A stretch of DNA of 64,000 nt from Kutzneria kofuensis (GTDB taxonomy: Bacteria > Actinomycetota > Actinomycetes > Mycobacteriales > Pseudonocardiaceae). The position numbers were made by a program, and so were the translations under genes. The stretch covers positions 4,652,038 to 4,716,037 of the forward strand of contig NZ_JACHIR010000001.1 in NCBI RefSeq assembly GCF_014203355.1, read 5' to 3'. A model generated the notes under the pieces. The model was not told the origin of the DNA. It made no database searches and saw nothing but the letters and a program-made list of their open reading frames with translations. Shown in pieces: positions 1-64,000 of this stretch (position 1 is its first letter; the number at the start of each line of letters is the position of its first letter).

Positions 1-37
1 CGGGTCGGGACGGGCAGCGCCCGCAGCTCACGGGCCA

Positions 38-949
38 TCAGAAGTAGTACGGGTAGTCGGACCAGTCCGGGTCCCGCTTCTCCAGGAAGGCGTTGCGGCC
101 CTCCACCGCCTCGTCGGTCATGTAGGCCAGCCGCGTGGTCTCCCCGGCGAAGATCTGCTGGCCGACCAGGCCGTCGTCGATCAGGTTGAACGCGTACTTG
201 AGCATCCGCTGCGCGGTCGGGGACTTGCCGTTGACCTCACGGGCCCACTCCAGGGCGGTCTTCTCGAGTTCCTCGTGCGGCACGACGGCGTTGACCATGC
301 CCATCTGGTGGGCCTGCTCGGCGGTGTAGGGGCGGCCGAGGAAGAAGATCTCGCGGGCGAACTTCTGGCCGGTCTGGCGGGCCAGGTAGGCCGAGCCGTA
401 GCCGGCGTCGAAGCTGCCGACGTCGGCGTCGGTCTGCTTGAACCGGGCGTGTTCGGCGCTGGCCAGGGTGAGGTCGCACACCACGTGCAGGCTGTGCCCG
501 CCGCCGGCGGCCCAGCCGGGGACCACGGCGATGACGACCTTGGGCATGAACCGGATCAGCCGCTGGCACTCGAGGATGTGCAGGCGGCCGGCGCGGGCCT
601 TGTCGACGGTGTCGGCGGTGTCGCCGGTGGCGTACCGGTAGCCGTCGCGACCGCGGATGCGCTGGTCGCCGCCGGAGCAGAAGGCCCAGCCGCCGTCGCG
701 GGGGGAGGGACCGTTGCCGGTGATCAGCACGCAGCCGACGTCGGACGACATCCGGGCGTGGTCGAGGGCGACGTAGAGCTCGTCGACGGTGTGCGGGCGG
801 AAGGCGTTGCGCACTTCGGGGCGGTTGAAGGCGATGCGCACGGTTCCCTGGTCCACCGCACGGTGGTAGGTGATGTCGGTGAAGTCGAAGCCGTCGACGG
901 CGCGCCACGCGCTCGGGTCGAACAAGTCGGACACGTGTTCATCAGGCAC
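38..949 (-). CDS. menB: 1,4-dihydroxy-2-naphthoyl-CoA synthase (MenB)
   Basis: MenB closes the second ring of the menaquinone head group, converting o-succinylbenzoyl-CoA to 1,4-dihydroxy-2-naphthoyl-CoA in the cytoplasm. The 303-aa product has the crotonase fold: the early NRPEVRNAF segment, an oxyanion-hole GGDQ near residues 93-96, a TDADVGSFD block at about 173-181 of the actinobacterial type that supplies an Asp, and the typical aromatic C-terminus ending YPYYF. The start is GTG at 949. The start of the divergent menD is only 18 bp away, so both promoters must overlap the neighbouring gene or leave very short leaders. Length and motifs are normal for the family. Confidence 0.96.
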   Translation of the reverse strand: MPDEHVSDLFDPSAWRAVDGFDFTDITYHRAVDQGTVRIAFNRPEVRNAFRPHTVDELYVALDHARMSSDVGCVLITGNGPSPRDGGWAFCSGGDQRIRGRDGYRYATGDTADTVDKARAGRLHILECQRLIRFMPKVVIAVVPGWAAGGGHSLHVVCDLTLASAEHARFKQTDADVGSFDAGYGSAYLARQTGQKFAREIFFLGRPYTAEQAHQMGMVNAVVPHEELEKTALEWAREVNGKSPTAQRMLKYAFNLIDDGLVGQQIFAGETTRLAYMTDEAVEGRNAFLEKRDPDWSDYPYYF

Positions 950-967
950 ACCTGGGAGAATAGGCGG

Positions 968-2620
968 GTGAACCCGTCCACCGCGCAGGCCCGTGTCCTG
1001 GTCGACGAACTCGTCCGCAACGACGTGCGGCAGGTTGTGCTGTGTCCTGGATCACGCAATGCCGCGCTGGCGATCGCCCTGCACCACGCGGCCGTCGCGG
1101 GGCGGCTCACGCTGCACGTCCGCATCGACGAGCGGTCGGCCGGCTTCCTCGCGCTCGGCATCGCCCGCGGCACCGGCCGGCCGGTCGCCGTGGTCTGCAC
1201 CTCCGGGACGGCCGTGGCCAACCTGCACCCCGCGATGCTGGAGGCCGCCCACAGCCACGTGCCGCTGATCGCCCTGACCGCCGACCGGCCGGTCGAGCTG
1301 GTCGGCTCCGGCGCGAGCCAGACCACCGTGCAGCACGGGGTTTTCGGCGCGCTGGTGTCCACCGCGGACTTCCCGATGGCGGAGCGCCGCGCGGGGCAGA
1401 ACGCCGTGTGGCGCGGCATGGTCTGTCGGTCGCTGCGTTCGGACGGGCCCGTGCACCTCAACGTCCCGTTCCGGGAGCCGCTGGTGCCCGACGGCGACGA
1501 CGACTGGCCCGGATCGCTGGAAGGCCGCCCCGACGACCGGCCGTGGACCTCGGTGTCGTCGGTTGCGGAAAGCCGTTCCGGCGCAACGGAGATCGGGCAT
1601 CTCGGCGAGCGCACCCTGGTCGTCGTCGGCGACATCTCCCCGGAGATCGCCCGCGCGACGAGTTCGTTCGCCGCGGCGGCCGGCTGGCCGGTGATCGTCG
1701 AGCCGCTGGCCGCCGCGGCCGGCGACACCATCGCCACCGGCTCGCTCATGCTCGCCGTCGGTCTCCCGGCGGAGTTGCGGCCGGACTCACTGCTGGTCGT
1801 CGGGCATCCGTCGCTGAGTCGCGGTGTGCAGCGGGTCATCCGCGAAACCCCTGTCGTGCACGTGATATCCGATCATCCACAGTGGACCGATCCGCAACAT
1901 GAGGCCGACTACGTCACCGGCCCGCTCGCGGTCGAGCCGCCTCGGTTCGGGGACGCGTGGCTGTCCCGGTGGCAGGACGCCGACGTGAGCGCCAAGTCCG
2001 CTGTGGACAAGTTCCTCGCCGACGAGCCGTGGCCGACCGGCCTGCACGTCGCCCGCGAACTCGTGGACGCATTGCCTTACGGCGCAACGCTTTTCCTTGG
2101 CTCCTCCAACCCGGTCCGCGACGTCGACCTGGCCGCGGCACACCGTGCCGACCTGCACCTGTTCGCCAACCGCGGGCTGGCCGGCATCGACGGCACCCTC
2201 TCCTGCGCCGTCGGCGTGAGCCTCGGGGTCGAGCACGGCTACGCCCTCGTCGGCGACCTGACGTTTCTCCACGACATCAACGGGTTACTCATCGGCCCCG
2301 GCGAGGTTCGACCCAACCTCACCGTTGTCGTGCTCAACGACGACGGCGGCGGCATCTTTTCCCTGCTGGAACAGGGTTCCCCGGAGCACGCCGACTCGTT
2401 CGAGCGGGTTTTCGGCACTCCTCACGGCGCTGACCTGGCCGCCCTGTGCGCCGGCTACGGCGTGCCGCACACGCTGGTCCGCACCGCCGGCGAGTTCCGG
2501 GACGCGCTCGCCCCGGCGACCGGAATCCAGGTCGTCGAGGTCCGTGCCGATCGCACTCGGTTGCGAGATCGGCATTTCCGACTGCGCTCCGTGGTCGAAG
2601 AGGCAGTCCTGACCGACTGA
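968..2620 (+). CDS. menD: SEPHCHC synthase (MenD)
   Basis: Thiamine-diphosphate enzyme that joins 2-oxoglutarate and isochorismate, the first committed step of menaquinone synthesis. The 550-aa product has the N-terminal pyrimidine-binding domain with CPGSRNA and the DERSAGF segment holding the conserved Glu. The C-terminal diphosphate-binding domain shows G-D at about residues 429-430, followed by NDDGGGIF. I chose GTG 968 because the downstream protein begins at the usual family N-terminus (STAQARVLVDELV) and GGGAGA lies about 8 bases upstream; the reading frame stays open far upstream only because of GC bias. Divergent from menB. Confidence 0.96.
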   Translation: MNPSTAQARVLVDELVRNDVRQVVLCPGSRNAALAIALHHAAVAGRLTLHVRIDERSAGFLALGIARGTGRPVAVVCTSGTAVANLHPAMLEAAHSHVPLIALTADRPVELVGSGASQTTVQHGVFGALVSTADFPMAERRAGQNAVWRGMVCRSLRSDGPVHLNVPFREPLVPDGDDDWPGSLEGRPDDRPWTSVSSVAESRSGATEIGHLGERTLVVVGDISPEIARATSSFAAAAGWPVIVEPLAAAAGDTIATGSLMLAVGLPAELRPDSLLVVGHPSLSRGVQRVIRETPVVHVISDHPQWTDPQHEADYVTGPLAVEPPRFGDAWLSRWQDADVSAKSAVDKFLADEPWPTGLHVARELVDALPYGATLFLGSSNPVRDVDLAAAHRADLHLFANRGLAGIDGTLSCAVGVSLGVEHGYALVGDLTFLHDINGLLIGPGEVRPNLTVVVLNDDGGGIFSLLEQGSPEHADSFERVFGTPHGADLAALCAGYGVPHTLVRTAGEFRDALAPATGIQVVEVRADRTRLRDRHFRLRSVVEEAVLTD

Positions 2621-2676
2621 TCTCGCTGCGTAGGAACCTACTAACGTTGGGTAGTGCCCTCGGGTGCGGCTCTCTA

Positions 2677-2700
2677 CGTTCGGGCTTGTTGTTCCGAACG
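2677..2700 (+). promoter_or_regulatory. Inverted repeat just upstream of the M1 peptidase ribosome-binding site
   Basis: Seven-base arms CGTTCGG (2677-2683) and CCGAACG (2694-2700) flank a ten-base spacer and end immediately before the GGGAGG ribosome-binding site. It could be an operator or an RNA hairpin affecting translation; the sequence alone does not decide. Confidence 0.3.
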
Positions 2701-2712
2701 GGGAGGTTCGCC

Positions 2713-4203
2713 TTGAGATCCACCATGCTCGTCACGCTCGCGACCACCGTCGCCGGGCTGCTGCTGGCCGGCACCGCGTCGGCCGCGGGTGGGAGCCCCG
2801 GCGGGCAGTCCGTCGGCGACCCGTACTACCCGACCGACGGCAACACCGGTTACGACGTCGGCCACTACGACTTACGCCTGCAGTACCAGCCGTCGACCGA
2901 CCAGATCAGCGGCACCGCGACCATTCTGGCCACCGCCACCCAGGACCTGTCGCAGTTCTCGTTCGACTTCGGGCTGCACACCGATTCCGTGCTGGTGAAC
3001 AACTTCCCGGCCACCTACACCAGCACCGGGTCCAAGCTGGTGATCACGCCGTCGAAGACGCTGGCCAAGGGCAGCACGATCACCGTCGTCGTGCGGTACG
3101 ACGGGATTCCGTCGCAGGTCACCATCAACGGCGAGCAGGACTGGCTGCGCACTCCCGACGGCGCTCAGGCCGTGCAGGAGCCGCACATGGCCGCCTTCTG
3201 GTACCCGGCCAACGACCACCCCACCGACAAGGCCACCTACGACGTGTCCGTGGCCGTGCCCGACGGCACGCAGGTCGTGTCCAACGGCACGCTCGTCAGC
3301 TCGTCCAGCCGGCTCGGGCAGACCCGGTGGAACTGGCGGAGCACCAAGCCCCAGGCCACCTACCTGACCTTCATCGCCATCGGCAAGTACGACCTGCGCC
3401 GCTCCACCGGCCCCGACGGCAAGCCCGTCATCAACGCCTACTCCACCGCCATCGGCGCCAACCACGACGCCGCCGTCGCCAGCGTCGAGCGGACGCCCGA
3501 GGTGCTGGCGTGGGAGTCCACCCTCTTCGGGCCCTACCCCTTCGAGGCCGAGGGCGGCGTCGTGCCCGGCGTCGACTTCGGCTTCGCGCTGGAGAACCAG
3601 ACGCGCCCCGTCTACACCCCCGGCTTCTTCAACGCCGGCGCCGACCTGTCCGTGATCGTGCACGAGAACGCCCACCAGTGGTTCGGCGATGCCGTGTCCG
3701 TGCACCACTGGAGCGACATCTGGCTGAACGAGGGCTTCGCCGCCTACGCCGAGTGGCTCTGGTCCGAGAAGGAGGGTGAGGGCACCGCCCAGCAGCTGTT
3801 CGACTACTACTACAACTCCGCCCCCGCCTCCGACCCGCGCTGGCAGATCCTCACCGGCGACCCCGGCGCCGACCACCAGTTCTCCGGCTTCGGCGTCTAC
3901 ACCCGCGGGGCGCTGACCCTGCACGCCCTGCGCACCGCCGTCGGCGACGACGCCTTCTTCGCCATCCTCAAGGCGTGGATCGCCGCCCGCGAGTACAGCG
4001 ACGGCACCATCGACCAGTTCATCGGTGTCGCCGAGAAGGTTTCCGGCAAGCCCCTGCACGACCTGTTCCAGCAGTGGCTCTTCACCCCGGCTCGGCCTTC
4101 CCTTCCCGCCGGCGTCGCCACCGCCCACGCCGCTCCGGTGAAGCCCAAGTCCGTCACCGAGATCGACCGCACCCAGGCGCTGCTGGCGCAGTCCCAGCGC
4201 TGA
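2713..4203 (+). CDS. Secreted M1 family metallopeptidase, short form
   Basis: Predicted extracellular zinc aminopeptidase. The chosen TTG start at 2713 has GGGAGG six bases upstream; the nearby ATG at 2725 would sit too far from it. The 496-aa precursor begins with a signal peptide (about residues 1-24: charged start, hydrophobic core, ASA cleavage region). The exopeptidase motif appears as ALENQ around residue 294. The zinc site is H317-E-x-x-H321 with E340 exactly 18 residues later in NEGF, the M1 gluzincin spacing. It lacks the long C-terminal domain of 850-aa aminopeptidase N proteins. A strong hairpin follows the stop codon. The substrate is unknown. Confidence 0.9.
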   Translation: MRSTMLVTLATTVAGLLLAGTASAAGGSPGGQSVGDPYYPTDGNTGYDVGHYDLRLQYQPSTDQISGTATILATATQDLSQFSFDFGLHTDSVLVNNFPATYTSTGSKLVITPSKTLAKGSTITVVVRYDGIPSQVTINGEQDWLRTPDGAQAVQEPHMAAFWYPANDHPTDKATYDVSVAVPDGTQVVSNGTLVSSSSRLGQTRWNWRSTKPQATYLTFIAIGKYDLRRSTGPDGKPVINAYSTAIGANHDAAVASVERTPEVLAWESTLFGPYPFEAEGGVVPGVDFGFALENQTRPVYTPGFFNAGADLSVIVHENAHQWFGDAVSVHHWSDIWLNEGFAAYAEWLWSEKEGEGTAQQLFDYYYNSAPASDPRWQILTGDPGADHQFSGFGVYTRGALTLHALRTAVGDDAFFAILKAWIAAREYSDGTIDQFIGVAEKVSGKPLHDLFQQWLFTPARPSLPAGVATAHAAPVKPKSVTEIDRTQALLAQSQR

Positions 4204-4210
4204 TCCAGAC

Positions 4211-4245
4211 GGCGCTCGCCCGGGCCCTCTGCCCGGGCGAGCGCC
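4211..4245 (+). terminator. Hairpin terminator after the M1 peptidase
   Basis: A perfect 15-bp stem (4211-4225 with 4231-4245) closes a five-base loop eight bases after the stop codon and is followed by a short T-rich stretch. Confidence 0.75.
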
Positions 4246-4247
4246 GC

Positions 4248-4312
4248 TTTGTCCCCAGGTTGTCCACAGCTTGGAGAGTTGTGCACAGGGTTATCCACAG
4301 GGCGATCCACAG
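4248..4312 (+). repeat. Array of five DnaA-box-like direct repeats
   Basis: Five 11-mers run in the same orientation: TTTGTCCCCAG (4248), GTTGTCCACAG (4259), GTTGTGCACAG (4278), GTTATCCACAG (4290) and GCGATCCACAG (4302). The second is the preferred actinobacterial DnaA box (TTGTCCACA) and the fourth the E. coli-type TTATCCACA. Starts are 11, 19, 12 and 12 bases apart, close to one helical turn each except one gap. No dnaA, dnaN or gyrB is nearby, so this is more likely a DnaA-binding or titration site than the chromosomal origin. Confidence 0.55.
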
Positions 4313-4391
4313 CGTCCCATGGTGATTTCCCCGATGTTCCGGCGTGGCCGCGCCACCGAGGATGGGCGCGAACCTCGACGGAAGGCGGATC

Positions 4392-4823
4392 ATGAGAGCC
4401 AGGGACCAGCGGCCGCTGACGGAGGCGCTCGGGCCGGAGCTGGCGCCGCGGGAGCGGGTGGAGCTGCTCGGGCAGGCGAGCGTCAGCACGGCGTCGATGG
4501 GGGAGAAGGTCGGCGTCGCGGTGGCGACGGCGGTGCTGTCCGGCGGGATGATGGCGGCGACCGTGTCGCCGTCGATGCTCTACCTCGTGCTCACGGATCG
4601 ACGGCTGCTGCTGCTCCGGCCGGGGATCACGACGAAGAAGTCCAAGGTCGTCGCGCGCATCCCTCGGTCGCTGATCACGTTGAGCGACGTCAAGCGCGGG
4701 CTGTTGAAGGTGCGGTTCAAACTGAGCGTCGAGGGCGAGCCCCTGGTGATCCGGGTGGCGTTCATCTTCGCCAAGGCGGACGGCACCAGGTTCGCGGAAT
4801 CGCTGGCACAGTCGAGAGTGTGA
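4392..4823 (+). CDS. Hypothetical protein, PH-like fold suspected
   Basis: A 143-aa soluble-looking protein starting at ATG 4392, with GGAAGG about seven bases upstream. After an N-terminal helical part and a short hydrophobic stretch (about residues 45-60), the sequence LVLTDRRLLLL followed by alternating strands (ARIPRSLITLSDV, LLKVRFKLSV) resembles bacterial PH-like domains that often occur in membrane-associated actinobacterial proteins. No catalytic motif is visible. It lies alone between the DnaA-box array and the convergent menF. Confidence 0.6.
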   Translation: MRARDQRPLTEALGPELAPRERVELLGQASVSTASMGEKVGVAVATAVLSGGMMAATVSPSMLYLVLTDRRLLLLRPGITTKKSKVVARIPRSLITLSDVKRGLLKVRFKLSVEGEPLVIRVAFIFAKADGTRFAESLAQSRV

Positions 4824-4928
4824 TCTTCACGAAGATGTTGGTCACCTGGCTGTTGGTGCGGAACGAACGCGACCCGGCGACGCCGCTCGAAGGAGCCGTC
4901 GCACCCGGCCGGCCGACGACGTGCGCTG

Positions 4929-6170
4929 CTAGTCGGCGCGCTCCAGGGCGTCCCTGATCGGGATCATCTTCGCGGCGGCCTCGGCGACCTCGGTGTCGGG
5001 ATCGGAGTCCGGCACCACGCCGCCGCCTGCGAACAGCCGCACCGACGAACCGGCGACCTGGGCGCACCGCAGCGCGATGCCGACCTCGCCGTCGCCGTTG
5101 GCGTCGACCCACCCGACCGGGCCCGCGTACCGGCCGCGATCCATGCCCTCCAGCTCGGTGATCGTGGCCACGGCCTTGGCCCGGGGGGTCCCGCCGACGG
5201 CGGCGGTCGGGTGCACGGCCCCGGCCAGCCGCAGCAGCGACGACTCGCCGGCCAGCTCGCCGGCGACATCGCTGGCCAGGTGCATCACGTTGGGCAGCCG
5301 CAGCACGTGCGGCCGCGGCGACACCGACATCGACGAGCAGAACGGCCGCAGCGCCTCGGCCAGCGACTCGACGGCATAGGTGTGCTCGCCCTGGTTCTTC
5401 GCCGACGCCAACAACTCCTGCGCCAGCTCGTCGGCGTCCACACCGGCGTGCGGCCACATCGTGCCGGCGAGCACCCGCGAGTAGACGCGCGAGTCCTCAC
5501 GCCGCATCAGCATCTCCGGCGTCGCGCCGACCAGGCCGTCCACCGAGAAGACCCAGCAGCTCGGGTACTTGGCCGACAGCCCGTGCAACAGGAAACGCGG
5601 GTCGATGGCCTCATCGGTGTTGGCGATCAGGTCGTGCGCCAGCACCACCTTCGCCAGCTCCCCGGCCCGCATCCGGCCCACCGCCTTGGCCACCGCGTCG
5701 CGGTAGTCGGTGACGGAAAGCTCACCCTCGGAGTAGCGGATCGTGGACGGCTTGCGGACCGGCTCCACCGCCTGGAAAGGGCTCTCCGCCGACTCGCCGA
5801 TCTCCGTCACCCACGTGATGCCGTCCCGCCGCCCCACCAGCACCCGCGGCACCACCAGCACCGACGAGCCGGGATCGTCGGCGAACGCCATGCTGACGAA
5901 CGCGACCGGCCCGGAGCCGGGCAGCCCCACCTCGTCCGCGCAGTCGATGCCCGCCGCGTAGTCCCGCCACCAGAGGTCGGCCTGCTCGAACCGGTCCGCG
6001 CCGGACGGCTCGAACCGGGCGGCCTCGCCCCAGCCGACCAGCCCCTCGCCCCGCATCACCCAGGCCAGCGCGCCGTCGGCGGACGGCAGCAGCCGGAGCA
6101 GGTCCTCGTCGGTCGCCACCACCCGGCTGCGGGCACGGAGACCGGTGGCACGGGCGTTCGGAGCGGTCAT
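4929..6170 (-). CDS. menF: Isochorismate synthase (MenF)
   Basis: Chorismate-utilising enzyme converting chorismate to isochorismate, the entry to menaquinone (and, in some actinomycetes, salicylate siderophores). The 413-aa product has the C-terminal chorismate-binding core with TPEMLMRRE, the substrate loop around SAKNQGEH, HPTAAVGGTPRAKA and the RYAGPVGW motif. ATG at 6170 is preferred over GTG at 6173 because GAAGG sits five bases before it. The men genes around it favour MenF over a siderophore EntC role. It diverges from the DUF3592 gene. Confidence 0.93.
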   Translation of the reverse strand: MTAPNARATGLRARSRVVATDEDLLRLLPSADGALAWVMRGEGLVGWGEAARFEPSGADRFEQADLWWRDYAAGIDCADEVGLPGSGPVAFVSMAFADDPGSSVLVVPRVLVGRRDGITWVTEIGESAESPFQAVEPVRKPSTIRYSEGELSVTDYRDAVAKAVGRMRAGELAKVVLAHDLIANTDEAIDPRFLLHGLSAKYPSCWVFSVDGLVGATPEMLMRREDSRVYSRVLAGTMWPHAGVDADELAQELLASAKNQGEHTYAVESLAEALRPFCSSMSVSPRPHVLRLPNVMHLASDVAGELAGESSLLRLAGAVHPTAAVGGTPRAKAVATITELEGMDRGRYAGPVGWVDANGDGEVGIALRCAQVAGSSVRLFAGGGVVPDSDPDTEVAEAAAKMIPIRDALERAD

Positions 6171-6236
6171 CACGCCTTCGAGCGTAGAGCGCGGTCCGGC
6201 GGACCGTGACCCGGAGCGGGCCTACACTCGGGCGCT

Positions 6237-6743
6237 GTGGTGGAGAACGCAGTCGTGGCCCGACCGGCGGACACGGCCGGCCGGCAGCGGCCGCGCTGGG
6301 CGTTGTTCGGCATGGACAATCTCACGCCGGCCCGTCGTGGCTGGCTGATCGCCGTGGTGTCCCTGGCCGTTCTCCTCACCGTGATGGGCCTGCTGCTGAT
6401 CGCCGGGGCCTGGCGGGACGACCACGCGATCGAATCCCGGATGGGCCACGCCGACGCCGACGTGCTCTCCGTCGCCTTCGACCGGACCGTGGTGAGGTTC
6501 ACCACGCCCGACGGCTCGTCGCACAGCCCGTTCAACGGCGTGCTCTACCCGCAGGACCTGCAGGCGGGCCAGCGGGTGCAGGTCGAGTACGACACCAGCC
6601 ACCCGGACGACCTGGTCCGCGTCGCCGGCCGGGACTACCGCCTGGCCTTCCTGCCGGTGGGCATGATGGTCGGCATCACATGGGCAGTCGCGGCTGGACT
6701 GATCTGGTGGCTTCGGCGTCCAAGGACTCCTGCCACCACGTGA
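6237..6743 (+). CDS. DUF3592-type membrane protein (Rv0556-like position)
   Basis: A 168-aa protein with two transmembrane helices (about residues 36-58 and 142-160) flanking an extracytoplasmic beta-rich domain containing GHADADVLSV, FTTPDGSSHSPFNG and GQRVQVEYDTSHPDDL, the pattern of DUF3592 proteins. M. tuberculosis carries a comparable membrane protein (Rv0556) between menD and mgtA. The function is unknown. GTG start at 6237; another GTG follows at 6240. Its last 68 bases overlap the 3' end of the convergent phosphatase gene. Confidence 0.8.
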   Translation: MVENAVVARPADTAGRQRPRWALFGMDNLTPARRGWLIAVVSLAVLLTVMGLLLIAGAWRDDHAIESRMGHADADVLSVAFDRTVVRFTTPDGSSHSPFNGVLYPQDLQAGQRVQVEYDTSHPDDLVRVAGRDYRLAFLPVGMMVGITWAVAAGLIWWLRRPRTPATT

Positions 6744-7545
6744 GTACCTCGTCCGCCACGCCCGGGGCCGCGACCAGCAGGCCGTCCAGGGGCAGCGGAT
6801 CGCCGGAGCCGCGCCGGTCCAGCACGACGGCGCCGGATTCCACGGCCAGCGCGACCGCGCCGGCGACGTCCCACTCGTGGTAGCTGTGCAGCACGGCCGC
6901 GGCGGCGTGGCCCAGCGCGACCTGCGCCACGGACAGCGCGGCCGAGCCGAGCACCCGTACGCCGGCACGGGCCTTGGCGGCGCGGGCGATGAAGCTGTCC
7001 ATACCCGGCCACGGGCCGGTCTTCGTCCACTCCGTGCACATCACGGCCCCGGCGACCTCGGTCTTGTCCACCAGCTTGACCGGTGTTCCGTTGGCCCGGG
7101 TGCCGCGGCCGCGGGCGGCGGCGTAGATCTGCGCCCGATACGGGTCGGCGACGACGCCGACCACCGGGCCGTGTTCGTCGAGCAGCGCGAGGCTGTAGGC
7201 GCACCACGGGATGCCGGCCACGTAGTTGGTGGTGCCGTCGACCGGGTCGACCACCCAGCGGTACGGCGCGGCGCTGATCTCCTCGTCGGCGCCGAAAGCG
7301 TCGCCGTGCACGGGGATGCCGGGGAACTCGCTGGCCAGCACGCGGCGGGTGTGCCGCTCCAGGGTGCGATCGGTGTCGGTGACCCAGTCGAACGGGGAGT
7401 CCTTGGACTCCGGCCGCGCGCCCCGGCCGGCCGTCGCCGTGATCACGTCGGAGGCGTCGTTGGCCAGCCGGCCGGCGACCTCCAGTGCCCGGGACAGCAG
7501 CCCGGGATCTACCGGCTGAATCGATCGGGAGGACAAGAGGGTCAC
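6676..7545 (-). CDS. Inositol monophosphatase family protein
   Basis: Mg-dependent, Li-sensitive-type phosphatase of the IMPase/CysQ/FBPase superfamily, 289 aa. Motif A appears as WVVDPVDGTTNY, and the second metal site as HEWDVAGA near the C-terminus; the glutamate of the first metal site lies in the GADEE segment. Substrates in this family include inositol-1-phosphate, histidinol phosphate and fructose-1,6-bisphosphate, and the sequence does not choose between them. Neighbouring mannosyltransferases make an inositol-lipid role attractive, but that is inference. Convergent overlap with the DUF3592 gene is 68 bp. Confidence 0.88.
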   Translation of the reverse strand: MTLLSSRSIQPVDPGLLSRALEVAGRLANDASDVITATAGRGARPESKDSPFDWVTDTDRTLERHTRRVLASEFPGIPVHGDAFGADEEISAAPYRWVVDPVDGTTNYVAGIPWCAYSLALLDEHGPVVGVVADPYRAQIYAAARGRGTRANGTPVKLVDKTEVAGAVMCTEWTKTGPWPGMDSFIARAAKARAGVRVLGSAALSVAQVALGHAAAAVLHSYHEWDVAGAVALAVESGAVVLDRRGSGDPLPLDGLLVAAPGVADEVLTWWQESLDAEATRSVQPRLPM

Positions 7546-7722
7546 GCCACCCGAGCGTGAACGCGGTCGGTGTCGCCGACGAGAAGCAGAGGTGACGTCC
7601 CGGAGATCACCAGATCAAGTCTGCGGGCCGGCCGGCCACGCGCCAATGGCTGACCTGAGGATTTCGGGCAGCGTTCGCCGACCGGTCACCCCGTGTACGG
7701 GATGGGCGCGGACGCTGGGCGG

Positions 7723-8847
7723 GTGCGCGTCGCGATCGTCACCGAGAGCTTCCTGCCGCAGGTCAACGGCGTGACCAATTCCGTTGTCCAGGTGCTGGCG
7801 CACCTGCGCCGGCACCGGATCCAGAGCCTGGTCGTCGCGCCCGGGGCCGGTCCCGACCGGCACGAGGACACCCCGGTGGTGCGACTGCCGGCCGTCGACT
7901 TCCCGTTCGTCGCCTCGCTGCCGGTCGGCTTGCCGACCCGCCGGGTGCTGACCGCGCTGGCCGACTTCAAGCCGGACGTGGTGCACCTGGCGTCGCCGTT
8001 CGTGGTCGGCGCCCGCGGGCTGTCCGCGGCCCGCAAGCTCGGCCTGCCGACGATCGCCGTCTACCAGACCGACATCGCGGGATTCGCCGGTTCCTACGGA
8101 TTCGGGCTCGGCGCTCGTACCGCATGGCGGTGGACCAAGCGGCTGCACACCCTCGCCACCCGCACGCTGGCGCCGTCCACCTGGGCCGTTCGCGAGCTGC
8201 GGGAGCGCGGCGTGCCACGGGTGCACCGGTGGGGCCGGGGCGTGGACGTCGAGCGGTACGACCCGCGCAAGCGGGACAGCAAGCTGCACCGGCAGCTGGC
8301 CCCCAACGGCGAGCTGCTCGTCGGCTTCGTCGGCCGGCTGGCACCGGAGAAGCGGGTGGACCGGCTGGCCGCGCTGAACGACGTGCCGGGCGTGCGGGTG
8401 GTCGTCGTCGGCGCCGGCCCCGACGAGCAGCTGCTGCGGGACAAGATGCCCGGGGCCGCGTTCCTGGGGCTGACGACCGGCGAGGAGCTGGCCCGGGTCT
8501 ACGCGAGCCTGGACGTCTTCGTGCACACCGGCCCGCACGAGACGTTCTGTCAGACCGTGCAGGAGGCGCTGGCCTCCGGGTTGCCGGCGATCGCACCGGA
8601 TGCCGGCGGCCCGTCCGACCTGATCGACGACGGTCGCACCGGCTTCCTGCTGCCGCCGTGGGCCGACGACGAGTTCGCGGCCGGGCTGCGACGAAGCATC
8701 GACCTGCTGCGCGACGGCGCCACCAGGGCCGCCTTCGGTGCGGCCGCCCGGCGGGCCGTGCAGGCCAGGACCTGGCCGGCGGTCTGCGACGAGCTGCTCG
8801 GGCACTACGCCGAGCTGCTCGACCAGCCGGAGTCTCGGTGCGCGTAG
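7723..8847 (+). CDS. GT4 glycosyltransferase, MgtA/PimB-like
   Basis: Probable GDP-mannose-dependent alpha-mannosyltransferase acting on glycolipids at the cytoplasmic face of the membrane. It has the GT-B fold: an N-terminal Rossmann half opening VAIVTESFLPQVNGVTNSV, and a C-terminal half with GFVGRLAPEKRVDRL and the EX7E motif in GPHETFCQTVQEALASG. In M. tuberculosis, mgtA (Rv0557) occupies the same place between menD and menG. I take GTG 7723 as the start because the family begins (M)RVAIVTESF; ATG 7702 and GTG 7693 are in-frame alternatives. The ribosome-binding site is weak. The next gene overlaps by 10 bp. Confidence 0.88.
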   Translation: MRVAIVTESFLPQVNGVTNSVVQVLAHLRRHRIQSLVVAPGAGPDRHEDTPVVRLPAVDFPFVASLPVGLPTRRVLTALADFKPDVVHLASPFVVGARGLSAARKLGLPTIAVYQTDIAGFAGSYGFGLGARTAWRWTKRLHTLATRTLAPSTWAVRELRERGVPRVHRWGRGVDVERYDPRKRDSKLHRQLAPNGELLVGFVGRLAPEKRVDRLAALNDVPGVRVVVVGAGPDEQLLRDKMPGAAFLGLTTGEELARVYASLDVFVHTGPHETFCQTVQEALASGLPAIAPDAGGPSDLIDDGRTGFLLPPWADDEFAAGLRRSIDLLRDGATRAAFGAAARRAVQARTWPAVCDELLGHYAELLDQPESRCA

Positions 8848-9947
8848 TCCAGCTGGCCAACTTCTACGGACCACGATCCGGCGGGCTGCGCACCGCGCTG
8901 CACCACCTCGGCGCCGGCTACGTGCTGCACGGCCACGAGGTGTTCCTCGTCGTCCCCGGCCGCACGCCGTCGTGCGAACGGCTGCCCTCCGGCGTCAAGC
9001 GGATCACCCTCCGCGCGCCGGTCATCCCTGGTACGGGCGGTTATCGCGCCGTCGACCCGTGGCGGGTGCGGGCGCTGCTCGACCGGCTCGAACCGGATCG
9101 GCTGGAGGTCTCCGACCGGCTCACGCTGCGTGGCATGGGGCACTGGGCCCGGGAGCGCGGCGTGCCCAGCGTCGTCATCTCCCACGAGCGCCTGGACCGG
9201 CTGCTGGAGCAGTTCCTCGTGCCGCACCGGCCGGCCGTGCTGGGCGCGGACTGGGCAAACCGGCGGATGGCCGCCAGCTACGACACCGTGGTCTGCACCA
9301 CCGACTTCGCCCGCGAGGAGTTCGACCGCATCGGCGCCACCAACGTCCGCCGCGTCCCCCTCGGCGTCGACCTGCGCGAATTCACGCCTTGGCGGCGTGA
9401 CACGGCAGTAAGGGACGACCTGGCTCGCGGCGCCGGGACGCTCATGGTCCACTGCGGCCGGCTGTCGCCCGAGAAGCATGTGGAACGCAGCGTCGACACC
9501 GTCGCCGAGCTGCACGAATCCGGTCACGACGTGCGTCTGGTCATCGCCGGCGACGGTCCCCGGCGAGAGGCCCTCGAACGCCGCGCCGCCGGCCTGCCGA
9601 TCACCTTCCTCGGCTTCGTGTCGTCCCGTCCTGACGTTGCCACCCTGCTCGCCTCCGCCGACGTCTCGTTGGCCCCCGGCCCGCACGAGACCTTCGGCCT
9701 GGCCGCCCTGGAGGCCCTCGCCTCCGGCACGCCGATCGTCGTCTCCGCCTCGTCCGCCCTGCGAGAGATCGTCGCCCCCGGCTGCGGCGCCGCCGTCTCC
9801 GACCACGCCCCCGCCTTCGCCTCCGCCGTCGCTTCCCTGCTGGCCGACCCCGAGGCCGACCGCCGTGCCGCCGCCCGCGCCCGGGCCGAGGAGTTCCCCT
9901 GGCCGGCGGCCGTTGCCGGGATGCTGGCCGCGCTGCGCGCGAGGTGA
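8838..9947 (+). CDS. GT4 family glycosyltransferase
   Basis: Second GT-B glycosyltransferase (369 aa), overlapping the first by 10 bp and so co-translated with it. It has an N-terminal glycine-rich acceptor loop (NFYGPRSGGLRTAL), the C-terminal CGRLSPEKHVERSVD nucleotide-binding strand, and the EX7E motif within GPHETFGLAALEALASG. It is only distantly similar to its neighbour, so it is not a recent tandem duplicate. The pair probably adds successive sugars (perhaps mannose) to a phospholipid or other lipid; donor and acceptor cannot be read from sequence. GTG start at 8838. Confidence 0.87.
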   Translation: MRVVQLANFYGPRSGGLRTALHHLGAGYVLHGHEVFLVVPGRTPSCERLPSGVKRITLRAPVIPGTGGYRAVDPWRVRALLDRLEPDRLEVSDRLTLRGMGHWARERGVPSVVISHERLDRLLEQFLVPHRPAVLGADWANRRMAASYDTVVCTTDFAREEFDRIGATNVRRVPLGVDLREFTPWRRDTAVRDDLARGAGTLMVHCGRLSPEKHVERSVDTVAELHESGHDVRLVIAGDGPRREALERRAAGLPITFLGFVSSRPDVATLLASADVSLAPGPHETFGLAALEALASGTPIVVSASSALREIVAPGCGAAVSDHAPAFASAVASLLADPEADRRAAARARAEEFPWPAAVAGMLAALRAR

Positions 9948-9961
9948 CATAGGCTCGCGGC

Positions 9962-10651
9962 ATGTCGCGAGCCGGCTTGGACAAGAACCCGCGCGAGGTC
10001 GCCGAGATGTTCGACGGCGTGGCCAGGGGCTACGACCTGACGAACTCCGTCATGACCCTCGGGTTCGACCGGCGGTGGCGGGAGTGGACGCGCCGGGTGC
10101 TCGACGCCAAGGCCGGCGAGAAGATCCTCGACCTCGCCGCCGGCACCGCCGTGTCCACCGTCGAGTTCGCCAGCGCCGGCGCCTGGTGCGTGGCCGCCGA
10201 CTTCTCCCTCGGCATGCTCCGCAGCGGGGCCCGCCGGGCCGTGCCCAAGATCGCCGCCGACGCCCTGCACCTGCCCTTCGCCGACGGTGTCTTCGACGCC
10301 GCCACCGTCTCCTTCGGGCTGCGCAACTTCCAGGGCACCGTCGACGCCCTCCGCGAGATGGCCCGCGTCGTCCGCCCCGGCGGTCGCCTGGTGATCTGCG
10401 AGCTGTCCAAGCCGACCTGGAAGCCGCTGCGCCAGCTCTACAGCAACGTCGCCCTGCGGGCGCTGCCGGTCATCGCCAAGCCCGTCGCCTCCAACACCGA
10501 CGCCTACACCTACCTCGCCGACTCCATCCGCGACTGGCACGACCAGCGAGCGCTGGCCGAGCTCATCGCCGAGGCCGGCTGGGACGACGTCGCCTGGATG
10601 AACCTCACCGGCGGCATGGCCGCCATCCACCGCGCAACCAAGCCCGAGTAG
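9962..10651 (+). CDS. menG: Demethylmenaquinone methyltransferase (MenG/UbiE)
   Basis: SAM-dependent C-methyltransferase performing the last step of menaquinone head-group synthesis. The 229-aa protein shows motif [17 protein letters not shown], the UbiE signature [10 protein letters not shown], and [15 protein letters not shown]. Length and position downstream of the mannosyltransferase match Rv0558 in M. tuberculosis. It starts at ATG 9962, 14 bases after the preceding stop codon, so it probably shares the glycosyltransferase transcript. Confidence 0.95.
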
Positions 10652-10688
10652 CTTCCCCCGCCCCGCCCCCCGCCCCCCGCCCTTTCGC

Positions 10689-10851
10689 TACGTGAGTGGC
10701 CCATTTCGCCTCAGCGGCCACCTAAGCCACTCACGTGCCCGCACCATGACGCCTCGTGGGGCACGTGAGTGGCTTAGATCGTGCTAGGAGCGAAATGAGC
10801 CACTCACGTGCGGCAATGGGGAGCTGCGGAGGCAAATGAGCCACTCACGTG
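10689..10851. repeat. Cluster of five GCCACTCACGTG repeats, both orientations
   Basis: The 12-mer (C/T)ACGTGAGTGGC or its complement occurs five times in 163 bp: plus orientation at 10689-10700 and 10762-10773; complement at 10726-10737, 10799-10810 and 10840-10851. Several copies are extended by shared flanks such as ATTTCGC and CTTAG/CTAAG. The opposed copies can form alternative hairpins. The cluster fills the gap between the convergent menG and AbiEi-like genes, so termination or a dispersed intergenic repeat family are both plausible. Confidence 0.7.
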
Positions 10852-10863
10852 GAGAAAAAACGG

Positions 10864-11835
10864 CTACTCGAGGACTGCTTGTACGGGAGGGCGTGGGCGG
10901 GTGGCGGCGCTGGCGTGGGCGGTGGTGAGGTCACGGAGCACGGCGGCGGTGTCTCGCTGCAGCTGAGAGGGCAGTGTGTGAACGACGAGGACACCGGCGC
11001 TGGCCAGGGCGGAGTGCTTGCGCATCGTTCGCGCGTACCCGTCTGGCGTCAGGTGGAACTCCAACGAGTCGATTTCCCAGGCGAGGCCGACGTCATCCCA
11101 CCACGCGTCCACGACACCAAGGCTGCGGCCGTCGGCTGTGCGCAATGCGACATTCCACGCCGGCGCCGGGAGGTTGCTGCCGTGGACCAGGGAACGGGCC
11201 CATGCCTCGGCGGCCGACCGCACACCGTCGCTGACCTCGGACAGCACCGTCCGCACGATGGCGGTACCACGCAGTCGACGAACCACAACTTCGTCGGTCA
11301 GCGATGCGACCGTGCACAGCCCGCGCTGGAGGCCGTCGGCGAGCATGGCCCGGACCACATCGAGCCGTTGCTCCCTCCGCGCGGCGTCGACGAGCGCCCG
11401 CTCGACGCTCACCAGTGGGAATCCGTCGGCCAGGCGGGCGGACCACGGCCGGCGGGATCGCTCCACCACCATGAACGATTGGCTGGCCAAGGCACGGGCG
11501 TTGGGCACCAGCACGTGCACCGAATCGTCCGTGGGAAGCCGCCGCACGCCATGTCGGTGAGCTGCCTCGACACCGGTCAGAGCCGACCCGGGACCGGCCC
11601 GGAGCAGAGCGGCTCGAACCATCTGGCGTCTGGTCGGCGAGCCGCCGGTCAAGAGGTAGACGCCGGTCAGCAGCCGGGTCCAGCCGCCGCCCGGTTGGCA
11701 TTTGCGCGCCGGTAGCCCCTGGGGCACACCGAGCCGCAGCAGGTCCGTCCAGGTGGCGACGGCGTCGGGGAACATGTCGGCCAGCGCGGCCACGTCTCTC
11801 GTGTTGCATCGGGGCACTCGTTCAATGGTGGGCAC
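10864..11835 (-). CDS. AbiEi/DUF559-like protein of unknown function
   Basis: About 323 aa. The N-terminal half resembles the winged-helix AbiEi antitoxin-like module common in actinobacteria (GVYLLTGGSPTRRQMVRAAL, LTGVEAAHRHGVRRLP). The C-terminal half carries GVVDAWWDDVGLAWEIDSLEFH, which looks like a degenerate D-(D/E)xK nuclease strand of the DUF559/Vsr type. Such proteins are frequent in actinomycete genomes without an AbiEii toxin partner, as here. The start is uncertain: the frame opens at TTG 11877; I prefer GTG 11833-11835, with others downstream. Divergent from menJ. Confidence 0.65.
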   Translation of the reverse strand: MPTIERVPRCNTRDVAALADMFPDAVATWTDLLRLGVPQGLPARKCQPGGGWTRLLTGVYLLTGGSPTRRQMVRAALLRAGPGSALTGVEAAHRHGVRRLPTDDSVHVLVPNARALASQSFMVVERSRRPWSARLADGFPLVSVERALVDAARREQRLDVVRAMLADGLQRGLCTVASLTDEVVVRRLRGTAIVRTVLSEVSDGVRSAAEAWARSLVHGSNLPAPAWNVALRTADGRSLGVVDAWWDDVGLAWEIDSLEFHLTPDGYARTMRKHSALASAGVLVVHTLPSQLQRDTAAVLRDLTTAHASAATRPRPPVQAVLE

Positions 11836-11867
11836 GGATCGTGCCTGCGCAACTACCCCTCCGACGG

Positions 11868-11907
11868 CTGTGGACAACTCGCCGACAGGGCTCGCGGTTG
11901 TCCACAG
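11868..11907. promoter_or_regulatory. Inverted pair of DnaA-box-like sites upstream of menJ
   Basis: CTGTGGACAAC (11868-11878) and its exact complement GTTGTCCACAG (11897-11907) flank an 18-base spacer about 50 bases before the menJ start. Each arm contains the actinobacterial DnaA box TTGTCCACA. The region can serve as an operator for the divergent genes or form a long-loop hairpin. Confidence 0.4.
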
Positions 11908-11956
11908 TTAGACTCGCTTCGACCTGCAAGTGAACGAATTCACGAGGGAGTCCGGC

Positions 11957-13237
11957 ATGAGCACGCCCAGCCGAGGCCAGGCCGGCGACGACGCCGACGT
12001 GATCGTGGTGGGGGCCGGGCCTGCCGGTTCGACCGCCGCGACGTACCTGGCGCGGGCCGGGCTGGACGTGCTGCTGCTGGAGAAGAGCACCTTCCCGCGG
12101 GAGAAGGTGTGCGGCGACGGGCTGACGCCGCGCGGCGTGAAGCAGTTGATCGACCTGGGCATCGACACCCGGGAAGAGGCGGGCTGGCTGCACAACAAGG
12201 GCCTGCGGGTGATCGCCGGCCGCACGCGGCTGGAGCTGCCCTGGCCGGAGCTGGCGAGCTTCCCGCCCTACGGCGTGGTCCGCCCCCGCCAGGACTTCGA
12301 CGAGATGCTGGCCCGCAACGCGCAGAAGTCGGGGGCCCGCCTCCAGGAGGCGACCACGGTCACGAGCGCCGTCCGCAACGAGCGCACGGGGCGCATCGTG
12401 GGCGTGAAGTCCAAGGACGGCAAGGAGTTCCGGGCGCCGATCGTGTTGGCGTGCGACGGGGTGTCGGCCCGGCTGGCGCTGTCGATGGGTATCGAGAAGC
12501 GCGACGACCGGCCGATGGGTGTGGCGGTTCGCCGCTACTACAAGAGCCCTCGCACCCACGACGACTACCTGGAGTCGCACCTGGAGCTGTGGGACCGCAC
12601 GGACCCGGCCAAGCCGGTGCTGATGCCGGGCTACGGCTGGATCTTCGGCATGGGCGACGGCACGGTCAACGTCGGCCTGGGCATCCTGTCGACGTCGAAG
12701 GCCTTCGGCAGCACGGATTACCGCGCGCTGATGAAGACCTGGCTGGACGGGACGCCGGAGGAGTGGGGCTTCCGCGACCAGAACGCGATCGGAAAGGTCG
12801 GCGGCGCGGCGCTGCCGATGGGCTTCAACCGCACCCCGCACTACCGCGACGGCCTGCTGCTGGTCGGCGACGCGGGCGGCACGGTGAACCCGTTCAACGG
12901 CGAGGGAATCGGTTACGCCATGGAGTCGGCGCGGCTGGCGGCGGAGTGCGTGGTGCAGGCGATGGCCCGCCCGGCCGGCATGTCCCGGGAACACGCCCTG
13001 TACGGCTACCCGACGCGCCTGCGCGAGGCGCTGGGCAGCTACTACCGCCTCGGCAACATCTTCTCGAAGTTGATCGCCAACCCGACGATCATGCGCACGG
13101 CCACCCGCTACGGCATGCCGCAGGAGGCGCTGATGCGGCTGGTGCTGAAGCTGCTCGCGGGCCTGTACGACGAGAAGGACGGCGACGCCATGGACCGGGT
13201 GATCACGCTGGCCACGAGGCTGGCGCCGGCGGTCTGA
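11957..13237 (+). CDS. menJ: Geranylgeranyl reductase family protein (MenJ-like)
   Basis: FAD-dependent reductase of the geranylgeranyl/digeranylgeranylglycerophospholipid reductase family, 426 aa. The dinucleotide motif VIVVGAGPAGSTAATYLA starts near residue 17, followed by KVCGDGLTPRG, the RPRQDFDEML segment, and the second FAD motif LLVGDAGGTVNPFNGEGIGYAMESA. Its M. tuberculosis counterpart Rv0561c (MenJ) saturates one isoprene unit of menaquinone, and the menaquinone gene context supports the same role. ATG 11957 is chosen for its GAGGGAG ribosome-binding site. A hairpin terminator follows at 13314. Confidence 0.88.
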   Translation: MSTPSRGQAGDDADVIVVGAGPAGSTAATYLARAGLDVLLLEKSTFPREKVCGDGLTPRGVKQLIDLGIDTREEAGWLHNKGLRVIAGRTRLELPWPELASFPPYGVVRPRQDFDEMLARNAQKSGARLQEATTVTSAVRNERTGRIVGVKSKDGKEFRAPIVLACDGVSARLALSMGIEKRDDRPMGVAVRRYYKSPRTHDDYLESHLELWDRTDPAKPVLMPGYGWIFGMGDGTVNVGLGILSTSKAFGSTDYRALMKTWLDGTPEEWGFRDQNAIGKVGGAALPMGFNRTPHYRDGLLLVGDAGGTVNPFNGEGIGYAMESARLAAECVVQAMARPAGMSREHALYGYPTRLREALGSYYRLGNIFSKLIANPTIMRTATRYGMPQEALMRLVLKLLAGLYDEKDGDAMDRVITLATRLAPAV

Positions 13238-13313
13238 GATGATGATCACACGGGTCGGAGAGGCCGTGGCCGATCACGCTCCGTGACATGACGTTTCCGC
13301 AGGTGGAAGCGGC

Positions 13314-13343
13314 GAAAAATCCCCTCGTACGAGGGGATTTTTC
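13314..13343 (+). terminator. Hairpin terminator after menJ
   Basis: A perfect 14-bp stem, GAAAAATCCCCTCG with its complement, around a two-base centre, ending in a T-run on the plus strand and preceded by an A-run. It would stop transcription from either direction and isolates the nuo promoter. Confidence 0.85.
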
Positions 13344-13464
13344 ATTTCCGGAGCATTGTCCGCCAATTGACGAAAACACCCGATCGGCGTAGCCGAAAGC
13401 CACTCGACATGATCTTGAACTGTCCCTGTTGTCAACCCCCTGGGCGACCCCGGGGAGGGGGGCA

Positions 13465-13470
13465 TACACT
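13465..13470 (+). promoter_or_regulatory. Candidate -10 element of the nuo promoter
   Basis: TACACT at 13465-13470 lies eight bases before the first Rex-type operator, which would place the transcription start on or beside that operator. No good -35 hexamer is visible at the usual distance. The untranslated leader would be about 190 bases. Confidence 0.35.
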
Positions 13471-13478
13471 CGGCTCGC

Positions 13479-13496
13479 TTGTGAACTGGTTCACAA
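13479..13496. promoter_or_regulatory. Rex-type operator 1 upstream of nuoA
   Basis: TTGTGAA-CTGG-TTCACAA is a perfect match to the Streptomyces Rex operator consensus TTGTGAA-N4-TTCACAA, and the palindrome extends by one more C/G pair. Rex is the NADH/NAD+-sensing repressor known to control cyd and nuo operons in Streptomyces. Confidence 0.85.
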
Positions 13497-13498
13497 GC

Positions 13499-13516
13499 TT
13501 GTGAAGAATTTCACAA
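13499..13516. promoter_or_regulatory. Rex-type operator 2 upstream of nuoA
   Basis: TTGTGAA-GAAT-TTCACAA, a second perfect consensus site 20 bp (about two helical turns) from the first. Two dimers could therefore bind on the same DNA face, allowing cooperative repression of the complex I operon when NADH is low. Confidence 0.83.
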
Positions 13517-13575
13517 GGCTGGCAGGCGTCGACGGTGGGAGGTGTCGATGAACGCGCAGGTCGGGGCGGTCGAAG

Positions 13576-13594
13576 TTAGGTCTGCCTTACCGAT
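13576..13594. promoter_or_regulatory. Possible IdeR/DmdR iron box in the nuo leader
   Basis: TTAGGTCTGCCTTACCGAT agrees with 13 of 19 positions of the actinobacterial iron-box consensus (TTAGGTTAGGCTAACCTAA), including an intact left half. It lies about 73 bases before nuoA. Iron control of an operon with many Fe-S subunits would make sense, but the match is moderate. Confidence 0.3.
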
Positions 13595-13666
13595 GGTGCG
13601 GCGAACGTCACCCCTAGGGTTCCGTCACGAGGCCGGTGATCGGCCCCACACGGAGGAGACGAAAAG

Positions 13667-14068
13667 GTGCTGAACGTCGCTGAAGCCGCAGCGGCCCCCT
13701 CGGCTCTGGGGGCCTATGTCCCGCTGGTGTGCCTGTTCGTGCTGGCGGCCGCATTCGCGTTGTTCTCGGTGACGGCCGCGCCGTTCACCGGTCCCCGCCG
13801 CTACAACAAGGCCAAGCTGGACGCCTACGAGTGCGGGATCGAACCGTCGCCGCAGCCGATCGTCGGCGGCGGCCGGATGCCGGTGGCGTACTACCTCACC
13901 GCGATGCTGTTCATCCTGTTCGACATCGAGATGGTCTTCCTCTACCCGTTCGCGGTGAACTCCGACGCCCTGGGGCTGTTCGGGGTCGTGGAGATCGTCC
14001 TGTTCATCGCAACCGTCGGGTTCGCCTACGCCTACGTGTGGCGCCGCGGCGGCCTGGACTGGAACTGA
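13667..14068 (+). CDS. nuoA: NADH-quinone oxidoreductase subunit A
   Basis: First gene of a complete 14-gene complex I operon. The 133-aa membrane subunit has three transmembrane helices (about residues 16-36, 78-98 and 105-125), with the conserved loop YECGIEP and [10 protein letters not shown] after the second helix start. NuoA packs at the junction of the quinone-binding peripheral arm and the membrane arm. GTG start at 13667 with GGAGGAG nine bases upstream. About 430 bases of regulatory DNA precede it. Confidence 0.96.
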
Positions 14069-14084
14069 CCTAGGGAGCGGCGAG

Positions 14085-14696
<612 letters not shown>

Positions 14697-14705
14697 AGCG
14701 TTCCC

Positions 14706-15470
14706 GTGACTGACGACAAGCCCACCACCCCAGAGCCCGGCGGCGAGCAGTCCAGCGCCGACCGCCCGGCCGGCGGACTCGAACCGCGCGGCGCCGAGCC
14801 CGCGGGCGGTCCGCTGTTCACCGGCCGTGCCCGCAAGGGCATGTTCCACATCTCCGGCTCCGGCGACACCTCCGGCTTCGGTGGCCTGCGGCTGCCGGCC
14901 CACGTGGCCGCGCCCAGCGAACGGCCCTTCGGCGGCTGGTTCGACGAGGTCGCCGACGAGCTGCTGGCCGCGCTCAACGACGCGGAGCTGCCGGCCGACA
15001 CCGTGCAGCAGATCACCGTGGACCGCGGCGAGATCACCTTCTACATCCGCCGCGAGCACCTGCTGGACGTCGCCCGCATCGTGCGCGACGACCCGGCGCT
15101 GCGCTTCGAGCTGTGCAGCTCGGTGTCCGGTGTGGACTACGGCGTGGACGTGCCGCAGCGGCTGCACTCCGTCTACCACCTCACGTCGATGACCTACCGC
15201 CGCCGGATCCGGCTGGAGGTCTGCCTCGACGTGGACGACGCGCACGTGCCCAGCGTGGTCGAGGTCTACCCGACCGCGGACTGGCAGGAGCGCGAGGCCT
15301 GGGACATGTTCGGGATCGTCTACGACGGCCACCCCGCGCTGACCCGAATCCTGATGCCGGACGACTGGGACGGCCACCCGCAGCGCAAGGACTACCCGCT
15401 CGGCGGCATTCCGGTCGAGTACAAGGGCGCCGAGATCCCGCCGCCCGACCAGCGGAGGTCGTACTCATGA
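14706..15470 (+). CDS. nuoC: NADH-quinone oxidoreductase subunit C
   Basis: 30-kDa subunit (254 aa) of the peripheral arm, partnering NuoD. Residues 1-45 are a Pro/Gly/Ala-rich, probably disordered extension; the conserved domain ends with [15 protein letters not shown] and [14 protein letters not shown] start at 14706. Its stop codon overlaps the nuoD start codon (ATGA), indicating translational coupling; nuoC and nuoD are separate here, unlike the fused E. coli form. Confidence 0.96.
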
Positions 15471-16789
15471 GCAGCACCGAAGAGGACATCTACGCGAGCT
15501 CCCGGGAAACCACCGAGGGCACCGTCTTCAACGTCTTCGGCGGTGACTGGGACGAGGTCGTCGAGGACGCGCTCGGCAACGAGCGCATCGTGATGAACCT
15601 CGGCCCCCAGCACCCGTCGACGCACGGCGTGCTGCGGCTGGTGCTGGAGCTGGAGGGCGAGACCGTCACCCAGGGCCGCACCGTCATCGGCTACCTGCAC
15701 ACCGGCATCGAGAAGAACGTCGAGTACCGGAACTGGACCCAGGGCGTCACCTTCGTGACGCGCATGGACTACCTGGCGCCGCTGTTCAACGAGGCCGCGT
15801 ACTGCATGGCCGTGGAGAAGCTGCTCGGCGTCGAGGTGCCGCAGCGGGCCCAGGTCGGCCGCGTGCTGCTGATGGAGATCAACCGCATCGGCTCGCACCT
15901 GGTGGCGCTGGCCACCGGCGGCATGGAGCTGGGCGCGCTGACCGGTATGACCGCCGGCTTCCGTGAGCGCGAGGAAGTCCTGCACCTGCTGGAGTTCCTG
16001 ACCGGCCTGCGGATGAACCACGCCTACATCCGGCCCGGCGGCCTCGCGCAGGACTTCCCCGTGGACGCCGTCGAGAAGATCACCGACTTCGTCAAGCTGA
16101 TGAAGAAGCGGCTGCCGGACTACGACAAGCTGCTGACCGGGCAGCCGATCTGGCGCAACCGGCTGGCCGGCATCGGCGTGCTGCCGGTGGACGCCTGCCT
16201 GGCGCTGGGCATCACCGGCCCGATCCTGCGGTCGGCCGGCCTGGCCTGGGACATGCGCAAGGTCGAGCCGTACCTGGGTTACGAGACCTACGACTTCGAG
16301 GTGCCCACCTCGACCGACGCCGACTGCTACGCCCGCTACCTGCTGCGGCTGGAGGAGATCCACCAGTCGCTGCGGATCATCGAGCAGGCGGTCAAGCGGC
16401 TGGAGCCGGGCCCGGTCATGGTAGAGGACGCCAAGATCGCCTGGCCGGCGCAGCTGACGATCGGCTCGGACGGCATGGGCAACTCGCTCGAGCACGTGCG
16501 CAAGATCATGGGGCAGTCGATGGAGTCCCTGATCCACCACTTCAAGCTGGTCACCGAGGGCTTCGCGGTGCCGGCCGGCCAGGTGTACGTGCCGGTGGAG
16601 TCGCCGCGCGGCGAGCTGGGCTACCACGTCGTCTCCGACGGCGGCACCCGGCCGATGCGGGTGCACGTGCGGGAGCCAAGTTTCGTGAACCTCCAGTCGA
16701 TGCCGGCGATGAGCGAGGGCGGCATGGTCGCCGACGTGATCGCCGCGGTGGCCTCGATCGACCCGGTGATGGGTGGGTGTGACCGGTGA
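15467..16789 (+). CDS. nuoD: NADH-quinone oxidoreductase subunit D
   Basis: 49-kDa subunit (440 aa) forming the quinone pocket with NuoB; related to the NiFe-hydrogenase large subunit but without the nickel ligands. Shows [12 protein letters not shown], the quinone-site segment [10 protein letters not shown] and the conserved C-terminus [13 protein letters not shown] at 15467 overlaps the nuoC stop. Its own stop overlaps the nuoE GTG by four bases. Confidence 0.97.
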
Positions 16790-17520
16790 CCTCTGATCTT
16801 TCCGACGAGCTGTTCGGCACGGAGATCGCGGACAAGGCTAAGGCGATCATCGCCCGGTACCCGCGGTCCCGCTCGGCGCTGCTGCCGATGCTGCACCTGG
16901 TGCAGTCGGTCGAGGGCTACGTCAGCGTGGACGGCATCGCGTTCTGCGCCGACCAGCTCGACCTGACCACCGCCGAGGTGAGCGCGGTGGCCACCTTCTA
17001 CACGATGTACAAGCGCCGGCCGTGCGGCGAGCACCTGGTCAGCGTGTGCACGAACACGCTGTGCGCGGCCCTGGGCGGCGACGCGATCTACGACTCGCTG
17101 CGCCAGCACCTGGGCAGCGACGGCAAGCCGCTGGGTCACGAGGAGACCTCGGGCGTGCCGGGCGAGCCCGGCTCGATCACGCTGGAGCACGCCGAGTGCC
17201 TGGCCGCCTGCGACCTCGGCCCCGTGCTGCAGGTCAACTACGAGTTCTTCGACAACCAGACGCCGGAGTCGGCGCTCGACCTGGTCAAGCAGCTGCAGGC
17301 CGGCAAGAAGCCGGACCCGACCCGCGGCGCGCCGCTGACCGACTTCCGCCAGGTGGAGCTGCAGCTGGCCGGCTTCCTCGACGACCGCGAGTCCGATGTG
17401 GACGGTCCGTCGGCGGCGCCGGAGACGCTGCGCGGAGCCAAGATCGCGCACGAGAAGGGGTGGACCGCGCCGGCGATGCCGGACTCGGTCTCCTTCCCCG
17501 CTCTGCCGGAGAAGAAGTGA
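16786..17520 (+). CDS. nuoE: NADH-quinone oxidoreductase subunit E
   Basis: 24-kDa thioredoxin-fold subunit (244 aa) of the NADH dehydrogenase module, carrying [2Fe-2S] cluster N1a. The four Cys ligands appear in VCTNTLC and ECLAACD. The C-terminal 75 residues after the cluster domain are an actinobacterial extension. GTG start at 16786, four-base overlap with nuoD; nuoF begins 10 bases after its stop. Confidence 0.95.
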
Positions 17521-17530
17521 GGGGGCGGCA

Positions 17531-18832
<1,302 letters not shown>

Positions 18833-18835
18833 GAC

Positions 18836-21304
18836 ATGACTGTCGCACCTGAGAAGCCTTCTTCGTCGGAACTCGTCGTTCCCGAGGGCCACGTCAAGCT
18901 CACCATCGACGGCCTGGAAGTGGTGGCCCCCAAGGGAGAGCTGCTGATCCGCACCGCCGAGCGGCTGGGCATCGTGGTGCCGCGGTTCTGCGACCACCCG
19001 CTGCTCGACCCGGCCGGCGCCTGCCGGCAGTGCCTGGTCGAGGTGGAGATGGGCGGCCGGCCGATGCCGAAGCCGCAGGCCAGCTGCACCATGACCGTCG
19101 CCGACGGCATGGTGGTCAAGACCCAGCACACCTCGCCGGTGGCCGACAAGGCCCAGCAGGGCGTGATGGAGCTGCTGCTGATCAACCACCCGCTGGACTG
19201 CCCGATCTGCGACAAGGGCGGCGAGTGCCCGCTGCAGAACCAGGCGCTGGCCCACGGCCGCAGCGACTCCCGGTTCGTGGAGACCAAGCGGACCTTCCCC
19301 AAGCCGATCCCGATCTCCAGCCAGGTGCTGCTGGACCGGGAGCGCTGCGTGCTGTGCCAGCGCTGCACCCGGTTCTCCAAGCAGATCGCCGGCGACCCGT
19401 TCATCGACCTGCTGGAGCGCGGCGCGCAGCAGCAGATCGGCATCGCCGAGGAGCAGCCGTTCCAGAGCTACTTCTCCGGCAACACCATCCAGATCTGCCC
19501 GGTCGGCGCGCTCACCAGCGCCGCCTACCGGTTCCGTGCCCGCCCGTTCGACCTGATGTCCACGCCGAGCGTGTGCGAGCACTGCTCGTCCGGCTGCGCA
19601 CAGCGTTCGGACTGGCGGCGCGGCAAGGTGATGCGCCGGCTGGCCGGCGACGACCCGGCCGTGAACGAGGAGTGGAACTGCGACAAGGGCCGGTTCGCCT
19701 TCCGCTACGCCACCGCCGCCGACCGCCTGCTGCGGCCGATGGTGCGTGACGCGGAGACCGGCGACCTGGTCGAGACCTCGTGGACGGACGCGCTGCGCGC
19801 GGCCGCCGAGGGCCTGGCCGCGGCCAAGGCAGGCGGCGGCGCGGGCGTGCTGGCCGGCGGCCGGCTGACCGTCGAGGACGCCTACGCGTACGCCAAGTTC
19901 GCGCGAGTCGCCTTGGGCAGCAACGACGTGGACTTCCGGGCGCGGCCGCATTCCGCCGAGGAACTGGACTTCCTGTCCTCGCACGTGGTCGGCACCTCCC
20001 CGGACAACGGCGGCGTCACCTACGCCGACCTGGAGAAAGCGCCCGCGGTGCTGTGCGTCGCCTTCGAGCCGGAGGAGGAGTCGCCGATCGTCTTCCTGCG
20101 GCTGCGCAAGGCGGCCCGCACCGGTCGGACGAAGGTGTTCCACCTCGGCCAGCACACCAGCGGCGCCGTCGAGAAGACCAACGGCACGCTGCTGCGCTGT
20201 GTTCCCGGCGGCGAGCCGGCGGCGATCGAGGGCCTGTTCTTCAACTCCACCACCGCGGAGGCGTTCGAGGCGCTGTCCGGCAGCGGGGCGGTGATCCTCG
20301 TCGGCGAGCGCGCCGCCGAGATCCCCGGCCTGTTCTCCTCGGTGCTGCGGCTGGCCGAGCGCACCGGCGCCCGCGCGGCGTGGATCCCGCGCCGGGCCGG
20401 CGAACGCGGCGCGCTGGAGGCCGGCGTGCTGCCGAACCTGCTGCCCGGCGGGCGTCTGGTCACCGACCCGACGCTGCGGGCCGAGGTCGAGCAGGCGTGG
20501 GGCCTGGAGGCCGGCGCGCTGCCGGCCGAGCCGGGCCGCGACACCGACGGCATCCTGGCCGCGGCGGCGTCCGGCGAGCTGGCCGGCCTGCTGGTCGGCG
20601 GCGTCGACCCGTACGACCTGGCCGACCCGGAGCTGGCACTGCGGGCGCTGGAGAAGGCGTTCGTGGTCAGCCTGGAGCTGCGGCCCAGCGCCGTCACCGA
20701 GCGGGCCGACGTCGTGCTGCCGATCGCGCCGTCCTCGGAGAAGTCCGGCAGCTACCGCAACTGGGAGAACCGCGACCGCGCCTTCAGCACCACGCTGGAC
20801 GGCACCGGCGCGCTGCCCGACTGCCGGGTGCTGGACACGCTGGCCGTGGAGATGGACGCGGACCTGTTCACGCAGACGCCCGCGGCCGCGGCGGCGAACC
20901 TGGCCCGGCTGGGCGAGCCGCGCACCAGCCGCCGGGCCGAGCCGCCCGCGGTGCCCGCGCCGCCGGCCCCGGTCGCGGCCGCCGGCAAGGTGTTGCTGGC
21001 CAGCTGGCGGCAGCTGATCGACAACGGCTCGCTCCAGGACGACGAGCCGAACCTGGCCGGCACGGCCCGCACCGCGGTGGTCCGCGTGTCGCCGGCGACC
21101 GCCGACCGGCTCGGCGTCGTAGAGGGGCACGCCGCGACCGTGGCCACCGACCGGGGCAGCGTGACGCTGCCGGTCGAGCTGGCCGACCTGCCGGAGGACG
21201 TGGTGTGGCTGCCGGGCAACTCCGGCGGCTCGCGGCTGCGGCGGACTTTGGGCGTCGGGCACGGCGCCGCGGTGACCTTGCACGCTGGCGGAGGTGACGC
21301 ATGA
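18836..21304 (+). CDS. nuoG: NADH-quinone oxidoreductase subunit G
   Basis: Large iron-sulfur subunit (822 aa). The N-terminal [2Fe-2S] domain has [15 protein letters not shown]; next comes the His-ligated cluster region, then [13 protein letters not shown] and [13 protein letters not shown] clusters, then a molybdopterin-oxidoreductase-like domain starting around CEHCSSGC that no longer carries molybdenum. Electrons pass from NuoE/F along this chain towards NuoI. The ATG start is three bases after the nuoF stop; the last codons overlap nuoH (ATGA). Confidence 0.96.
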
Positions 21305-22644
21305 GGTACCTGGCATCAGCTCCCAGCCCGAACACGGGACAGCTGCTGGCCGGCGACCCGCTGTGGCTGGTGATCGTCAAGACCCTGGCGATCTTCGTCT
21401 TCCTGGTCGTGATGACGCTGTTCATGATCTGGTTCGAGCGCCGGGTCGTGGCCAGGATGCAGCACCGGCCCGGCCCCAACCGGGTCGGCCCGGCCGGCCT
21501 CCTGCAGTCCCTGGCGGACGGCCTGAAGCTGGCGTTCAAGGAGGACATCCGGCCGGTCCTGGCCGACAAGTGGGTGTTCTTCCTGGCGCCGGTGATCTCC
21601 GCGGTGCCGGCGTTCCTCGCCTTCTCGGTGATGCCGTTCGGCGGCGAGGTCAACATCTTCGGCTACGACACCGCGCTGCAGCTGGCCGACCTGCCCGTCG
21701 GCGTGCTGGTGGTGCTGGCCTGCTCGTCCATCGGCGTCTACGGCATCGTGCTGTCCGGGTGGTCGTCGGGCTCGCCGTACCCGCTGCTCGGCGCGCTGCG
21801 CTCGGCCGCGCAGGTGATCTCGTACGAGATCGCGATGGGCCTGTCCATCGTCGGCGTGATCCTGCTGTCGCACTCGCTGTCCACCGCCGAGATCGTGAAC
21901 TCGCAGCAGGGCCCGTGGTACGTGCTCACGCTGTTCCCGAGCTTCGTGATCTACGTGATCTCCATGGTCGGCGAGACCAACCGGGCCCCGTTCGACCTCG
22001 CCGAGGCCGAGTCGGAGCTGGTCGGCGGCTTCCACACCGAGTACAGCTCGCTGAAGTTCGCGCTGTTCTTCCTGGCCGAGTACATCAACATGGTCACCGT
22101 CTCGGCCTTCGCCACCACGCTGTTCCTCGGCGGCTGGCACGCGCCGCTGCCGTTCAACCTGATCGGCGACGGCTACTTCGACACCGGCTGGTGGGGCCTG
22201 CTCTGGTTCGTCGGCAAGATGATGGTGCTGCTGTTCACCTTCGTCTGGCTGCGCGGCACCCTGCCCCGCATGCGCTACGACCAGTTCATGCGCATCGGCT
22301 GGAAGGTCCTGGTGCCGGTCAGCCTGGTGTGGATCGTGCTCGTGGTGTGCGTCCGCGCGTTCCCGCACGCCAACGACTGGGGCGCGGCCGGCATGATCAT
22401 GCTGATCGGAATCATGATCGTGGCCGTCCTCGTGGTCGTCGCGCTCATCCCCGAGCGCAAGCAGGCCGCCGACCCGGACCGGGTCATGGTCACCGGCGGC
22501 GGCTACCCGCTGCCCCCGCTGGACCTGAAGGTCCCGAAGGCGCCCAAGCGCCGCCAGGCCGTGGCCAAACCGGCCGCACCGCAAGAGCCCGCTGCCGTGG
22601 CGGCGTCGTCCACCCCGAAGGAGGCCAGCGATGGGGATTCTTGA
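21301..22644 (+). CDS. nuoH: NADH-quinone oxidoreductase subunit H
   Basis: Membrane subunit (447 aa, about eight transmembrane helices) that anchors the peripheral arm and forms the quinone entry channel. [13 protein letters not shown] and the charged loop [18 protein letters not shown], part of the proposed proton-coupling pathway, are conserved. Roughly the last 50 residues are a basic, Pro/Ala-rich cytoplasmic tail. Overlaps nuoG by four and nuoI by 14 bases. Confidence 0.97.
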
Positions 22645-23155
22645 TCCCCTCAAGGGCTTCGGCGTCACCTTCTCGACGATGTTCAAGAAGGTCGTGACCG
22701 AGCAGTACCCGGAGGACTACCGGCCGACCGCCGCCCGCTACCACGGCCGGCACCAGCTCAACCGGCACCCGGACGGGCTGGAGAAGTGCGTCGGCTGCGA
22801 GCTGTGCGCGTGGGCCTGCCCGGCCGACGCGATCTTCGTCGAGGGCGGCGACAACACCGAGGACGCGCGCTACTCGCCCGGTGAGCGGTACGGCAAGGAC
22901 TACCAGATCAACTACCTCCGGTGCATCGGCTGCGGCCTGTGCATCGAGGCCTGCCCGACCCGGTCGCTGACCATGACCAACTTCTACGAGTTGGCCGACG
23001 ACGACCGACAGCGCCTGATCTTCACCAAGGAAGACCTGATGGCGCCGCTGCTGGCCGGCATGGAGCAGCCGCCGCACCCGATGCGGCTGGGCGAGAACGA
23101 GCAGGACTACTACGTGAACGGTCCTGAGCTGGCCCGAGGGGAGGCGGCCAAGTGA
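22631..23155 (+). CDS. nuoI: NADH-quinone oxidoreductase subunit I
   Basis: Two-cluster ferredoxin-type subunit (174 aa) carrying N6a and N6b, linking NuoG to NuoB. The motifs [12 protein letters not shown] and [12 protein letters not shown] supply eight Cys ligands. ATG 22631 lies within the nuoH 3' end and GTG of nuoJ overlaps its stop by four bases. Compare the orphan paralogue at 59289. Confidence 0.97.
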
Positions 23156-24009
23156 GCGCGCTCCTGCAGTTCGTCATGCAACAGCAGCAGACCGCGCCGC
23201 CGCCGGCGGACGTGGTCACCACGGGCGAGGCGGTCGGCTTCTGGATCCTCGGCCCGCTGGCCCTGCTCGGCGGCCTGGGCATGCTGTTCGCCCGCAACGC
23301 CGTGCACTCCGCGCTGTTCCTGGTGCTGACGATGCTCAGCCTCGGCGTGCTGTACATGCTGCAGCAGGCGCCGTTCCTGGGCTTCGTGCAGATCATCGTC
23401 TACACCGGCGCGGTGATGATGCTGTTCCTGTTCGTGCTGATGCTGGTCGGCCGGGACAGCTCCGACTCGGTGGTGGAAGTGCTGCGCGGGCAGCGGGTGA
23501 TCGCCGCGGTCTTCGGCATCGGCTTCGCCGGCGTCGCCGTCTCGGCGCTGCTGCGCGCGGTGTCCCAGGTGCCCTCGGCCGGGCTGGCCCAGGCCAACCA
23601 GGGCGGCAACCTGACCAACGTCGGCAAGCTGATCTTCACCGACTACCTGTTCCCGTTCGAGCTGACCTCGGCGCTGCTGATCACCGCCGCCGTCGGCGCG
23701 ATGGTGCTGGCCTTCGTCGGCAAGAGCAAGCAGGCCCTCAAGTCCCAGCGCGAGCTGGTGATCGAGCGCTTCCGCGGCAACCGGCCCTCCCCGCTGCCCG
23801 GCCCGGGTGTGTTCGCCACCGCCAACTCGGTGGCCACCCCGGCGCTGCTGCCGGACGGCTCCGTCGCGCCCGAGTCACTGTCCGAGCTGATCGAGGCCAC
23901 CGCCTCGGAGACGTTCGAGCACGACCGGGCCGAGGTCGCCGGCACCGAGCACCACGCCGACGCGCACGCGCTGACCGGCACCGGCACGGCCGAGGAGGCG
24001 AACCGATGA
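23152..24009 (+). CDS. nuoJ: NADH-quinone oxidoreductase subunit J
   Basis: Membrane subunit (285 aa) with five transmembrane helices in its first 200 residues, including the conserved [15 protein letters not shown] helix that bears the pi-bulge region. Residues from about 205 on form a hydrophilic C-terminal tail longer than in E. coli NuoJ, a common actinobacterial feature. GTG start, four-base overlaps on both sides. Confidence 0.95.
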
Positions 24010-24305
24010 CGCCGACGTACTACCTGCTGCTGTCCGCGCTGCTGTTCAGCATCGGCGCGATCGGCGTGCTGGTGCGGCGCAACGCGATCGTGGTGTTCAT
24101 GTGCGTCGAGCTGATGCTCAACGCCGTGAACCTCACGCTGGTCACGTTCTCGCGGATCAACGGCCAGCTCGACGGCCAGGTGATGGGCTTCTTCGTGATG
24201 GTGGTGGCCGCCGCCGAGGTCGTGGTCGGCCTGGCGATCATCATGGCCATCTTCCGGACCCGTCGCTCGGCCTCGGTCGACGACTCGAACCTGCTCAAGT
24301 ACTAA
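24006..24305 (+). CDS. nuoK: NADH-quinone oxidoreductase subunit K
   Basis: Small antiporter-like membrane subunit (99 aa, three helices) corresponding to MrpC. The two membrane glutamates of the family are visible in [12 protein letters not shown] and [11 protein letters not shown]. Overlaps nuoJ by four bases; nuoL starts 15 bases after its stop. Confidence 0.97.
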
Positions 24306-24320
24306 GGGGCGACCGGGAAA

Positions 24321-26249
24321 ATGACGGATATCTCCGCGGTCGGGCAGTCCGCCTGGCTGCTGCTCGCGTTGCCCCTGGTCGGCGCGGTCGTGCTGCTGCT
24401 CGCCGGCAAGGCCGCCAACAAGTGGGGCCACCTGCTCGGCTGCGCGACGGTGCTCGCCGCCTTCGTGTACGGCGTGATCCTGTTCTTCGACACCACCAGT
24501 CACGACGCCGCGCACCGGGTCTCGGAGCTGCACATCTTCTCCTGGATCCCGGTGCAGGCCCTGCAGGTCGACTTCGGCCTGCGGCTGGACCCGCTGTCGG
24601 TGACCTTCGTGCTGCTGATCACCGGCGTCGGCTCGCTGATCCACATCTACTCGATCGGCTACATGTCGCACGACGACGGGCGGCGGCGGTTCTTCGCCTA
24701 CCTCAACCTGTTCGTCGCGGCGATGCTGCTGCTGGTGCTGGGCAACGGCTTCGTGACGCTGTACTTCGGCTGGGAGGGCGTGGGTCTCGCGTCGTACCTG
24801 CTGATCGGCTGGTACCAGAACCGGCCGTCCGCGGCGACCGCGGCCAAGAAGGCGTTCCTGATGAACCGGGTCGGCGACGTCGGCCTGGCCATCGCCATCT
24901 TCCTGATGTTCACCAACCTCGGCACCACGCAGTACAGCGAGGTCTTCTCGCGGATCAACACGCTGTCGCCGGGCACGATCCTGGCCATCAGCCTGCTGCT
25001 CCTGCTCGGCGCCTGCGGCAAGTCCGGCCAGTTCCCGCTCCAGGCCTGGTTGCCGGACGCCATGGAGGGCCCGACCCCGGTCTCCGCCCTCATCCACGCG
25101 GCAACCATGGTCACCGCCGGTGTGTACCTGATCGCCCGGTCCAACCCGATCTACAACCTCACCGAGGACGGGCGGCTGGTCGTCACCATCATCGGCACGA
25201 TCACGCTGCTGATCGGGTGCATCGTCGGCTGCGCCTACGACGACATCAAGAAGGTGCTGGCGTACTCGACCGTCAGCCAGATCGGCTACATGATCCTCGC
25301 GGTCAGCCTCGGCCCGATCGGCTACGCGCTCGGCATCGTGCACCTGCTCACGCACGGCTTCTTCAAGGCGGGGCTGTTCCTCGGGGCCGGGTCGGTCATG
25401 CACGGCATGAACGACGAGGTCGACATGCGCAAGTTCGGCGGCCTGTACAAGCGGATGCCGATCACGTTCGTCACCTTCGGCCTCGGCTACCTGGCCCTGA
25501 TCGGCTTCCCGTTCCTGTCCGGCTACTACTCCAAGGACGCCATCATCGAGGCGGCGTTCTCGGGTGAGGGCTGGCACGCCTGGGTGTTCGGCGGGGCGGC
25601 CATGCTCGGCGTCGCGCTGACCGCGTTCTACATGACCCGGCTGATGCTGATGACCTTCTTCGGCAAGGAACGCTGGAAGGACATCAAGTCCGAGGACGGC
25701 AAGGACTTCCACCCGCACGAGTCGCCGGCCGTGATGACCGTGCCGATGATCATCCTGGCCGTCGGCTCCATCGGCGCCGGCTGGTTCCTGACCAGCGGCG
25801 ACCGGCTGGCGCAGTGGCTGGAGCCGTCGCTCGGTCAGCTCCGGGAGGCCGAGGCGGGTCCGATCCCGGAGATCGGCCTGACGGTGATCTCCCTGGCGCT
25901 CATGGTGATCGGCGCCGGGCTGGCCTGGCTGTTCGTGGGGCGCAAGGACGTTCCGCTGGAGAAGCCGGCCAAGGTCTCCTGGCCGGTCCGCGCGGCCCGC
26001 GCCGACCTGTACGGCAACGCCCTGAACGAGGCGCTGTTCGCCAAGCCGGGCGAGGCGCTCACCCGGGGCCTGGTCGTCATGGACGACAAGGGCGTCGACG
26101 GCGCCGTCACGGGACTGGCCGGCACCCTCGGCTTCCTGTCCTCGCTGCTGCGACGCACCCAGACCGGGTTCGTCAGGTCCTACGCGCTGACCATGCTGGG
26201 CGGCTCCGTCCTGGTGGTCGCGGCTCTGCTGATGGTGAGGTTCTCCTGA
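24321..26249 (+). CDS. nuoL: NADH-quinone oxidoreductase subunit L
   Basis: Distal antiporter-like proton-pumping subunit (642 aa, about 14-16 helices plus the lateral helix). Conserved [17 protein letters not shown] with the key Glu, [26 protein letters not shown] with the broken-helix region, and [10 protein letters not shown] with its Lys are present. ATG 24321 follows GGGGCGA. The stop and the nuoM start share one base (TGATG). Confidence 0.97.
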
Positions 26250-27817
26250 TGGGAACTGGGTTGCTGATCGCCCTGCTGGTGCTGCCGCTGGTCGGCGCGC
26301 TGGTGGTGGCGTTCCTGAAGAACGACGACCGGACCGCCAAGATCACCGCCCTCGGCGTGACCCTGGTCGAGTTCGTGCTCGCGGTGCTGCTGTGGATCAG
26401 CTACGAGCCGGGCGGCGCCCGCATCCAGTTCTCCTCGTCGGTGGACTGGATGTCGCAGCTGGGCGTGCACCTGTCGTTCGGCGCGGACGGCATCGCGCTG
26501 GTGATGATCGGCGTGATCGCGCTGCTGGTGCCGATCGTGATCGGCGCCGGCTGGGCCGACAAGCTGCCCACCGGCCGGTCGGCCGGCGGCTTCCTGTCGC
26601 TGATCCTGGTGCAGGAGGCGTTGATGGTCGGCGTGTTCGCCGCCACCGACGTGTTCCTGTTCTACGTGCTGTTCGAGATCATGCTGATCCCGATGTACTT
26701 CCTGATCGGCGGCTACGGCGGCCCGCGCCGGCAGTACGCGGCGGTCAAGTTCTTCCTGTACTCGTTCCTCGGCGGCCTGATCATGCTGGCCTCGGCGATC
26801 GGCTGCTACTCGCTGGCCGCCGACAAGCTGGGGCAGGGCACCTTCGACTGGGCGACGCTGGTGACCGTGGTGCGGGACGCGCCGCTGGGCACCCAGGTGT
26901 GGCTGTTCTTCGGCTTCTTCCTGGCCTTCGCCATCAAGGCGCCGCTGGTGCCGCTGCACACGTGGCTGCCCGACGCCGCCGAGCAGGCGCCGATCGGCGT
27001 GGCCGTGATCCTCGTCGGCGTGCTGGACAAGGTCGGCACCTTCGGCTTCCTGCGCTACCTGCTGCCGATGTTCCCCGAGGCCAGCAAGGCGCTCGCGCCG
27101 CTGGTCCTGGTGCTCGGCGTGATCGGCGTGCTGTACGGCTCGCTGCTCGCGGTGGGGCAGAGCGACCTCAAGCGGCTCATCGCGTACGTGTCGATCGCCC
27201 ACTTCGGCTTCATCGCGATCGGCATCTTCGCCTTCACCTCGCAGTCCGAGGTCGGCGCGGTGTCGTACATGGTCAACCACTCCATCGCGACCGGCATGCT
27301 GATCCTGGTGATCGGCATGGTGATCGCCCGCGGCGGGTCGACCAAGATCGCCGACTACGGCGGCATGTCGAAGCTGACCCCGCTGCTGGCCGGGCTGTTC
27401 CTGGTGGCCGGCCTGTCGACGCTGTCGCTGCCCGGCACCAACTCGTTCGTCTCGGAGTTCCTGGTGCTGCTGGGCTCGTACCCGACGCAGCCGGTGTACT
27501 CGGTGCTGGCGACCATCGGCATGATCCTGGCCGCGCTGTACGTGCTGTGGCTGTACCAGCGGGTCATGCAGGGTCCGGTGCGGGGCAACGCGCTGGTCGG
27601 CGTGTCCGGCGGGCCGGGCGCGGCGACCGACCCGGAGAGGGCCGCGGTGACCGACCTGAACCGGCGGGAGCTGGCGGTGCTCGCGCCGCTGGTGCTGTTG
27701 ATCGTGGTGCTTGGCGTGTATCCCAAGCCGGTGCTGGACATCGTCGGCCCGTCGGTGTCGGCGACCATGAGCGCGGTGGGCGTGACCGATCCGGTGCCCG
27801 CGCAGGAAGGCAAGTGA
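26249..27817 (+). CDS. nuoM: NADH-quinone oxidoreductase subunit M
   Basis: Second antiporter-like proton-pumping subunit (522 aa). FYVLFEIMLIPMYFLIGGYG holds the conserved Glu (helix 5), PLVPLHTWLPDAAEQAPIGVAVI the channel segment. ATG at 26249 overlaps the nuoL stop, giving coupled translation; the frame extends upstream only as a shadow of nuoL. Confidence 0.96.
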   Translation: MGTGLLIALLVLPLVGALVVAFLKNDDRTAKITALGVTLVEFVLAVLLWISYEPGGARIQFSSSVDWMSQLGVHLSFGADGIALVMIGVIALLVPIVIGAGWADKLPTGRSAGGFLSLILVQEALMVGVFAATDVFLFYVLFEIMLIPMYFLIGGYGGPRRQYAAVKFFLYSFLGGLIMLASAIGCYSLAADKLGQGTFDWATLVTVVRDAPLGTQVWLFFGFFLAFAIKAPLVPLHTWLPDAAEQAPIGVAVILVGVLDKVGTFGFLRYLLPMFPEASKALAPLVLVLGVIGVLYGSLLAVGQSDLKRLIAYVSIAHFGFIAIGIFAFTSQSEVGAVSYMVNHSIATGMLILVIGMVIARGGSTKIADYGGMSKLTPLLAGLFLVAGLSTLSLPGTNSFVSEFLVLLGSYPTQPVYSVLATIGMILAALYVLWLYQRVMQGPVRGNALVGVSGGPGAATDPERAAVTDLNRRELAVLAPLVLLIVVLGVYPKPVLDIVGPSVSATMSAVGVTDPVPAQEGK

Positions 27818-27818
27818 C

Positions 27819-29339
27819 GTGCTCTCCCAATACCTCCTGCAGGCCCAGAACCAGATCTCGCCGCCGGACGTGTCGTACGCGGCGATCGCGCCGATCCTGA
27901 TCATTCTCGGCGCCGCCTGCGTCGGCGTGCTCTTCGAGGCCTTCATGGCCAAGGAGTCGCGCTGGGCGTGGCAGGTCGGGCTGTGCGTGGTGGCGATCCT
28001 CGCCGCCGGCGTCGCGCTGATCCTGTTCCTCAACAGCGACGCCGCCAAGGGCGGGGTCGCCGGGCACACCGGCGTGCTGACCCTCGCCAACGTCATCTCC
28101 ATCGACAAGCCCGCGCTGTTCCTCTGGGGCACGCTGCTCGCGCTGGGGCTGCTGGCGTTGCTGCTGATCGCCGACAAGACCGTGGACCCGGACGGGGCGC
28201 TGCAGACCGAGGCGTTCCCGCTGTTCCTGTTCGCGCTCGGCGGCATGCTCGTGTTCAGCGCGTCGAACAACCTGCTCACCATGTTCATCGCGCTGGAGGT
28301 GCTCAGCCTCCCGCTGTACCTGATGTGCGGTCTGGCCCGGAAGCGCCGGCTCATCTCGCAGGAAGCCGCCGTCAAGTACTTCCTGCTCGGCGCCTTCGCC
28401 TCCGCGTTCTTCCTGTACGGCACCGCGTTGCTCTACGGCTACTCCGGTTCCGTGCGGCTGACCGACATCGCCAATGCCGCCGTCGGCACCAACCGGTCCG
28501 ACACGCTGCTGTTCGGCGGTCTCGGCCTGCTCGTCGTCGGCCTGCTCTTCAAGGCCGCCGTCGGTCCTTTCCACGCCTGGACCCCCGACGTCTACCAGGG
28601 CGCTCCCACTCCCGTGACCGCGTTCATGGCCGCCTGCACCAAGGTCGCCGCGTTCGGCGGCATCCTGCGGGTGCTCACCGTCGCGTTCCAGTCCACTCAG
28701 TGGGAGTGGCGGGGCGTGCTGTGGGCCGTGTGCATCGTGTCCATGGCCATCGGCGCCATCTTCGGTCTGACCCAGACCGACGTGAAGCGCATGATCGCCT
28801 ACTCGTCGGTGGCCCACGCCGGCTTCATCCTGGTCGGCGCCATCGCCCTGAACACCGACGGCCTCCAGTCCACGCTCTTCTACCTGGTCGCCTACGGCTT
28901 CACCACCATCGCGTCCTTCGGCGTGATCTCCCTGGTGCGCCGGGGCAACGGCGAGGCCTCGGACCTGTCCGAGTGGGCCGGCCTGGCCAAGCGCTCCCCG
29001 CTTCTGGCCGCCGTCTTCACCTTCCTGCTGCTCGCCCTCGCCGGCATCCCCCTCACCAGTGGCTTCGTCGGCAAGTTCGTCGTCTTCTCCGCTGCCCTGA
29101 GGGACGGCATGGCCCCCCTCGTCGTGATCGCCCTCGTCTTCAGCGCCGTCGCCGCGTTCTTCTACCTGCGCGTCGTCGTGCTGATGTACTTCAGCGAGCC
29201 CGCCGAGGACGGCCCCACCGTCACCGTGCCCGGCGCCTTCACCACGGTGGCGATCTCCCTGGGCGTCTTCATCACCCTGCTGCTCGGTGTCGTCCCCGGC
29301 TTCGTCCTCGACTGGGCCAAGGGCGGCTTCCTCGGCTGA
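27819..29339 (+). CDS. nuoN: NADH-quinone oxidoreductase subunit N
   Basis: Third antiporter-like subunit (506 aa) and last gene of the operon. Conserved MFIALEVLSLPLYLMCGL with the key Glu, PFHAWTPDVYQGAPTPVTAFMAACTK, and VKRMIAYSSVAHAGFIL are present. GTG start at 27819, one base after the nuoM stop. A 16-bp hairpin terminates the operon 14 bases downstream. Confidence 0.96.
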   Translation: MLSQYLLQAQNQISPPDVSYAAIAPILIILGAACVGVLFEAFMAKESRWAWQVGLCVVAILAAGVALILFLNSDAAKGGVAGHTGVLTLANVISIDKPALFLWGTLLALGLLALLLIADKTVDPDGALQTEAFPLFLFALGGMLVFSASNNLLTMFIALEVLSLPLYLMCGLARKRRLISQEAAVKYFLLGAFASAFFLYGTALLYGYSGSVRLTDIANAAVGTNRSDTLLFGGLGLLVVGLLFKAAVGPFHAWTPDVYQGAPTPVTAFMAACTKVAAFGGILRVLTVAFQSTQWEWRGVLWAVCIVSMAIGAIFGLTQTDVKRMIAYSSVAHAGFILVGAIALNTDGLQSTLFYLVAYGFTTIASFGVISLVRRGNGEASDLSEWAGLAKRSPLLAAVFTFLLLALAGIPLTSGFVGKFVVFSAALRDGMAPLVVIALVFSAVAAFFYLRVVVLMYFSEPAEDGPTVTVPGAFTTVAISLGVFITLLLGVVPGFVLDWAKGGFLG

Positions 29340-29353
29340 GGCGTCTTTCCACA

Positions 29354-29390
29354 CGAAAGGGGCGGCCCCACCTCGGGGCCGCCCCTTTCG
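29354..29390 (+). terminator. Bidirectional hairpin terminator after nuoN
   Basis: A perfect 16-bp stem (29354-29369 with 29375-29390) and five-base loop, with CTTTCG at its 3' end. It separates nuoN from the convergent toxin-antitoxin pair. Confidence 0.88.
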
Positions 29391-29398
29391 TCTTCGTC

Positions 29399-29683
29399 TC
29401 AGGCCGCGAGCTTGACCACCAGCTTCGCGCCGAGCGCCTGAGCCACCCGGTCCAGCACCGGGATCGTCGGCACCGTCCCGCCCGCCTCGAACCGCGCGAC
29501 CGCCGACTGCGTCATGCCGGCAGCCGCCGCCAGCTGCGCCTGGGTCCAGCCCCGCCGCTCGCGCATCTCCCGCACCGCCTTGCCGAGTTCGAAGGCCAGC
29601 CGGGCGGCCGCGTAACTCTCGCCCGCCCCGGGTTCGGCCATGCGCCGGTCACGCAGCTCCTGCCAGCTGCTCCGCTCAGCCAT
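29399..29683 (-). CDS. XRE-type antitoxin (HigA-like)
   Basis: 94-aa DNA-binding protein, the second gene of a toxin-antitoxin-like pair. The helix-turn-helix occupies about residues 38-60 (RRGWTQAQLAAAAGMTQSAVARFE), followed by GGTVPTIPVLDRVAQALGAKL, the usual Xre dimer strand. It overlaps the toxin gene by eight bases. By analogy with HigBA pairs it would neutralise the toxin and, with it, repress the pair through the palindrome at 30037. Confidence 0.85.
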   Translation of the reverse strand: MAERSSWQELRDRRMAEPGAGESYAAARLAFELGKAVREMRERRGWTQAQLAAAAGMTQSAVARFEAGGTVPTIPVLDRVAQALGAKLVVKLAA

Positions 29684-30038
29684 CGGTGTCGCTCCCGTCC
29701 TCGTCCGGCGTGTGCTGCTGCTGGATGCACCGTCTCATGGCGCGACGGGCACGCTGCACCTCACGCTCTTCCCGCATCCGAGTCTTGCGGAACACGGTGA
29801 GCAGCACGATCCGCCTCCCGCTCGCGATCCAGTACGTCACCCGAACAGGCAATCCGTCCAGATAGAACCGGAGTTCCCGAAGCTTGCCGTCGAGCTGCCG
29901 GGTATGCGGCTCACCGAGCAACGGCCCCCGATCGCCCAACAGGTCGATGTAGAAGGCCGCACCGGCGAACTGCCCGGTGGGCAGGCTCTCCAGCCAGTCA
30001 AGCACTTCCGGTTCCAGCTCGACGGTACCCCAGCTCAT
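29676..30038 (-). CDS. RelE/HigB-like (Gp49 family) toxin
   Basis: 120-aa protein with the fold signature of phage-derived Gp49/HigB mRNA interferases: EVLDWLESLP, LGEPHTRQLDGKLRELRFYLDGLPVRV and IVLLTVFRKTRMREEREVQRA, where basic residues near KTRM usually line the active site. The toxin gene precedes the antitoxin gene, the HigBA order. The C-terminal 20 residues are a hydrophilic tail. ATG at 30038 overlaps the operator, so the mRNA is probably leaderless. Toxicity is inferred. Confidence 0.82.
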   Translation of the reverse strand: MSWGTVELEPEVLDWLESLPTGQFAGAAFYIDLLGDRGPLLGEPHTRQLDGKLRELRFYLDGLPVRVTYWIASGRRIVLLTVFRKTRMREEREVQRARRAMRRCIQQQHTPDEDGSDTDG

Positions 30039-30052
30039 AGCATCAATGCTAT
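30037..30052. promoter_or_regulatory. Palindromic operator at the toxin start
   Basis: ATAGCAT-CA-ATGCTAT, a perfect 7-bp-arm palindrome that includes the start codon of the toxin on the minus strand, with a TATA-containing -10-like element just upstream. This is the expected place for autoregulation by the antitoxin/toxin complex. Confidence 0.65.
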
Positions 30053-30276
30053 ACGCACTGCGTGACAGTTTGGGTGCTATGGGTGACCAAAGGTGGTTCC
30101 ATGTCTGGCGACCTACAGTGATCGGGCGACTGCGGATCGAGGCGGCGGAGCTATCCTGGAGTTCTCCGCACCACTACCCAGGCACGACCGATCTCGCGGC
30201 GATTACGCTGCTGGGGACGTGACACTACTGCTGGGGAAACAGCCAGCAGCCGGGCCGCTGTAGGGGACACATCCAC

Positions 30277-31299
30277 GTGACGGGCAACCAGAGCACGCAT
30301 CCCGCCAGGGAGCAGGGCATCCGATTCGACTTCGCCGACCCGGCACTGGCCGACGCGGTGAGTGCCGGCCTGAGCAGAGTCGAGAACCTGCTGCGCTCGG
30401 TCGTGCAGAGCGACCTCGAGTTCGTCACGGAGACCTCGCTGCACCTGGTCGACGCGGGCGGCAAACGTTTCCGCCCGCTGTTCACGCTGCTGGCGGCGCA
30501 GTTCGGCGACGCGGACCGCGAGGACGTGACGAAGGCGGCGGCGGTGGTGGAGCTGATCCACCTGGCCACGCTGTACCACGACGACGTGATGGACGAGGCG
30601 ACGATGCGCCGCGGCGCGGTCAGCGCGAACGCCCGCTGGGACAACACGATCGCGATTCTGACCGGCGACTTCCTGTTCGCGCACGCCTCCAAGCTGGTGG
30701 CGGACCTGGGCACGGAGGCGGGCCACATCATGGCCGGCACGTTCAGCCAGCTGGTCACCGGCCAGATGCGCGAGACGATCGGCCCGGCGGCCGGCCAGGA
30801 CCCGGTGGCGCACTACCTGAAGGTGATCGACGAGAAGACGGGCTCGCTGATCGCCACGGCGGGCCGCTTCGGCGCCATGTTCGCGGGCGTGCCGGCGGAG
30901 CAGGTGGAGGCGCTGAGCACCTACGGCGACGCCTGCGGCTCGGCCTTCCAGATCTCGGACGACATCATCGACATCGCCTCCCCGGCGACGGAGTCGGGCA
31001 AGACGCCCGGAACGGACCTGCGCGAGGGCGTCCGCACGCTGCCGATGCTGTACGCGCTGACCGATCCGGACCCGCAGGGCGACCGGCTGCGCGAGCTGCT
31101 GGCCGGCCCGATCGCCGATGACAACCTGGTGGACGAGGCGCTGAAGCTGCTGCGCGAGTCGGCGGGCATGGAGCAGGCCCGGCAGACGCTGGCCGGCTAC
31201 GCGGACCGCGCCCGCGCCGCCCTGGCGGCTCTTCCCGCAGGTCCGGCCCGGGACGCGCTGGACTCGCTGGCCGACTATGTGGTGGCCCGCACATACTGA
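30277..31299 (+). CDS. Polyprenyl diphosphate synthase (menaquinone side chain)
   Basis: Trans-isoprenyl chain-elongating synthase, 340 aa, corresponding in position to grcC1 (Rv0562) of M. tuberculosis. Both Mg-binding aspartate motifs are intact: first DDVMD near residue 103, second DDIID near residue 229; GGKRFRPLF is the allylic-substrate helix. Residues before the first motif are not bulky aromatic, fitting a long-chain (C35-C50) product for the menaquinone tail, but the chain length is inference. GTG start at 30277. It is preceded by about 240 bases that include its promoter region and the operator of the divergent toxin pair. Confidence 0.92.
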   Translation: MTGNQSTHPAREQGIRFDFADPALADAVSAGLSRVENLLRSVVQSDLEFVTETSLHLVDAGGKRFRPLFTLLAAQFGDADREDVTKAAAVVELIHLATLYHDDVMDEATMRRGAVSANARWDNTIAILTGDFLFAHASKLVADLGTEAGHIMAGTFSQLVTGQMRETIGPAAGQDPVAHYLKVIDEKTGSLIATAGRFGAMFAGVPAEQVEALSTYGDACGSAFQISDDIIDIASPATESGKTPGTDLREGVRTLPMLYALTDPDPQGDRLRELLAGPIADDNLVDEALKLLRESAGMEQARQTLAGYADRARAALAALPAGPARDALDSLADYVVARTY

Positions 31300-31408
31300 A
31301 CTGCTCACCCGTTAGTGTCATGCTGCCCTGAACGGGCAAGGCCCCCGAACGGGCCGGCGGCCGTTAGCCTGCCGCAAGGGCCAGCAGGCACTAGGAGGGT
31401 GTAGTCCG

Positions 31409-33322
31409 GTGATGTGGGTGTTCGGGCAGGTGTGGTTGCTGTGCCTGCTTGCGTTCGTGATCGGCGCGGGACTCGACCATGTGCTGTTCACGCGACCGCT
31501 ACGCAAGCAGGTCAGGCAGCTGGAGATCCAGCTCGCGAAGGCCAAGCGGGCCGACGCCATGCCGCCGCCACAGCCGTCCGTGGAGACCGACGCCGAGCGC
31601 ACGGGCATCGTCGACGAGCACCCGCCGCCGAGCCCGAGCTGGGACCCGGACCGGCTGCCCTCGTGGGAGCGCGAGCAGCCCGCGGAGTCGCCGCGCACGC
31701 TGGTCGCCCCGACGCCGGAGCAGGACCTGGGCTACGCCCAGCCGTACGAGCCGGAGCCGATCGAACCGGCCAAGTCGTTCGAACTCGGCACGTCCTTCGA
31801 ACCCGCCGGGCACGACCACCACGCCGAGCACGAGCACGAGGCCGAGCCGGAGCCGGTCAAGACGCCGGAGCCCGCCCCCGAGCCGGAGCCGGTGGCCCAG
31901 CACGAGCCGGAGCCGGCGCCCGAGCAGCCGCAGCCGCCGGCCGACGAGCAGCCGACGCAGATCCACGCGCCGATCCCGGCCGCGCCGCCCATCCCCAACC
32001 CCAGCCCGGCCGAGATGACGGCCGCGATCAACCGGGTGATCGGCGAGGCGAACGCGGCGGAGACGACCAGCATCCTGCCGCCGGCCCGGGACGACCACGA
32101 GGACATGGAGCTGGCCGACCACGGGCCGGCCACCCAGGCGCACGGCCAGCTCGCCCACGCCCCGGCCGACGAGCTGGAGGACGAGCACCTGGTCGACGAC
32201 GTCGTCGACGAGGAGCTGACCGAGTCGGAGCGCGAGGCGGCCGCCGAGACGACCGGCCCGGTCGCGGTGTCGGTGATCGCCGCGGCGGAGAAGGCCGTGC
32301 AGGAGCGCCGGCTGGCCGGTGAGCTCGCCGAGGACGAGCCGGAGCCGGAGCCGGCGTCCCGGCACAGCCGGGTCGAGGAGCACGAGGACGAGCCGGAGCC
32401 CGCCCACGCCTCCGAGCCGGAACCCGCTGCGTCGTCGTTCCAGCCGACGCAGGCGTTCCAGTCGGAGCCGGCGTCGTCGTTCCAGCCGACCCACGCCTTC
32501 GAGTCCGAGCCCGCGGCGTCCTCCTTCCAGCCGGTCGAGGCCTTCGACCAGCCCGAGCCCGAACCGGAGCAGGGCGAGGTGCAGCTGGAGGCGCTGGCCG
32601 AGCCGATCCGGCTGGACCCGAACCAGTTCGGCAAGCCGATCCCGCCGGGCGCTCTCACCCCGCCCGGCAGCGTGACCCCGCCGGAGCCCGCGGAGTCGAC
32701 GCCGCTGCCGACCCGCCCGCAGCCGTCGCGCCCGGAGCCGGCCCCGATGGAGGCGGTGGCCCGCCCCCGCTCGCTGTTCGAGCCGGTGCTGGACCCGGAC
32801 GGCGACGACCCGTACGACGACCTCGACGGCTTCCAGCCGATCCAGGAGCCGACGATCAGGTCGTTCTCGTCCACCGACTCGGTGCCGTTCACCCCGATCC
32901 TGGCCCCGGAGCTGCTGGAGGCGGAGAAGCCGCAGCCCCCGGCGTCCACCCCGGCCGGCCTGCCCAAGCGCACGGTGAGCAGTTCGTGGCCGCGCGGCGG
33001 CAACGGGCTCGGTGCCGGCCCGCAGCCGTTCGACCCGGCCCCGTTCCGGCCGCGGGCGCAGTTCAGCTCGATGCCGCGCAACACCGACGCGGCCCCGATC
33101 CGCCGGCCGTCCAGCGGCGGCCCGCGCACCCCGTTCGGCCCCGGTTCGGCGCTGCCCAAGCCGGACGGCTCGGCCCCGTCGGACGACTACCGGGTCAAGG
33201 CCGTGCTCGGCTCGCGGACGTATCACGCGGCCGGCAGCGGCGACTTCGACGGTGTGAAGGCCGAGGTCTGGTTCCGCAGCACCGAGGAGGCGGAGCGGGC
33301 CGGCTTCACTCCTGGCGCGTAG
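31409..33322 (+). CDS. Membrane-anchored Glu/Pro-rich protein with C-terminal sunset domain
   Basis: 637 aa. One N-terminal transmembrane helix (about residues 4-22) is followed by a short basic coiled stretch, then about 550 residues of low-complexity sequence dominated by EPEP, Ala and Ser. Residues 342-380 hold three near-identical 13-15-residue repeats built on SSFQPTxAFxSEPA. The last 46 residues (592-637: DYRVKAVLGSRTYH, AEVWFRSTEEAERAGF) match the small sunset domain found in Arf-type channel accessory proteins of mycobacteria. The layout suggests a cell-envelope tether with a terminal binding domain; the function is unknown. GTG start at 31409 with AGGAGG ten bases upstream. Confidence 0.72.
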   Translation: MMWVFGQVWLLCLLAFVIGAGLDHVLFTRPLRKQVRQLEIQLAKAKRADAMPPPQPSVETDAERTGIVDEHPPPSPSWDPDRLPSWEREQPAESPRTLVAPTPEQDLGYAQPYEPEPIEPAKSFELGTSFEPAGHDHHAEHEHEAEPEPVKTPEPAPEPEPVAQHEPEPAPEQPQPPADEQPTQIHAPIPAAPPIPNPSPAEMTAAINRVIGEANAAETTSILPPARDDHEDMELADHGPATQAHGQLAHAPADELEDEHLVDDVVDEELTESEREAAAETTGPVAVSVIAAAEKAVQERRLAGELAEDEPEPEPASRHSRVEEHEDEPEPAHASEPEPAASSFQPTQAFQSEPASSFQPTHAFESEPAASSFQPVEAFDQPEPEPEQGEVQLEALAEPIRLDPNQFGKPIPPGALTPPGSVTPPEPAESTPLPTRPQPSRPEPAPMEAVARPRSLFEPVLDPDGDDPYDDLDGFQPIQEPTIRSFSSTDSVPFTPILAPELLEAEKPQPPASTPAGLPKRTVSSSWPRGGNGLGAGPQPFDPAPFRPRAQFSSMPRNTDAAPIRRPSSGGPRTPFGPGSALPKPDGSAPSDDYRVKAVLGSRTYHAAGSGDFDGVKAEVWFRSTEEAERAGFTPGA

Positions 33323-33324
33323 CC

Positions 33325-33368
33325 CACGAAGAAGGCCCCCGGCGAAATCGCCGGGGGCCTTCTTCGTG
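33325..33368. terminator. Long bidirectional terminator between sunset-domain gene and korB
   Basis: A perfect 21-bp stem (33325-33345 with 33348-33368) around a two-base centre. It lies between convergent genes and serves both. Confidence 0.9.
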
Positions 33369-33375
33369 CGGAACG

Positions 33376-34445
<1,070 letters not shown>

Positions 34446-34449
<4 letters not shown>

Positions 34450-36329
34450 GCGTCCAGTCCCTTCACGAAGTCGATCAGCACGTCCTGGAGTTCCTCGGCC
34501 TTGAACGGCAGACCCGCCACCTTGGTGTAGGAGACGGCGTCGACCAGGAACTTGGCCCGGATGAGCATCGCGAGCTGGCCCAGGTTCATCTCCGGGATCA
34601 CGACCTTGTCGTACCGCCCCAGCACCTCGCCCAGGTTCTTGGGGAACGGGTTGAGGTTGCGCAGGTGCACATGCGCGACGTCCATGCCCAGCCGCCGCAC
34701 CCGCCGGCAGGCCGCGCCGATCGGCCCGTACGAGGAGCCCCAGCCCAGCACCAGCACCCGCGCGGCCCCGGACGGGTCGTCGACCTCGGCGTCCGGCACG
34801 GCGATGCCGTCGATCTTGGCCTGGCGCAGCCGGACCATCTTGTCGTGGTTGTCCGGGTCGTAGGAGATGTTGCCGGTCTTGTCGGCCTTCTCCAGCCCGC
34901 CAATGCGGTGCTCCAGCCCCGGCGTGCCCGGCACCGCCCACGGCCGGGCCAGCGTCTCCGGATCCCGCAGATACGGCCAGAACTCCCCCGACCCGTCGGT
35001 GGCGTTGGGCTCGGTCGCGAACTCCACACTCAAATCGGGCAGGTCGTCGACGTCGGGGATCAGCCACGGCTCGGAGCCGTTGGCGATGTAGCCGTCCGAC
35101 AGCAGCAACACCGGCGTGCGATAGGTCAGCGCGATCCGGGTGGCCTCCAGGGCGGCGTCGAAACAGTCGGCCGGCGAGCGGGGGGCGATGATCGGCACCG
35201 GGGCCTCGCCGTTGCGGCCGAACATGGCCTGCAGCAGGTCGGCCTGCTCGGTCTTGGTCGGCAGACCGGTCGACGGGCCGCCGCGCTGGATGTCCAGCAC
35301 GACCAGCGGCATCTCGGTCATCACGGCCAGGCCGATGGTCTCGGACTTCAACGCGATCCCCGGCCCGGAGGTGGAGGTCACCCCCAGCGCGCCGCCGAAG
35401 GAGGCGCCCAGGGCGGCGCCGATGCCGGCGATCTCGTCCTCGGCCTGGAACGTGGTCACCCCGAAGTTCTTGTGCTTCGCCAGTTCGTGCAGCACGTCGG
35501 AGGCCGGGGTGATCGGGTAGGTGCCGAGGAAGACGGGCAGTTTGGCGCACTGCCCGGCCGCCACGATCCCGTACGCCAGCGCGGTGTTGCCGGTGATCTG
35601 CCGATACGTGCCGGTGGCCAGCTTCGCCGGGGCGACCTCGTAGGTCACGGCGAACGACTCGGTGGTCTCGCCGTAGTTCCAGCCGGTGTGAAACGCGAGG
35701 ATGTTGGCCTCGGCGATGGCCGGGTTCTTGGCGAACTTCTCCCGCAGGAACCGTTCGGTGCCGGCGGTCTCCCGGTGGTACATCCACGACAGCAGACCGA
35801 GGGCGAACATGTTCTTGGCGCGTTCGGCGTCCTTCTTCGACAGCCCGGTGGGTTCCAGGGCGGCGCGGGTGATGGAGGCCATCGCGACCTGGTGCACGTT
35901 GTACTGCGCCAGGGACTCGTCGTCCAGGGGGTTGGAGGCGTAGCCGACCTTGGTCAGGTTGCGTTTGGTGAACTCGTCGGTGTTGACGATCAGGGTCCCG
36001 CCGGCCGGGAGGTCGGCGATGTTGGCCTTGAGCGCGGCGGGGTTCATCGCGACCAGGACGTCGGGGCGGTCGCCGGGGGTGAGGATGTCGTAGTCGGCGA
36101 AGTGCAGCTGGAAGCTGGACACGCCGGGCAGCGTGCCCTGGGGCGCGCGGATCTCGGCGGGGAAGTTCGGCAGGGTGGCGAGGTCGTTGCCGAACGCGGC
36201 GGCCTCGGAGGTGAACCGGTCGCCGGTGAGTTGCATGCCGTCACCGGAGTCACCGGCGAAACGGATCACAACTCGATCAACCTTGCGGACGTCCGTTGTG
36301 CGCGTCCCCCTACCCACGTCAATACTCAT
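34446..36329 (-). CDS. korA: 2-oxoacid:ferredoxin oxidoreductase, alpha (gamma-alpha fusion) subunit
   Basis: 627-aa subunit with the gamma domain at the N-terminus (IRFAGDSGDGMQLTGDRF, residues about 22-40) fused to the pyrimidine-binding alpha domain (GTYPITPASDVLHELA, FQAEDEIAGIGAALGASFGGALGVT). Together with KorB it oxidises 2-oxoglutarate, a variant TCA step used by actinobacteria. ATG start at 36329. Its upstream region (to 36573) holds two small inverted repeats that may bind a regulator. Confidence 0.94.
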
Positions 36330-36573
36330 GGGCTCGACAGTGCCTTTCTCCTCGGCCGCGTCGCGCCGGCCGGCTGGCGGCGCCGGCCTGGCGCTATTTC
36401 ACGAGCGTAGTCGTCGGGCTCCGGGTGTTCTCACAGTCTCAGCGAAAACTACTCACCCTGGGCGGGGCGCTCGCACCTGCAGTTAACGGTACTTACCACC
36501 AGTAAGATGAGGCCCGACGGTGCGGTGCACGTCACAGAAAAGTTCGTCGGTGTCCGATATGTGGGACACGCCC
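36330..36573. promoter_or_regulatory. Intergenic region upstream of korAB
   Basis: This 244-base stretch carries no gene. It holds the korAB promoter region. CTTAC-N5-GTAAG (36492-36506) is a perfect short palindrome of the TetR-operator type. GTGTCC and GGACAC (36550-36555 and 36564-36569) form a second inverted repeat just beyond the 3' end of the enoyl-CoA hydratase gene. No binding protein can be named. Confidence 0.35.
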
Positions 36574-37320
36574 TCAGTTGCCGCTGATCCGCCGGCGCAG
36601 CGCCGCCAGCCGCTCCGCGAACGCCGGTGAGTCGATCGAGGCCAGCTGCGGTCTGATCTCCAGTTCGACCGCGTCGGCGTGGGCGGTGGTCGCCGCCGTC
36701 GCCCGCATCGTGCGCTTGGTCGCGATCACCAGCTCCCGCGGCGCCTCCGCCGCCTGGCTGGCCAGCTGCACCGCCCGCTCGACCACGTCGTCGACGACGT
36801 CGAGCACCAGTCCCGCCGCCAAGGCCGCCTTCGCGTCGTACACCGAACTGAAGAGCGTCATGGCGGCGGCCTGCTGCGGGCCGACGATCCGCTGCAGCAT
36901 CCACGTCATGCCGCCGCCCGGGTGAATGCCCAGCTGGAGGAACCGGGCGTCGAACCGCGCCCGCTCGCCCGCGAGTCGGACGTCACAGGCCAGTGCGAGA
37001 TTCAGGCCCGCACCGACGGCGGCGCCGTTGACCGCGGCGACCGTCGGCAGCGAACAGTTCGCCACCGCGAGGAAGCCGGCATAGATGTCGCGGAGGCCCT
37101 GCTCGCGGGCCTCGCCCAGCGCCGTCAGGTCCGCGCCCGCGCAGAACGCCGGCGGCGTGCCCGTGACGACGATCGCGCCGACCTGCTCGTCCGCCTCGCA
37201 CGCCCGCACCGCCTCGGCCAGTTCGGTGGCCAGCGACAGGTTCAACGCGTTGCGGCGGTCGGGATCGTGCACCGTCAGCACGGCGACCCGGGCCCGCCGG
37301 TCGACAAGGATCTGACTCAT
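36574..37320 (-). CDS. Enoyl-CoA hydratase/isomerase family protein
   Basis: 248-aa crotonase-fold enzyme, distinct from MenB. The oxyanion-hole segments are FCAGADLTALG (about residues 57-67) and NGAAVGAGLNLALACDVRLAG. In place of the catalytic Glu pair of classic hydratases, the second segment reads LGIHPGGGMTWML, with His/Gly at the position usually occupied by Glu, so it may be an isomerase or carry out another crotonase reaction. The gene follows the Lrp regulator by only nine bases on the same strand and may be co-transcribed with it. Confidence 0.85.
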   Translation of the reverse strand: MSQILVDRRARVAVLTVHDPDRRNALNLSLATELAEAVRACEADEQVGAIVVTGTPPAFCAGADLTALGEAREQGLRDIYAGFLAVANCSLPTVAAVNGAAVGAGLNLALACDVRLAGERARFDARFLQLGIHPGGGMTWMLQRIVGPQQAAAMTLFSSVYDAKAALAAGLVLDVVDDVVERAVQLASQAAEAPRELVIATKRTMRATAATTAHADAVELEIRPQLASIDSPAFAERLAALRRRISGN

Positions 37321-37329
37321 GGCCGCAGG

Positions 37330-37785
37330 CTAGTGCTCCGGGGTCGGAGGCCGGTCGAGGAGCGTTGACAGCACCACTGTAGAGATCGTCCGGTCCACGA
37401 TGTCCAGACCGCGCAGCCGTTCCAGGACCGTTTCCAGGTGGTGGATGTTCGCCGCGCGCAGGTGCACGATCGCGTCCGCCGCACCCGAGACCGTGTAGGC
37501 CGCCACCACCTCCGGCAGCGGCTCCAGCCGGCCGCGGATCTCCGACGGCGGGATGTTGCCCCGGCAGTGCACCTCCACGAAGGCCTCCGTGCCCCAGCCC
37601 AGCGCCTCCGGGTCGACGACCGCCGTGAAGCCGCGCAGGACGCCCATGTCCAGCAACTTGTCCACGCGGCGCTTCACCGCGGGGGCGCTCAGGCCGACCG
37701 CGCCGCCGATCTCCGCGTAGCTCGACCGGGCATCGGTCACCAGGCACGAAACGATTCGCTGGTCGATGGCGTCCATGCGCAACAT
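37330..37785 (-). CDS. Lrp/AsnC family transcriptional regulator
   Basis: 151-aa feast/famine regulator: N-terminal winged helix-turn-helix (MDAIDQRIVSCLVTDAR, then SYAEIGGAVGLSAPAVKRRVDKL), followed by the RAM ligand-binding domain (VVDPEALGWGTEAFVEVHC). It diverges from ddaH with about 66 bases between the starts, the classic arrangement for a local regulator of arginine catabolism genes in actinobacteria, so ddaH is its likely target. Confidence 0.92.
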   Translation of the reverse strand: MLRMDAIDQRIVSCLVTDARSSYAEIGGAVGLSAPAVKRRVDKLLDMGVLRGFTAVVDPEALGWGTEAFVEVHCRGNIPPSEIRGRLEPLPEVVAAYTVSGAADAIVHLRAANIHHLETVLERLRGLDIVDRTISTVVLSTLLDRPPTPEH

Positions 37786-37851
37786 TCTGCACCATCAGAC
37801 GCAATGCAGCGGCGTTGATCGATGGTCCTCGCACCACTTACATTTCGATCC

Positions 37852-38721
37852 ATGTCCACCACGCTCGACGCGCCGCTCCCCTCGTCGGAGCAGATCGCCC
37901 AGGTCCGGGTGCCGACCACCCGTCGGTACCTGATGTGCCCGCCGGAGTACTTCACCGTCGAGTACTCGATCAATCCGTGGATGGACCCCGAGCGTCCGGT
38001 GGACACCCGGGTGGCCGTCGAGCAGTGGACCGCGCTCAAGGAGACGTACGAGGGGCTGGGTCACAAGGTCGAGCTCATCGACCCCGAGCCGGGGCTGCCG
38101 GACATGGTGTTCGCCGCCAACTCCGGCACCGTCATCGACGGCGTCGTGCTCGGCTCCCGGTTCCGGGCCGAGCAGCGGGCCGCCGAGGCCGACCACTTCC
38201 GGCGGTGGTTCCTGCGCAACGGCTACCGCGACGTCGTCATGCCCACCTGCGTCAACGAGGCCGAGGGCGACTTCGCGTGGACCGGCCGGGTGTTGTTGGC
38301 CGGCACCGGGTTCCGCACCGACCCCGGCGCCCACGCCGAGGCCCAGGAGGTGCTCGGCGTTCCCGTCGTGTCGCTGCGCCTCGTCGACCCTCGCTACTAC
38401 CACCTCGACACCGCGCTGTTCGTGCTCGACGACCGGTCCGCCCGGCCCGAGGTCTGCTACTACCCCGACGCCTTCTCCGCCGGTTCGCAGCGGGTGCTTC
38501 GCCACCTCTTCCCCGACGCCGTCATCGCCACCGCCGCCGACGCCGAGTGTCTTGGCCTCAACGGCGTGTCCGACGGCCACAACGTCGTGCTGCCGGTTGA
38601 GGCCACCGACCTCGGCGACCGCCTGGCCGCCCGTGGCTACCAGCCCGTCTACGTCGACATCTCCGAGCTCCGCAAGTCCGGCGGCGGCCCCAAGTGCTGC
38701 ACCATGGAACTCCGGGACTGA
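37852..38721 (+). CDS. ddaH: Dimethylargininase / arginine-deiminase-fold hydrolase, 3' end formed by attL
   Basis: 289-aa amidinotransferase-fold enzyme that hydrolyses methylated arginine (or a close guanidino substrate) to citrulline. Visible motifs are PDMVFAANSG, EGDFAWTGRVLL with the acidic catalytic residue, YHLDTALFVLDD with the catalytic His, NGVSDGHNVVLP, and the C-terminal GGGPKCCTMELRD where Cys282 is the likely nucleophile by alignment with bacterial DDAH. ATG 37852 is the family start. The final eight codons and stop lie in the attachment repeat of the integrated element, which keeps the enzyme intact. Its former downstream neighbour is the PPOX gene now at 54489. Confidence 0.9.
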   Translation: MSTTLDAPLPSSEQIAQVRVPTTRRYLMCPPEYFTVEYSINPWMDPERPVDTRVAVEQWTALKETYEGLGHKVELIDPEPGLPDMVFAANSGTVIDGVVLGSRFRAEQRAAEADHFRRWFLRNGYRDVVMPTCVNEAEGDFAWTGRVLLAGTGFRTDPGAHAEAQEVLGVPVVSLRLVDPRYYHLDTALFVLDDRSARPEVCYYPDAFSAGSQRVLRHLFPDAVIATAADAECLGLNGVSDGHNVVLPVEATDLGDRLAARGYQPVYVDISELRKSGGGPKCCTMELRD

Positions 38722-38731
38722 CCGGCGACTT
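38696..38731 (+). repeat. attL: left attachment-site repeat
   Basis: 36 bases identical to 54407-54442 except one position (A at 38709, G at 54420). It starts at the second base of the Cys282 codon of ddaH, covers CTMELRD, the stop codon and ten bases beyond. The mismatch is the synonymous Glu codon GAA versus GAG. Confidence 0.92.
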
Positions 38732-39114
38732 TCCAGCCTCGCAGGTCCGTTCGCTAAACAGCCGCTGAACTGCTAGAACGGCCGCGCCGTGCGGTGGTCG
38801 GCTGTGCCACTGTCTGCCGCCGATTGCCGGGTTTTGCCGGTGGTCGCGGAACATACACGGAACAGAAAGGCCCCCGGCGAAGATCATCGCCGGGGGCCTC
38901 AGTATCCAGTCTACCTGCCGAAACATGCCTTGTGCATGGAGCCAGCTGATTGGTCGACCGGTAGCAGCTTGGACCTGCCCTTCGGGGCCACATTCCCCAC
39001 GTCGAACACCCCGGTCAGGGCTGGCCGTACGTGGTCTGCTGATCTGACCTGGACCGATTACCCCGCTACGTTGTGTCTAAGCGGATGGGACATGGCGGGA
39101 GTTAGGCTCATTGC
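38732..39114. other. Left end of the element, no gene
   Basis: 383 bases between attL and the first cargo gene. No convincing reading frame. The only clear structure is the hairpin at 38868-38899. Integrase arm-binding sites would be expected here but I cannot identify them by eye. Confidence 0.5.
38868..38899 (+). terminator. Hairpin terminator at the left end of the element
   Basis: Perfect 13-bp stem AGGCCCCCGGCGA with its complement and a six-base loop. It can stop transcription leaving ddaH, whose own terminator was separated by the insertion, before it enters the element. Confidence 0.75.
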
Positions 39115-40665
39115 ATGAAGCAGCCTGGTGATGTCCCAAATTTTGCGAATGTGATACTTCCTTCGTGGGTGTGGAATTCAAACCCTCGAGGATATTTTTC
39201 GGAGGCTGCGTTTGTTGGCAGTAAAGCCAGCTTTGACGAGAACGGTTGGACCGTGTTCGCGAAAGAGAGGGTCGACCCTTCGTTCCCTCCCCTTGTGAAT
39301 GCTTTTGACATTGCCGAAAGTGGTATGGTGTCGAGATATGAATTTCTGTCTGCCTTGGCGGGAACTGAGACCATTGAAATGTCGTCAGCGACTCGCGAAG
39401 TAGGCGAGCGTGAACTAGAGAAGAAAAGACTCCGCGCTGAAAGAGTGGGTGATTTGGTTGACACTCTATCGTACTGGCAGCTCAGTGTTATGCTTGCATC
39501 GCGGGAAACTCTAGCTGATGTATGTCGCGACATTTACGGCAAGTTGCTTGAGATACCGCTTGAGGCGAGCCCTGGCGAGGTGGCTTTTCCTAATGCGTCT
39601 CTGCATGTTATATCAAAAAACCCTGCTCTCGGCTACAGGTTGGAGCTGATCGCATTTCTGCTGCGCGCGCGGTACGATTATGATGCACGGAAAGGGGATG
39701 TATCCCACCTTCACGAGGCGATCAAAAACGGTGAGCTGATCTTTGATAGTTCGAGAGGGTTGAGTGATGGAATAGCGCTGTTTGACGTCTATGTTGGTCC
39801 TCTGGTGGGCGCGCTAACGCCTGCGGTATGGTCGATAGTCGCTTTGCGGCCATCTGGCGTGATCTTTTATTCGCTTGGCCGCCTTGTTCGAGGGTTTCGG
39901 TCGGACCCTGCCGAGCTTATGCACATGCTACCAGTTCGAGGGAGCGTTGAGACGGTTCCCTTTCCCGTGCTGGGGGACGGTGCTGCTAGGGCGGCCATTC
40001 AGTGGTGGACTGAACGAATCGGTAAGCTGCTGTCGATAATCTCGGATCCCGCTGTCTTTACTGATCGTAACGGAATGTATGTGGCGACTAAGCATCTACA
40101 TGCTGCCCTGACGGTGGAGCAACTCTTCCGGCGGGTTACCTCGATACAAGTTGCGCATAGAGATGCTAACGCTCGCCGCGTCCTTTTCTTCTCGGTCCTT
40201 GACACAATAGACCGTCTGACCGGTCATGATATTGAATATACATGCTCGCTTGCAAACGCCAGGCGGGCATACGAAAGAGTTGAGGGTGCTATTCCGTCAG
40301 CTTCTGCGGAGATTTTACTACCTGCCGCTCGACGTGCTATTGACGCTCTGGAAGAACTTCAGCAAGGGTTCTTTATTGCGAGGCAGGCCGGTTCTGGTGA
40401 TGTAGTATTTAAGGATGACAAAGGAAAAAATGTTCGTAAGAGTCTAGATGCCGCTACGGCCTCGTACGTCAAGTTGCTGCGAGATGCAACTCATGGTCAC
40501 GGCGCAAAGTTTGTCAACAAAAAAACTCAAACCAACGCGCTACTTGCGCATCATAATGGGAGTATTCCGTATGATATTGTGCTGCTATCCTATCTCTACC
40601 TTCTGGAGTTTCTGGTCGATCTCGATAAGCAGAGAAAGCGATTCTTTGACGGTGGTCGCATCTAA
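39115..40665 (+). CDS. Cargo protein of unknown function, HEPN-like Rx5H motif
   Basis: 516-aa soluble protein, not recognised. The gene is visibly AT-richer than its surroundings and uses many A/T-ending codons rare in the window, so it was acquired separately. The first 100 residues are mixed alpha/beta; residues about 95-120 are a charged helix. Most of the rest is helical. Near the C-terminus LLRDATHGHGAKF gives R-x5-H with Asp after the Arg, the form of HEPN ribonuclease motifs, followed by LLAHHNGSIPYD and a hydrophobic helix. It sits beside attL, a usual place for defence cargo. ATG 39115, weak GGGAG upstream. An abortive-infection role is inference only. Confidence 0.7.
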   Translation: MKQPGDVPNFANVILPSWVWNSNPRGYFSEAAFVGSKASFDENGWTVFAKERVDPSFPPLVNAFDIAESGMVSRYEFLSALAGTETIEMSSATREVGERELEKKRLRAERVGDLVDTLSYWQLSVMLASRETLADVCRDIYGKLLEIPLEASPGEVAFPNASLHVISKNPALGYRLELIAFLLRARYDYDARKGDVSHLHEAIKNGELIFDSSRGLSDGIALFDVYVGPLVGALTPAVWSIVALRPSGVIFYSLGRLVRGFRSDPAELMHMLPVRGSVETVPFPVLGDGAARAAIQWWTERIGKLLSIISDPAVFTDRNGMYVATKHLHAALTVEQLFRRVTSIQVAHRDANARRVLFFSVLDTIDRLTGHDIEYTCSLANARRAYERVEGAIPSASAEILLPAARRAIDALEELQQGFFIARQAGSGDVVFKDDKGKNVRKSLDAATASYVKLLRDATHGHGAKFVNKKTQTNALLAHHNGSIPYDIVLLSYLYLLEFLVDLDKQRKRFFDGGRI

Positions 40666-40696
40666 GTAGCTGGTTGGTCTTGGAGCTACGGTGCGT

Positions 40697-42085
40697 TTAC
40701 TCAGGATCCAGCATGCTGGTGATCTTGCTGTTGGAGAGCGCCCGTTGGCCGTCGAGGCACTTCGCGTAGACCTTCAGTAGGACGTCGACCGTGTGTCCCG
40801 CGCGCTCTGCGACCTCAGCCGCCGGTACGCCGGCCGCCAACCAGGTTGACACCGCCGCGTGCCGCAGGTCGTACGGATCGGCGGCAAGCGGGGAGTCGTA
40901 CTGCTCCGGCGACAGCCCGATCTTGCGTGCCTTGTCCCAGGCGTCGGTGTAGACCGTCGCGTTGACCGGGCCGCCGCTGACCGATCCGCGGAACAGCCGT
41001 CCGTCCTCCGTCGTGCCGAAGGTCCGGAGGTGCCAGCGGAGGATGTCAACCAGTTGCGGAGGTATCGGGACCCGCCGCACAGCTCCTTGCGCCCGCCGCT
41101 TGAGGTTCCGTTCCTCCCAGGTTTCTCCCGAGTCTGTGTAGCGCGCATTCGACCGTGAAGCCGACTTTTCCAAGATGATCTCGCCCCACTCGTCGACCTG
41201 GCCCTCGTCGGGGAGCCTCAGGTCCGCCTTGCGGATCCGGTTCACCTCGCACGGACGAAGACCCGCGTAGTACATGGCCCCGAAGAAGCCGTACAGGTAC
41301 TCACGACGACCGGCATACGTCACCGCTGCGAGCACCTGCGGAGCCTGCTTCGGATTCAGTACGACGCGAGGGTCGACCTCGCTGCTTCCGACGTGTGTCG
41401 CGACTTTCGACCGGGTGACCGGGTTGGCGTCCAACTCCTCGACGTCGATCGCGAACTCCATCAAGTGGTGCAGCACTCCGCGCCGCGTGCGTGTTGTCCA
41501 CGACGCAGCAGCTGTGCCGTTCAGGTTGCGGCCGAGCGCGCGAAGCACGTTGCCTATCTCGACTTTCTTTGCCAGGTCCGACACCGGACGAGACGCTGAC
41601 ACCACCCACTCGGCAGTCCGCGCTTCGTCGTCCGTGAGTTGCCGGTCCCGGCGATTGGTCGGCAGCAAGTGCGTCGTGAGCACCCGCCGCAGCTTCCGCC
41701 CATCCGGTACCGATCCGTCACGCTTCACGAACGCGGCGACGGCAACCGCGAGCGTGTCGACATACCGCTTCCGCGTGTTCGGAGCCGACTCGTTCCACTC
41801 CTCATCGATGAACTCCTGAGCGAGCTTGAGCAGTGATCTCGGCTCCCGCTGCGGCCACTCCGACTCCGGCAACCCGGTCGCAATGTCGAATGCCTCGCCA
41901 CGCTTCGCCGCCTGAAGAAGCTCCGACCGCCGGCTGTCGGCGAGCTTGATCGTCTTGTACCACTCGGAATGTTCTTCACCTGCGGTTACCCAACGCACGC
42001 CGTACGGCTTGGGGCGCTTCTTGCCGTCCGCAGTCGGCTTCAGAGTCTTGATCGCCCACACGTTGACCTTGTACGTGGTTTTCAT
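40697..42085 (-). CDS. int: AICE tyrosine integrase
   Basis: 462-aa site-specific tyrosine recombinase that integrates and excises the element at the ddaH attachment site. N-terminal arm/core-binding region, then catalytic residues Arg277 (AGLRPCE), Arg408 in YDLRHAAVSTW (Tyr replaces the first His of HxxR, usual in actinomycete integrases), His431 (ERAGH) and the nucleophile Tyr440 (KVYAKCLDG). The C-terminus is intact. It is the last gene of the minus-strand repSA-xis-int unit and overlaps xis by four bases; it lies about 2 kb from attL with one cargo gene between. Confidence 0.95.
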   Translation of the reverse strand: MKTTYKVNVWAIKTLKPTADGKKRPKPYGVRWVTAGEEHSEWYKTIKLADSRRSELLQAAKRGEAFDIATGLPESEWPQREPRSLLKLAQEFIDEEWNESAPNTRKRYVDTLAVAVAAFVKRDGSVPDGRKLRRVLTTHLLPTNRRDRQLTDDEARTAEWVVSASRPVSDLAKKVEIGNVLRALGRNLNGTAAASWTTRTRRGVLHHLMEFAIDVEELDANPVTRSKVATHVGSSEVDPRVVLNPKQAPQVLAAVTYAGRREYLYGFFGAMYYAGLRPCEVNRIRKADLRLPDEGQVDEWGEIILEKSASRSNARYTDSGETWEERNLKRRAQGAVRRVPIPPQLVDILRWHLRTFGTTEDGRLFRGSVSGGPVNATVYTDAWDKARKIGLSPEQYDSPLAADPYDLRHAAVSTWLAAGVPAAEVAERAGHTVDVLLKVYAKCLDGQRALSNSKITSMLDPE

Positions 42086-42288
42086 GCGGCATCACTCCGC
42101 CGCCCGTCGAGCCACATCAGATAGTCAGCGACCAGGATGCGGAGTGATCCGTTCGGCAGCTTCCGGGCGACAGGTGCGGCACCTGGAATCTGTCGCCACT
42201 TGTAGAAAGTGTTCTTGGAGACCCGCGCCGCCGCGCAGAACTCGTCGACCGTGAGCAGTTGGTTCGGGTCCGGCAGAGCGGAAGTCAC
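42082..42288 (-). CDS. xis: Excisionase (helix-turn-helix)
   Basis: 68-aa MerR-like DNA-binding protein: LLTVDEFCAAARVSKNTFYKWRQ forms the helix-turn-helix and GSLRILVADYLMWLDG the wing. It would bend DNA at the attachment sites and steer Int towards excision. Four-base overlaps with repSA upstream and int downstream show a tightly coupled operon, as in pSAM2. Confidence 0.9.
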   Translation of the reverse strand: MTSALPDPNQLLTVDEFCAAARVSKNTFYKWRQIPGAAPVARKLPNGSLRILVADYLMWLDGRRSDAA

Positions 42289-43625
42289 GATGCCTCCTTC
42301 TTCGTGCGTCGGGTGTTCTTGATCCGTTCGGCGATGCCGTGCGCAAGTTCCATTTCTGCGTCGTTGGCGTAGCCGATGCCGGCGAAATCCCAGCGGTTGA
42401 CGACGACCACGGAGTCCGGATCGACGCCGAGGCGCTCAAGCGCCTGCTCAGCCCGAAACGCCGCGCGCTCTCCGCGAATCGCCTTGAACGTCGTGCTGTA
42501 GTGCTTCGACTTCGTCAGGAAGTGCCCCCGGAAGCCGAGCATGTGCGCCCACTTCCGCAGGTTCAGCTCGTCGTACTCGGCCAGGCCGCCGAGGTCCCAG
42601 CACGTTTGGATGATCCGGCGATGGTGTGGCGTGACGTCGAGGTGATCGATGTCGACTTGTCCACGAATCGGCCGGTCCGCGGCTTCGCTCTTTCCGGTGC
42701 CCTTGGTGGCGTATTTCGCCACGTAGGCCGCCAAGCGCTCCTCGGAGATCTCGCCCCGCTCGTCCTCGACCTCCGCCGCAGCAGTCGGCCGAATCTGGCG
42801 GACGTCGACCTGCCGACCCCACACCAGGCTCAGCGCCGCACCGTCAGGCCGGCTGATGTCGAGCTGGACCGCGCCGGCCGCCGCGACGATCGCATCGGTC
42901 AGCAGCTCCGCCGTCGCCCACGCCGGTGTCTGATCGCTCGGTCCGCCTGCTCCGTCGACGCGGACCATCGCGTGGAAGTGGACCAGGCCGCGCCGCTGGT
43001 ACTCGGCGACCTTGGCGTACGACAGGCGGGCGTGGTCGGTGAACTCGCGGACCGTGATGCCGGCCGCCTGCGCGAGCTTGCGGCGCAACGCGATGGTGAA
43101 CCGGTGCCACAGCTTGCCCGCGTGCGCCTGCCACAGCACCGCGCCCACGTAGTCGTAGGTGTCGACATCCAGTGGCGCCCCGACCCGGGGGTCCGCCTGG
43201 TGGTGGCGTTCCCCGCACGCACAGGGGATTGTCCGGCCGCGCGCCGAGGTCCGCCGGTTGTGCACCGGTCCGAAGGAGGGAGCCGTCAGCGTCGCGAACA
43301 CCCGAGGCTTCTCGGCGACCGTCACCGGAACGCCCTTGTCGCCTCCGGACAGTCCCGCCCGCATCAGGTGGAAGGCGTCGGCCGCGTACCGGTCCGAACA
43401 GGTGGGGCAGACCGACTCCCGCCGGTTGCCGCACGGGGCGAAGATGTGCCCGGACCGTTCGGCCAGGACCTCGCCGGCCTGGTCCTGAACCTGCCATGCG
43501 CCCGACATTCGTACCGGGTGCAGGCAGCCGCCGACTCGCTCGACCTTGGCCCGCCATGCCTGGAAGTCAACGGCCTGGACACGACGAGCGATCCGCTCGT
43601 CCAGAGACAACGGGGTCACAGTCAC
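42285..43625 (-). CDS. repSA: Rolling-circle replication initiator RepSA
   Basis: 446-aa replication initiator of the pSAM2 RepSA family, which nicks the double-strand origin of the excised circle. A zinc-finger-like CGNRRESVCPTC and CACGERHH precede the HUH motif HFHAMVRVDG (motif 2); AAYVAKYATKGTGK near residue 300 contains the Tyr/Lys motif 3. I choose GTG at 43625, which has AAGGGGG six bases upstream; the frame extends further to 43673 through a terminator hairpin and is unlikely to be translated there. Confidence 0.9.
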   Translation of the reverse strand: MTVTPLSLDERIARRVQAVDFQAWRAKVERVGGCLHPVRMSGAWQVQDQAGEVLAERSGHIFAPCGNRRESVCPTCSDRYAADAFHLMRAGLSGGDKGVPVTVAEKPRVFATLTAPSFGPVHNRRTSARGRTIPCACGERHHQADPRVGAPLDVDTYDYVGAVLWQAHAGKLWHRFTIALRRKLAQAAGITVREFTDHARLSYAKVAEYQRRGLVHFHAMVRVDGAGGPSDQTPAWATAELLTDAIVAAAGAVQLDISRPDGAALSLVWGRQVDVRQIRPTAAAEVEDERGEISEERLAAYVAKYATKGTGKSEAADRPIRGQVDIDHLDVTPHHRRIIQTCWDLGGLAEYDELNLRKWAHMLGFRGHFLTKSKHYSTTFKAIRGERAAFRAEQALERLGVDPDSVVVVNRWDFAGIGYANDAEMELAHGIAERIKNTRRTKKEAS

Positions 43626-43652
43626 AACAGCCCCCTTGATCAACTTTATTTG

Positions 43653-43696
43653 GGCAAAAAAGGGGCCAGGCACGACGTTTCTGCCGTGCCTGGCCC
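43653..43696 (-). terminator. Terminator/attenuator directly upstream of repSA
   Basis: On the minus strand a perfect 12-bp stem (43685-43696 with 43663-43674) is followed at once by CCTTTTTT, a classic intrinsic terminator. It lies after the DUF2637 gene and 28-40 bases before the repSA start, so replication genes are shielded from transcription of the transfer genes unless it is read through. Confidence 0.8.
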
Positions 43697-43699
43697 TGA

Positions 43700-44311
43700 T
43701 TACTGCGCCGTCAGCGACGCGAGAATCTGGCTTGCCATCCCGTCCGAGACGTTGGCCGCCCGCTGCACATCTGCGATGGTCGGCTCTCGCCCTTCAGACC
43801 GGGCAGCCGCGACGGCCGAGGTGACCTTGGCTGCCATCGGTGCTGGTAGACGAAGCCGTGACGGTGGCGAGGTCACCGCGGACTTGTCCTCGACGGCCGC
43901 CGGCTCAGGCTCAACCCGTGGTGCTGTCGGTTCGTGCGGCAGCCGCCGCATGAGCAGCTTGACCACGGTCAGGAACCCCAGCGCTGGCATCGCTGCCAAC
44001 AGCCAGCCCGCCGGAGTCGGCTCGGCCTCAGCGACCTGGGCGAACATCTGCACCAGGAACCCCGCCACCAGCACCGCGACCGGGAGCGAGAACCGAGCCC
44101 GCCGGTCGGTCTGCCGGTCCCGGTGGATCTCGAACGCCGCCACGACCGAGATGCCCTCGATCACCACGGCATCCGCCCACGCCAGCCACCCGGTTTGGCC
44201 GTGGTGCGCCGCCCAGTCGTGGGTGTGGGTGAAGCCGGCCGCCGCGCCGATCAGCCCGAGCACGGCGGCCACGGTGAGCCGGATCCCGGTTGCTACCTTG
44301 TCGACCGACAC
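43700..44311 (-). CDS. DUF2637 membrane protein (SpdB-like)
   Basis: 203 aa with four predicted transmembrane helices in the first 125 residues, starting VATGIRLTVAAVLGLIG, and a conserved WLAWADAVVIEGISVVAAFEI helix typical of DUF2637/SpdB proteins that assist intramycelial spread of AICEs. The C-terminal 75 residues are cytoplasmic and look like a DNA-binding or adaptor tail (TSAVAAARSEGREPTIADVQRAANVSD). GTG start at 44311. Its role in spreading is inferred from family and context. Confidence 0.8.
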   Translation of the reverse strand: MSVDKVATGIRLTVAAVLGLIGAAAGFTHTHDWAAHHGQTGWLAWADAVVIEGISVVAAFEIHRDRQTDRRARFSLPVAVLVAGFLVQMFAQVAEAEPTPAGWLLAAMPALGFLTVVKLLMRRLPHEPTAPRVEPEPAAVEDKSAVTSPPSRLRLPAPMAAKVTSAVAAARSEGREPTIADVQRAANVSDGMASQILASLTAQ

Positions 44312-44332
44312 GACGGCCCTCCCCTCTCTGCG

Positions 44333-44725
44333 TCAGGCAGCGTCCTGCTGGAGAAGGTCAGCGAGCAGGTACACCTCGTCCGGCGTGACGGACTCGGTCT
44401 CACCCGGCGCGAGCCGCACCAGGCCGTCAACGTGCGGGTACGGGATTCCGCCGTAGACCGTCACGGATGTTCCGCTGTCGGTTCGGCCCGACAGGTGGAT
44501 ATGCAGGCTGTCGGACCCTGGAGTTCGCCACTGCCGACCGGTGACCCCGTTCAGGGCCTGTGCCCAGCGGAGCAGGTTCACTAGGTGCGTCACGTCGTCC
44601 GTGTTGAAGGGCTGCACGTCGATCCGGTCCGGAGCGATGTGGAAGTTCACCGAACTGGGCTCCGGAAGGTCCCTGCCCGCGAAGTGGGAACGGTAGGCGC
44701 TCATGAGCTTGTCCAGAGTGGACAT
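44333..44725 (-). CDS. Conserved AICE hypothetical protein
   Basis: 130-aa soluble acidic protein of mixed alpha/beta pattern, without recognised motif. It lies between traSA and the DUF2637 gene, 40 bases after traSA, and so belongs to the transfer operon. ATG 44725 has AGGAAAGG about ten bases upstream; a second ATG at 44704 is possible. Confidence 0.7.
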   Translation of the reverse strand: MSTLDKLMSAYRSHFAGRDLPEPSSVNFHIAPDRIDVQPFNTDDVTHLVNLLRWAQALNGVTGRQWRTPGSDSLHIHLSGRTDSGTSVTVYGGIPYPHVDGLVRLAPGETESVTPDEVYLLADLLQQDAA

Positions 44726-44765
44726 GGCAGACTGCCTTTCCTTAGAAGTCAACGGTTTCAGCGGC

Positions 44766-46310
44766 TCACGCGACGGCATCTGTCTGACCGGCAGCCGGCA
44801 GCGCGAGAACCTGCCCGCGCGCCGTGACGTACTGCTCCAACTCCTTGATCGAGGGGTCGGAGTTCCAGCCGATCCGGACGCGCATCGGTTCCCGGACGCC
44901 TTCCCCGAACACGTAGCCGACGCCCTTGCCCTGCGGCGTCTGCGGAATCCGATGTGCCCAGGCCCCGCGCTTGACGGCGTCATCGCCGAGGACCATGTCG
45001 ACCTGCTGTTCGGTCGGCACCCGCAGGCACAGCCGCCGCGTGAAAAGGTCCCGGAACGCCACGGTGTCCTTGGCGGGGTCTTGCACGTATCCGCGAAGGC
45101 ACACGCCCAGCGCGGCCGCCTGCGTCAGCAGCAGCCCGACCCGCTGATCGAGCTTGGCCTTGACCTGGGAGCCGGCGTACTTCGACAACGCCGCGATTTC
45201 GTCGAACTCGACCATGTGCAGCGGCTGCTCACGCGAGATGGTGACCTTGCGCGCCTTGCCCCGCAGCTCAGCCTTGCGAGCATTGGCGATGTCGATCAGG
45301 TGGTCGAGCAGTTCGAGGGCGCCGGCCGCCGTGTCGGTGTAGGTGGCGAACACCGTGCGCCCGTAGGCCAGCTCAACGCCCTTGGGGTCGATCGCGTGCG
45401 CCACGACCAGGCCGTCACGCAGCGCCGGAGCGACCGAGCGCAGAACCTGCCAGGTGAACGAGTTCTTGCCCGCCCGCGACTCCGCGCCCACCAACCAGTG
45501 GCAGGCCAGAAGCGGCACATGCCAGGGCCGGGAGTACTCGCTCAGCCCCGCGTAGACCCGTTCCAGGTCAACATCGGTGCCGGCAGCGTCGACGTCCAAC
45601 TTGCCGCAGTCGACCAGCGAGGCCAGCACATCGCGTCGTTGGAAGTCCAGTGACACCGTCGACGGCCCGAGCTGCCGCACCAGGCACCGATCCGCACCGC
45701 GAGCGACCGCCAGCGCCCGCGTGGACTGCTCGACGTCCTCCACGGTCAACCCGGGCACCAGGCGGACGATCACCTCGTCCCACGACGGCCCCGACCGCAC
45801 CGCCTTGATCGACGGCAGCCCCAGCTCAGCCTGATTCTCTCCACGGGCATAGACCGCCAACCCGCAGGAGCGGACCCAGTTCTTCCATCGCGGCTGGTAG
45901 ACCGTCCACCGCAGCCACCAGGACCGCAGCCGCCGGCCGATGAAGCGCTCGAAGGTGGTCACGTGTTCGTGCCACCAGACGACACAGCCCAACGCAGCCG
46001 TGACCAGGGCAATCACCAGCGGCACCCACCCAACCAGCGAGACCAGATAGGCCACCGCGAGCACGCCGACCGTGGTCCGCCAGAACCGCCGGACCGTCGA
46101 CAGCACCCACCACACGGCCACGCCCAAGCCCTTGATTGCCTTGCACAGCAGGAAAATCACGGCGGCGATCTCCAGCACGGCCGCAAGGATCTTCCCGAGC
46201 CACCGCATCACGAAGAACGCCACGGCACCCGCAGCGACCACGCCGAGGACCAGCAGGACATCTCCCGCCGATCCGGGGGTCGCGCTGGACGCGGCCAGCA
46301 CGATGCCCAT
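44766..46310 (-). CDS. traSA: FtsK/SpoIIIE-type DNA translocase TraSA
   Basis: 514-aa conjugal transfer ATPase. Four to five hydrophobic helices in the first 115 residues anchor it to the membrane; the motor domain follows with Walker A GAESRAGKNSF (about residues 275-285) and a Walker-B-like LHMVEFDEIAAL. The C-terminal part (GVGYVFGEGVREPMRVRIGW) is typical of TraSA/TraB proteins that pump double-stranded plasmid DNA between hyphae after recognising a clt sequence. ATG at 46310. Confidence 0.93.
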   Translation of the reverse strand: MGIVLAASSATPGSAGDVLLVLGVVAAGAVAFFVMRWLGKILAAVLEIAAVIFLLCKAIKGLGVAVWWVLSTVRRFWRTTVGVLAVAYLVSLVGWVPLVIALVTAALGCVVWWHEHVTTFERFIGRRLRSWWLRWTVYQPRWKNWVRSCGLAVYARGENQAELGLPSIKAVRSGPSWDEVIVRLVPGLTVEDVEQSTRALAVARGADRCLVRQLGPSTVSLDFQRRDVLASLVDCGKLDVDAAGTDVDLERVYAGLSEYSRPWHVPLLACHWLVGAESRAGKNSFTWQVLRSVAPALRDGLVVAHAIDPKGVELAYGRTVFATYTDTAAGALELLDHLIDIANARKAELRGKARKVTISREQPLHMVEFDEIAALSKYAGSQVKAKLDQRVGLLLTQAAALGVCLRGYVQDPAKDTVAFRDLFTRRLCLRVPTEQQVDMVLGDDAVKRGAWAHRIPQTPQGKGVGYVFGEGVREPMRVRIGWNSDPSIKELEQYVTARGQVLALPAAGQTDAVA

Positions 46311-46681
46311 AGCCTCACCCCTGCTTCCTTTGCGAAAGGGAAGACCCCGGACCAGGGGAAGGTGCCGTGCGGCGTGGTTCGTTGGCTGCGAGACGCTACA
46401 TAGGCGATCACCCCTGGTTCGGGGCCGAATCTGTCAGCCGAGCGAGGCAAGGAAGCCTTGCCGCACAACGTGTTCACGCTCGCCTGGCCGCCCTCTTGGT
46501 CGACCACGAAGACCCCCGGGCACCTGTGCGACCGGGGGCCAACGAAGCCACCGGTGCGCTACGACAGCACCGGTTTCAGGCATGGTTCGGCCCACTGTGG
46601 AATTGACAAAGAACAAGCAGCCCAAGAAGAACGGCTTAGATGATCAGTGAGGAAACAGTCCTAGACCGGGATCGGCGAGGA
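46311..46681. other. Intergenic region upstream of traSA
   Basis: 371 bases without a gene I can support. Several short frames exist but none has family likeness or good start signals. It contains GC-rich short inverted repeats such as CCCCGGACCAGGGG (46345 region) and CCCCCGGG/CCGGGGG (46515-46545), and probably the promoter of the transfer operon; a clt transfer locus would be expected near here. Confidence 0.4.
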
Positions 46682-47032
46682 TCAGGCCACCGGCTTGAGA
46701 CCGGCTGCCTTGAAGGCGATGCCAGACACGGTCTCGCCCTTGTCGTTCTTGAAGGAGTACGGCGTGACCGTCGCGTCGATCAGCTCGACGTAGGTGCCGT
46801 CCTCGAAGCCCTCTCCGGGGTCGGCGGTCAGGGTCACCTTGATCTCTTCGCCCTTCGGGGCCTTCTGCCCAGCCGCCGGTCGCTGCTTCGCGAACAGTCC
46901 GACCACGAACATCGTGACGCCGTTCTGGTCGGTGACGAACTCGTCCCGCCCGTCCACGGTGCGCGTCTTCATCGCCGGCTCCTCCGTGACCATGAGCTTG
47001 TAGCCGCTCAGGTTCACCGGGATCTGCTGCAT
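46682..47032 (-). CDS. SCO3933-like regulatory protein of AICEs
   Basis: 116-aa beta-rich protein (QQIPVNLSGYKLMVTEEPAMK, MFVVGLFAKQRP, IKVTLTADPGEGFEDGTYVELIDATVTPY) of the small family usually found between traSA and the GntR repressor in streptomycete integrative elements and labelled as regulatory. ATG at 47032 has AGGAGG seven bases upstream. It is divergent from korSA and its promoter overlaps the likely KorSA operator. Confidence 0.75.
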   Translation of the reverse strand: MQQIPVNLSGYKLMVTEEPAMKTRTVDGRDEFVTDQNGVTMFVVGLFAKQRPAAGQKAPKGEEIKVTLTADPGEGFEDGTYVELIDATVTPYSFKNDKGETVSGIAFKAAGLKPVA

Positions 47033-47084
47033 GGCCTTGCCTCCTGGAGTCGTTCTCAACCCGACGAGAATGACACTACCAGCT

Positions 47085-47103
47085 GTACTAGCAGTGTTAG
47101 TAC
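47085..47103. promoter_or_regulatory. Probable KorSA operator
   Basis: GTACTA-GCAGTGT-TAGTAC is a perfect 6-bp inverted repeat lying between the divergent regulatory gene and korSA. A related half-site, CTGCTAGC, follows near 47140. GntR-type KorSA proteins bind such repeats and repress transfer and replication genes including themselves. Confidence 0.55.
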
Positions 47104-47160
47104 TGCAACCTCTGGTCCGATCGGGTGATATGTATCTCTGCTAGCTATGGCGGTACAGTC

Positions 47161-47565
47161 ATGACCATGACCTTGGACCCGACCGACCGGCGACCGGCGT
47201 ACCAACAGATCGCTGACGATCTCCGCCAGTTCATCGCGTCGGACGCGGTGGGGATCAACGACAAGCTTCCGTCGCTCACCGAGCTGACCGAGAAGTACGG
47301 CCGTGCCGTGATGACCATCCGCAAGGCGCTCGACAGCTTGCAGGATGAGGGCCTGGTCGTGACGCGCCACGGTGAGGGCACCTACGTCGTACAGAAGCCA
47401 GCAGCTCACGCTGAGCCGGTGACGACCCCGCGTGAGCTGCTGGACAGTTTCCGTCGTATGAGCGAATCGTTGGCCGAGATCACCGACCGTCTTGCGGCCG
47501 TCGAGTCGGCGGTGTTCGGTCAGTCAGGCCCAGGTGCTCCTCGACGCGATCAAGGCGACGACTGA
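47161..47565 (+). CDS. korSA: GntR family repressor (KorSA)
   Basis: 134-aa protein: N-terminal winged helix domain of the GntR type (RRPAYQQIADDLRQFIAS, LPSLTELTEKYGRAVMTIRKALDSLQDEGLVVTRHGEGTYV) and a short helical C-terminus without a large effector domain. This form and its position opposite the transfer genes match KorSA, which keeps pSAM2-type elements silent in the chromosome. ATG 47161 fits the family N-terminus; a second in-frame ATG is two codons later. Confidence 0.88.
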   Translation: MTMTLDPTDRRPAYQQIADDLRQFIASDAVGINDKLPSLTELTEKYGRAVMTIRKALDSLQDEGLVVTRHGEGTYVVQKPAAHAEPVTTPRELLDSFRRMSESLAEITDRLAAVESAVFGQSGPGAPRRDQGDD

Positions 47566-47650
47566 CCTCCCTGAGCTGGGCTTCCACTCGCGAGGACAGG
47601 GCGCGCAACTCGTTCCAGTCCTCCTCAGTCCACTGCACTTCGTTCGCCAC
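47480..47650 (-). CDS. Small coiled-coil protein, possible
   Basis: A possible 56-aa gene starting at GTG 47650 with GAGGGG upstream. The product (EDWNELRALSSRVEAQLREVSRRLDRVEEH) has a clear heptad pattern. It overlaps the 3' end of korSA on the opposite strand by 86 bases, which lowers confidence. Confidence 0.4.
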   Translation of the reverse strand: MANEVQWTEEDWNELRALSSRVEAQLREVSRRLDRVEEHLGLTDRTPPTRRPQDGR

Positions 47651-47694
47651 CCTTGTCCCCTCGACGTGCATGGTTCTGTGACCGCGTCCCGCTG

Positions 47695-48219
47695 CTAGCT
47701 CGCCCTGCCGACCATCAAGCTGTCGCCGCGACGCTGCTGGCCCTGCGCGATGCTCCGCTCCCAATCAGCCCCCTGCTTGAACTTCTTGGTTAGCGCTTCG
47801 AGCACGGCCAGGCGCGCGGCATACCAGTGCGCCTTCTCGTCGACGAGCTCCGGCTCAGCGCCGAGCCCTGACAGCAGACCGGCCAGTTCAGCTGGTCCGA
47901 GCGCCTTCGCGGCGTGACGGCCAGCCACCAGGTCTGGCCTGTTGTCCTTGAGCTGCCGACGCACCGCTTTCGCTTCGACGCTGTACAGCTCGGCCATCGC
48001 CACGCAGGCAGCAGCCAGCGCGAAGTGCAGCGCAGCCTTGTTCAACACCCAACCGACACGCGTGGCTATCGAGGCGACGCCGTCGGGGCGCCGGGCCTCG
48101 CAGAGCTTTGCCACAAGTTCCAACAACTCACGGCGGTGTTTGGACGTCTTCAGCTCGTCCGGCAAGCCAGCAGCTCGCACCTCCACGGCACGATTGCGAA
48201 CTGTGCTTGTGTGCGGCAT
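47695..48219 (-). CDS. Hypothetical AICE protein
   Basis: 174-aa mostly helical, basic protein with no recognised domain. Central segment RVGWVLNKAALHFALAAACVAMAELYSVEAKAV is a long amphipathic to hydrophobic helix pair, not a clear membrane span. ATG 48219 is preceded by GGAGATCTAGAG. It lies downstream of two small genes on the same strand. Confidence 0.6.
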   Translation of the reverse strand: MPHTSTVRNRAVEVRAAGLPDELKTSKHRRELLELVAKLCEARRPDGVASIATRVGWVLNKAALHFALAAACVAMAELYSVEAKAVRRQLKDNRPDLVAGRHAAKALGPAELAGLLSGLGAEPELVDEKAHWYAARLAVLEALTKKFKQGADWERSIAQGQQRRGDSLMVGRAS

Positions 48220-48265
48220 CTCTAGATCTCCTTGTGGAATGGCACGAGCCGAAGCAGATCGGCCA

Positions 48266-48502
48266 TCAGCCCTCGCCCCGCTTGACGAGCCAGGTGACGT
48301 GTTTCGCCATCAACGGCAGGAGTCGAGCAACAAGCCGCGCCGCGACGTCCCGGGCCAACACCAGGTTCAACTGGTCGGCCCCATCGCCGAACCTCACCGT
48401 CACGTGGAACTCACTGACGTCCGTCACCGTCACCGGAACCTGTGACCACCCGACCTCTGCCACCATCGGCTTGCCGTCTTTCTCGCGGCACAGCACCAGC
48501 AT
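48266..48502 (-). CDS. Small hypothetical AICE protein
   Basis: 78-aa protein (MLVLCREKDGKPMVAEVGW, TVRFGDGADQLNLVLARDVAARLV), beta-rich first half and helical end. Its ATG overlaps the stop of the upstream gene, so the two are co-translated. Function unknown. Confidence 0.6.
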   Translation of the reverse strand: MLVLCREKDGKPMVAEVGWSQVPVTVTDVSEFHVTVRFGDGADQLNLVLARDVAARLVARLLPLMAKHVTWLVKRGEG

Positions 48503-48732
48503 CAGGACACCCCCTTCCCGGTCTCCGCCGCCGCAAGGCCGGCACGGCCCTGTCGAATGGCCTCCTCCAGGTGGTCCAAGGCCCGACGGTCGATGATCAA
48601 GGCAACCGGGAACGCCTTGCCGAGCTTGATCTCGACCCGATCCGCGAACGGCAACGCGTTGGCCCGCATCGGCAGGTCCGCCGTCAGGTGGACGTGCACC
48701 AGGTCGCGCATCTCGCCGTCCTGCCCGGTCAC
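48502..48732 (-). CDS. Small hypothetical AICE protein
   Basis: 76-aa protein starting at GTG 48732 (MTGQDGEMRDLVHVHLTADL, VEIKLGKAFPVALIIDRRALDHLEEAIRQGR). First gene of a small minus-strand unit running into the 78-aa and perhaps the 174-aa genes. Function unknown. Confidence 0.58.
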   Translation of the reverse strand: MTGQDGEMRDLVHVHLTADLPMRANALPFADRVEIKLGKAFPVALIIDRRALDHLEEAIRQGRAGLAAAETGKGVS

Positions 48733-48920
48733 GCGTTCGCAATGGACAGGAAGGCCGCGGATCGGCCCCTCTCGTTCCGGCTCCCAGATGAAGTGGTCAT
48801 CGCGTCGTCTCCCATCTGCTCGCCGGGTACTCCGGCGTTCGCTTCAAGGTCCACTTTCGGCGGAAAGCCAGGACGTGAGCACCGCCCGACGGGATTTCTG
48901 AGGACGTCCTGCTAGCCTCA

Positions 48921-48940
48921 AGTCGTCCCTACTTGTCCCT
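48921..48940. promoter_or_regulatory. Tandem TCCCT motif before the XRE gene
   Basis: CGTCCCT and TGTCCCT occur ten bases apart just before the ribosome-binding site of the XRE/DUF5919 gene. A repeated half-site here could be the binding site of that regulator; weak evidence. Confidence 0.25.
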
Positions 48941-48949
48941 GGAGCCGAG

Positions 48950-49693
48950 ATGGCAAACGAGCGCCTACGCGATGCTCTGCTGCGCAACGGGCTGACGCCG
49001 GAGCAGGTAGCGAATGGCATCGGGGTCGATCCGAAGACCGTCGAGCGCTGGATCACCAAGGGACGAACGCCGTACGCGAAGCATCGGCACGCCATCGCGG
49101 CGTTGGTCCGCGAAGCCGAGAACTACCTCTGGCCGAACGCCGTCGCGCCCGAGCGGGCGACGGAGATCGGCGGCTCCGAGGTCATCAAGGTCTATCCCCA
49201 CCGCAACTCGGTCCCGCGCGAGCTGTGGTCGCGGCTGATCGACAACGCCGCCGAAGAGGTTGAGGTGCTGGTCTACGTGGGGATGTTCCTCACCGAGGAC
49301 CGCAACCTGATCAAGATCTTTCGGGAGAAGGCACAGGCCGGCGCGCGGATCCGCCTGTTGTTCGGCGACCCGGCCAGCCGAGAAGTCGCCCGCCGCAGCA
49401 CGGAGGAGGGGATCGGCAAGAACGCCATCGCGGCCAAGATCGGCCAGGCCCTCGCGTTCTTCCGACCGCTCGACGGCGTGCCCGGCATCGACATCCGGTG
49501 CCACGGCACCACGCTCTACAACTCGCTCTACCGGTTCGACGACGAGATGATCGTCAACCCGCACATCTACGGATTCCAGGCCGCCCACGCGCCTGCCCTC
49601 CACCTGCGCCGGCTGTCAGCGGGCGACCTGTTCGACTCCTACTCGGAGAGCTTCGAGACCGTGTGGAAGGCAGCCAAGCCGCCCAAGTGGTAG
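48950..49693 (+). CDS. XRE regulator with DUF5919 (PLD-like) C-terminal domain
   Basis: 247 aa. Residues 1-50 form a Cro/XRE helix-turn-helix (LRDALLRNGLTPEQVANGIGVDPKTVERWITKG). The rest, with VEVLVYVGMFLTEDRNLIKIFREKAQAGARIRLLFGDP, is the DUF5919 domain that resembles phospholipase-D-like folds but lacks an obvious HKD motif. The gene is found beside NUDIX and HD genes in many streptomycete AICEs, as here. ATG 48950 with GGAG six bases upstream. It probably regulates element maintenance. Confidence 0.85.
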   Translation: MANERLRDALLRNGLTPEQVANGIGVDPKTVERWITKGRTPYAKHRHAIAALVREAENYLWPNAVAPERATEIGGSEVIKVYPHRNSVPRELWSRLIDNAAEEVEVLVYVGMFLTEDRNLIKIFREKAQAGARIRLLFGDPASREVARRSTEEGIGKNAIAAKIGQALAFFRPLDGVPGIDIRCHGTTLYNSLYRFDDEMIVNPHIYGFQAAHAPALHLRRLSAGDLFDSYSESFETVWKAAKPPKW

Positions 49694-49702
49694 GCAAGAC
49701 CT

Positions 49703-50173
49703 GTGCCGAAGAGGGACTACCTGGACGACCCTGCCGCGCCGAAGGCGAACAGCATCGTCCCCGCCGCAAGCGCTTTCGTGCAGGACGAGGCCGGCCGTGT
49801 GCTGATGATCCGGCGGACCGACAACGACCTCTGGGCCATCCCCGGCGGCGGCCAGGACGTGGGGGAGACCATCGCCCAGACCGCCGTCCGGGAAACCCTC
49901 GAAGAGACCGGCATCGACATCGAGATCACGGGTTTGGTCGGCATCTACTCGAACCCCGCACACGTCATCAGCTACGACGACGGCGAGGTCCGGCAGGAGT
50001 TCTCCGTCTGCTTCCGCGCCCGCCCGGTCGGAGGCGAGCCTCAAACGAGCAGCGAGTCCCGCGAAGTTCATTGGGTCGAGCCGGCCGACCTGGACGACCT
50101 GAACATCCACCCGTCCGTCCGGCTCCGCATCGACCACGGGCTAACCGGATCGGCCGCCCCGTACTACGACTGA
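49703..50173 (+). CDS. NUDIX hydrolase (Pif-like)
   Basis: 156-aa protein with an intact Nudix box, G-x5-E-x7-REx-L-EE-x-G, inside PGGGQDVGETIAQTAVRETLEETG. In pSAM2 the Nudix protein Pif gives recipient-level immunity that stops transfer into cells already holding the element, and this gene has the matching context. GTG start at 49703, nine bases after the XRE gene, hence one operon. Ends with a 10-base convergent overlap with the HD gene. Substrate unknown. Confidence 0.87.
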   Translation: MPKRDYLDDPAAPKANSIVPAASAFVQDEAGRVLMIRRTDNDLWAIPGGGQDVGETIAQTAVRETLEETGIDIEITGLVGIYSNPAHVISYDDGEVRQEFSVCFRARPVGGEPQTSSESREVHWVEPADLDDLNIHPSVRLRIDHGLTGSAAPYYD

Positions 50174-50730
50174 CCGAGCCCCGCGGCTTTCAGCCGTTCG
50201 TTCGTGCGCTCGACCGCGCCCAGCAGCTCCGGCCACGCCCAGCGGATGAAGCACGACACCAGATCTTCCGGTCCGTAGCGCTGCTGAATCTCCGCGACCC
50301 GGTCCGTGATCGTCGTACGCGTGCCGTCCGGCGTCGTCGTCATGTCCGCCCACCACAGCGCGTCCCGCAACGGCGTCTTCTCGTCCTCAAACTTCGCCAG
50401 CTCCGCCGACAGCCCACGTAGCTCCGCCTCAAGCACCGCGCAGGAGTGATGCGCCACCAGGTGTACCAGCCGATCCGGTGCGTTGATCGCCCTCAGGTAC
50501 CGCGCCCCGTCGAGCGGGTGAAACCGGGTCTCGGCGATGTTCGGCGCATAGCCCACGTCGTGCAACACAGCCGCCGCAACCACCAGCTCGCCGTCATCCC
50601 CAAACAGGGCAGCTGATCGACGTGCCTGTTCAGCGACGCCTTGGACGTGAGCCCATCGTCTCGGCAAGGGCGCCTGAAGCAGACCCTGCGCCACCTTGTA
50701 CGCCCACGCCACCAGCTCCACGGCGATCAT
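50164..50730 (-). CDS. HD domain protein
   Basis: About 188-aa metal-dependent phosphohydrolase-like protein: RRWAHVQGVAEQAR provides the first His, LHDVGYAPN the HD pair, and HLVAHHS a further His. Common third member of the XRE-NUDIX-HD cassette in AICEs. The start is uncertain: ATG 50730 has AGG immediately before it; GTG 50721 has AGGAT at a better distance. The substrate (nucleotide or other phosphoester) is unknown. Confidence 0.82.
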   Translation of the reverse strand: MIAVELVAWAYKVAQGLLQAPLPRRWAHVQGVAEQARRSAALFGDDGELVVAAAVLHDVGYAPNIAETRFHPLDGARYLRAINAPDRLVHLVAHHSCAVLEAELRGLSAELAKFEDEKTPLRDALWWADMTTTPDGTRTTITDRVAEIQQRYGPEDLVSCFIRWAWPELLGAVERTNERLKAAGLGQS

Positions 50731-50830
50731 CCTAGAAGTCGCTGCTGTGGCCCCGTGTTCACAGTTTCTTCTCTTCATCAAGGCGCGCCGCCGGCGGCGG
50801 CGCGCTGGTCACCTTGGCAGCTCATGGCGT

Positions 50831-50904
50831 GGCCGCAAGCCCGGAAGGGCGCGCGACGGGGCCCCTGCCTTCGGCGGCCCCGCGCGACCCTTCCGGCCGC
50901 GGCC
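50831..50904. repeat. 74-bp GC-rich imperfect dyad
   Basis: Arms of about 31 bases (outer GGCCGC, inner CCGGAAGGG then GCGCG and GGGGCC, matched by GGCCCCGCGCG, CCCTTCCGG, GCGGCC) around an 11-base loop with a TTCG tetraloop-like centre. It lies alone in the 300-base gap between the HD gene and dam. Candidates are a single-strand origin or sti-like locus, clt, or a strong terminator. Confidence 0.6.
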
Positions 50905-51088
50905 AACCGGTGCGCACGTTCGCCGGCCGCCGATAGCAAGAGCTTCAGTCCTATCCATCGAAGAACAGCGGTCTGCAGTCGCCACACGCCCAGATGATCA
51001 CCCGTTAGCACCAGCTACGGCGCAACACAGCACTTCATTAACCCTGGAGATCAATTTAACTTAAGCCCAATAGGATCGTCACCGCGAA

Positions 51089-52012
51089 TCAAGCTTCTAC
51101 GGCTAGTCGCAACTGATTGGCCTTCGCCCTGGAGATTCCCGCAGGCGATGCAACCTGTGGAATCATTAGGTTCTCCGAAAAGAACATAACTTCGGCGCCG
51201 CTAGCAACAGTCGAAGCGCTATATCCCAGCGAGTAGCGTATGTTAGGATACCCATTATAAAGCGAAAGAATCTCAGGTGCGGCGTCGTAGGACACGATCC
51301 AGCGTGTTTCCAAGCGTTTGATGAGGTCGCAAATCTTTACGTGATCATCATGCTGATAGAAGTTATCGTAGAGACGGGCGCCTTTTACGTAGTAAGGTGG
51401 ATCAAGATATAGCAACCTGGTGTACTTGCTGTCACTGTCGACGTCGCGCAGGAGTTTGGCCGCGTCTTTTCTAGTGACAGAGATACGGCTCTTATAGCTC
51501 GCTATTTTACGCACTCGCTCACACAGTGCATCTCGATTGAACCTGGCGTCGATCTTCCAGTTGCCCTGCTGATTGAGGCCGCCAATTACGCCGCCGCGCG
51601 TGATAATTCCTGATCGATTCGTCCTATTTAGAAAGAAAGTAGCGAACCCCAAGTCCTCGGGAGAGGACTTGGGGTTCTCGTACGTTTCCTTTTGTTGTCG
51701 CCACTCGTCGACGTCTAGCTTGACCGCTTGAATTCGGTCGCACAGCTTTTCTGCGTCAGTCAGTGCCAGCTTCCAGAAAGCGTGCACTCCCTTATTTAGA
51801 TCGTTGATGCGGATCCTATCGGCATAGCCGTCGAAAAGTAGGGCGAGAGCCACACTTGCGCCTCCGGCATATGGCTCGATGTACTCAACATTCGAAAGCG
51901 AGTTATGTGAGATGAGAAGCTTGAGGAAATTGCTAACTTTAGCCTTGCCTCCAGGGTAGCGCAATGGCGACGGGTAGCGTTCCTGCGTCTCCGCAAGCTT
52001 CACCTTTTTCAC
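51089..52012 (-). CDS. Dam-type DNA adenine N6-methyltransferase
   Basis: 307-aa methyltransferase of the D12/Dam class: RYPGGKAK (residues 18-25), SAM motif I EPYAGGASVAL (46-56), NRTNRSGI (129-136) and catalytic DPPY (204-207) are all intact. It would methylate adenine in a short target. The gene is AT-richer than the element core and overlaps the ParB-like gene by four bases (GTGA), so the two proteins are made together. GTG start. An orphan, regulatory or self-protecting role in a two-gene module are all possible. Confidence 0.88.
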   Translation of the reverse strand: MKKVKLAETQERYPSPLRYPGGKAKVSNFLKLLISHNSLSNVEYIEPYAGGASVALALLFDGYADRIRINDLNKGVHAFWKLALTDAEKLCDRIQAVKLDVDEWRQQKETYENPKSSPEDLGFATFFLNRTNRSGIITRGGVIGGLNQQGNWKIDARFNRDALCERVRKIASYKSRISVTRKDAAKLLRDVDSDSKYTRLLYLDPPYYVKGARLYDNFYQHDDHVKICDLIKRLETRWIVSYDAAPEILSLYNGYPNIRYSLGYSASTVASGAEVMFFSENLMIPQVASPAGISRAKANQLRLAVEA

Positions 52013-53550
52013 CTAACCCAAATCTGCTGGATGAACGGCTGCAACTCGTCCCAGCAAGTGCGAATTTCTGACGGCCTCGGGAAAACGTAAGGATTATGAA
52101 CGTACTGATTCAACGTTGTAGTGGAAATGGAGAACGGACTCTTGCCCTCCGTCACCTTGATCACCGACTTTTCGAGCTGCTCACCGATCTTCCCTGCAGT
52201 GCGCATATGTTCAGCGGCCGACTTCATTCGCTTCGCGAGCGCAGTGTTACGCCGTTCATCTTCGGTCATCACGCTCTCGCGGATCAAGTACTCATCAACG
52301 CTCAACTCGACAAAGACGCGGAGTAGTACCGCGCATGCGTTTGCATACTCCTCGACATCAAGCTTGAGCAATTCGTGGTATATTCCCTTAATCCGCGCGT
52401 TGGTGACCTTGAGATTGCACGTCCGTGGAATTGTGAACGACCGCGGCCTCGAAATTCGCGCGCTACCCGGCGTAGTGTTCGAAGGGGTAGGATTCGCTGG
52501 GGTCGACTTTTCTGTCCCATCCGTTTCCTTGGGGCGAACCAGGCTTCCATTGCTGCCCGAAGCGCCCTTCGTTACGTCTACGGTGGATCCCACGGCAGGG
52601 CCAGAGACGTCAGGCCCACTCGCAGGGCTCGAACCGTCGACGGTCGCGCCCGATTTAACGCTGGGCTCTTCTGCAGTTGAAACCTCAGCTACCACAGAGA
52701 GTTCATTTAGAGCTATAGCCTCAGGTAGCCGTGTGCTCGGATCTGGTAGATCGATTGGCAAAAAATCGTCGATGTACTTACTTCGATCATCCTCGTAGTA
52801 CACGTCGGTTACCTTTATGTCACCCGTACGAAGATCGTTGACGATCTTGCGTAGTCCCTTGTAAATCTCGGGGCCAGGGTAGGATGAATAAAGAACTCCA
52901 CGCCTCAGCTCGAGTCCGAGGGCGTCCCGAACGGTCCTCGTTGAAATTAGGCGCTGGAGCGTCGTGATGATCTTGTTTGTTCCGGCAACGGCAGGTGCTA
53001 CCCGGTCAACGAAATCTATAACCTGACCGGCAGGTGCCCGCTTTGCGTCAGATCCATGACGACTCTTAAACCGGTCCTTCTCGTCGGCGCCCCACTCGAC
53101 AAGACCTGTGCCATTGTTTGCTCCCGTATGCCTACGCTCAATCCAAGGCCAGGCGTCATCCTCTGTTGCAAATAGCACGCACGTGACTGAATTGATGGGC
53201 GACTCCAGGAAGCGCTCGGACAGGCCGCGCAGTTTCCGCAGCTTTGCAGGTGGCAGCGCCCCGTCGACGATGCGGGGGTCATGCAGTGCCTTAAGCGCCA
53301 GCGTGCGCCGATTCCCTTCCAACACCTTGTAGTGGTTGGCAACTTCGGGATCGGCCACAACAGCGGGAACTGTGAGCGGGTCCAGTCCGCGCTCAACGAT
53401 GTCTTCCGCTAGTGCTACGACATGATCCCCCGCAACACGTGCAAGTGCGCGGTATGTAGATTCCTGGTCAGGCTGAATTTCGGTCAGTCGAGAATTTGCC
53501 TGATCGAGCAGAAGCTTAGACACGCTGATCCTCTTTGTTGGCAAATCCAT
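52009..53550 (-). CDS. ParB-like N-terminal domain protein with helical C-terminal domain
   Basis: 513 aa. The N-terminal 90 residues form a ParB/sulfiredoxin-like nuclease domain with VLEGNRRTLALKAL (GNRR at 79-82). Residues 120-265 continue with WPWIERRHTG and GVLYSSYPGPEIYKGLRKIV. Residues about 290-375 are a Ser/Pro/Thr-rich linker. The C-terminal 135 residues (GIYHELLKLDVEEY, CAVLLRVFVELSVDEYLI, LNQYVHNPYVFPRPSE) form a helical HEPN-like domain. Pairing with Dam suggests a restriction- or partition-like system in which this is the effector; not demonstrated. ATG 53550. Confidence 0.78.
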   Translation of the reverse strand: MDLPTKRISVSKLLLDQANSRLTEIQPDQESTYRALARVAGDHVVALAEDIVERGLDPLTVPAVVADPEVANHYKVLEGNRRTLALKALHDPRIVDGALPPAKLRKLRGLSERFLESPINSVTCVLFATEDDAWPWIERRHTGANNGTGLVEWGADEKDRFKSRHGSDAKRAPAGQVIDFVDRVAPAVAGTNKIITTLQRLISTRTVRDALGLELRRGVLYSSYPGPEIYKGLRKIVNDLRTGDIKVTDVYYEDDRSKYIDDFLPIDLPDPSTRLPEAIALNELSVVAEVSTAEEPSVKSGATVDGSSPASGPDVSGPAVGSTVDVTKGASGSNGSLVRPKETDGTEKSTPANPTPSNTTPGSARISRPRSFTIPRTCNLKVTNARIKGIYHELLKLDVEEYANACAVLLRVFVELSVDEYLIRESVMTEDERRNTALAKRMKSAAEHMRTAGKIGEQLEKSVIKVTEGKSPFSISTTTLNQYVHNPYVFPRPSEIRTCWDELQPFIQQIWVR

Positions 53551-53807
53551 AACCTGACCTGGCCCCTCCGCTACTCTCGTGGCTACTTGCCGGCGGCTAG
53601 CCTACCGCATTGCATGCCGAAAGCACATTCAAAATGCAGAGCCCCCGGCTGCCCTCCTACCTCCCTCGCCCACACGATGGGCATGCGAAGTCGGTCGAGA
53701 CGCGGGACAGAGGTACCTCTCACCTAGGCGCAATCAAGCATCCAAACGGCCGTCTTTCACCTGTTTGTGCTGGTAGTGACTCGGTGCGGCAACGGATGGG
53801 CTTGCGC

Positions 53808-53835
53808 TCCTAGCGCCTGCATGCAGGTACTAGGA
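53808..53835. repeat. 28-bp near-perfect palindrome
   Basis: TCCTAG-CG-CCTGCATGCAGG-TA-CTAGGA: the arms pair throughout except two positions. The inner 12 bases are a perfect palindrome. It may bind a dimeric or tetrameric protein such as KorSA, Xis or the ParB-like protein. Confidence 0.5.
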
Positions 53836-54112
53836 CTCGGAACTACGGTCAAGCATCTGCACCAACTCGAGATGCTGGAGCCGCTGATCCGTAGCCTGGA
53901 CACGACTGCGAGCATCGAAGGCGACACCCCAGGTAGTGGGCGAGTTGCAAGTCGGCCTCCAGTGCACCTGTTTGCACTCCAACTGGCCCTAGGCAGGGTA
54001 TTACCAGCGCAAATGCCGCAGGCTGCCAGCGTTGGGGAAGTCCTCGCCGGACGGGCAGGCCAACAGGATGGATGCGGACTGCGGCAGGCTGCGGTTCGGG
54101 AGCGGCCTTGAC

Positions 54113-54248
54113 CGCGCCATCCCGTCGACCTCCCGGAGGGCAATCACACGCATCAAGGGGGCGCTCCCAGCCGGAGCCGGTAGTCCTGCCCGCATGTGCC
54201 CCCTTGACACGCGTGATCGGGCGTTGCCAGGTCGACGGGATGGCGCGA
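54113..54248. repeat. 136-bp imperfect inverted repeat next to attR
   Basis: Arms of about 49 bases: CGCGCCATCCCGTCGACCT and, further in, ATCA-CGC and TCAAGGGGG on the left (54113-54161) pair with CCCCCTTGA, GCGTGAT and AGGTCGACGGGATGGCGCG on the right (54199-54248), with a 37-base centre. No coding potential. Candidate single-strand origin, transfer locus or structured RNA. Confidence 0.6.
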
Positions 54249-54249
54249 G

Positions 54250-54314
54250 GCCACTCCCTTGTGGTCGGGAAGCCAGGCGCGGCCGACGTCGATCGCCGCC
54301 GGTAGGGGAGTGGC
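54250..54314. repeat. Second inverted repeat beside attR
   Basis: GCCACTCCC (about 54250) and GGGAGTGGC (ending 54314) form nine-base arms around a 47-base spacer, immediately after the larger dyad. Confidence 0.4.
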
Positions 54315-54406
54315 AGCGCGGAACATGTGCGGAATACGACCCGGCGCGCAATCCCGCAGGGTGGTAAAAATGCAGGTCAGGGCCCTGAGTCGTTAGATCA
54401 GCAAGG

Positions 54407-54442
54407 GCTGCACCATGGAGCTCCGGGACTGACCGGCGACTT
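54407..54442 (+). repeat. attR: right attachment-site repeat
   Basis: Second copy of the 36-bp repeat. It is the original 3' end of ddaH, still reading CTMELRD and stop, now separated from the rest of the gene by the element. Chromosomal sequence resumes with the PPOX gene. Confidence 0.92.
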
Positions 54443-54466
54443 CCGCCCCGATCGGAAGATCGCCGG
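54433..54466 (+). terminator. Original ddaH terminator, left arm within attR
   Basis: CCGGCGACTTCCG and CGGAAGATCGCCGG form a 13-bp stem with one bulge around seven bases. The left arm is partly inside the attachment repeat, so in the integrated state ddaH at the other end has lost the right arm. Confidence 0.6.
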
Positions 54467-54488
54467 CCTCGGCCGCGTTGCTGTGTCC

Positions 54489-54878
54489 ATGGAACTCGAC
54501 GAGGACACGCGCGCTCTGCTGGACGGCAAGAACTTCGCCACCGTCGCCACGCTCGACGGCGACGGTGGCCCGCACACCTCCGTCGTGTGGATCGCGCGCG
54601 ACGGTGACGCCGTGCTGTTCTCCGTCACGGCGAAGCGCCAGAAGGCCCGCAACCTCGCCCGCGATCCCCGGATCAGCCTGACTGTCTTCGACGTCGCGAA
54701 CCCGTACCACTCCGTCGACATCCGCGGCACCGCCGAGCTGATCGAGGACCCCGAGAAGTCCCTGCCCCGCAGGCTCTCCCAGAAGTATCTCGGCGAGGAC
54801 CCGCGGCCCGAGCCGGCCGAGCTGCGGCGCCTGATCGTGCGGGTGACCCCGCACAAGGTCACCGGCTTCTCCGTCTGA
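54489..54878 (+). CDS. PPOX-class (split beta-barrel) oxidoreductase, possibly F420-dependent
   Basis: 129-aa flavin/deazaflavin-binding split-barrel protein: FATVATLDGDGGPHTSVVWIARDGDAVLFSVTAKRQKARNLARDPRISLTVFD is the cofactor-binding half, and the usual HSVDIRGTAEL strand follows. Actinobacterial members commonly use F420, but FMN or heme binding cannot be excluded. I give ATG 54489; GTG 54483 two codons upstream is also possible. Before the insertion it lay directly downstream of ddaH. Confidence 0.82.
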   Translation: MELDEDTRALLDGKNFATVATLDGDGGPHTSVVWIARDGDAVLFSVTAKRQKARNLARDPRISLTVFDVANPYHSVDIRGTAELIEDPEKSLPRRLSQKYLGEDPRPEPAELRRLIVRVTPHKVTGFSV

Positions 54879-54942
54879 CCGCCGGCGGTTCCACATCGAA
54901 ATAGTGAGGCAGCCCCGGCGATGTCCGGGGAGGCTGGGTCCC

Positions 54943-55113
54943 ATGAGGGACAGATTCCGGGACGCGATGCGGCTGATGCGGGGGCATGATCCGCAGCTGT
55001 GGGAGGACGGCTTCCACACACTGCGCCCGCACGCCGCCGACGAGGACGCGGCGTTCCGCGGCTGGGCCAGGCGCGGCCTGGAGCTGTTGGACGGCCGGGA
55101 GTCACGGAACTGA
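54943..55113 (+). CDS. Small hypothetical protein
   Basis: 56-aa charged helical protein (MRDRFRDAMRLMRGHDPQLWEDGFHTLRPHAADEDAAF). ATG 54943 has GGGGAGG ten bases upstream. The repeating helical pattern resembles the start of a HEAT-like repeat protein. Function unknown; located just upstream of the deacetylase gene. Confidence 0.6.
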   Translation: MRDRFRDAMRLMRGHDPQLWEDGFHTLRPHAADEDAAFRGWARRGLELLDGRESRN

Positions 55114-55160
55114 TCGCCGGCGCCGCGCAACCCGACGCACAGCCCCCGCGTCGGCCGGAC

Positions 55161-55877
55161 ATGCGCAAGGTGCTGATCATCTCCGCGGTGGTGCTGCTGG
55201 TGCTGGTCGGCGGCGGTGTCGGGCTGTACCTGCTGATGAACGCCCGCACGTTCCAGCTCTTCGGTGGCCTGACGTACCGGGTGGACACCGAGCAGAAGGT
55301 GGTCGCGCTGACCTTCGACGACGGCCCGTCCGACAAGGCCCCGTCGATCGAGAAGGCCCTGTCCGACCTGCACGTGCCGGCGACGTTCTTCCTCATCGGC
55401 TCGGAGATCGAGAAGCACCCGGGGGTGGCCGAGCAGCTGGTGGCGCAGGGCCACCAGCTGGCCAACCACTCGTACACGCACACCCGGATGGTGTTCGTCG
55501 GCGCCGATTTCGTGGCCTCGGAGATCGAACGCACCGATGCCCTGATCCGCAAGGCGGGCTACGGCGGCGACATCGTGTTCCGCCCGCCGTACAGCAAGAA
55601 GCTCTACCAGCTGCCGCGCTACCTGTCCGACCACGACCGGAAGACGATCACCTGGGACGTGGAGCCCGACTCCGACGCCGGCGACCCGGCCTCCGACGAC
55701 CCCAACGCCATCGCGCGCACGACGCTGGACCAGGTGCGGCCGGGCTCGATCATCCTGCTGCACCCCTGGAACGCCGACCACGACGCCGACCTCGCCGCCC
55801 TGCCCCGCATCGTGGACGGCCTGCGCGCCAAGGGGTATCGGTTCGTCACGGTGAACGAACTGCTGGCCGCCCACTGA
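55161..55877 (+). CDS. Membrane-anchored polysaccharide deacetylase
   Basis: 238 aa with an N-terminal signal anchor (about residues 5-27) and a NodB homology domain outside the membrane: motif 1 TFDDGP, motif 2 HSYTH, motif 3 RPPYS, motif 4 around WDVEPDSD and motif 5 LLHPW. Enzymes of this family deacetylate chitin oligomers or peptidoglycan sugars; cell-wall modification is the likely role. ATG 55161. Confidence 0.88.
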   Translation: MRKVLIISAVVLLVLVGGGVGLYLLMNARTFQLFGGLTYRVDTEQKVVALTFDDGPSDKAPSIEKALSDLHVPATFFLIGSEIEKHPGVAEQLVAQGHQLANHSYTHTRMVFVGADFVASEIERTDALIRKAGYGGDIVFRPPYSKKLYQLPRYLSDHDRKTITWDVEPDSDAGDPASDDPNAIARTTLDQVRPGSIILLHPWNADHDADLAALPRIVDGLRAKGYRFVTVNELLAAH

Positions 55878-56025
55878 TCAACGCGATAACCTGTTCCCGG
55901 CGGGATCCACGGGCTTCGGGAGGTCCTACTGACCGGCTGGCGGGTGTTGGCGTTCCACCTTTTCATGTCGCATTAAGTGGTCAGCCGATCCTGCCCAAAA
56001 TCCGACCAGATTCGCCGTCGACGCG

Positions 56026-56259
56026 GTGCTGTGTGCGCTGGCAGCAGCCCTGGTGGTCTTCGCGGGGACTGTCGCCTTCGGGCTCGCCCGGCGCGTCCTT
56101 GGCCGGATGCCTCGGCCGCCAACCGAGGTGCGGAACACGGTCGCCCACAACGAGGGCGGCGTAGTCGTCCAGGCCGGCACCATCAACGGCGACATCATCG
56201 TCCAGCGCTGCGACTGTCGTAAGGACCCGGACGACAGCTGCCGGCCACCCGACGGGTGA
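56026..56259 (+). CDS. Small membrane protein with amyloid-signalling (RHIM/PP-like) motif
   Basis: 77 aa from GTG 56026: a single transmembrane helix (about residues 2-22), a short basic linker, then VRNTVAHNEGGVVVQAGTINGDIIVQ, which matches the pattern N-x-V...G-x-VVQAG-x-I-x-G-D-I seen in bacterial RHIM-like/PP amyloid motifs, then a Cys-containing tail. In other actinobacteria such motifs occur on NLR-type receptors and on effector proteins of programmed cell death. No receptor gene is in this window. A hairpin overlaps the stop codon. The gene call rests on the motif. Confidence 0.6.
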   Translation: MLCALAAALVVFAGTVAFGLARRVLGRMPRPPTEVRNTVAHNEGGVVVQAGTINGDIIVQRCDCRKDPDDSCRPPDG

Positions 56260-56268
56260 CCGGCAGCT
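56236..56268. terminator. Bidirectional hairpin terminator
   Basis: 15-bp stem with one mismatch (56236-56250 with 56254-56268) around a three-base loop, overlapping the 3' end of the small membrane protein gene and facing the convergent ATP-grasp gene. Confidence 0.7.
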
Positions 56269-56289
56269 GGTCCACTCTGGACGGTGTCC

Positions 56290-57738
56290 TCACGCCGTGA
56301 CGGCGGCCTGCTCCACGACGGCCATCAGCTCGTCGACGTCCGACTCGGCGACGGCCAGCGCCGGCTCCAACCGGCCCAGCCCGGTGCACCAGTCCTGGTC
56401 CGCCAGGGCGAACGCGGACACCACCAGCGGCGCGGCGGCCCGGCCGGAACGCACCATGTCCTGGAACAGGTCCAGCTCCAGCCGCCCGCCGATGCGGCCG
56501 GGCCTGAGCCGCAGCGTCCCATGTGGAGCCTCGTCCTCGTGCGCCCACCGGCACGCCCACTCGGTCCACACCACCGGGCGCTCCACCTCGTGGGTCGGCG
56601 ACACGGCCTTCACGTTGGCGCCGATGGAGCTGATGCGGTTGGCGTCGGCCGCGCCGACCAGCATGTCCTCGAACTCCATGGACGTCATGCCGATGTCGTA
56701 CCCGGCCACGAGCGCCACCTGCACGAGGGCGATCGGCACCTGCGGCAGCGCGTCCTCGAAGCACGTCATCGCGCCGCCGTAACGGGTGTTGATCTCCGTC
56801 GGCCGGAAGCCGTCCGCGGTGGCGACGCCGTCGAGGGTGAACGTGCCCCGGTAGCCGACGGTGGTGCGCAGCTGCTCACCCACCCGCCGGGCCAGGTTGC
56901 GCATCTCGTCACGGATGTGCGCGGGCGGGTCGTAGAAGCTGGCGCACCCGGCGTACAGGAAGCGCGCCGACTCGGTGCGCCGCGGCACGACCATCTCGAT
57001 CGGACGCAGCACGGCGGTGCCGTCCGGGAACACGATCCCGTGCACGGACACCGGGATCCCCTCCAGGAACGGCATCACCCGGATGAAGTCGCACTTCGGC
57101 GCGAGGTGCCGGAACACCCGCCTGGCCTCGGACCGGGTCCGCACCCGGCGCACGAAGTTGGCCCCGCCGTTGATCGCCGGCCCGTCTCCGGACCACACCA
57201 CGCCCCAGCCGTTGTCCAGCAGCGTGGACGCCTCCCACAGCGAGGTGAACGACTCGCTGCCGGCGTCGAACACGGCCGCCGGCGCGTGCGGCACGGACAG
57301 GTCCCGCCACAGCGAGTCGATCGTCGTCTTGTTCTCCAGCGCAACCCATTCGGGCTGCCGGCAGTTGAGCACGGGACGGCCGCCGACCTCGGGCAGCGTC
57401 ATGTAGTGCGAGCCGATCACCAGTGCGTCGCCCGTCGGATCGAACTCGCGCAGCGCCCCGGCCAGCTCCGGGGTGGGACTGCTCAGCGCTTCCTCAAGGC
57501 CCATCTGTTCCATGGCGATCAGACCGCTGATGCCCAGCGGCAGCCAGGTGGCCACCTGCGGGTCGTACAGCGGGGCGGAATCGTCCGTGCTGATCACGAG
57601 CGTGCGGTCGGCGCCGAGGTGCTGCAGTTCCTGCACACGCCTGGACAGCCGGGTACCGCCGGCGAGGACGACCTTGCGGCCGCCGAACAGACCACGGAGG
57701 CGCTCGGAGAGCGCGCGAAACTGATGATCCATAGTCAT
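56290..57738 (-). CDS. ATP-grasp domain protein (carboxylate-amine ligase-like)
   Basis: 482-aa stand-alone ATP-grasp enzyme. N-terminal preATP-grasp region (RKVVLAGGTRLSRRVQELQ), central ATP-binding segment (WGVVWSGDGPAINGGANFV, FIRVMPFLEGIPVSVHGIV), and the metal site near FTLDGVATADGFRPTEINTRYGG. It resembles the PGM1/amino-acid-ligase type ATP-grasp enzymes used to make peptide bonds in actinomycetes. No biosynthetic partner genes are beside it, so substrates are unknown. ATG 57738; it is alone on the minus strand. Confidence 0.82.
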   Translation of the reverse strand: MTMDHQFRALSERLRGLFGGRKVVLAGGTRLSRRVQELQHLGADRTLVISTDDSAPLYDPQVATWLPLGISGLIAMEQMGLEEALSSPTPELAGALREFDPTGDALVIGSHYMTLPEVGGRPVLNCRQPEWVALENKTTIDSLWRDLSVPHAPAAVFDAGSESFTSLWEASTLLDNGWGVVWSGDGPAINGGANFVRRVRTRSEARRVFRHLAPKCDFIRVMPFLEGIPVSVHGIVFPDGTAVLRPIEMVVPRRTESARFLYAGCASFYDPPAHIRDEMRNLARRVGEQLRTTVGYRGTFTLDGVATADGFRPTEINTRYGGAMTCFEDALPQVPIALVQVALVAGYDIGMTSMEFEDMLVGAADANRISSIGANVKAVSPTHEVERPVVWTEWACRWAHEDEAPHGTLRLRPGRIGGRLELDLFQDMVRSGRAAAPLVVSAFALADQDWCTGLGRLEPALAVAESDVDELMAVVEQAAVTA

Positions 57739-57846
57739 GGACTCACTTAGCTGAAGTGCCTTGAGCCCGGCGAGCGCCGGATGCTTCGAAGCATAGAGCC
57801 CGCCGCCGGGTCGCCAAAAGCACGGTCTCGCAACGGTATCGGGGCC

Positions 57847-58230
57847 TCAGCGGGAGATCAGCCGGTCCGCCCGCGGGGTCGGCATCAACATCACCATTCG
57901 GTTCACGCTGCCGGGCGCCTTCAGCCACGTTCCCGGGTCGGCGAGCACCTCGTCGATCTCCTGGTCGTCCAGCTCGGGGGCGTCCGCCCAGATCGCGTTG
58001 CACGGCTCCCTGATCTCGACCAGCCCCCGGTCGATCAGGTCCCGCACCACGCGGCGGAACCGGGGGATCAGCTCCTTGATCGCCTCCTCGTCGGTGCCCG
58101 GGATCCAGACCGTGCCGCACCGCTCGGAGTGACCGAGGAAATCGGAGATCACCCCGTTGAGGTAGGCCTCCTCAATTGTGTTGATCATGACCCAGTACTC
58201 TTCGGGCCCGAGTTCCTCCCAGAAGCTCAC
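57847..58230 (-). CDS. Hypothetical acidic protein
   Basis: 127-aa protein from GTG 58230 (SFWEELGPEEYWVMINTIEEAYLNGVISDFLGH), helical, acidic, with no recognised domain. It is divergent from the nuoB-like gene with about 58 bases between starts. Function unknown. Confidence 0.65.
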   Translation of the reverse strand: MSFWEELGPEEYWVMINTIEEAYLNGVISDFLGHSERCGTVWIPGTDEEAIKELIPRFRRVVRDLIDRGLVEIREPCNAIWADAPELDDQEIDEVLADPGTWLKAPGSVNRMVMLMPTPRADRLISR

Positions 58231-58288
58231 GCGCCCATCTTCGCCACCGGCACAAGCCCCGCCATTGGCACGTCTAGGCTTGCCCTTC

Positions 58289-58714
58289 GTGACCACGACG
58301 ACGTCGACCGTTCGGCTCAACTGGGGCACCCGGTACGAGGTGACGGTGCTCGACCTGGGACTGGCCTGCTGCGGCGTCGAGGTGATGGCCGCGCTGCACG
58401 GCCGCGGGGACGACGCCCCGGAACCGGTGCCGGCGGGTGCCCCCGAGGTGGCGCACGTGCTCGTGGTGTCCGGAACCGTTACCGACGTGATGCTGCCGGC
58501 GGTCCTCGCGAGCTACGAGGCGATGCCCGAGCCGAAGTACGTGCTCTCGGTCGGCGCATGCAGCAACACCGGCGGCCCGTACTGGGATTCCTACTGCGTC
58601 ACCAAGGGAATCGACCAGATGTTGCCGGTCGACGTCGCCGTTCCCGGCTGCCCGCCGCGCCCCGAGGCGCTGCTGGACGGGCTGCGGGCGCTGCACCGGA
58701 TGGTGACGTCATGA
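58289..58714 (+). CDS. Orphan NuoB-like [4Fe-4S] subunit
   Basis: 141-aa paralogue of complex I subunit B, shorter than the operon copy (203 aa). All ligand motifs are present: LACCGVEVM, GACSNTGGPYW and [14 protein letters not shown] start at 58289. It overlaps the NuoC-like gene by four bases and starts a three-gene set (B, C, I) lacking A, D and every membrane subunit. It resembles the small subunits of energy-converting hydrogenase-like complexes as much as NuoB itself. Confidence 0.87.
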   Translation: MTTTTSTVRLNWGTRYEVTVLDLGLACCGVEVMAALHGRGDDAPEPVPAGAPEVAHVLVVSGTVTDVMLPAVLASYEAMPEPKYVLSVGACSNTGGPYWDSYCVTKGIDQMLPVDVAVPGCPPRPEALLDGLRALHRMVTS

Positions 58715-59292
58715 CCGCCGCATCCGGCGAACTCGCCGCGCGAATGGCTGACTTGCTGCCGTCCGCCGCAACCAGGTCCGCCTTCGCTCAGTCCGTTGTC
58801 ACCGTGCCGCTCAACGATTGGGTGGACGCCGCGCGGCTGGCCCGTGACGAACTCGGCTGCGTGCTGTTCGACTGGCTCGGCGCCGAGGACGCCGGCCGCC
58901 CCGGGTCCGCGGGCGAGCGCCACACCGTGCTGCTGCACGTCGTCGACCCGGCGACCCGCGACGGCCTGTTGCTGCGCACCGAGGTTGGTGACGGCGAGGA
59001 GCTCCCGAGCGTCGCCCACGTCTGGGCCGGCGCAGCCTGGCACGAACGTGAGGCGGCCGAGATGTTCGGCATCGCACTCGCCGGTCCCCAACCGGCGCAC
59101 CTGCTGCTGTCCGAGACGTTCGCAGGGCACCCACTCCGCAAGGACTTCGTGCTGGCGTCCCGTGTCGTGCGGCCTTGGCCCGGCGCCCTGGAACCCGGCG
59201 AGTCCACCGCCGCGCCCAGCCGCCGCCGACTCGCCCCGCCCGGAGTCCCCGACCCCTCCTGGGGCCCGCGCCGAGAGGAGGACCCGTCATGA
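58711..59292 (+). CDS. Orphan NuoC-like subunit
   Basis: 193-aa homologue of the 30-kDa subunit: [16 protein letters not shown] and [10 protein letters not shown] are the family signature. The N-terminal half is divergent from the operon NuoC. Overlaps by four bases with both neighbours. Its usual partner NuoD is not encoded nearby. Confidence 0.83.
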
Positions 59293-59819
59293 CCGAGCAG
59301 TCGCCGCCGAGTCCTGATCGTGGCGAGGACAGCGCCGCCACCGGGCAGCTGCCGCCCCGCACCCGCGGCGTGATCGCGCTGCTCGAGGCCAACTGCACGG
59401 TGTGCATGATCTGCGCCCGCGAGTGTCCCGACTGGTGCATCCACATCGACTCGCACACCGAGACCGTGCGGCAGGAGGGCGCGGCCCGGCCTCGGCAGCA
59501 GAACGTGCTGGACCGGTTCGCCATCGACTACGGCCAGTGCCTGTACTGCGGCATCTGCGTCGAGGTCTGCCCCTTCGACGCGCTGCACTGGGCGCCCGAG
59601 CACGACTACCCCGGGACCGGCGAGCACGCCGTCGCCGAACTCGTGCACGAACGCGTCGACCTGGGAAAATGGGTCGAGCAGGTGCCGCCGCCACCGCCGC
59701 TGGACGCGGCCGCCGAAGCCGCGCCCGAGGCCGCGCCGGGACGCCCGGCGCGGGGCGCCCCCGGAACTGGGACCAGGCCGGGAGCGTTGTCAGAAAGGAC
59801 GCGACGACCCGGAGGCTGA
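59289..59819 (+). CDS. Orphan NuoI-like ferredoxin subunit
   Basis: 176 aa with two [4Fe-4S] motifs, [12 protein letters not shown] and [12 protein letters not shown], followed by an Ala/Pro-rich C-terminal tail of about 50 residues. It has little similarity to the operon NuoI outside the clusters. It probably passes electrons to the adjacent NuoB-like protein. The htpX start follows after four bases. Confidence 0.85.
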
Positions 59820-59823
59820 GAAG

Positions 59824-60690
59824 GTGCACAAGCACGTCAACGGGTTGAAGACGGCGCTGCTGCTCGGCGCGCTCAGCGGCCTGATCCTGCTGATCGGCCA
59901 GTTCTTCGGCCGGACCGGGCTGCTGATCGGCCTCGTGGTGGCCCTCGGCATGAACGCCTACGCCTACTTCAACTCCGACAAGCTGGCGCTGCGTGCCATG
60001 CACGCGCGGCCCGTGTCGCAGGTGGAGCAGCCGGCGATGTACCGGATCGTGCGTGAACTGGCCACCTCCGCGCGGCAGCCGATGCCGCGGCTGTACATCA
60101 GCCCCACCCAGGCCCCCAACGCGTTCGCCACCGGCCGCAACCCCGCCAACGCCGCCGTCTGCTGCACCGTCGGCATCCTCGAACTGCTCGACGAGCGCGA
60201 GCTGCGCGCCGTCCTCGGGCACGAGCTGTCGCACGTCTACAACCGCGACATCCTCATCTCCTGCGTCGCTGGCGCGCTGGCCAGCGTCGTGTCCGTGCTG
60301 GCCAACCTCGCCATGTTCGCCGGCATCTTCGGCAGCAACGACGAGGACCGCCCCAACCCCGTCGCGCTCCTGCTCATCGCCCTCGTCGCCCCCCTCGCCG
60401 CCGGCATCGTGCAGATGTCGGTCAGCCGCTCGCGGGAGTTCCAGGCCGACCAGTCCGGCGCCGAGCTCACCGGCGACCCCCTCGGCCTGGCCTCCGCCCT
60501 GCGCAAGCTCGAGCACGGCACCCAGGCGGCGCCGCTGCCCCCCGACCCGTCGCTGGTCTCCCAGTCGCACCTGATGATTGCCAGCCCGTTCCGAGCCGGC
60601 GAGGCCGGCGCCCGCCTGTTCTCCACCCACCCCCCGATCAGCGAGCGCATCCGCCGCCTGGAGGACATGGCCCGCCACGGCTTCCGCTAG
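59824..60690 (+). CDS. htpX: Membrane zinc metalloprotease HtpX
   Basis: 288-aa M48-family protease for membrane-protein quality control. Two transmembrane helices near the N-terminus (about residues 9-25 and 28-46), the zinc motif HELSH in [16 protein letters not shown] with the third ligand Glu in [13 protein letters not shown], and two further helices between them. GTG start at 59824. M. tuberculosis htpX (Rv0563) has the same neighbourhood apart from the nuo genes. Confidence 0.94.
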
Positions 60691-60739
60691 GCAGAGCGGT
60701 GCTCCCGTTCGACCTTTCACCCCAGCCCACGAACACAGA

Positions 60740-60772
60740 ACGGCCGCCGGACCCGTTGGGGCCGGCGGCCGT
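60740..60772. terminator. Bidirectional terminator between htpX and rfbA
   Basis: ACGGCCGCCGG (60740-60750) and its complement (60762-60772) form an 11-bp stem, extended by CCC/GGG pairing in the loop, between convergent genes. Confidence 0.8.
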
Positions 60773-60792
60773 CGTGCTTGCTGATCTGGTGG

Positions 60793-61686
60793 TCAGGCGG
60801 GGGTCGACGGCACGGCGCCCGCGGAGACTGCGACCTCCATCACGTACTGGCCGTAGCCGGACTTCGCCAGCTTCTGGCCCAGGGCGTAGCAGGCGTCCGC
60901 GTCGATGTAGCCCATCCGCAGCGCGATCTCCTCGAGACAGGCGATGCGCACGCCCTGGCGGTGTTCGAGCACCTGCACGAACTGGCCGGCCTCCAGCAGC
61001 GAGTCGTGGGTGCCGGTGTCGAGCCAGGCGAAGCCACGACCCAGGTCCACCAGTCGGGCCCGGTCGCGCTCCAGGTAGATCCGGTTGACGTCGGTGATCT
61101 CCAGCTCGCCCCGCGCCGACGGCTGCAGGTTCTTGGAGATCTCCACCACGTCGTTGTCGTAGAAGTACAGGCCGGTGATGGCCTTGTTCGACCGCGGCTG
61201 CGCCGGCTTCTCCTCGATCGACACCAGCTTGCCGGTGGCGTCCACCTCGCCGACGCCGTAGCGCTCGGGGTCCCGAACCGGGTAGCCGAACAGCACGCAG
61301 CCGTCGATGCCCGCGACCTGCTTCTGCAGCATCGAGGCGAAGCCCTGGCCGTAGAAGATGTTGTCGCCGAGCACCAGCGCGACGCTGTCGTCGCCGACGA
61401 ACTCCTCGCCGATGATGAACGCCTCGGCCAGGCCGTTGGGCTGCGGCTGCTCCGCGTAGCTCAGCGACAGCCCGAACTGGCTGCCGTCGCCCAGGAGCCG
61501 ACGGAAGCTCGGCAGGTCGGCCGGCGTGGAGATGATCAGCACCTCACGAATGCCGGCCAGCATCAGCACCGACAACGGGTAGAAGATCATCGGCTTGTCG
61601 TAGACAGGCAGCAGCTGCTTCGACACGGCCTGCGTGATCGGATGCAACCGGGTGCCGCTGCCCCCGGCCAGGACGATGCCCTTCAT
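60793..61686 (-). CDS. rfbA: Glucose-1-phosphate thymidylyltransferase
   Basis: 297-aa nucleotidyltransferase making dTDP-glucose, the first step to dTDP-rhamnose for the cell wall linker and for many glycosylated metabolites. N-terminal signature [20 protein letters not shown], then [18 protein letters not shown] and [17 protein letters not shown] are all intact. No other rhamnose genes (rmlB-D) follow in this window. It is followed 11 bases upstream by the yajQ stop codon on the same strand, so the two may be co-transcribed. Confidence 0.95.
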
Positions 61687-61697
61687 GACCCGTTCCC

Positions 61698-62189
61698 CTA
61701 GCGGTAGTTCGTGAACTGGAGGGCGATCTCGAAGTCCTTGGACTTCAGCAGCGCGATCACGGCCTGGAGATCGTCCTTCTTCTTCGCCGACACCCGCAGC
61801 TGGTCGCCCTGGATCTGCGCCTGCACGCCCTTGGGGCCCTCGTCACGGATCGCCTTCGAGATCTTCTTGGCCTTGTCCGACTCGATGCCCTGCACGATCC
61901 GGCCGGTGACCTTGTAGATCTTGCCGGACACCGCGGGCTCGCCCACCTCGAACGCCTTCAGCGAGATGTTGCGCTTGATCAACTTCTCCTTGAAGACCTC
62001 GACCGCCGCCACGCAGCGCTCCTCGGTCTCCGCCTGGATCGTGATCGCCTCCTCGCCCGACCAGGCCACCGACGCCCCTGTGCCCCGGAAGTCGAACCGC
62101 GTCGACAACTCCTTGCCGGCCTGGTTCACCGCGTTGTCGACCTCCTGTCGGTCGACCTTGCTCACCACGTCGAACGACGGGTCCGCCAC
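61698..62189 (-). CDS. yajQ: YajQ family cyclic-di-GMP-binding protein
   Basis: 163-aa two-domain nucleotide-binding protein: starts [22 protein letters not shown], contains [11 protein letters not shown], ends [15 protein letters not shown], all characteristic. GTG 62189 chosen over upstream codons because the conserved family sequence begins there and GGAGGTGCAGGA lies upstream. Some members bind c-di-GMP; the role in actinobacteria is unclear. Confidence 0.93.
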
Positions 62190-62251
62190 GAGTCCTGCAC
62201 CTCCGCACACCGGTCCGGTAGACCCACGGAGGCTACCCGTAGGGATACCGG

Positions 62252-62282
62252 TTGGAGACCGCCCCCACGGGTTATGTATAGT
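62252..62282 (+). promoter_or_regulatory. Promoter of tRNA-Tyr
   Basis: TTGGAG (62252-62257) and TATAGT (62277-62282) with a 19-base spacer, 38 bases before the tRNA. It overlaps the 5' region of yajQ on the other strand. Confidence 0.45.
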
Positions 62283-62319
62283 TCTGCCCACGGACGCCAC
62301 CACGGGTCCGCGAAGCCGA

Positions 62320-62400
62320 GCCAGGTTGCCCGAGCGGCCAAAGGGAGCTGACTGTAAATCAGCCGCGAAAGCTTCGGAGGTTCAAATCCTTCACCTGGCA
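62320..62400 (+). tRNA. tRNA-Tyr (GTA)
   Basis: 81 nt. Acceptor stem GCCAGGT pairs with ACCTGGC; the anticodon stem GCTGA/TCAGC encloses loop CTGTAAA with anticodon GTA at 62354-62356; a long variable arm (CGCGAAAGCTTCGG) and T-arm GTTCAAATC follow. CCA is not encoded. The 3' neighbour is a decayed integrase, suggesting that this gene once served as an attachment site. Confidence 0.95.
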
Positions 62401-62410
62401 CGTGCACTGA

Positions 62411-62452
62411 GAACGGCCCGGTGACCTGCGACAGCAGGTCACCGGGCCGTTC
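62411..62452 (+). terminator. Terminator after tRNA-Tyr
   Basis: Perfect 19-bp stem (62411-62429 with 62434-62452) and four-base loop, followed by TCTT. Confidence 0.88.
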
Positions 62453-62539
62453 TCTTACTGTCCGGCGAGTCCGCCGGAGTCCGACCCGTCTACACCTGGT
62501 TCTGCCGAATACCTGCCCGACCTTCGGCGGGCATCGACG

Positions 62540-63250
62540 TCGCTCCTCGGCCTGGGCGTGAGCAGCGCCTCGACCCGGGTCGGGCGCAGCCTGCTCGCCA
62601 CCGTCGACGCACTGCCCGTATGTGTGCAGGGGCATCCGCGGGCGTCGCCCGCCACGTACACGTGACGGAGGTCATACAGCCGTTCGGCCAGAGGCGACGC
62701 GACACCCCAGGAGTGAATGCTTTCTCTCGCGTCTCGGACCAAGCGTCGTGTAGACCCTGCTGCCAAGCCTGCCGCCACGCGTCCCACGGAGCAGGTAACC
62801 CTCCTTGGTTGTGCCGTACCTGCTGATGTGCTGCCGGAGCATGTTGGTTAGCTCGGGACAACACGGGACTGTCCGGCTATTGGTCTCCGCACGGTGCTTC
62901 AGACTCGGTTCTTCGTTCGCTGCGCTATCCGTCCGCGCGGCCGCAACTTCCGGAGCAGCCTTCTCTCCAGGTGGCTGGTGCCCAGCATCCCGCTGGCAAC
63001 GTGAAAACATCTTCGCGCAGGTTCAGAGCCTCTTCGGGCGGGGACGCGCACCGGTTGGCCACAGATCGCCGGTCGGCTCGCGCTTGCGTCGCCTTGGGTT
63101 TCTTTGTCCTCACCTCATCCAGCGAGGTCGCCAACTGGTCGACTGCTGCGCTTCGACCAGCAAGCGCTCCCGAGAAACCTGACGGTGTCTCAAGGCCGGA
63201 GTTCTGCGTGTCGAGCACCACAACGCAGTGACCGGTCGAGCACATCGACG
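62540..63250 (-). pseudogene. Frameshifted AICE-type tyrosine integrase relic
   Basis: Minus-strand integrase pieces occur in order but in changing frames. From high to low coordinate: VDQLATSLDE and PEEALNLREDVF (near 63150-63000); LKHRAETNSRTVP, LRQHISRYGTT and YLLRGTRGGRLGS (about 62910-62780); DAWSETREKAFTP; SPLAERLYDLRH with the box II Arg (about 62700-62660); and finally HTYGQCVDG, the equivalent of the catalytic-Tyr segment YAKCxDG (about 62625-62595). At least three frames are needed, so the gene is dead. It sits beside tRNA-Tyr. Confidence 0.8.
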
Positions 63251-64000
63251 CTTGATGTGCCGCGCTCGGCCGAGACCTTGGCGCGCGTTATCGGGATGAG
63301 CGACCAACTGGTTGTTCTCGGAGGCTGAACACCGGAGCAGCCGCATGGCGCTACATCTGGGTCGCCACAACGCCTTGGCGGTAGTCAGGTCGTACGCAGG
63401 TCCTGCTGAGCGGTTGCCGCTCGTCCATGCGGCCACCAGCAAGCTACGAGGGCTACGTGAAACCGCTGGTAGACAACTCACGCGATGAGATGGTGCGTGA
63501 CAGTCGCCGCGTCGGGGTCGTCTCGGTTCTCCTGCTGCCGACCGGTGGCCGATGAGCGCCAGTGACGCATGTTGCCCGTTCCAGAAGCACGTTGTCGGCC
63601 GTACTACAGATGGCGCAGATGAGCAGATGTACGCCGAGGGACGTCTCCTTTTGCTCGCCTAACTGACTGACGAACCGTAAGTGAACCTCACCGAGAGGGG
63701 CTGGATCGCTTGGGGTGGCCATGAGAAAGCCGAAAATGTGATAACGATGCTGGGTGGGGTTTTACCGTGTGACCCCCTTGCGATCGCTGGCATGCAATGA
63801 CGGATCGCTGGCATATGTGGTTATCGTAACCTGCAAGACTGTCGTTCTTGCGGCTCGTGTTGGAGCTTTCGCAACGTTCTCCGCAAAGAAGGAACCGTGC
63901 GGCGGTCGTCCACTGTTGACCGTCACGGTTATTTGTGAAGGTGGTAATGATGAATTCAAGGTGTTCCAAGCGACACCACAAGCTCGCCGTGATCGTCCGG
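63251..64000. other. Decayed region, no gene recognised
   Basis: 750 bases with lower GC and no supportable gene; short frames lack family likeness. A 12-bp direct repeat GATCGCTGGCAT lies at 63782-63793 and 63803-63814. It probably continues the decayed element represented by the integrase relic. Confidence 0.45.

Follow-up and report, generated by a model that had tools for sequence, protein, structure and literature searches.

AICEs of the pSAM2 type are recognised by RepSA, TraB and KorSA. Elements that integrate into guaA, prfC or icd restore the end of the housekeeping gene on integration, as happens at the ddaH gene described here, although both the genes and the integrase families differ. 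According to the portion of PMC3218068 drawn upon here, pSAM2 and most AICEs with a tyrosine recombinase use tRNA 3' ends as sites, the integrases of the pSLS subfamily being the named exception that is not integrated at tRNA genes, and the serine-recombinase AICEs Mmar2129, Mav3790 and Srot1958 sit in protein-encoding genes, for which no gene names are given there. For the dusA integrase family, as presented in part of PMC4482086, a single protein gene serves as the site.

The element reported here lies in a window of 64,000 nucleotides from Kutzneria kofuensis, the whole stretch of DNA that was analysed. It shares with pSAM2-type AICEs the int-xis-repSA order, a GntR regulator and integration between direct repeats; however, its site is a protein gene and not a tRNA 3' end as in the pSAM2 type (PMC3218068, same portion). 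The pSLS subfamily is similar in being non-tRNA, but that portion of PMC3218068 names no ddaH site for pSLS, and the likeness considered here is one of described site use. In addition, a plasmid-collection search matched five records, and none named pSLS was among the matches listed. Mmar2129, Mav3790 and Srot1958 also have a protein-gene site, whereas their recombinases are serine and not tyrosine enzymes (PMC3218068, same portion). Finally, dusA elements use the 5' end of their target (PMC4482086, same part), in contrast to the ddaH and ligase elements, whose sites lie at the 3' end, directly past the catalytic codon. Searches of openly licensed PMC papers brought up no description of ddaH as an AICE target among the papers listed. 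On the evidence below, the window very probably contains an AICE integrated by a tyrosine recombinase for which the ddaH 3' end serves as chromosomal attachment site.

Repeats, restored ddaH and gene content

A 41-nt direct repeat, identical at 39 of 41 positions, brackets the interval from 38.7 to 54.4 kb (Table 1). The 36-bp end repeats of the original prediction (38696-38731 and 54407-54442) are real and identical at 35 of 36 positions. A 69-nt query covering the left junction matched only the two repeat copies in the 10.4-Mb genome, and therefore a repeat by chance is out of the question. The ddaH gene runs from the ATG at 37852 to the TGA at 38719-38721, with the Cys282 codon at 38695-38697. 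In a PDB alignment, Cys282 falls opposite the Cys of the Sll1336 KCLT motif and Cys283 opposite the Leu; we take Cys282 to be the catalytic nucleophile. The left copy of the 36-mer opens with the second base of the Cys282 codon and contains the final ddaH codons and the TGA. That this copy restores the gene end, as had been proposed, was confirmed by a complete ddaH whose NCBIfam NF045659 score exceeds the cut-off of 300 bits. The gene is presumably kept whole by the last codons and the stop that the element supplies. No tRNA was found at either element end, and the sole tRNA in the window is a tRNA-Tyr at 62320, about 7.9 kb downstream of attR.

Table 1. Features of the element and its flanks (positions in the window)
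Feature	Position	Strand	Evidence or remark
ddaH (dimethylargininase), target gene	37852..38721	+	NF045659 430 bits; 3' end restored at attL
attL	38691..38731	+	direct repeat; core common to compared elements from 38699 = GCACCATGGA
Arm beside attL, element side	38809..38934	+	candidate integrase arm-binding region (putative role)
Low-GC accessory gene, 516 aa, between attL and int	39115..40665	+	GC 0.54-0.55
Tyrosine recombinase (integrase), 462 aa, points toward ddaH	40697..42085	-	PF00589; tree
Xis-like small HTH protein, overlaps int	42082..42288	-	HTH_17
RepSA-type replication initiator (pSAM2 family)	42285..43673	-	PF20199 516 bits, E 9e-155
DUF2637 protein, candidate spread protein (putative role)	43700..44311	-	PF10935 E 1.2e-7
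Candidate TraB/FtsK-like DNA translocase	44766..46310	-	45% identical to L078 protein
GntR-family regulator, putatively KorSA-like by position	47125..47565	+	PF00392 E 1.8e-17
HTH / DUF5919 protein	48950..49693	+	PF19319 E 1.8e-8
Adenine methyltransferase, PD-Lambda-5 B	51089..52012	-	PADLOC PDLC04018 E 3.9e-116
PD-Lambda-5 A	52009..53550	-	PADLOC PDLC04008 E 5.3e-197
attR	54402..54442	+	direct repeat
PPOX-family gene, next chromosomal gene past element	54489..54878	+	PF01243 on ORF 54327-54878

The genes between the repeats encode a tyrosine integrase, an Xis-like protein, RepSA, a Tra-like protein, a GntR regulator and a PD-Lambda-5 pair. The identification as an AICE is upheld by the direct repeats, the PF00589 integrase, the PF20199 RepSA protein and the recurrence at the same site. 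The integrase is narrowly over the Pfam cut-off (27.3 bits vs 27.1), and the Xis-like protein, for which matches occur at the same position in relatives, is under it (HTH_17 E 1.7e-4, 22.2 bits, cut-off 27). Against NCBIfam RepSA the replication initiator scores 474 bits, under the equivalog cut-off of 700. The TraB candidate gave no direct FtsK match in a profile search, and phmmer against the PDB was empty; its homologue in L078 and four others match PF01580 (FtsK_SpoIIIE), one of the five falling slightly short of the cut-off that the other four pass. The DUF5919 protein is common to related AICEs (67% and 74% identical in L077 and L078). As expected of element DNA, the arm on the attL side is conserved among ddaH elements, with 79% identity over 126 nt to L089 (blastn, post-stop tails). 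The 516-aa accessory protein had no match in Pfam, NCBIfam or PADLOC and, counting the window itself, was matched in five of 200 family genomes. PADLOC reports a PD-Lambda-5 defence system, the A and B proteins of which adjoin. Six of eight accessory ORFs from three other ddaH elements were without a PADLOC match; the other two, both from the element in G110, gave an ATPase-like match, with NsnB best, and a weak HTH match.

A real insertion may since have become a fixed, immobile island. The accessory gene between attL and int, the divergence of the TraB candidate and the broken integrases of several relatives (G151, G158, G167 and G171) would fit such a decay; however, the Int, Xis-like and RepSA frames of the window element are whole and both att sites are present, which makes immobility the unlikely, if by no means negligible, state.

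Recurrence at ddaH and position of the core

In the family scan of 390 genomes, the best four candidates per genome were scored and matches were taken at E <=1e-105, a setting that misses short remnants. An integrase at least 57% identical was found in 17 genomes: beside ddaH in 14 (the window and 13 further genomes), beside an acyl-CoA ligase gene in two, and cut by a contig end in one. Nine of the 14 integrases beside ddaH have a second att copy; no attR was found for the other five, in some of which the fetched stretch or the contig ends early. The comparison of integrases gave the result that the ddaH site leads one to expect, since all 11 full-length relatives of at least 60% identity and with no inner stop (window included) adjoin ddaH. 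A single target for the homologues is thus right for these proteins, but not for the branches at the ligase gene and at CIRCE-like operators. Ten of the 79 loci in the named scan, from Umezawaea, Lentzea and Actinokineospora, have ddaH at most 3.1 kb from the integrase, and in every one of the ten the integrase matches at 60% or more. A pattern scan of the 390 genomes returned att pairs in G110, G155 and G171 among the matches listed, which serve as leads only. Tandem stacking at a protein gene is indicated by G305, with two integrases and three att copies, and by G314, with three att copies; in G013 an integrase remnant lies beyond attR.

The empty site was expected to show ddaH followed directly by the PPOX gene, with one repeat copy. 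This is the arrangement in the element-free congener G002, where 41 nt separate the ddaH stop from the PPOX ATG and a single core copy occurs within the 18.8 kb fetched; however, PPOX adjoins ddaH in only one of six congeners. In three of the six the polysaccharide deacetylase gene, which comes after PPOX in the order, adjoins ddaH, and in two neither gene is near ddaH in the stretch read.

We compared left and right copies 11 times, over nine elements. The core that they share opens at the second base of the Cys283 codon and reaches leftward no further than base 2 of Cys282. Its left edge is sharp in all 11 comparisons, no more than 3 nt off a common base, and the sequences past it are unrelated. 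A start in the Cys282 codon, as first proposed, therefore applies to the 36-mer of the window, but across elements the core begins one codon later, so that the nucleophile codon remains chromosomal. Nor is this the most conserved part of ddaH: among the 30 best ddaH loci, drawn from 76 genomes that gave a match, nt 830-850 came second (0.960 vs 0.968 for the best 21-nt stretch), and the exchanged part itself is of average conservation only. From these data we infer the exchange point, polarity and mobility of the element. Strand exchange would most likely take place inside about 10 bp (GCACSATGGA) encoding Cys283-Thr-Met-Glu, just past the catalytic Cys282 codon. The chromosome would keep the catalytic codon, the element would supply the last codons and the stop, and the displaced ddaH tail, lacking the catalytic codon, would end at attR. 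Xis could then serve for excision of the element, RepSA for its replication and the TraB-like translocase for its transfer.

In the window, attL/attR identity continues past the presumed crossover for 22 nt after one mismatch, 10 of these beyond the stop. This is not explained by a simple 10-bp crossover, unless the element last left a close relative; strand exchange further right is possible in the window element. Such identity beyond the core, which also continues for 28 to 31 nt in G151 and G155 (one mismatch in G155) and further behind a 1-nt shift in G013, is what one would see had an element acquired a 3' piece of ddaH and come in through homologous recombination, the repeats then not stemming from site-specific integration. 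However, unbroken rightward identity ends after 10 to 17 nt in seven of the 11 comparisons, the left edge is sharp in every one, and integrases of one clade turn up at this spot repeatedly and in one orientation, which leaves capture very improbable.

Integrase relatives and their targets

It is scarcely credible that the true target is the downstream tRNA-Tyr, or another tRNA, and ddaH a secondary one: integrases 39-42% identical do lie at tRNA-Tyr a few kb from ddaH in eight loci (chosen for an integrase near ddaH), and in the named scan two short C-terminal matches of 61-62%, in L222 (134 residues) and L228 (82), lie 0.2 and 2.8 kb from a tRNA-Arg, but G001, G011, G019 and G040, the members of that set of eight represented in the tree, group in a separate branch with 100/100 support, in the family scan no integrase lies at a tRNA in any of the 17 genomes where identity reaches 57% (one being cut by a contig end), and the only integrase match at E <=1e-20 in the element's own genome is that at ddaH.

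With ddaH as the attachment site of the AICE recombinase, the position of this enzyme among its relatives can be considered. In the tree (68 rows), the fork containing all ddaH integrases has 100/100 support, and no tRNA target was found in the supported clade that holds the window integrase. The targets in this clade are ddaH, acyl-CoA ligases, DUF3039 and CIRCE-like operators; a ligase-gene branch is nested among the ddaH integrases, and another branch is found at CIRCE-like operators. The tree keeps its original labels, in which the target was 'unknown' for 16 of the 68 rows, five of which were afterwards placed at CIRCE-like sites and one at DUF3039; an Rfam search of the 14 loci with targets then unplaced gave no match. 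Two of the CIRCE-like sites adjoin groES, and in G021 and G059 the neighbour of the operator-like site is not groES but a different small gene (zinc-ribbon, FmdB-like by eye). In the ligase elements the core is again just behind the catalytic lysine codon (five att pairs, one ligase type); the other two ligase types (L108, L110 and L131) are known from adjacency only. A single clade of the 12 ligase rows was rejected, which points to repeated gain of the ligase target, or to its loss and later recovery.

Because its relatives use the ddaH spot or other conserved non-tRNA sites, the integrase lineage seems to have moved off the usual tRNA targets. We lean towards the view that this AICE integrase clade left tRNA genes and keeps re-targeting to DNA under protein or operator constraint (ddaH, the 3' ends of AMP-binding ligase genes, the DUF3039 gene and CIRCE-like operators), with a core register one codon past the catalytic residue in both enzyme families, such that the residue would stay with the host and the tail come from the element, and with a ligase target gained repeatedly or regained. 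The register that ddaH and ligase sites appear to share was read from anchors chosen from where identity starts. A DNA motif common to the two (12 of 15 bases) was set aside as suggestive only, since the 15-mer was picked by eye and its alignment is shifted by 3 nt relative to the catalytic codon; the frequency of equally strong matches to the ddaH 15-mer is 5e-5 per position.

As a natural series of relatives whose targets, protein genes or operators, differ and are well defined, these integrases make the question of how an integrase changes its target directly testable. Moreover, ddaH and the ligase 3' ends may offer non-tRNA landing sites for actinobacterial integration vectors. In a congener, an element at another target carries a RepSA 86% identical to that of the window and an integrase only 51% identical.

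Attachment site and point of exchange

The AICE in the window is bounded by a direct repeat of 41 nt, found by a repeat search of the window, whose two copies (attL and attR) are identical at 39 of 41 positions. When the 69 nt of the left junction were used as a query, only two matches were obtained in the whole 10.4-Mb genome, both at these repeats, which speaks for real repeats and not for chance. No tRNA gene was found at either end of the element, the sole tRNA of the window being the tRNA-Tyr at 62320. In a comparison with solved structures, Cys282 of DdaH, which we take to be the nucleophile, aligned with the Cys of the KCLT motif of Sll1336, and Cys283 aligned with the Leu.

A second att copy was found for nine of the 14 ddaH elements described below. 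We set position 0 at the G of GCACSATGGA, which is the second base of the Cys283 codon, so that the Cys282 codon occupies −4 to −2. Among 11 comparisons of the ddaH end with the second copy, identity started at 0 in seven, at −2 in two and at −3 in two, and the first mismatch on the right occurred at +10 (in the window) or later. These limits suggest that strand exchange most likely takes place inside 0 to +10, and that the nucleophile codon would remain chromosomal on integration. The original prediction, an AICE at the active-site end of ddaH with a repeat starting in the Cys282 codon, stands in substance except for the place where the core begins: such a start holds for the window but not as a rule, the window being the widest of the 11 comparisons. 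The att copies of the window also agree past the core; the element may have come from a close relative, or exchange may have occurred further to the right.

The site had also been described as the most conserved part of the gene. Among 30 ddaH genes (21-nt windows, 847 ranked), nt 830-850, encoding GGGPKCC, came only second (0.960, against 0.968 for nt 403-423), and the window beginning at the Cys283 codon ranked 424 of 847. High constancy is thus a feature of the left part of the site and not of the right part, which is brought by the element.

Seven genomes of the genus were available for comparison, the window's own included. The expected order in element-free relatives, ddaH followed by the PPOX gene, was recovered in one congener (G002), where 41 nt separate the ddaH stop from a PPOX gene 86% identical to that of the window, followed by a polysaccharide deacetylase gene. 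It was not recovered in G001, G005 and G006, where the deacetylase gene follows ddaH with no PPOX gene between, nor in G003 (at a contig end) and G004, where neither gene was present in the stretch read.

Features of the window and of two fetched loci (L numbers)
Feature	Position	Remarks
ddaH	37852-38721	complete; 430 bits to NCBIfam dimethylargininase
attL	38691-38731	
Position 0	38699	
Low-GC gene	39115-40665	516 aa; no family match; between attL and int
PD-Lambda-5 pair	51089-53550	anti-phage
Inverted repeat	54113-54247	just inside attR
attR	54402-54442	
tRNA-Tyr	62320-62401	
att sites, L238	6343-6397, 17532-17586	CIRCE-like operator by groES
att site, L237	near 13956	CIRCE-like operator by groES

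Recurrence of the integrase beside ddaH

A search of 390 family genomes with the integrase (E up to 1e-105; best four candidates per genome scored) gave matches in at least 46 genomes. These divide into a higher group, of 57% identity or more and present in 17 genomes, and a lower one of 53% or less. Fourteen of the 17 genomes (G000, the window's own, G013, G110, G151, G155, G171, G286, G305, G307, G308, G309, G312, G314 and G427) have the integrase gene next to ddaH and pointing toward it. In G158 and G167 the integrase gene adjoins an acyl-CoA ligase gene; in G153 the locus is cut by a contig end. In the group of at most 53%, ddaH was found in none of 20 loci examined, within the 1.5 kb read. 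In a scan of 79 named loci, ddaH lay within 3.1 kb of the integrase gene in 10: Umezawaea endophytica, Lentzea nigeriaca, L. aerocolonigenes, L. indica, L. terrae, L. kentuckyensis, Lentzea sp. NBRC 102530, L. pudingi, Actinokineospora globicatena and Actinokineospora sp. NBRC 105648. A further L. indica locus (L173) represents the second copy in its array. Two loci (L222 and L228) with short C-terminal matches of 61-62% lie near a tRNA-Arg gene, which speaks against a sharp division by identity, so that integrase identity is a guide to the target only for long matches.

The site is also used in tandem: G305 carries three att copies and two integrase genes, one of these partial, G314 carries three att copies, and G013 an integrase remnant past attR. 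Among 30 ddaH loci (L003-L032), those of G056 (L016) and G034 (L024) have arm-like sequence 3' of ddaH (E 2e-11) with no close integrase gene, which may be the scars of lost elements; L022 has only arm matches of 25-41 nt, resembling a terminator hairpin. Of the 14 neighbourhoods fetched, 12 have the tRNA-Tyr gene downstream of ddaH, the exceptions being L063/L064 and L081. In eight of the neighbourhoods L065-L076, picked for an integrase near ddaH, this integrase lies at tRNA-Tyr, with two AICE sites next to each other.

An integrase lineage with other targets

According to the parts of Ghinet et al. (2011; PMC3218068) consulted, the vast majority of tyrosine-recombinase AICEs lie at tRNA 3' ends, the pSLS subfamily excepted, and some serine-recombinase AICEs lie in protein-encoding genes; neither a ddaH nor a ligase site is named in those parts. 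No report turned up in literature searches that paired the names of the DdaH enzyme with integrase or with attB. An element that restores the gene whose 3' end it enters is a known kind of system; the ddaH site, the recurrence there and a clade of functional-sequence targets are new. The most interesting part, an integrase lineage that seems to have left tRNA genes, lies outside the window.

In an integrase tree of 68 rows, the ddaH integrases belong to a 34-row set with support of 100/98, made up of 15 at ddaH, 12 at ligase genes and seven whose targets were then unknown. An adjoining set of 17 rows contains nine at tRNA genes and eight with no target assigned. A single clade of all 12 ligase rows was rejected (p-AU 2e-43) because G158 and G167 nest among the ddaH integrases. 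The four ligase proteins that were scanned belong to the AMP-binding enzymes and carry an AMP-binding_C domain. For five elements at one ligase type with both att copies (G126, G158, G167, G335 and G348), identity starts at 0 in three and at −3 in two, in a numbering where −4 to −2 is the codon for the GK-motif Lys, presumably the catalytic residue.

Among the seven rows of then unknown target, three (G103, G182 and G247) have at a repeat the sequence GCACTC-N9-GAGTGC, which resembles CIRCE. The groES gene adjoins this CIRCE-like site in G103, where Cpn10 was confirmed, and in G182; in G247 (L177) the repeat is present twice and tsaD is there too. A similar palindrome precedes another small gene in G059 and G021. 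The att sites of L238 and L237 lie within a CIRCE-like operator, both halves of which stay on the groES side. The target in G023 (L078/L239) is a DUF3039 gene, used at its 3' end on the final Cys of a CPEC motif; the body of this gene lies at the element end away from int. The seventh row of then unknown target is G153. No tRNA target was found in the ddaH-containing clade, and its integrases seem to have given up tRNA genes in favour of functionally constrained codons and operators.

Gene content and possible module exchange

From left to right, the element consists of attL, a conserved arm, the low-GC gene, the tyrosine integrase, Xis-like and RepSA genes (a single overlapping run on the minus strand), then DUF2637, Tra-like, GntR regulator and HTH/DUF5919 genes, the PD-Lambda-5 pair and attR, after which comes the PPOX gene. 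The Tra-like protein had no direct match, but it is 45% identical to a protein of the L078 AICE. FtsK_SpoIIIE is matched by this L078 protein and by four further homologues, with four of these five scores exceeding the cut-off. The GC content is 0.51-0.59 in both cargo zones, against 0.64-0.69 in the backbone.

In the congener G006, an AICE with one att copy seen lies beside a ligase gene. Its RepSA and DUF2637 proteins are 86% and 75% identical to those of the window, whereas its integrase is only 51% identical; the AICE backbone would thus appear to move in combination with more than one kind of integration module. As for the cargo, the PD-Lambda-5 pair is of low GC, and the 516-aa protein has relatives of 29-48% identity in four other genomes among 200 searched. 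The large inverted repeat near attR has 50-nt arms, 78% complementary, and a 35-nt loop.
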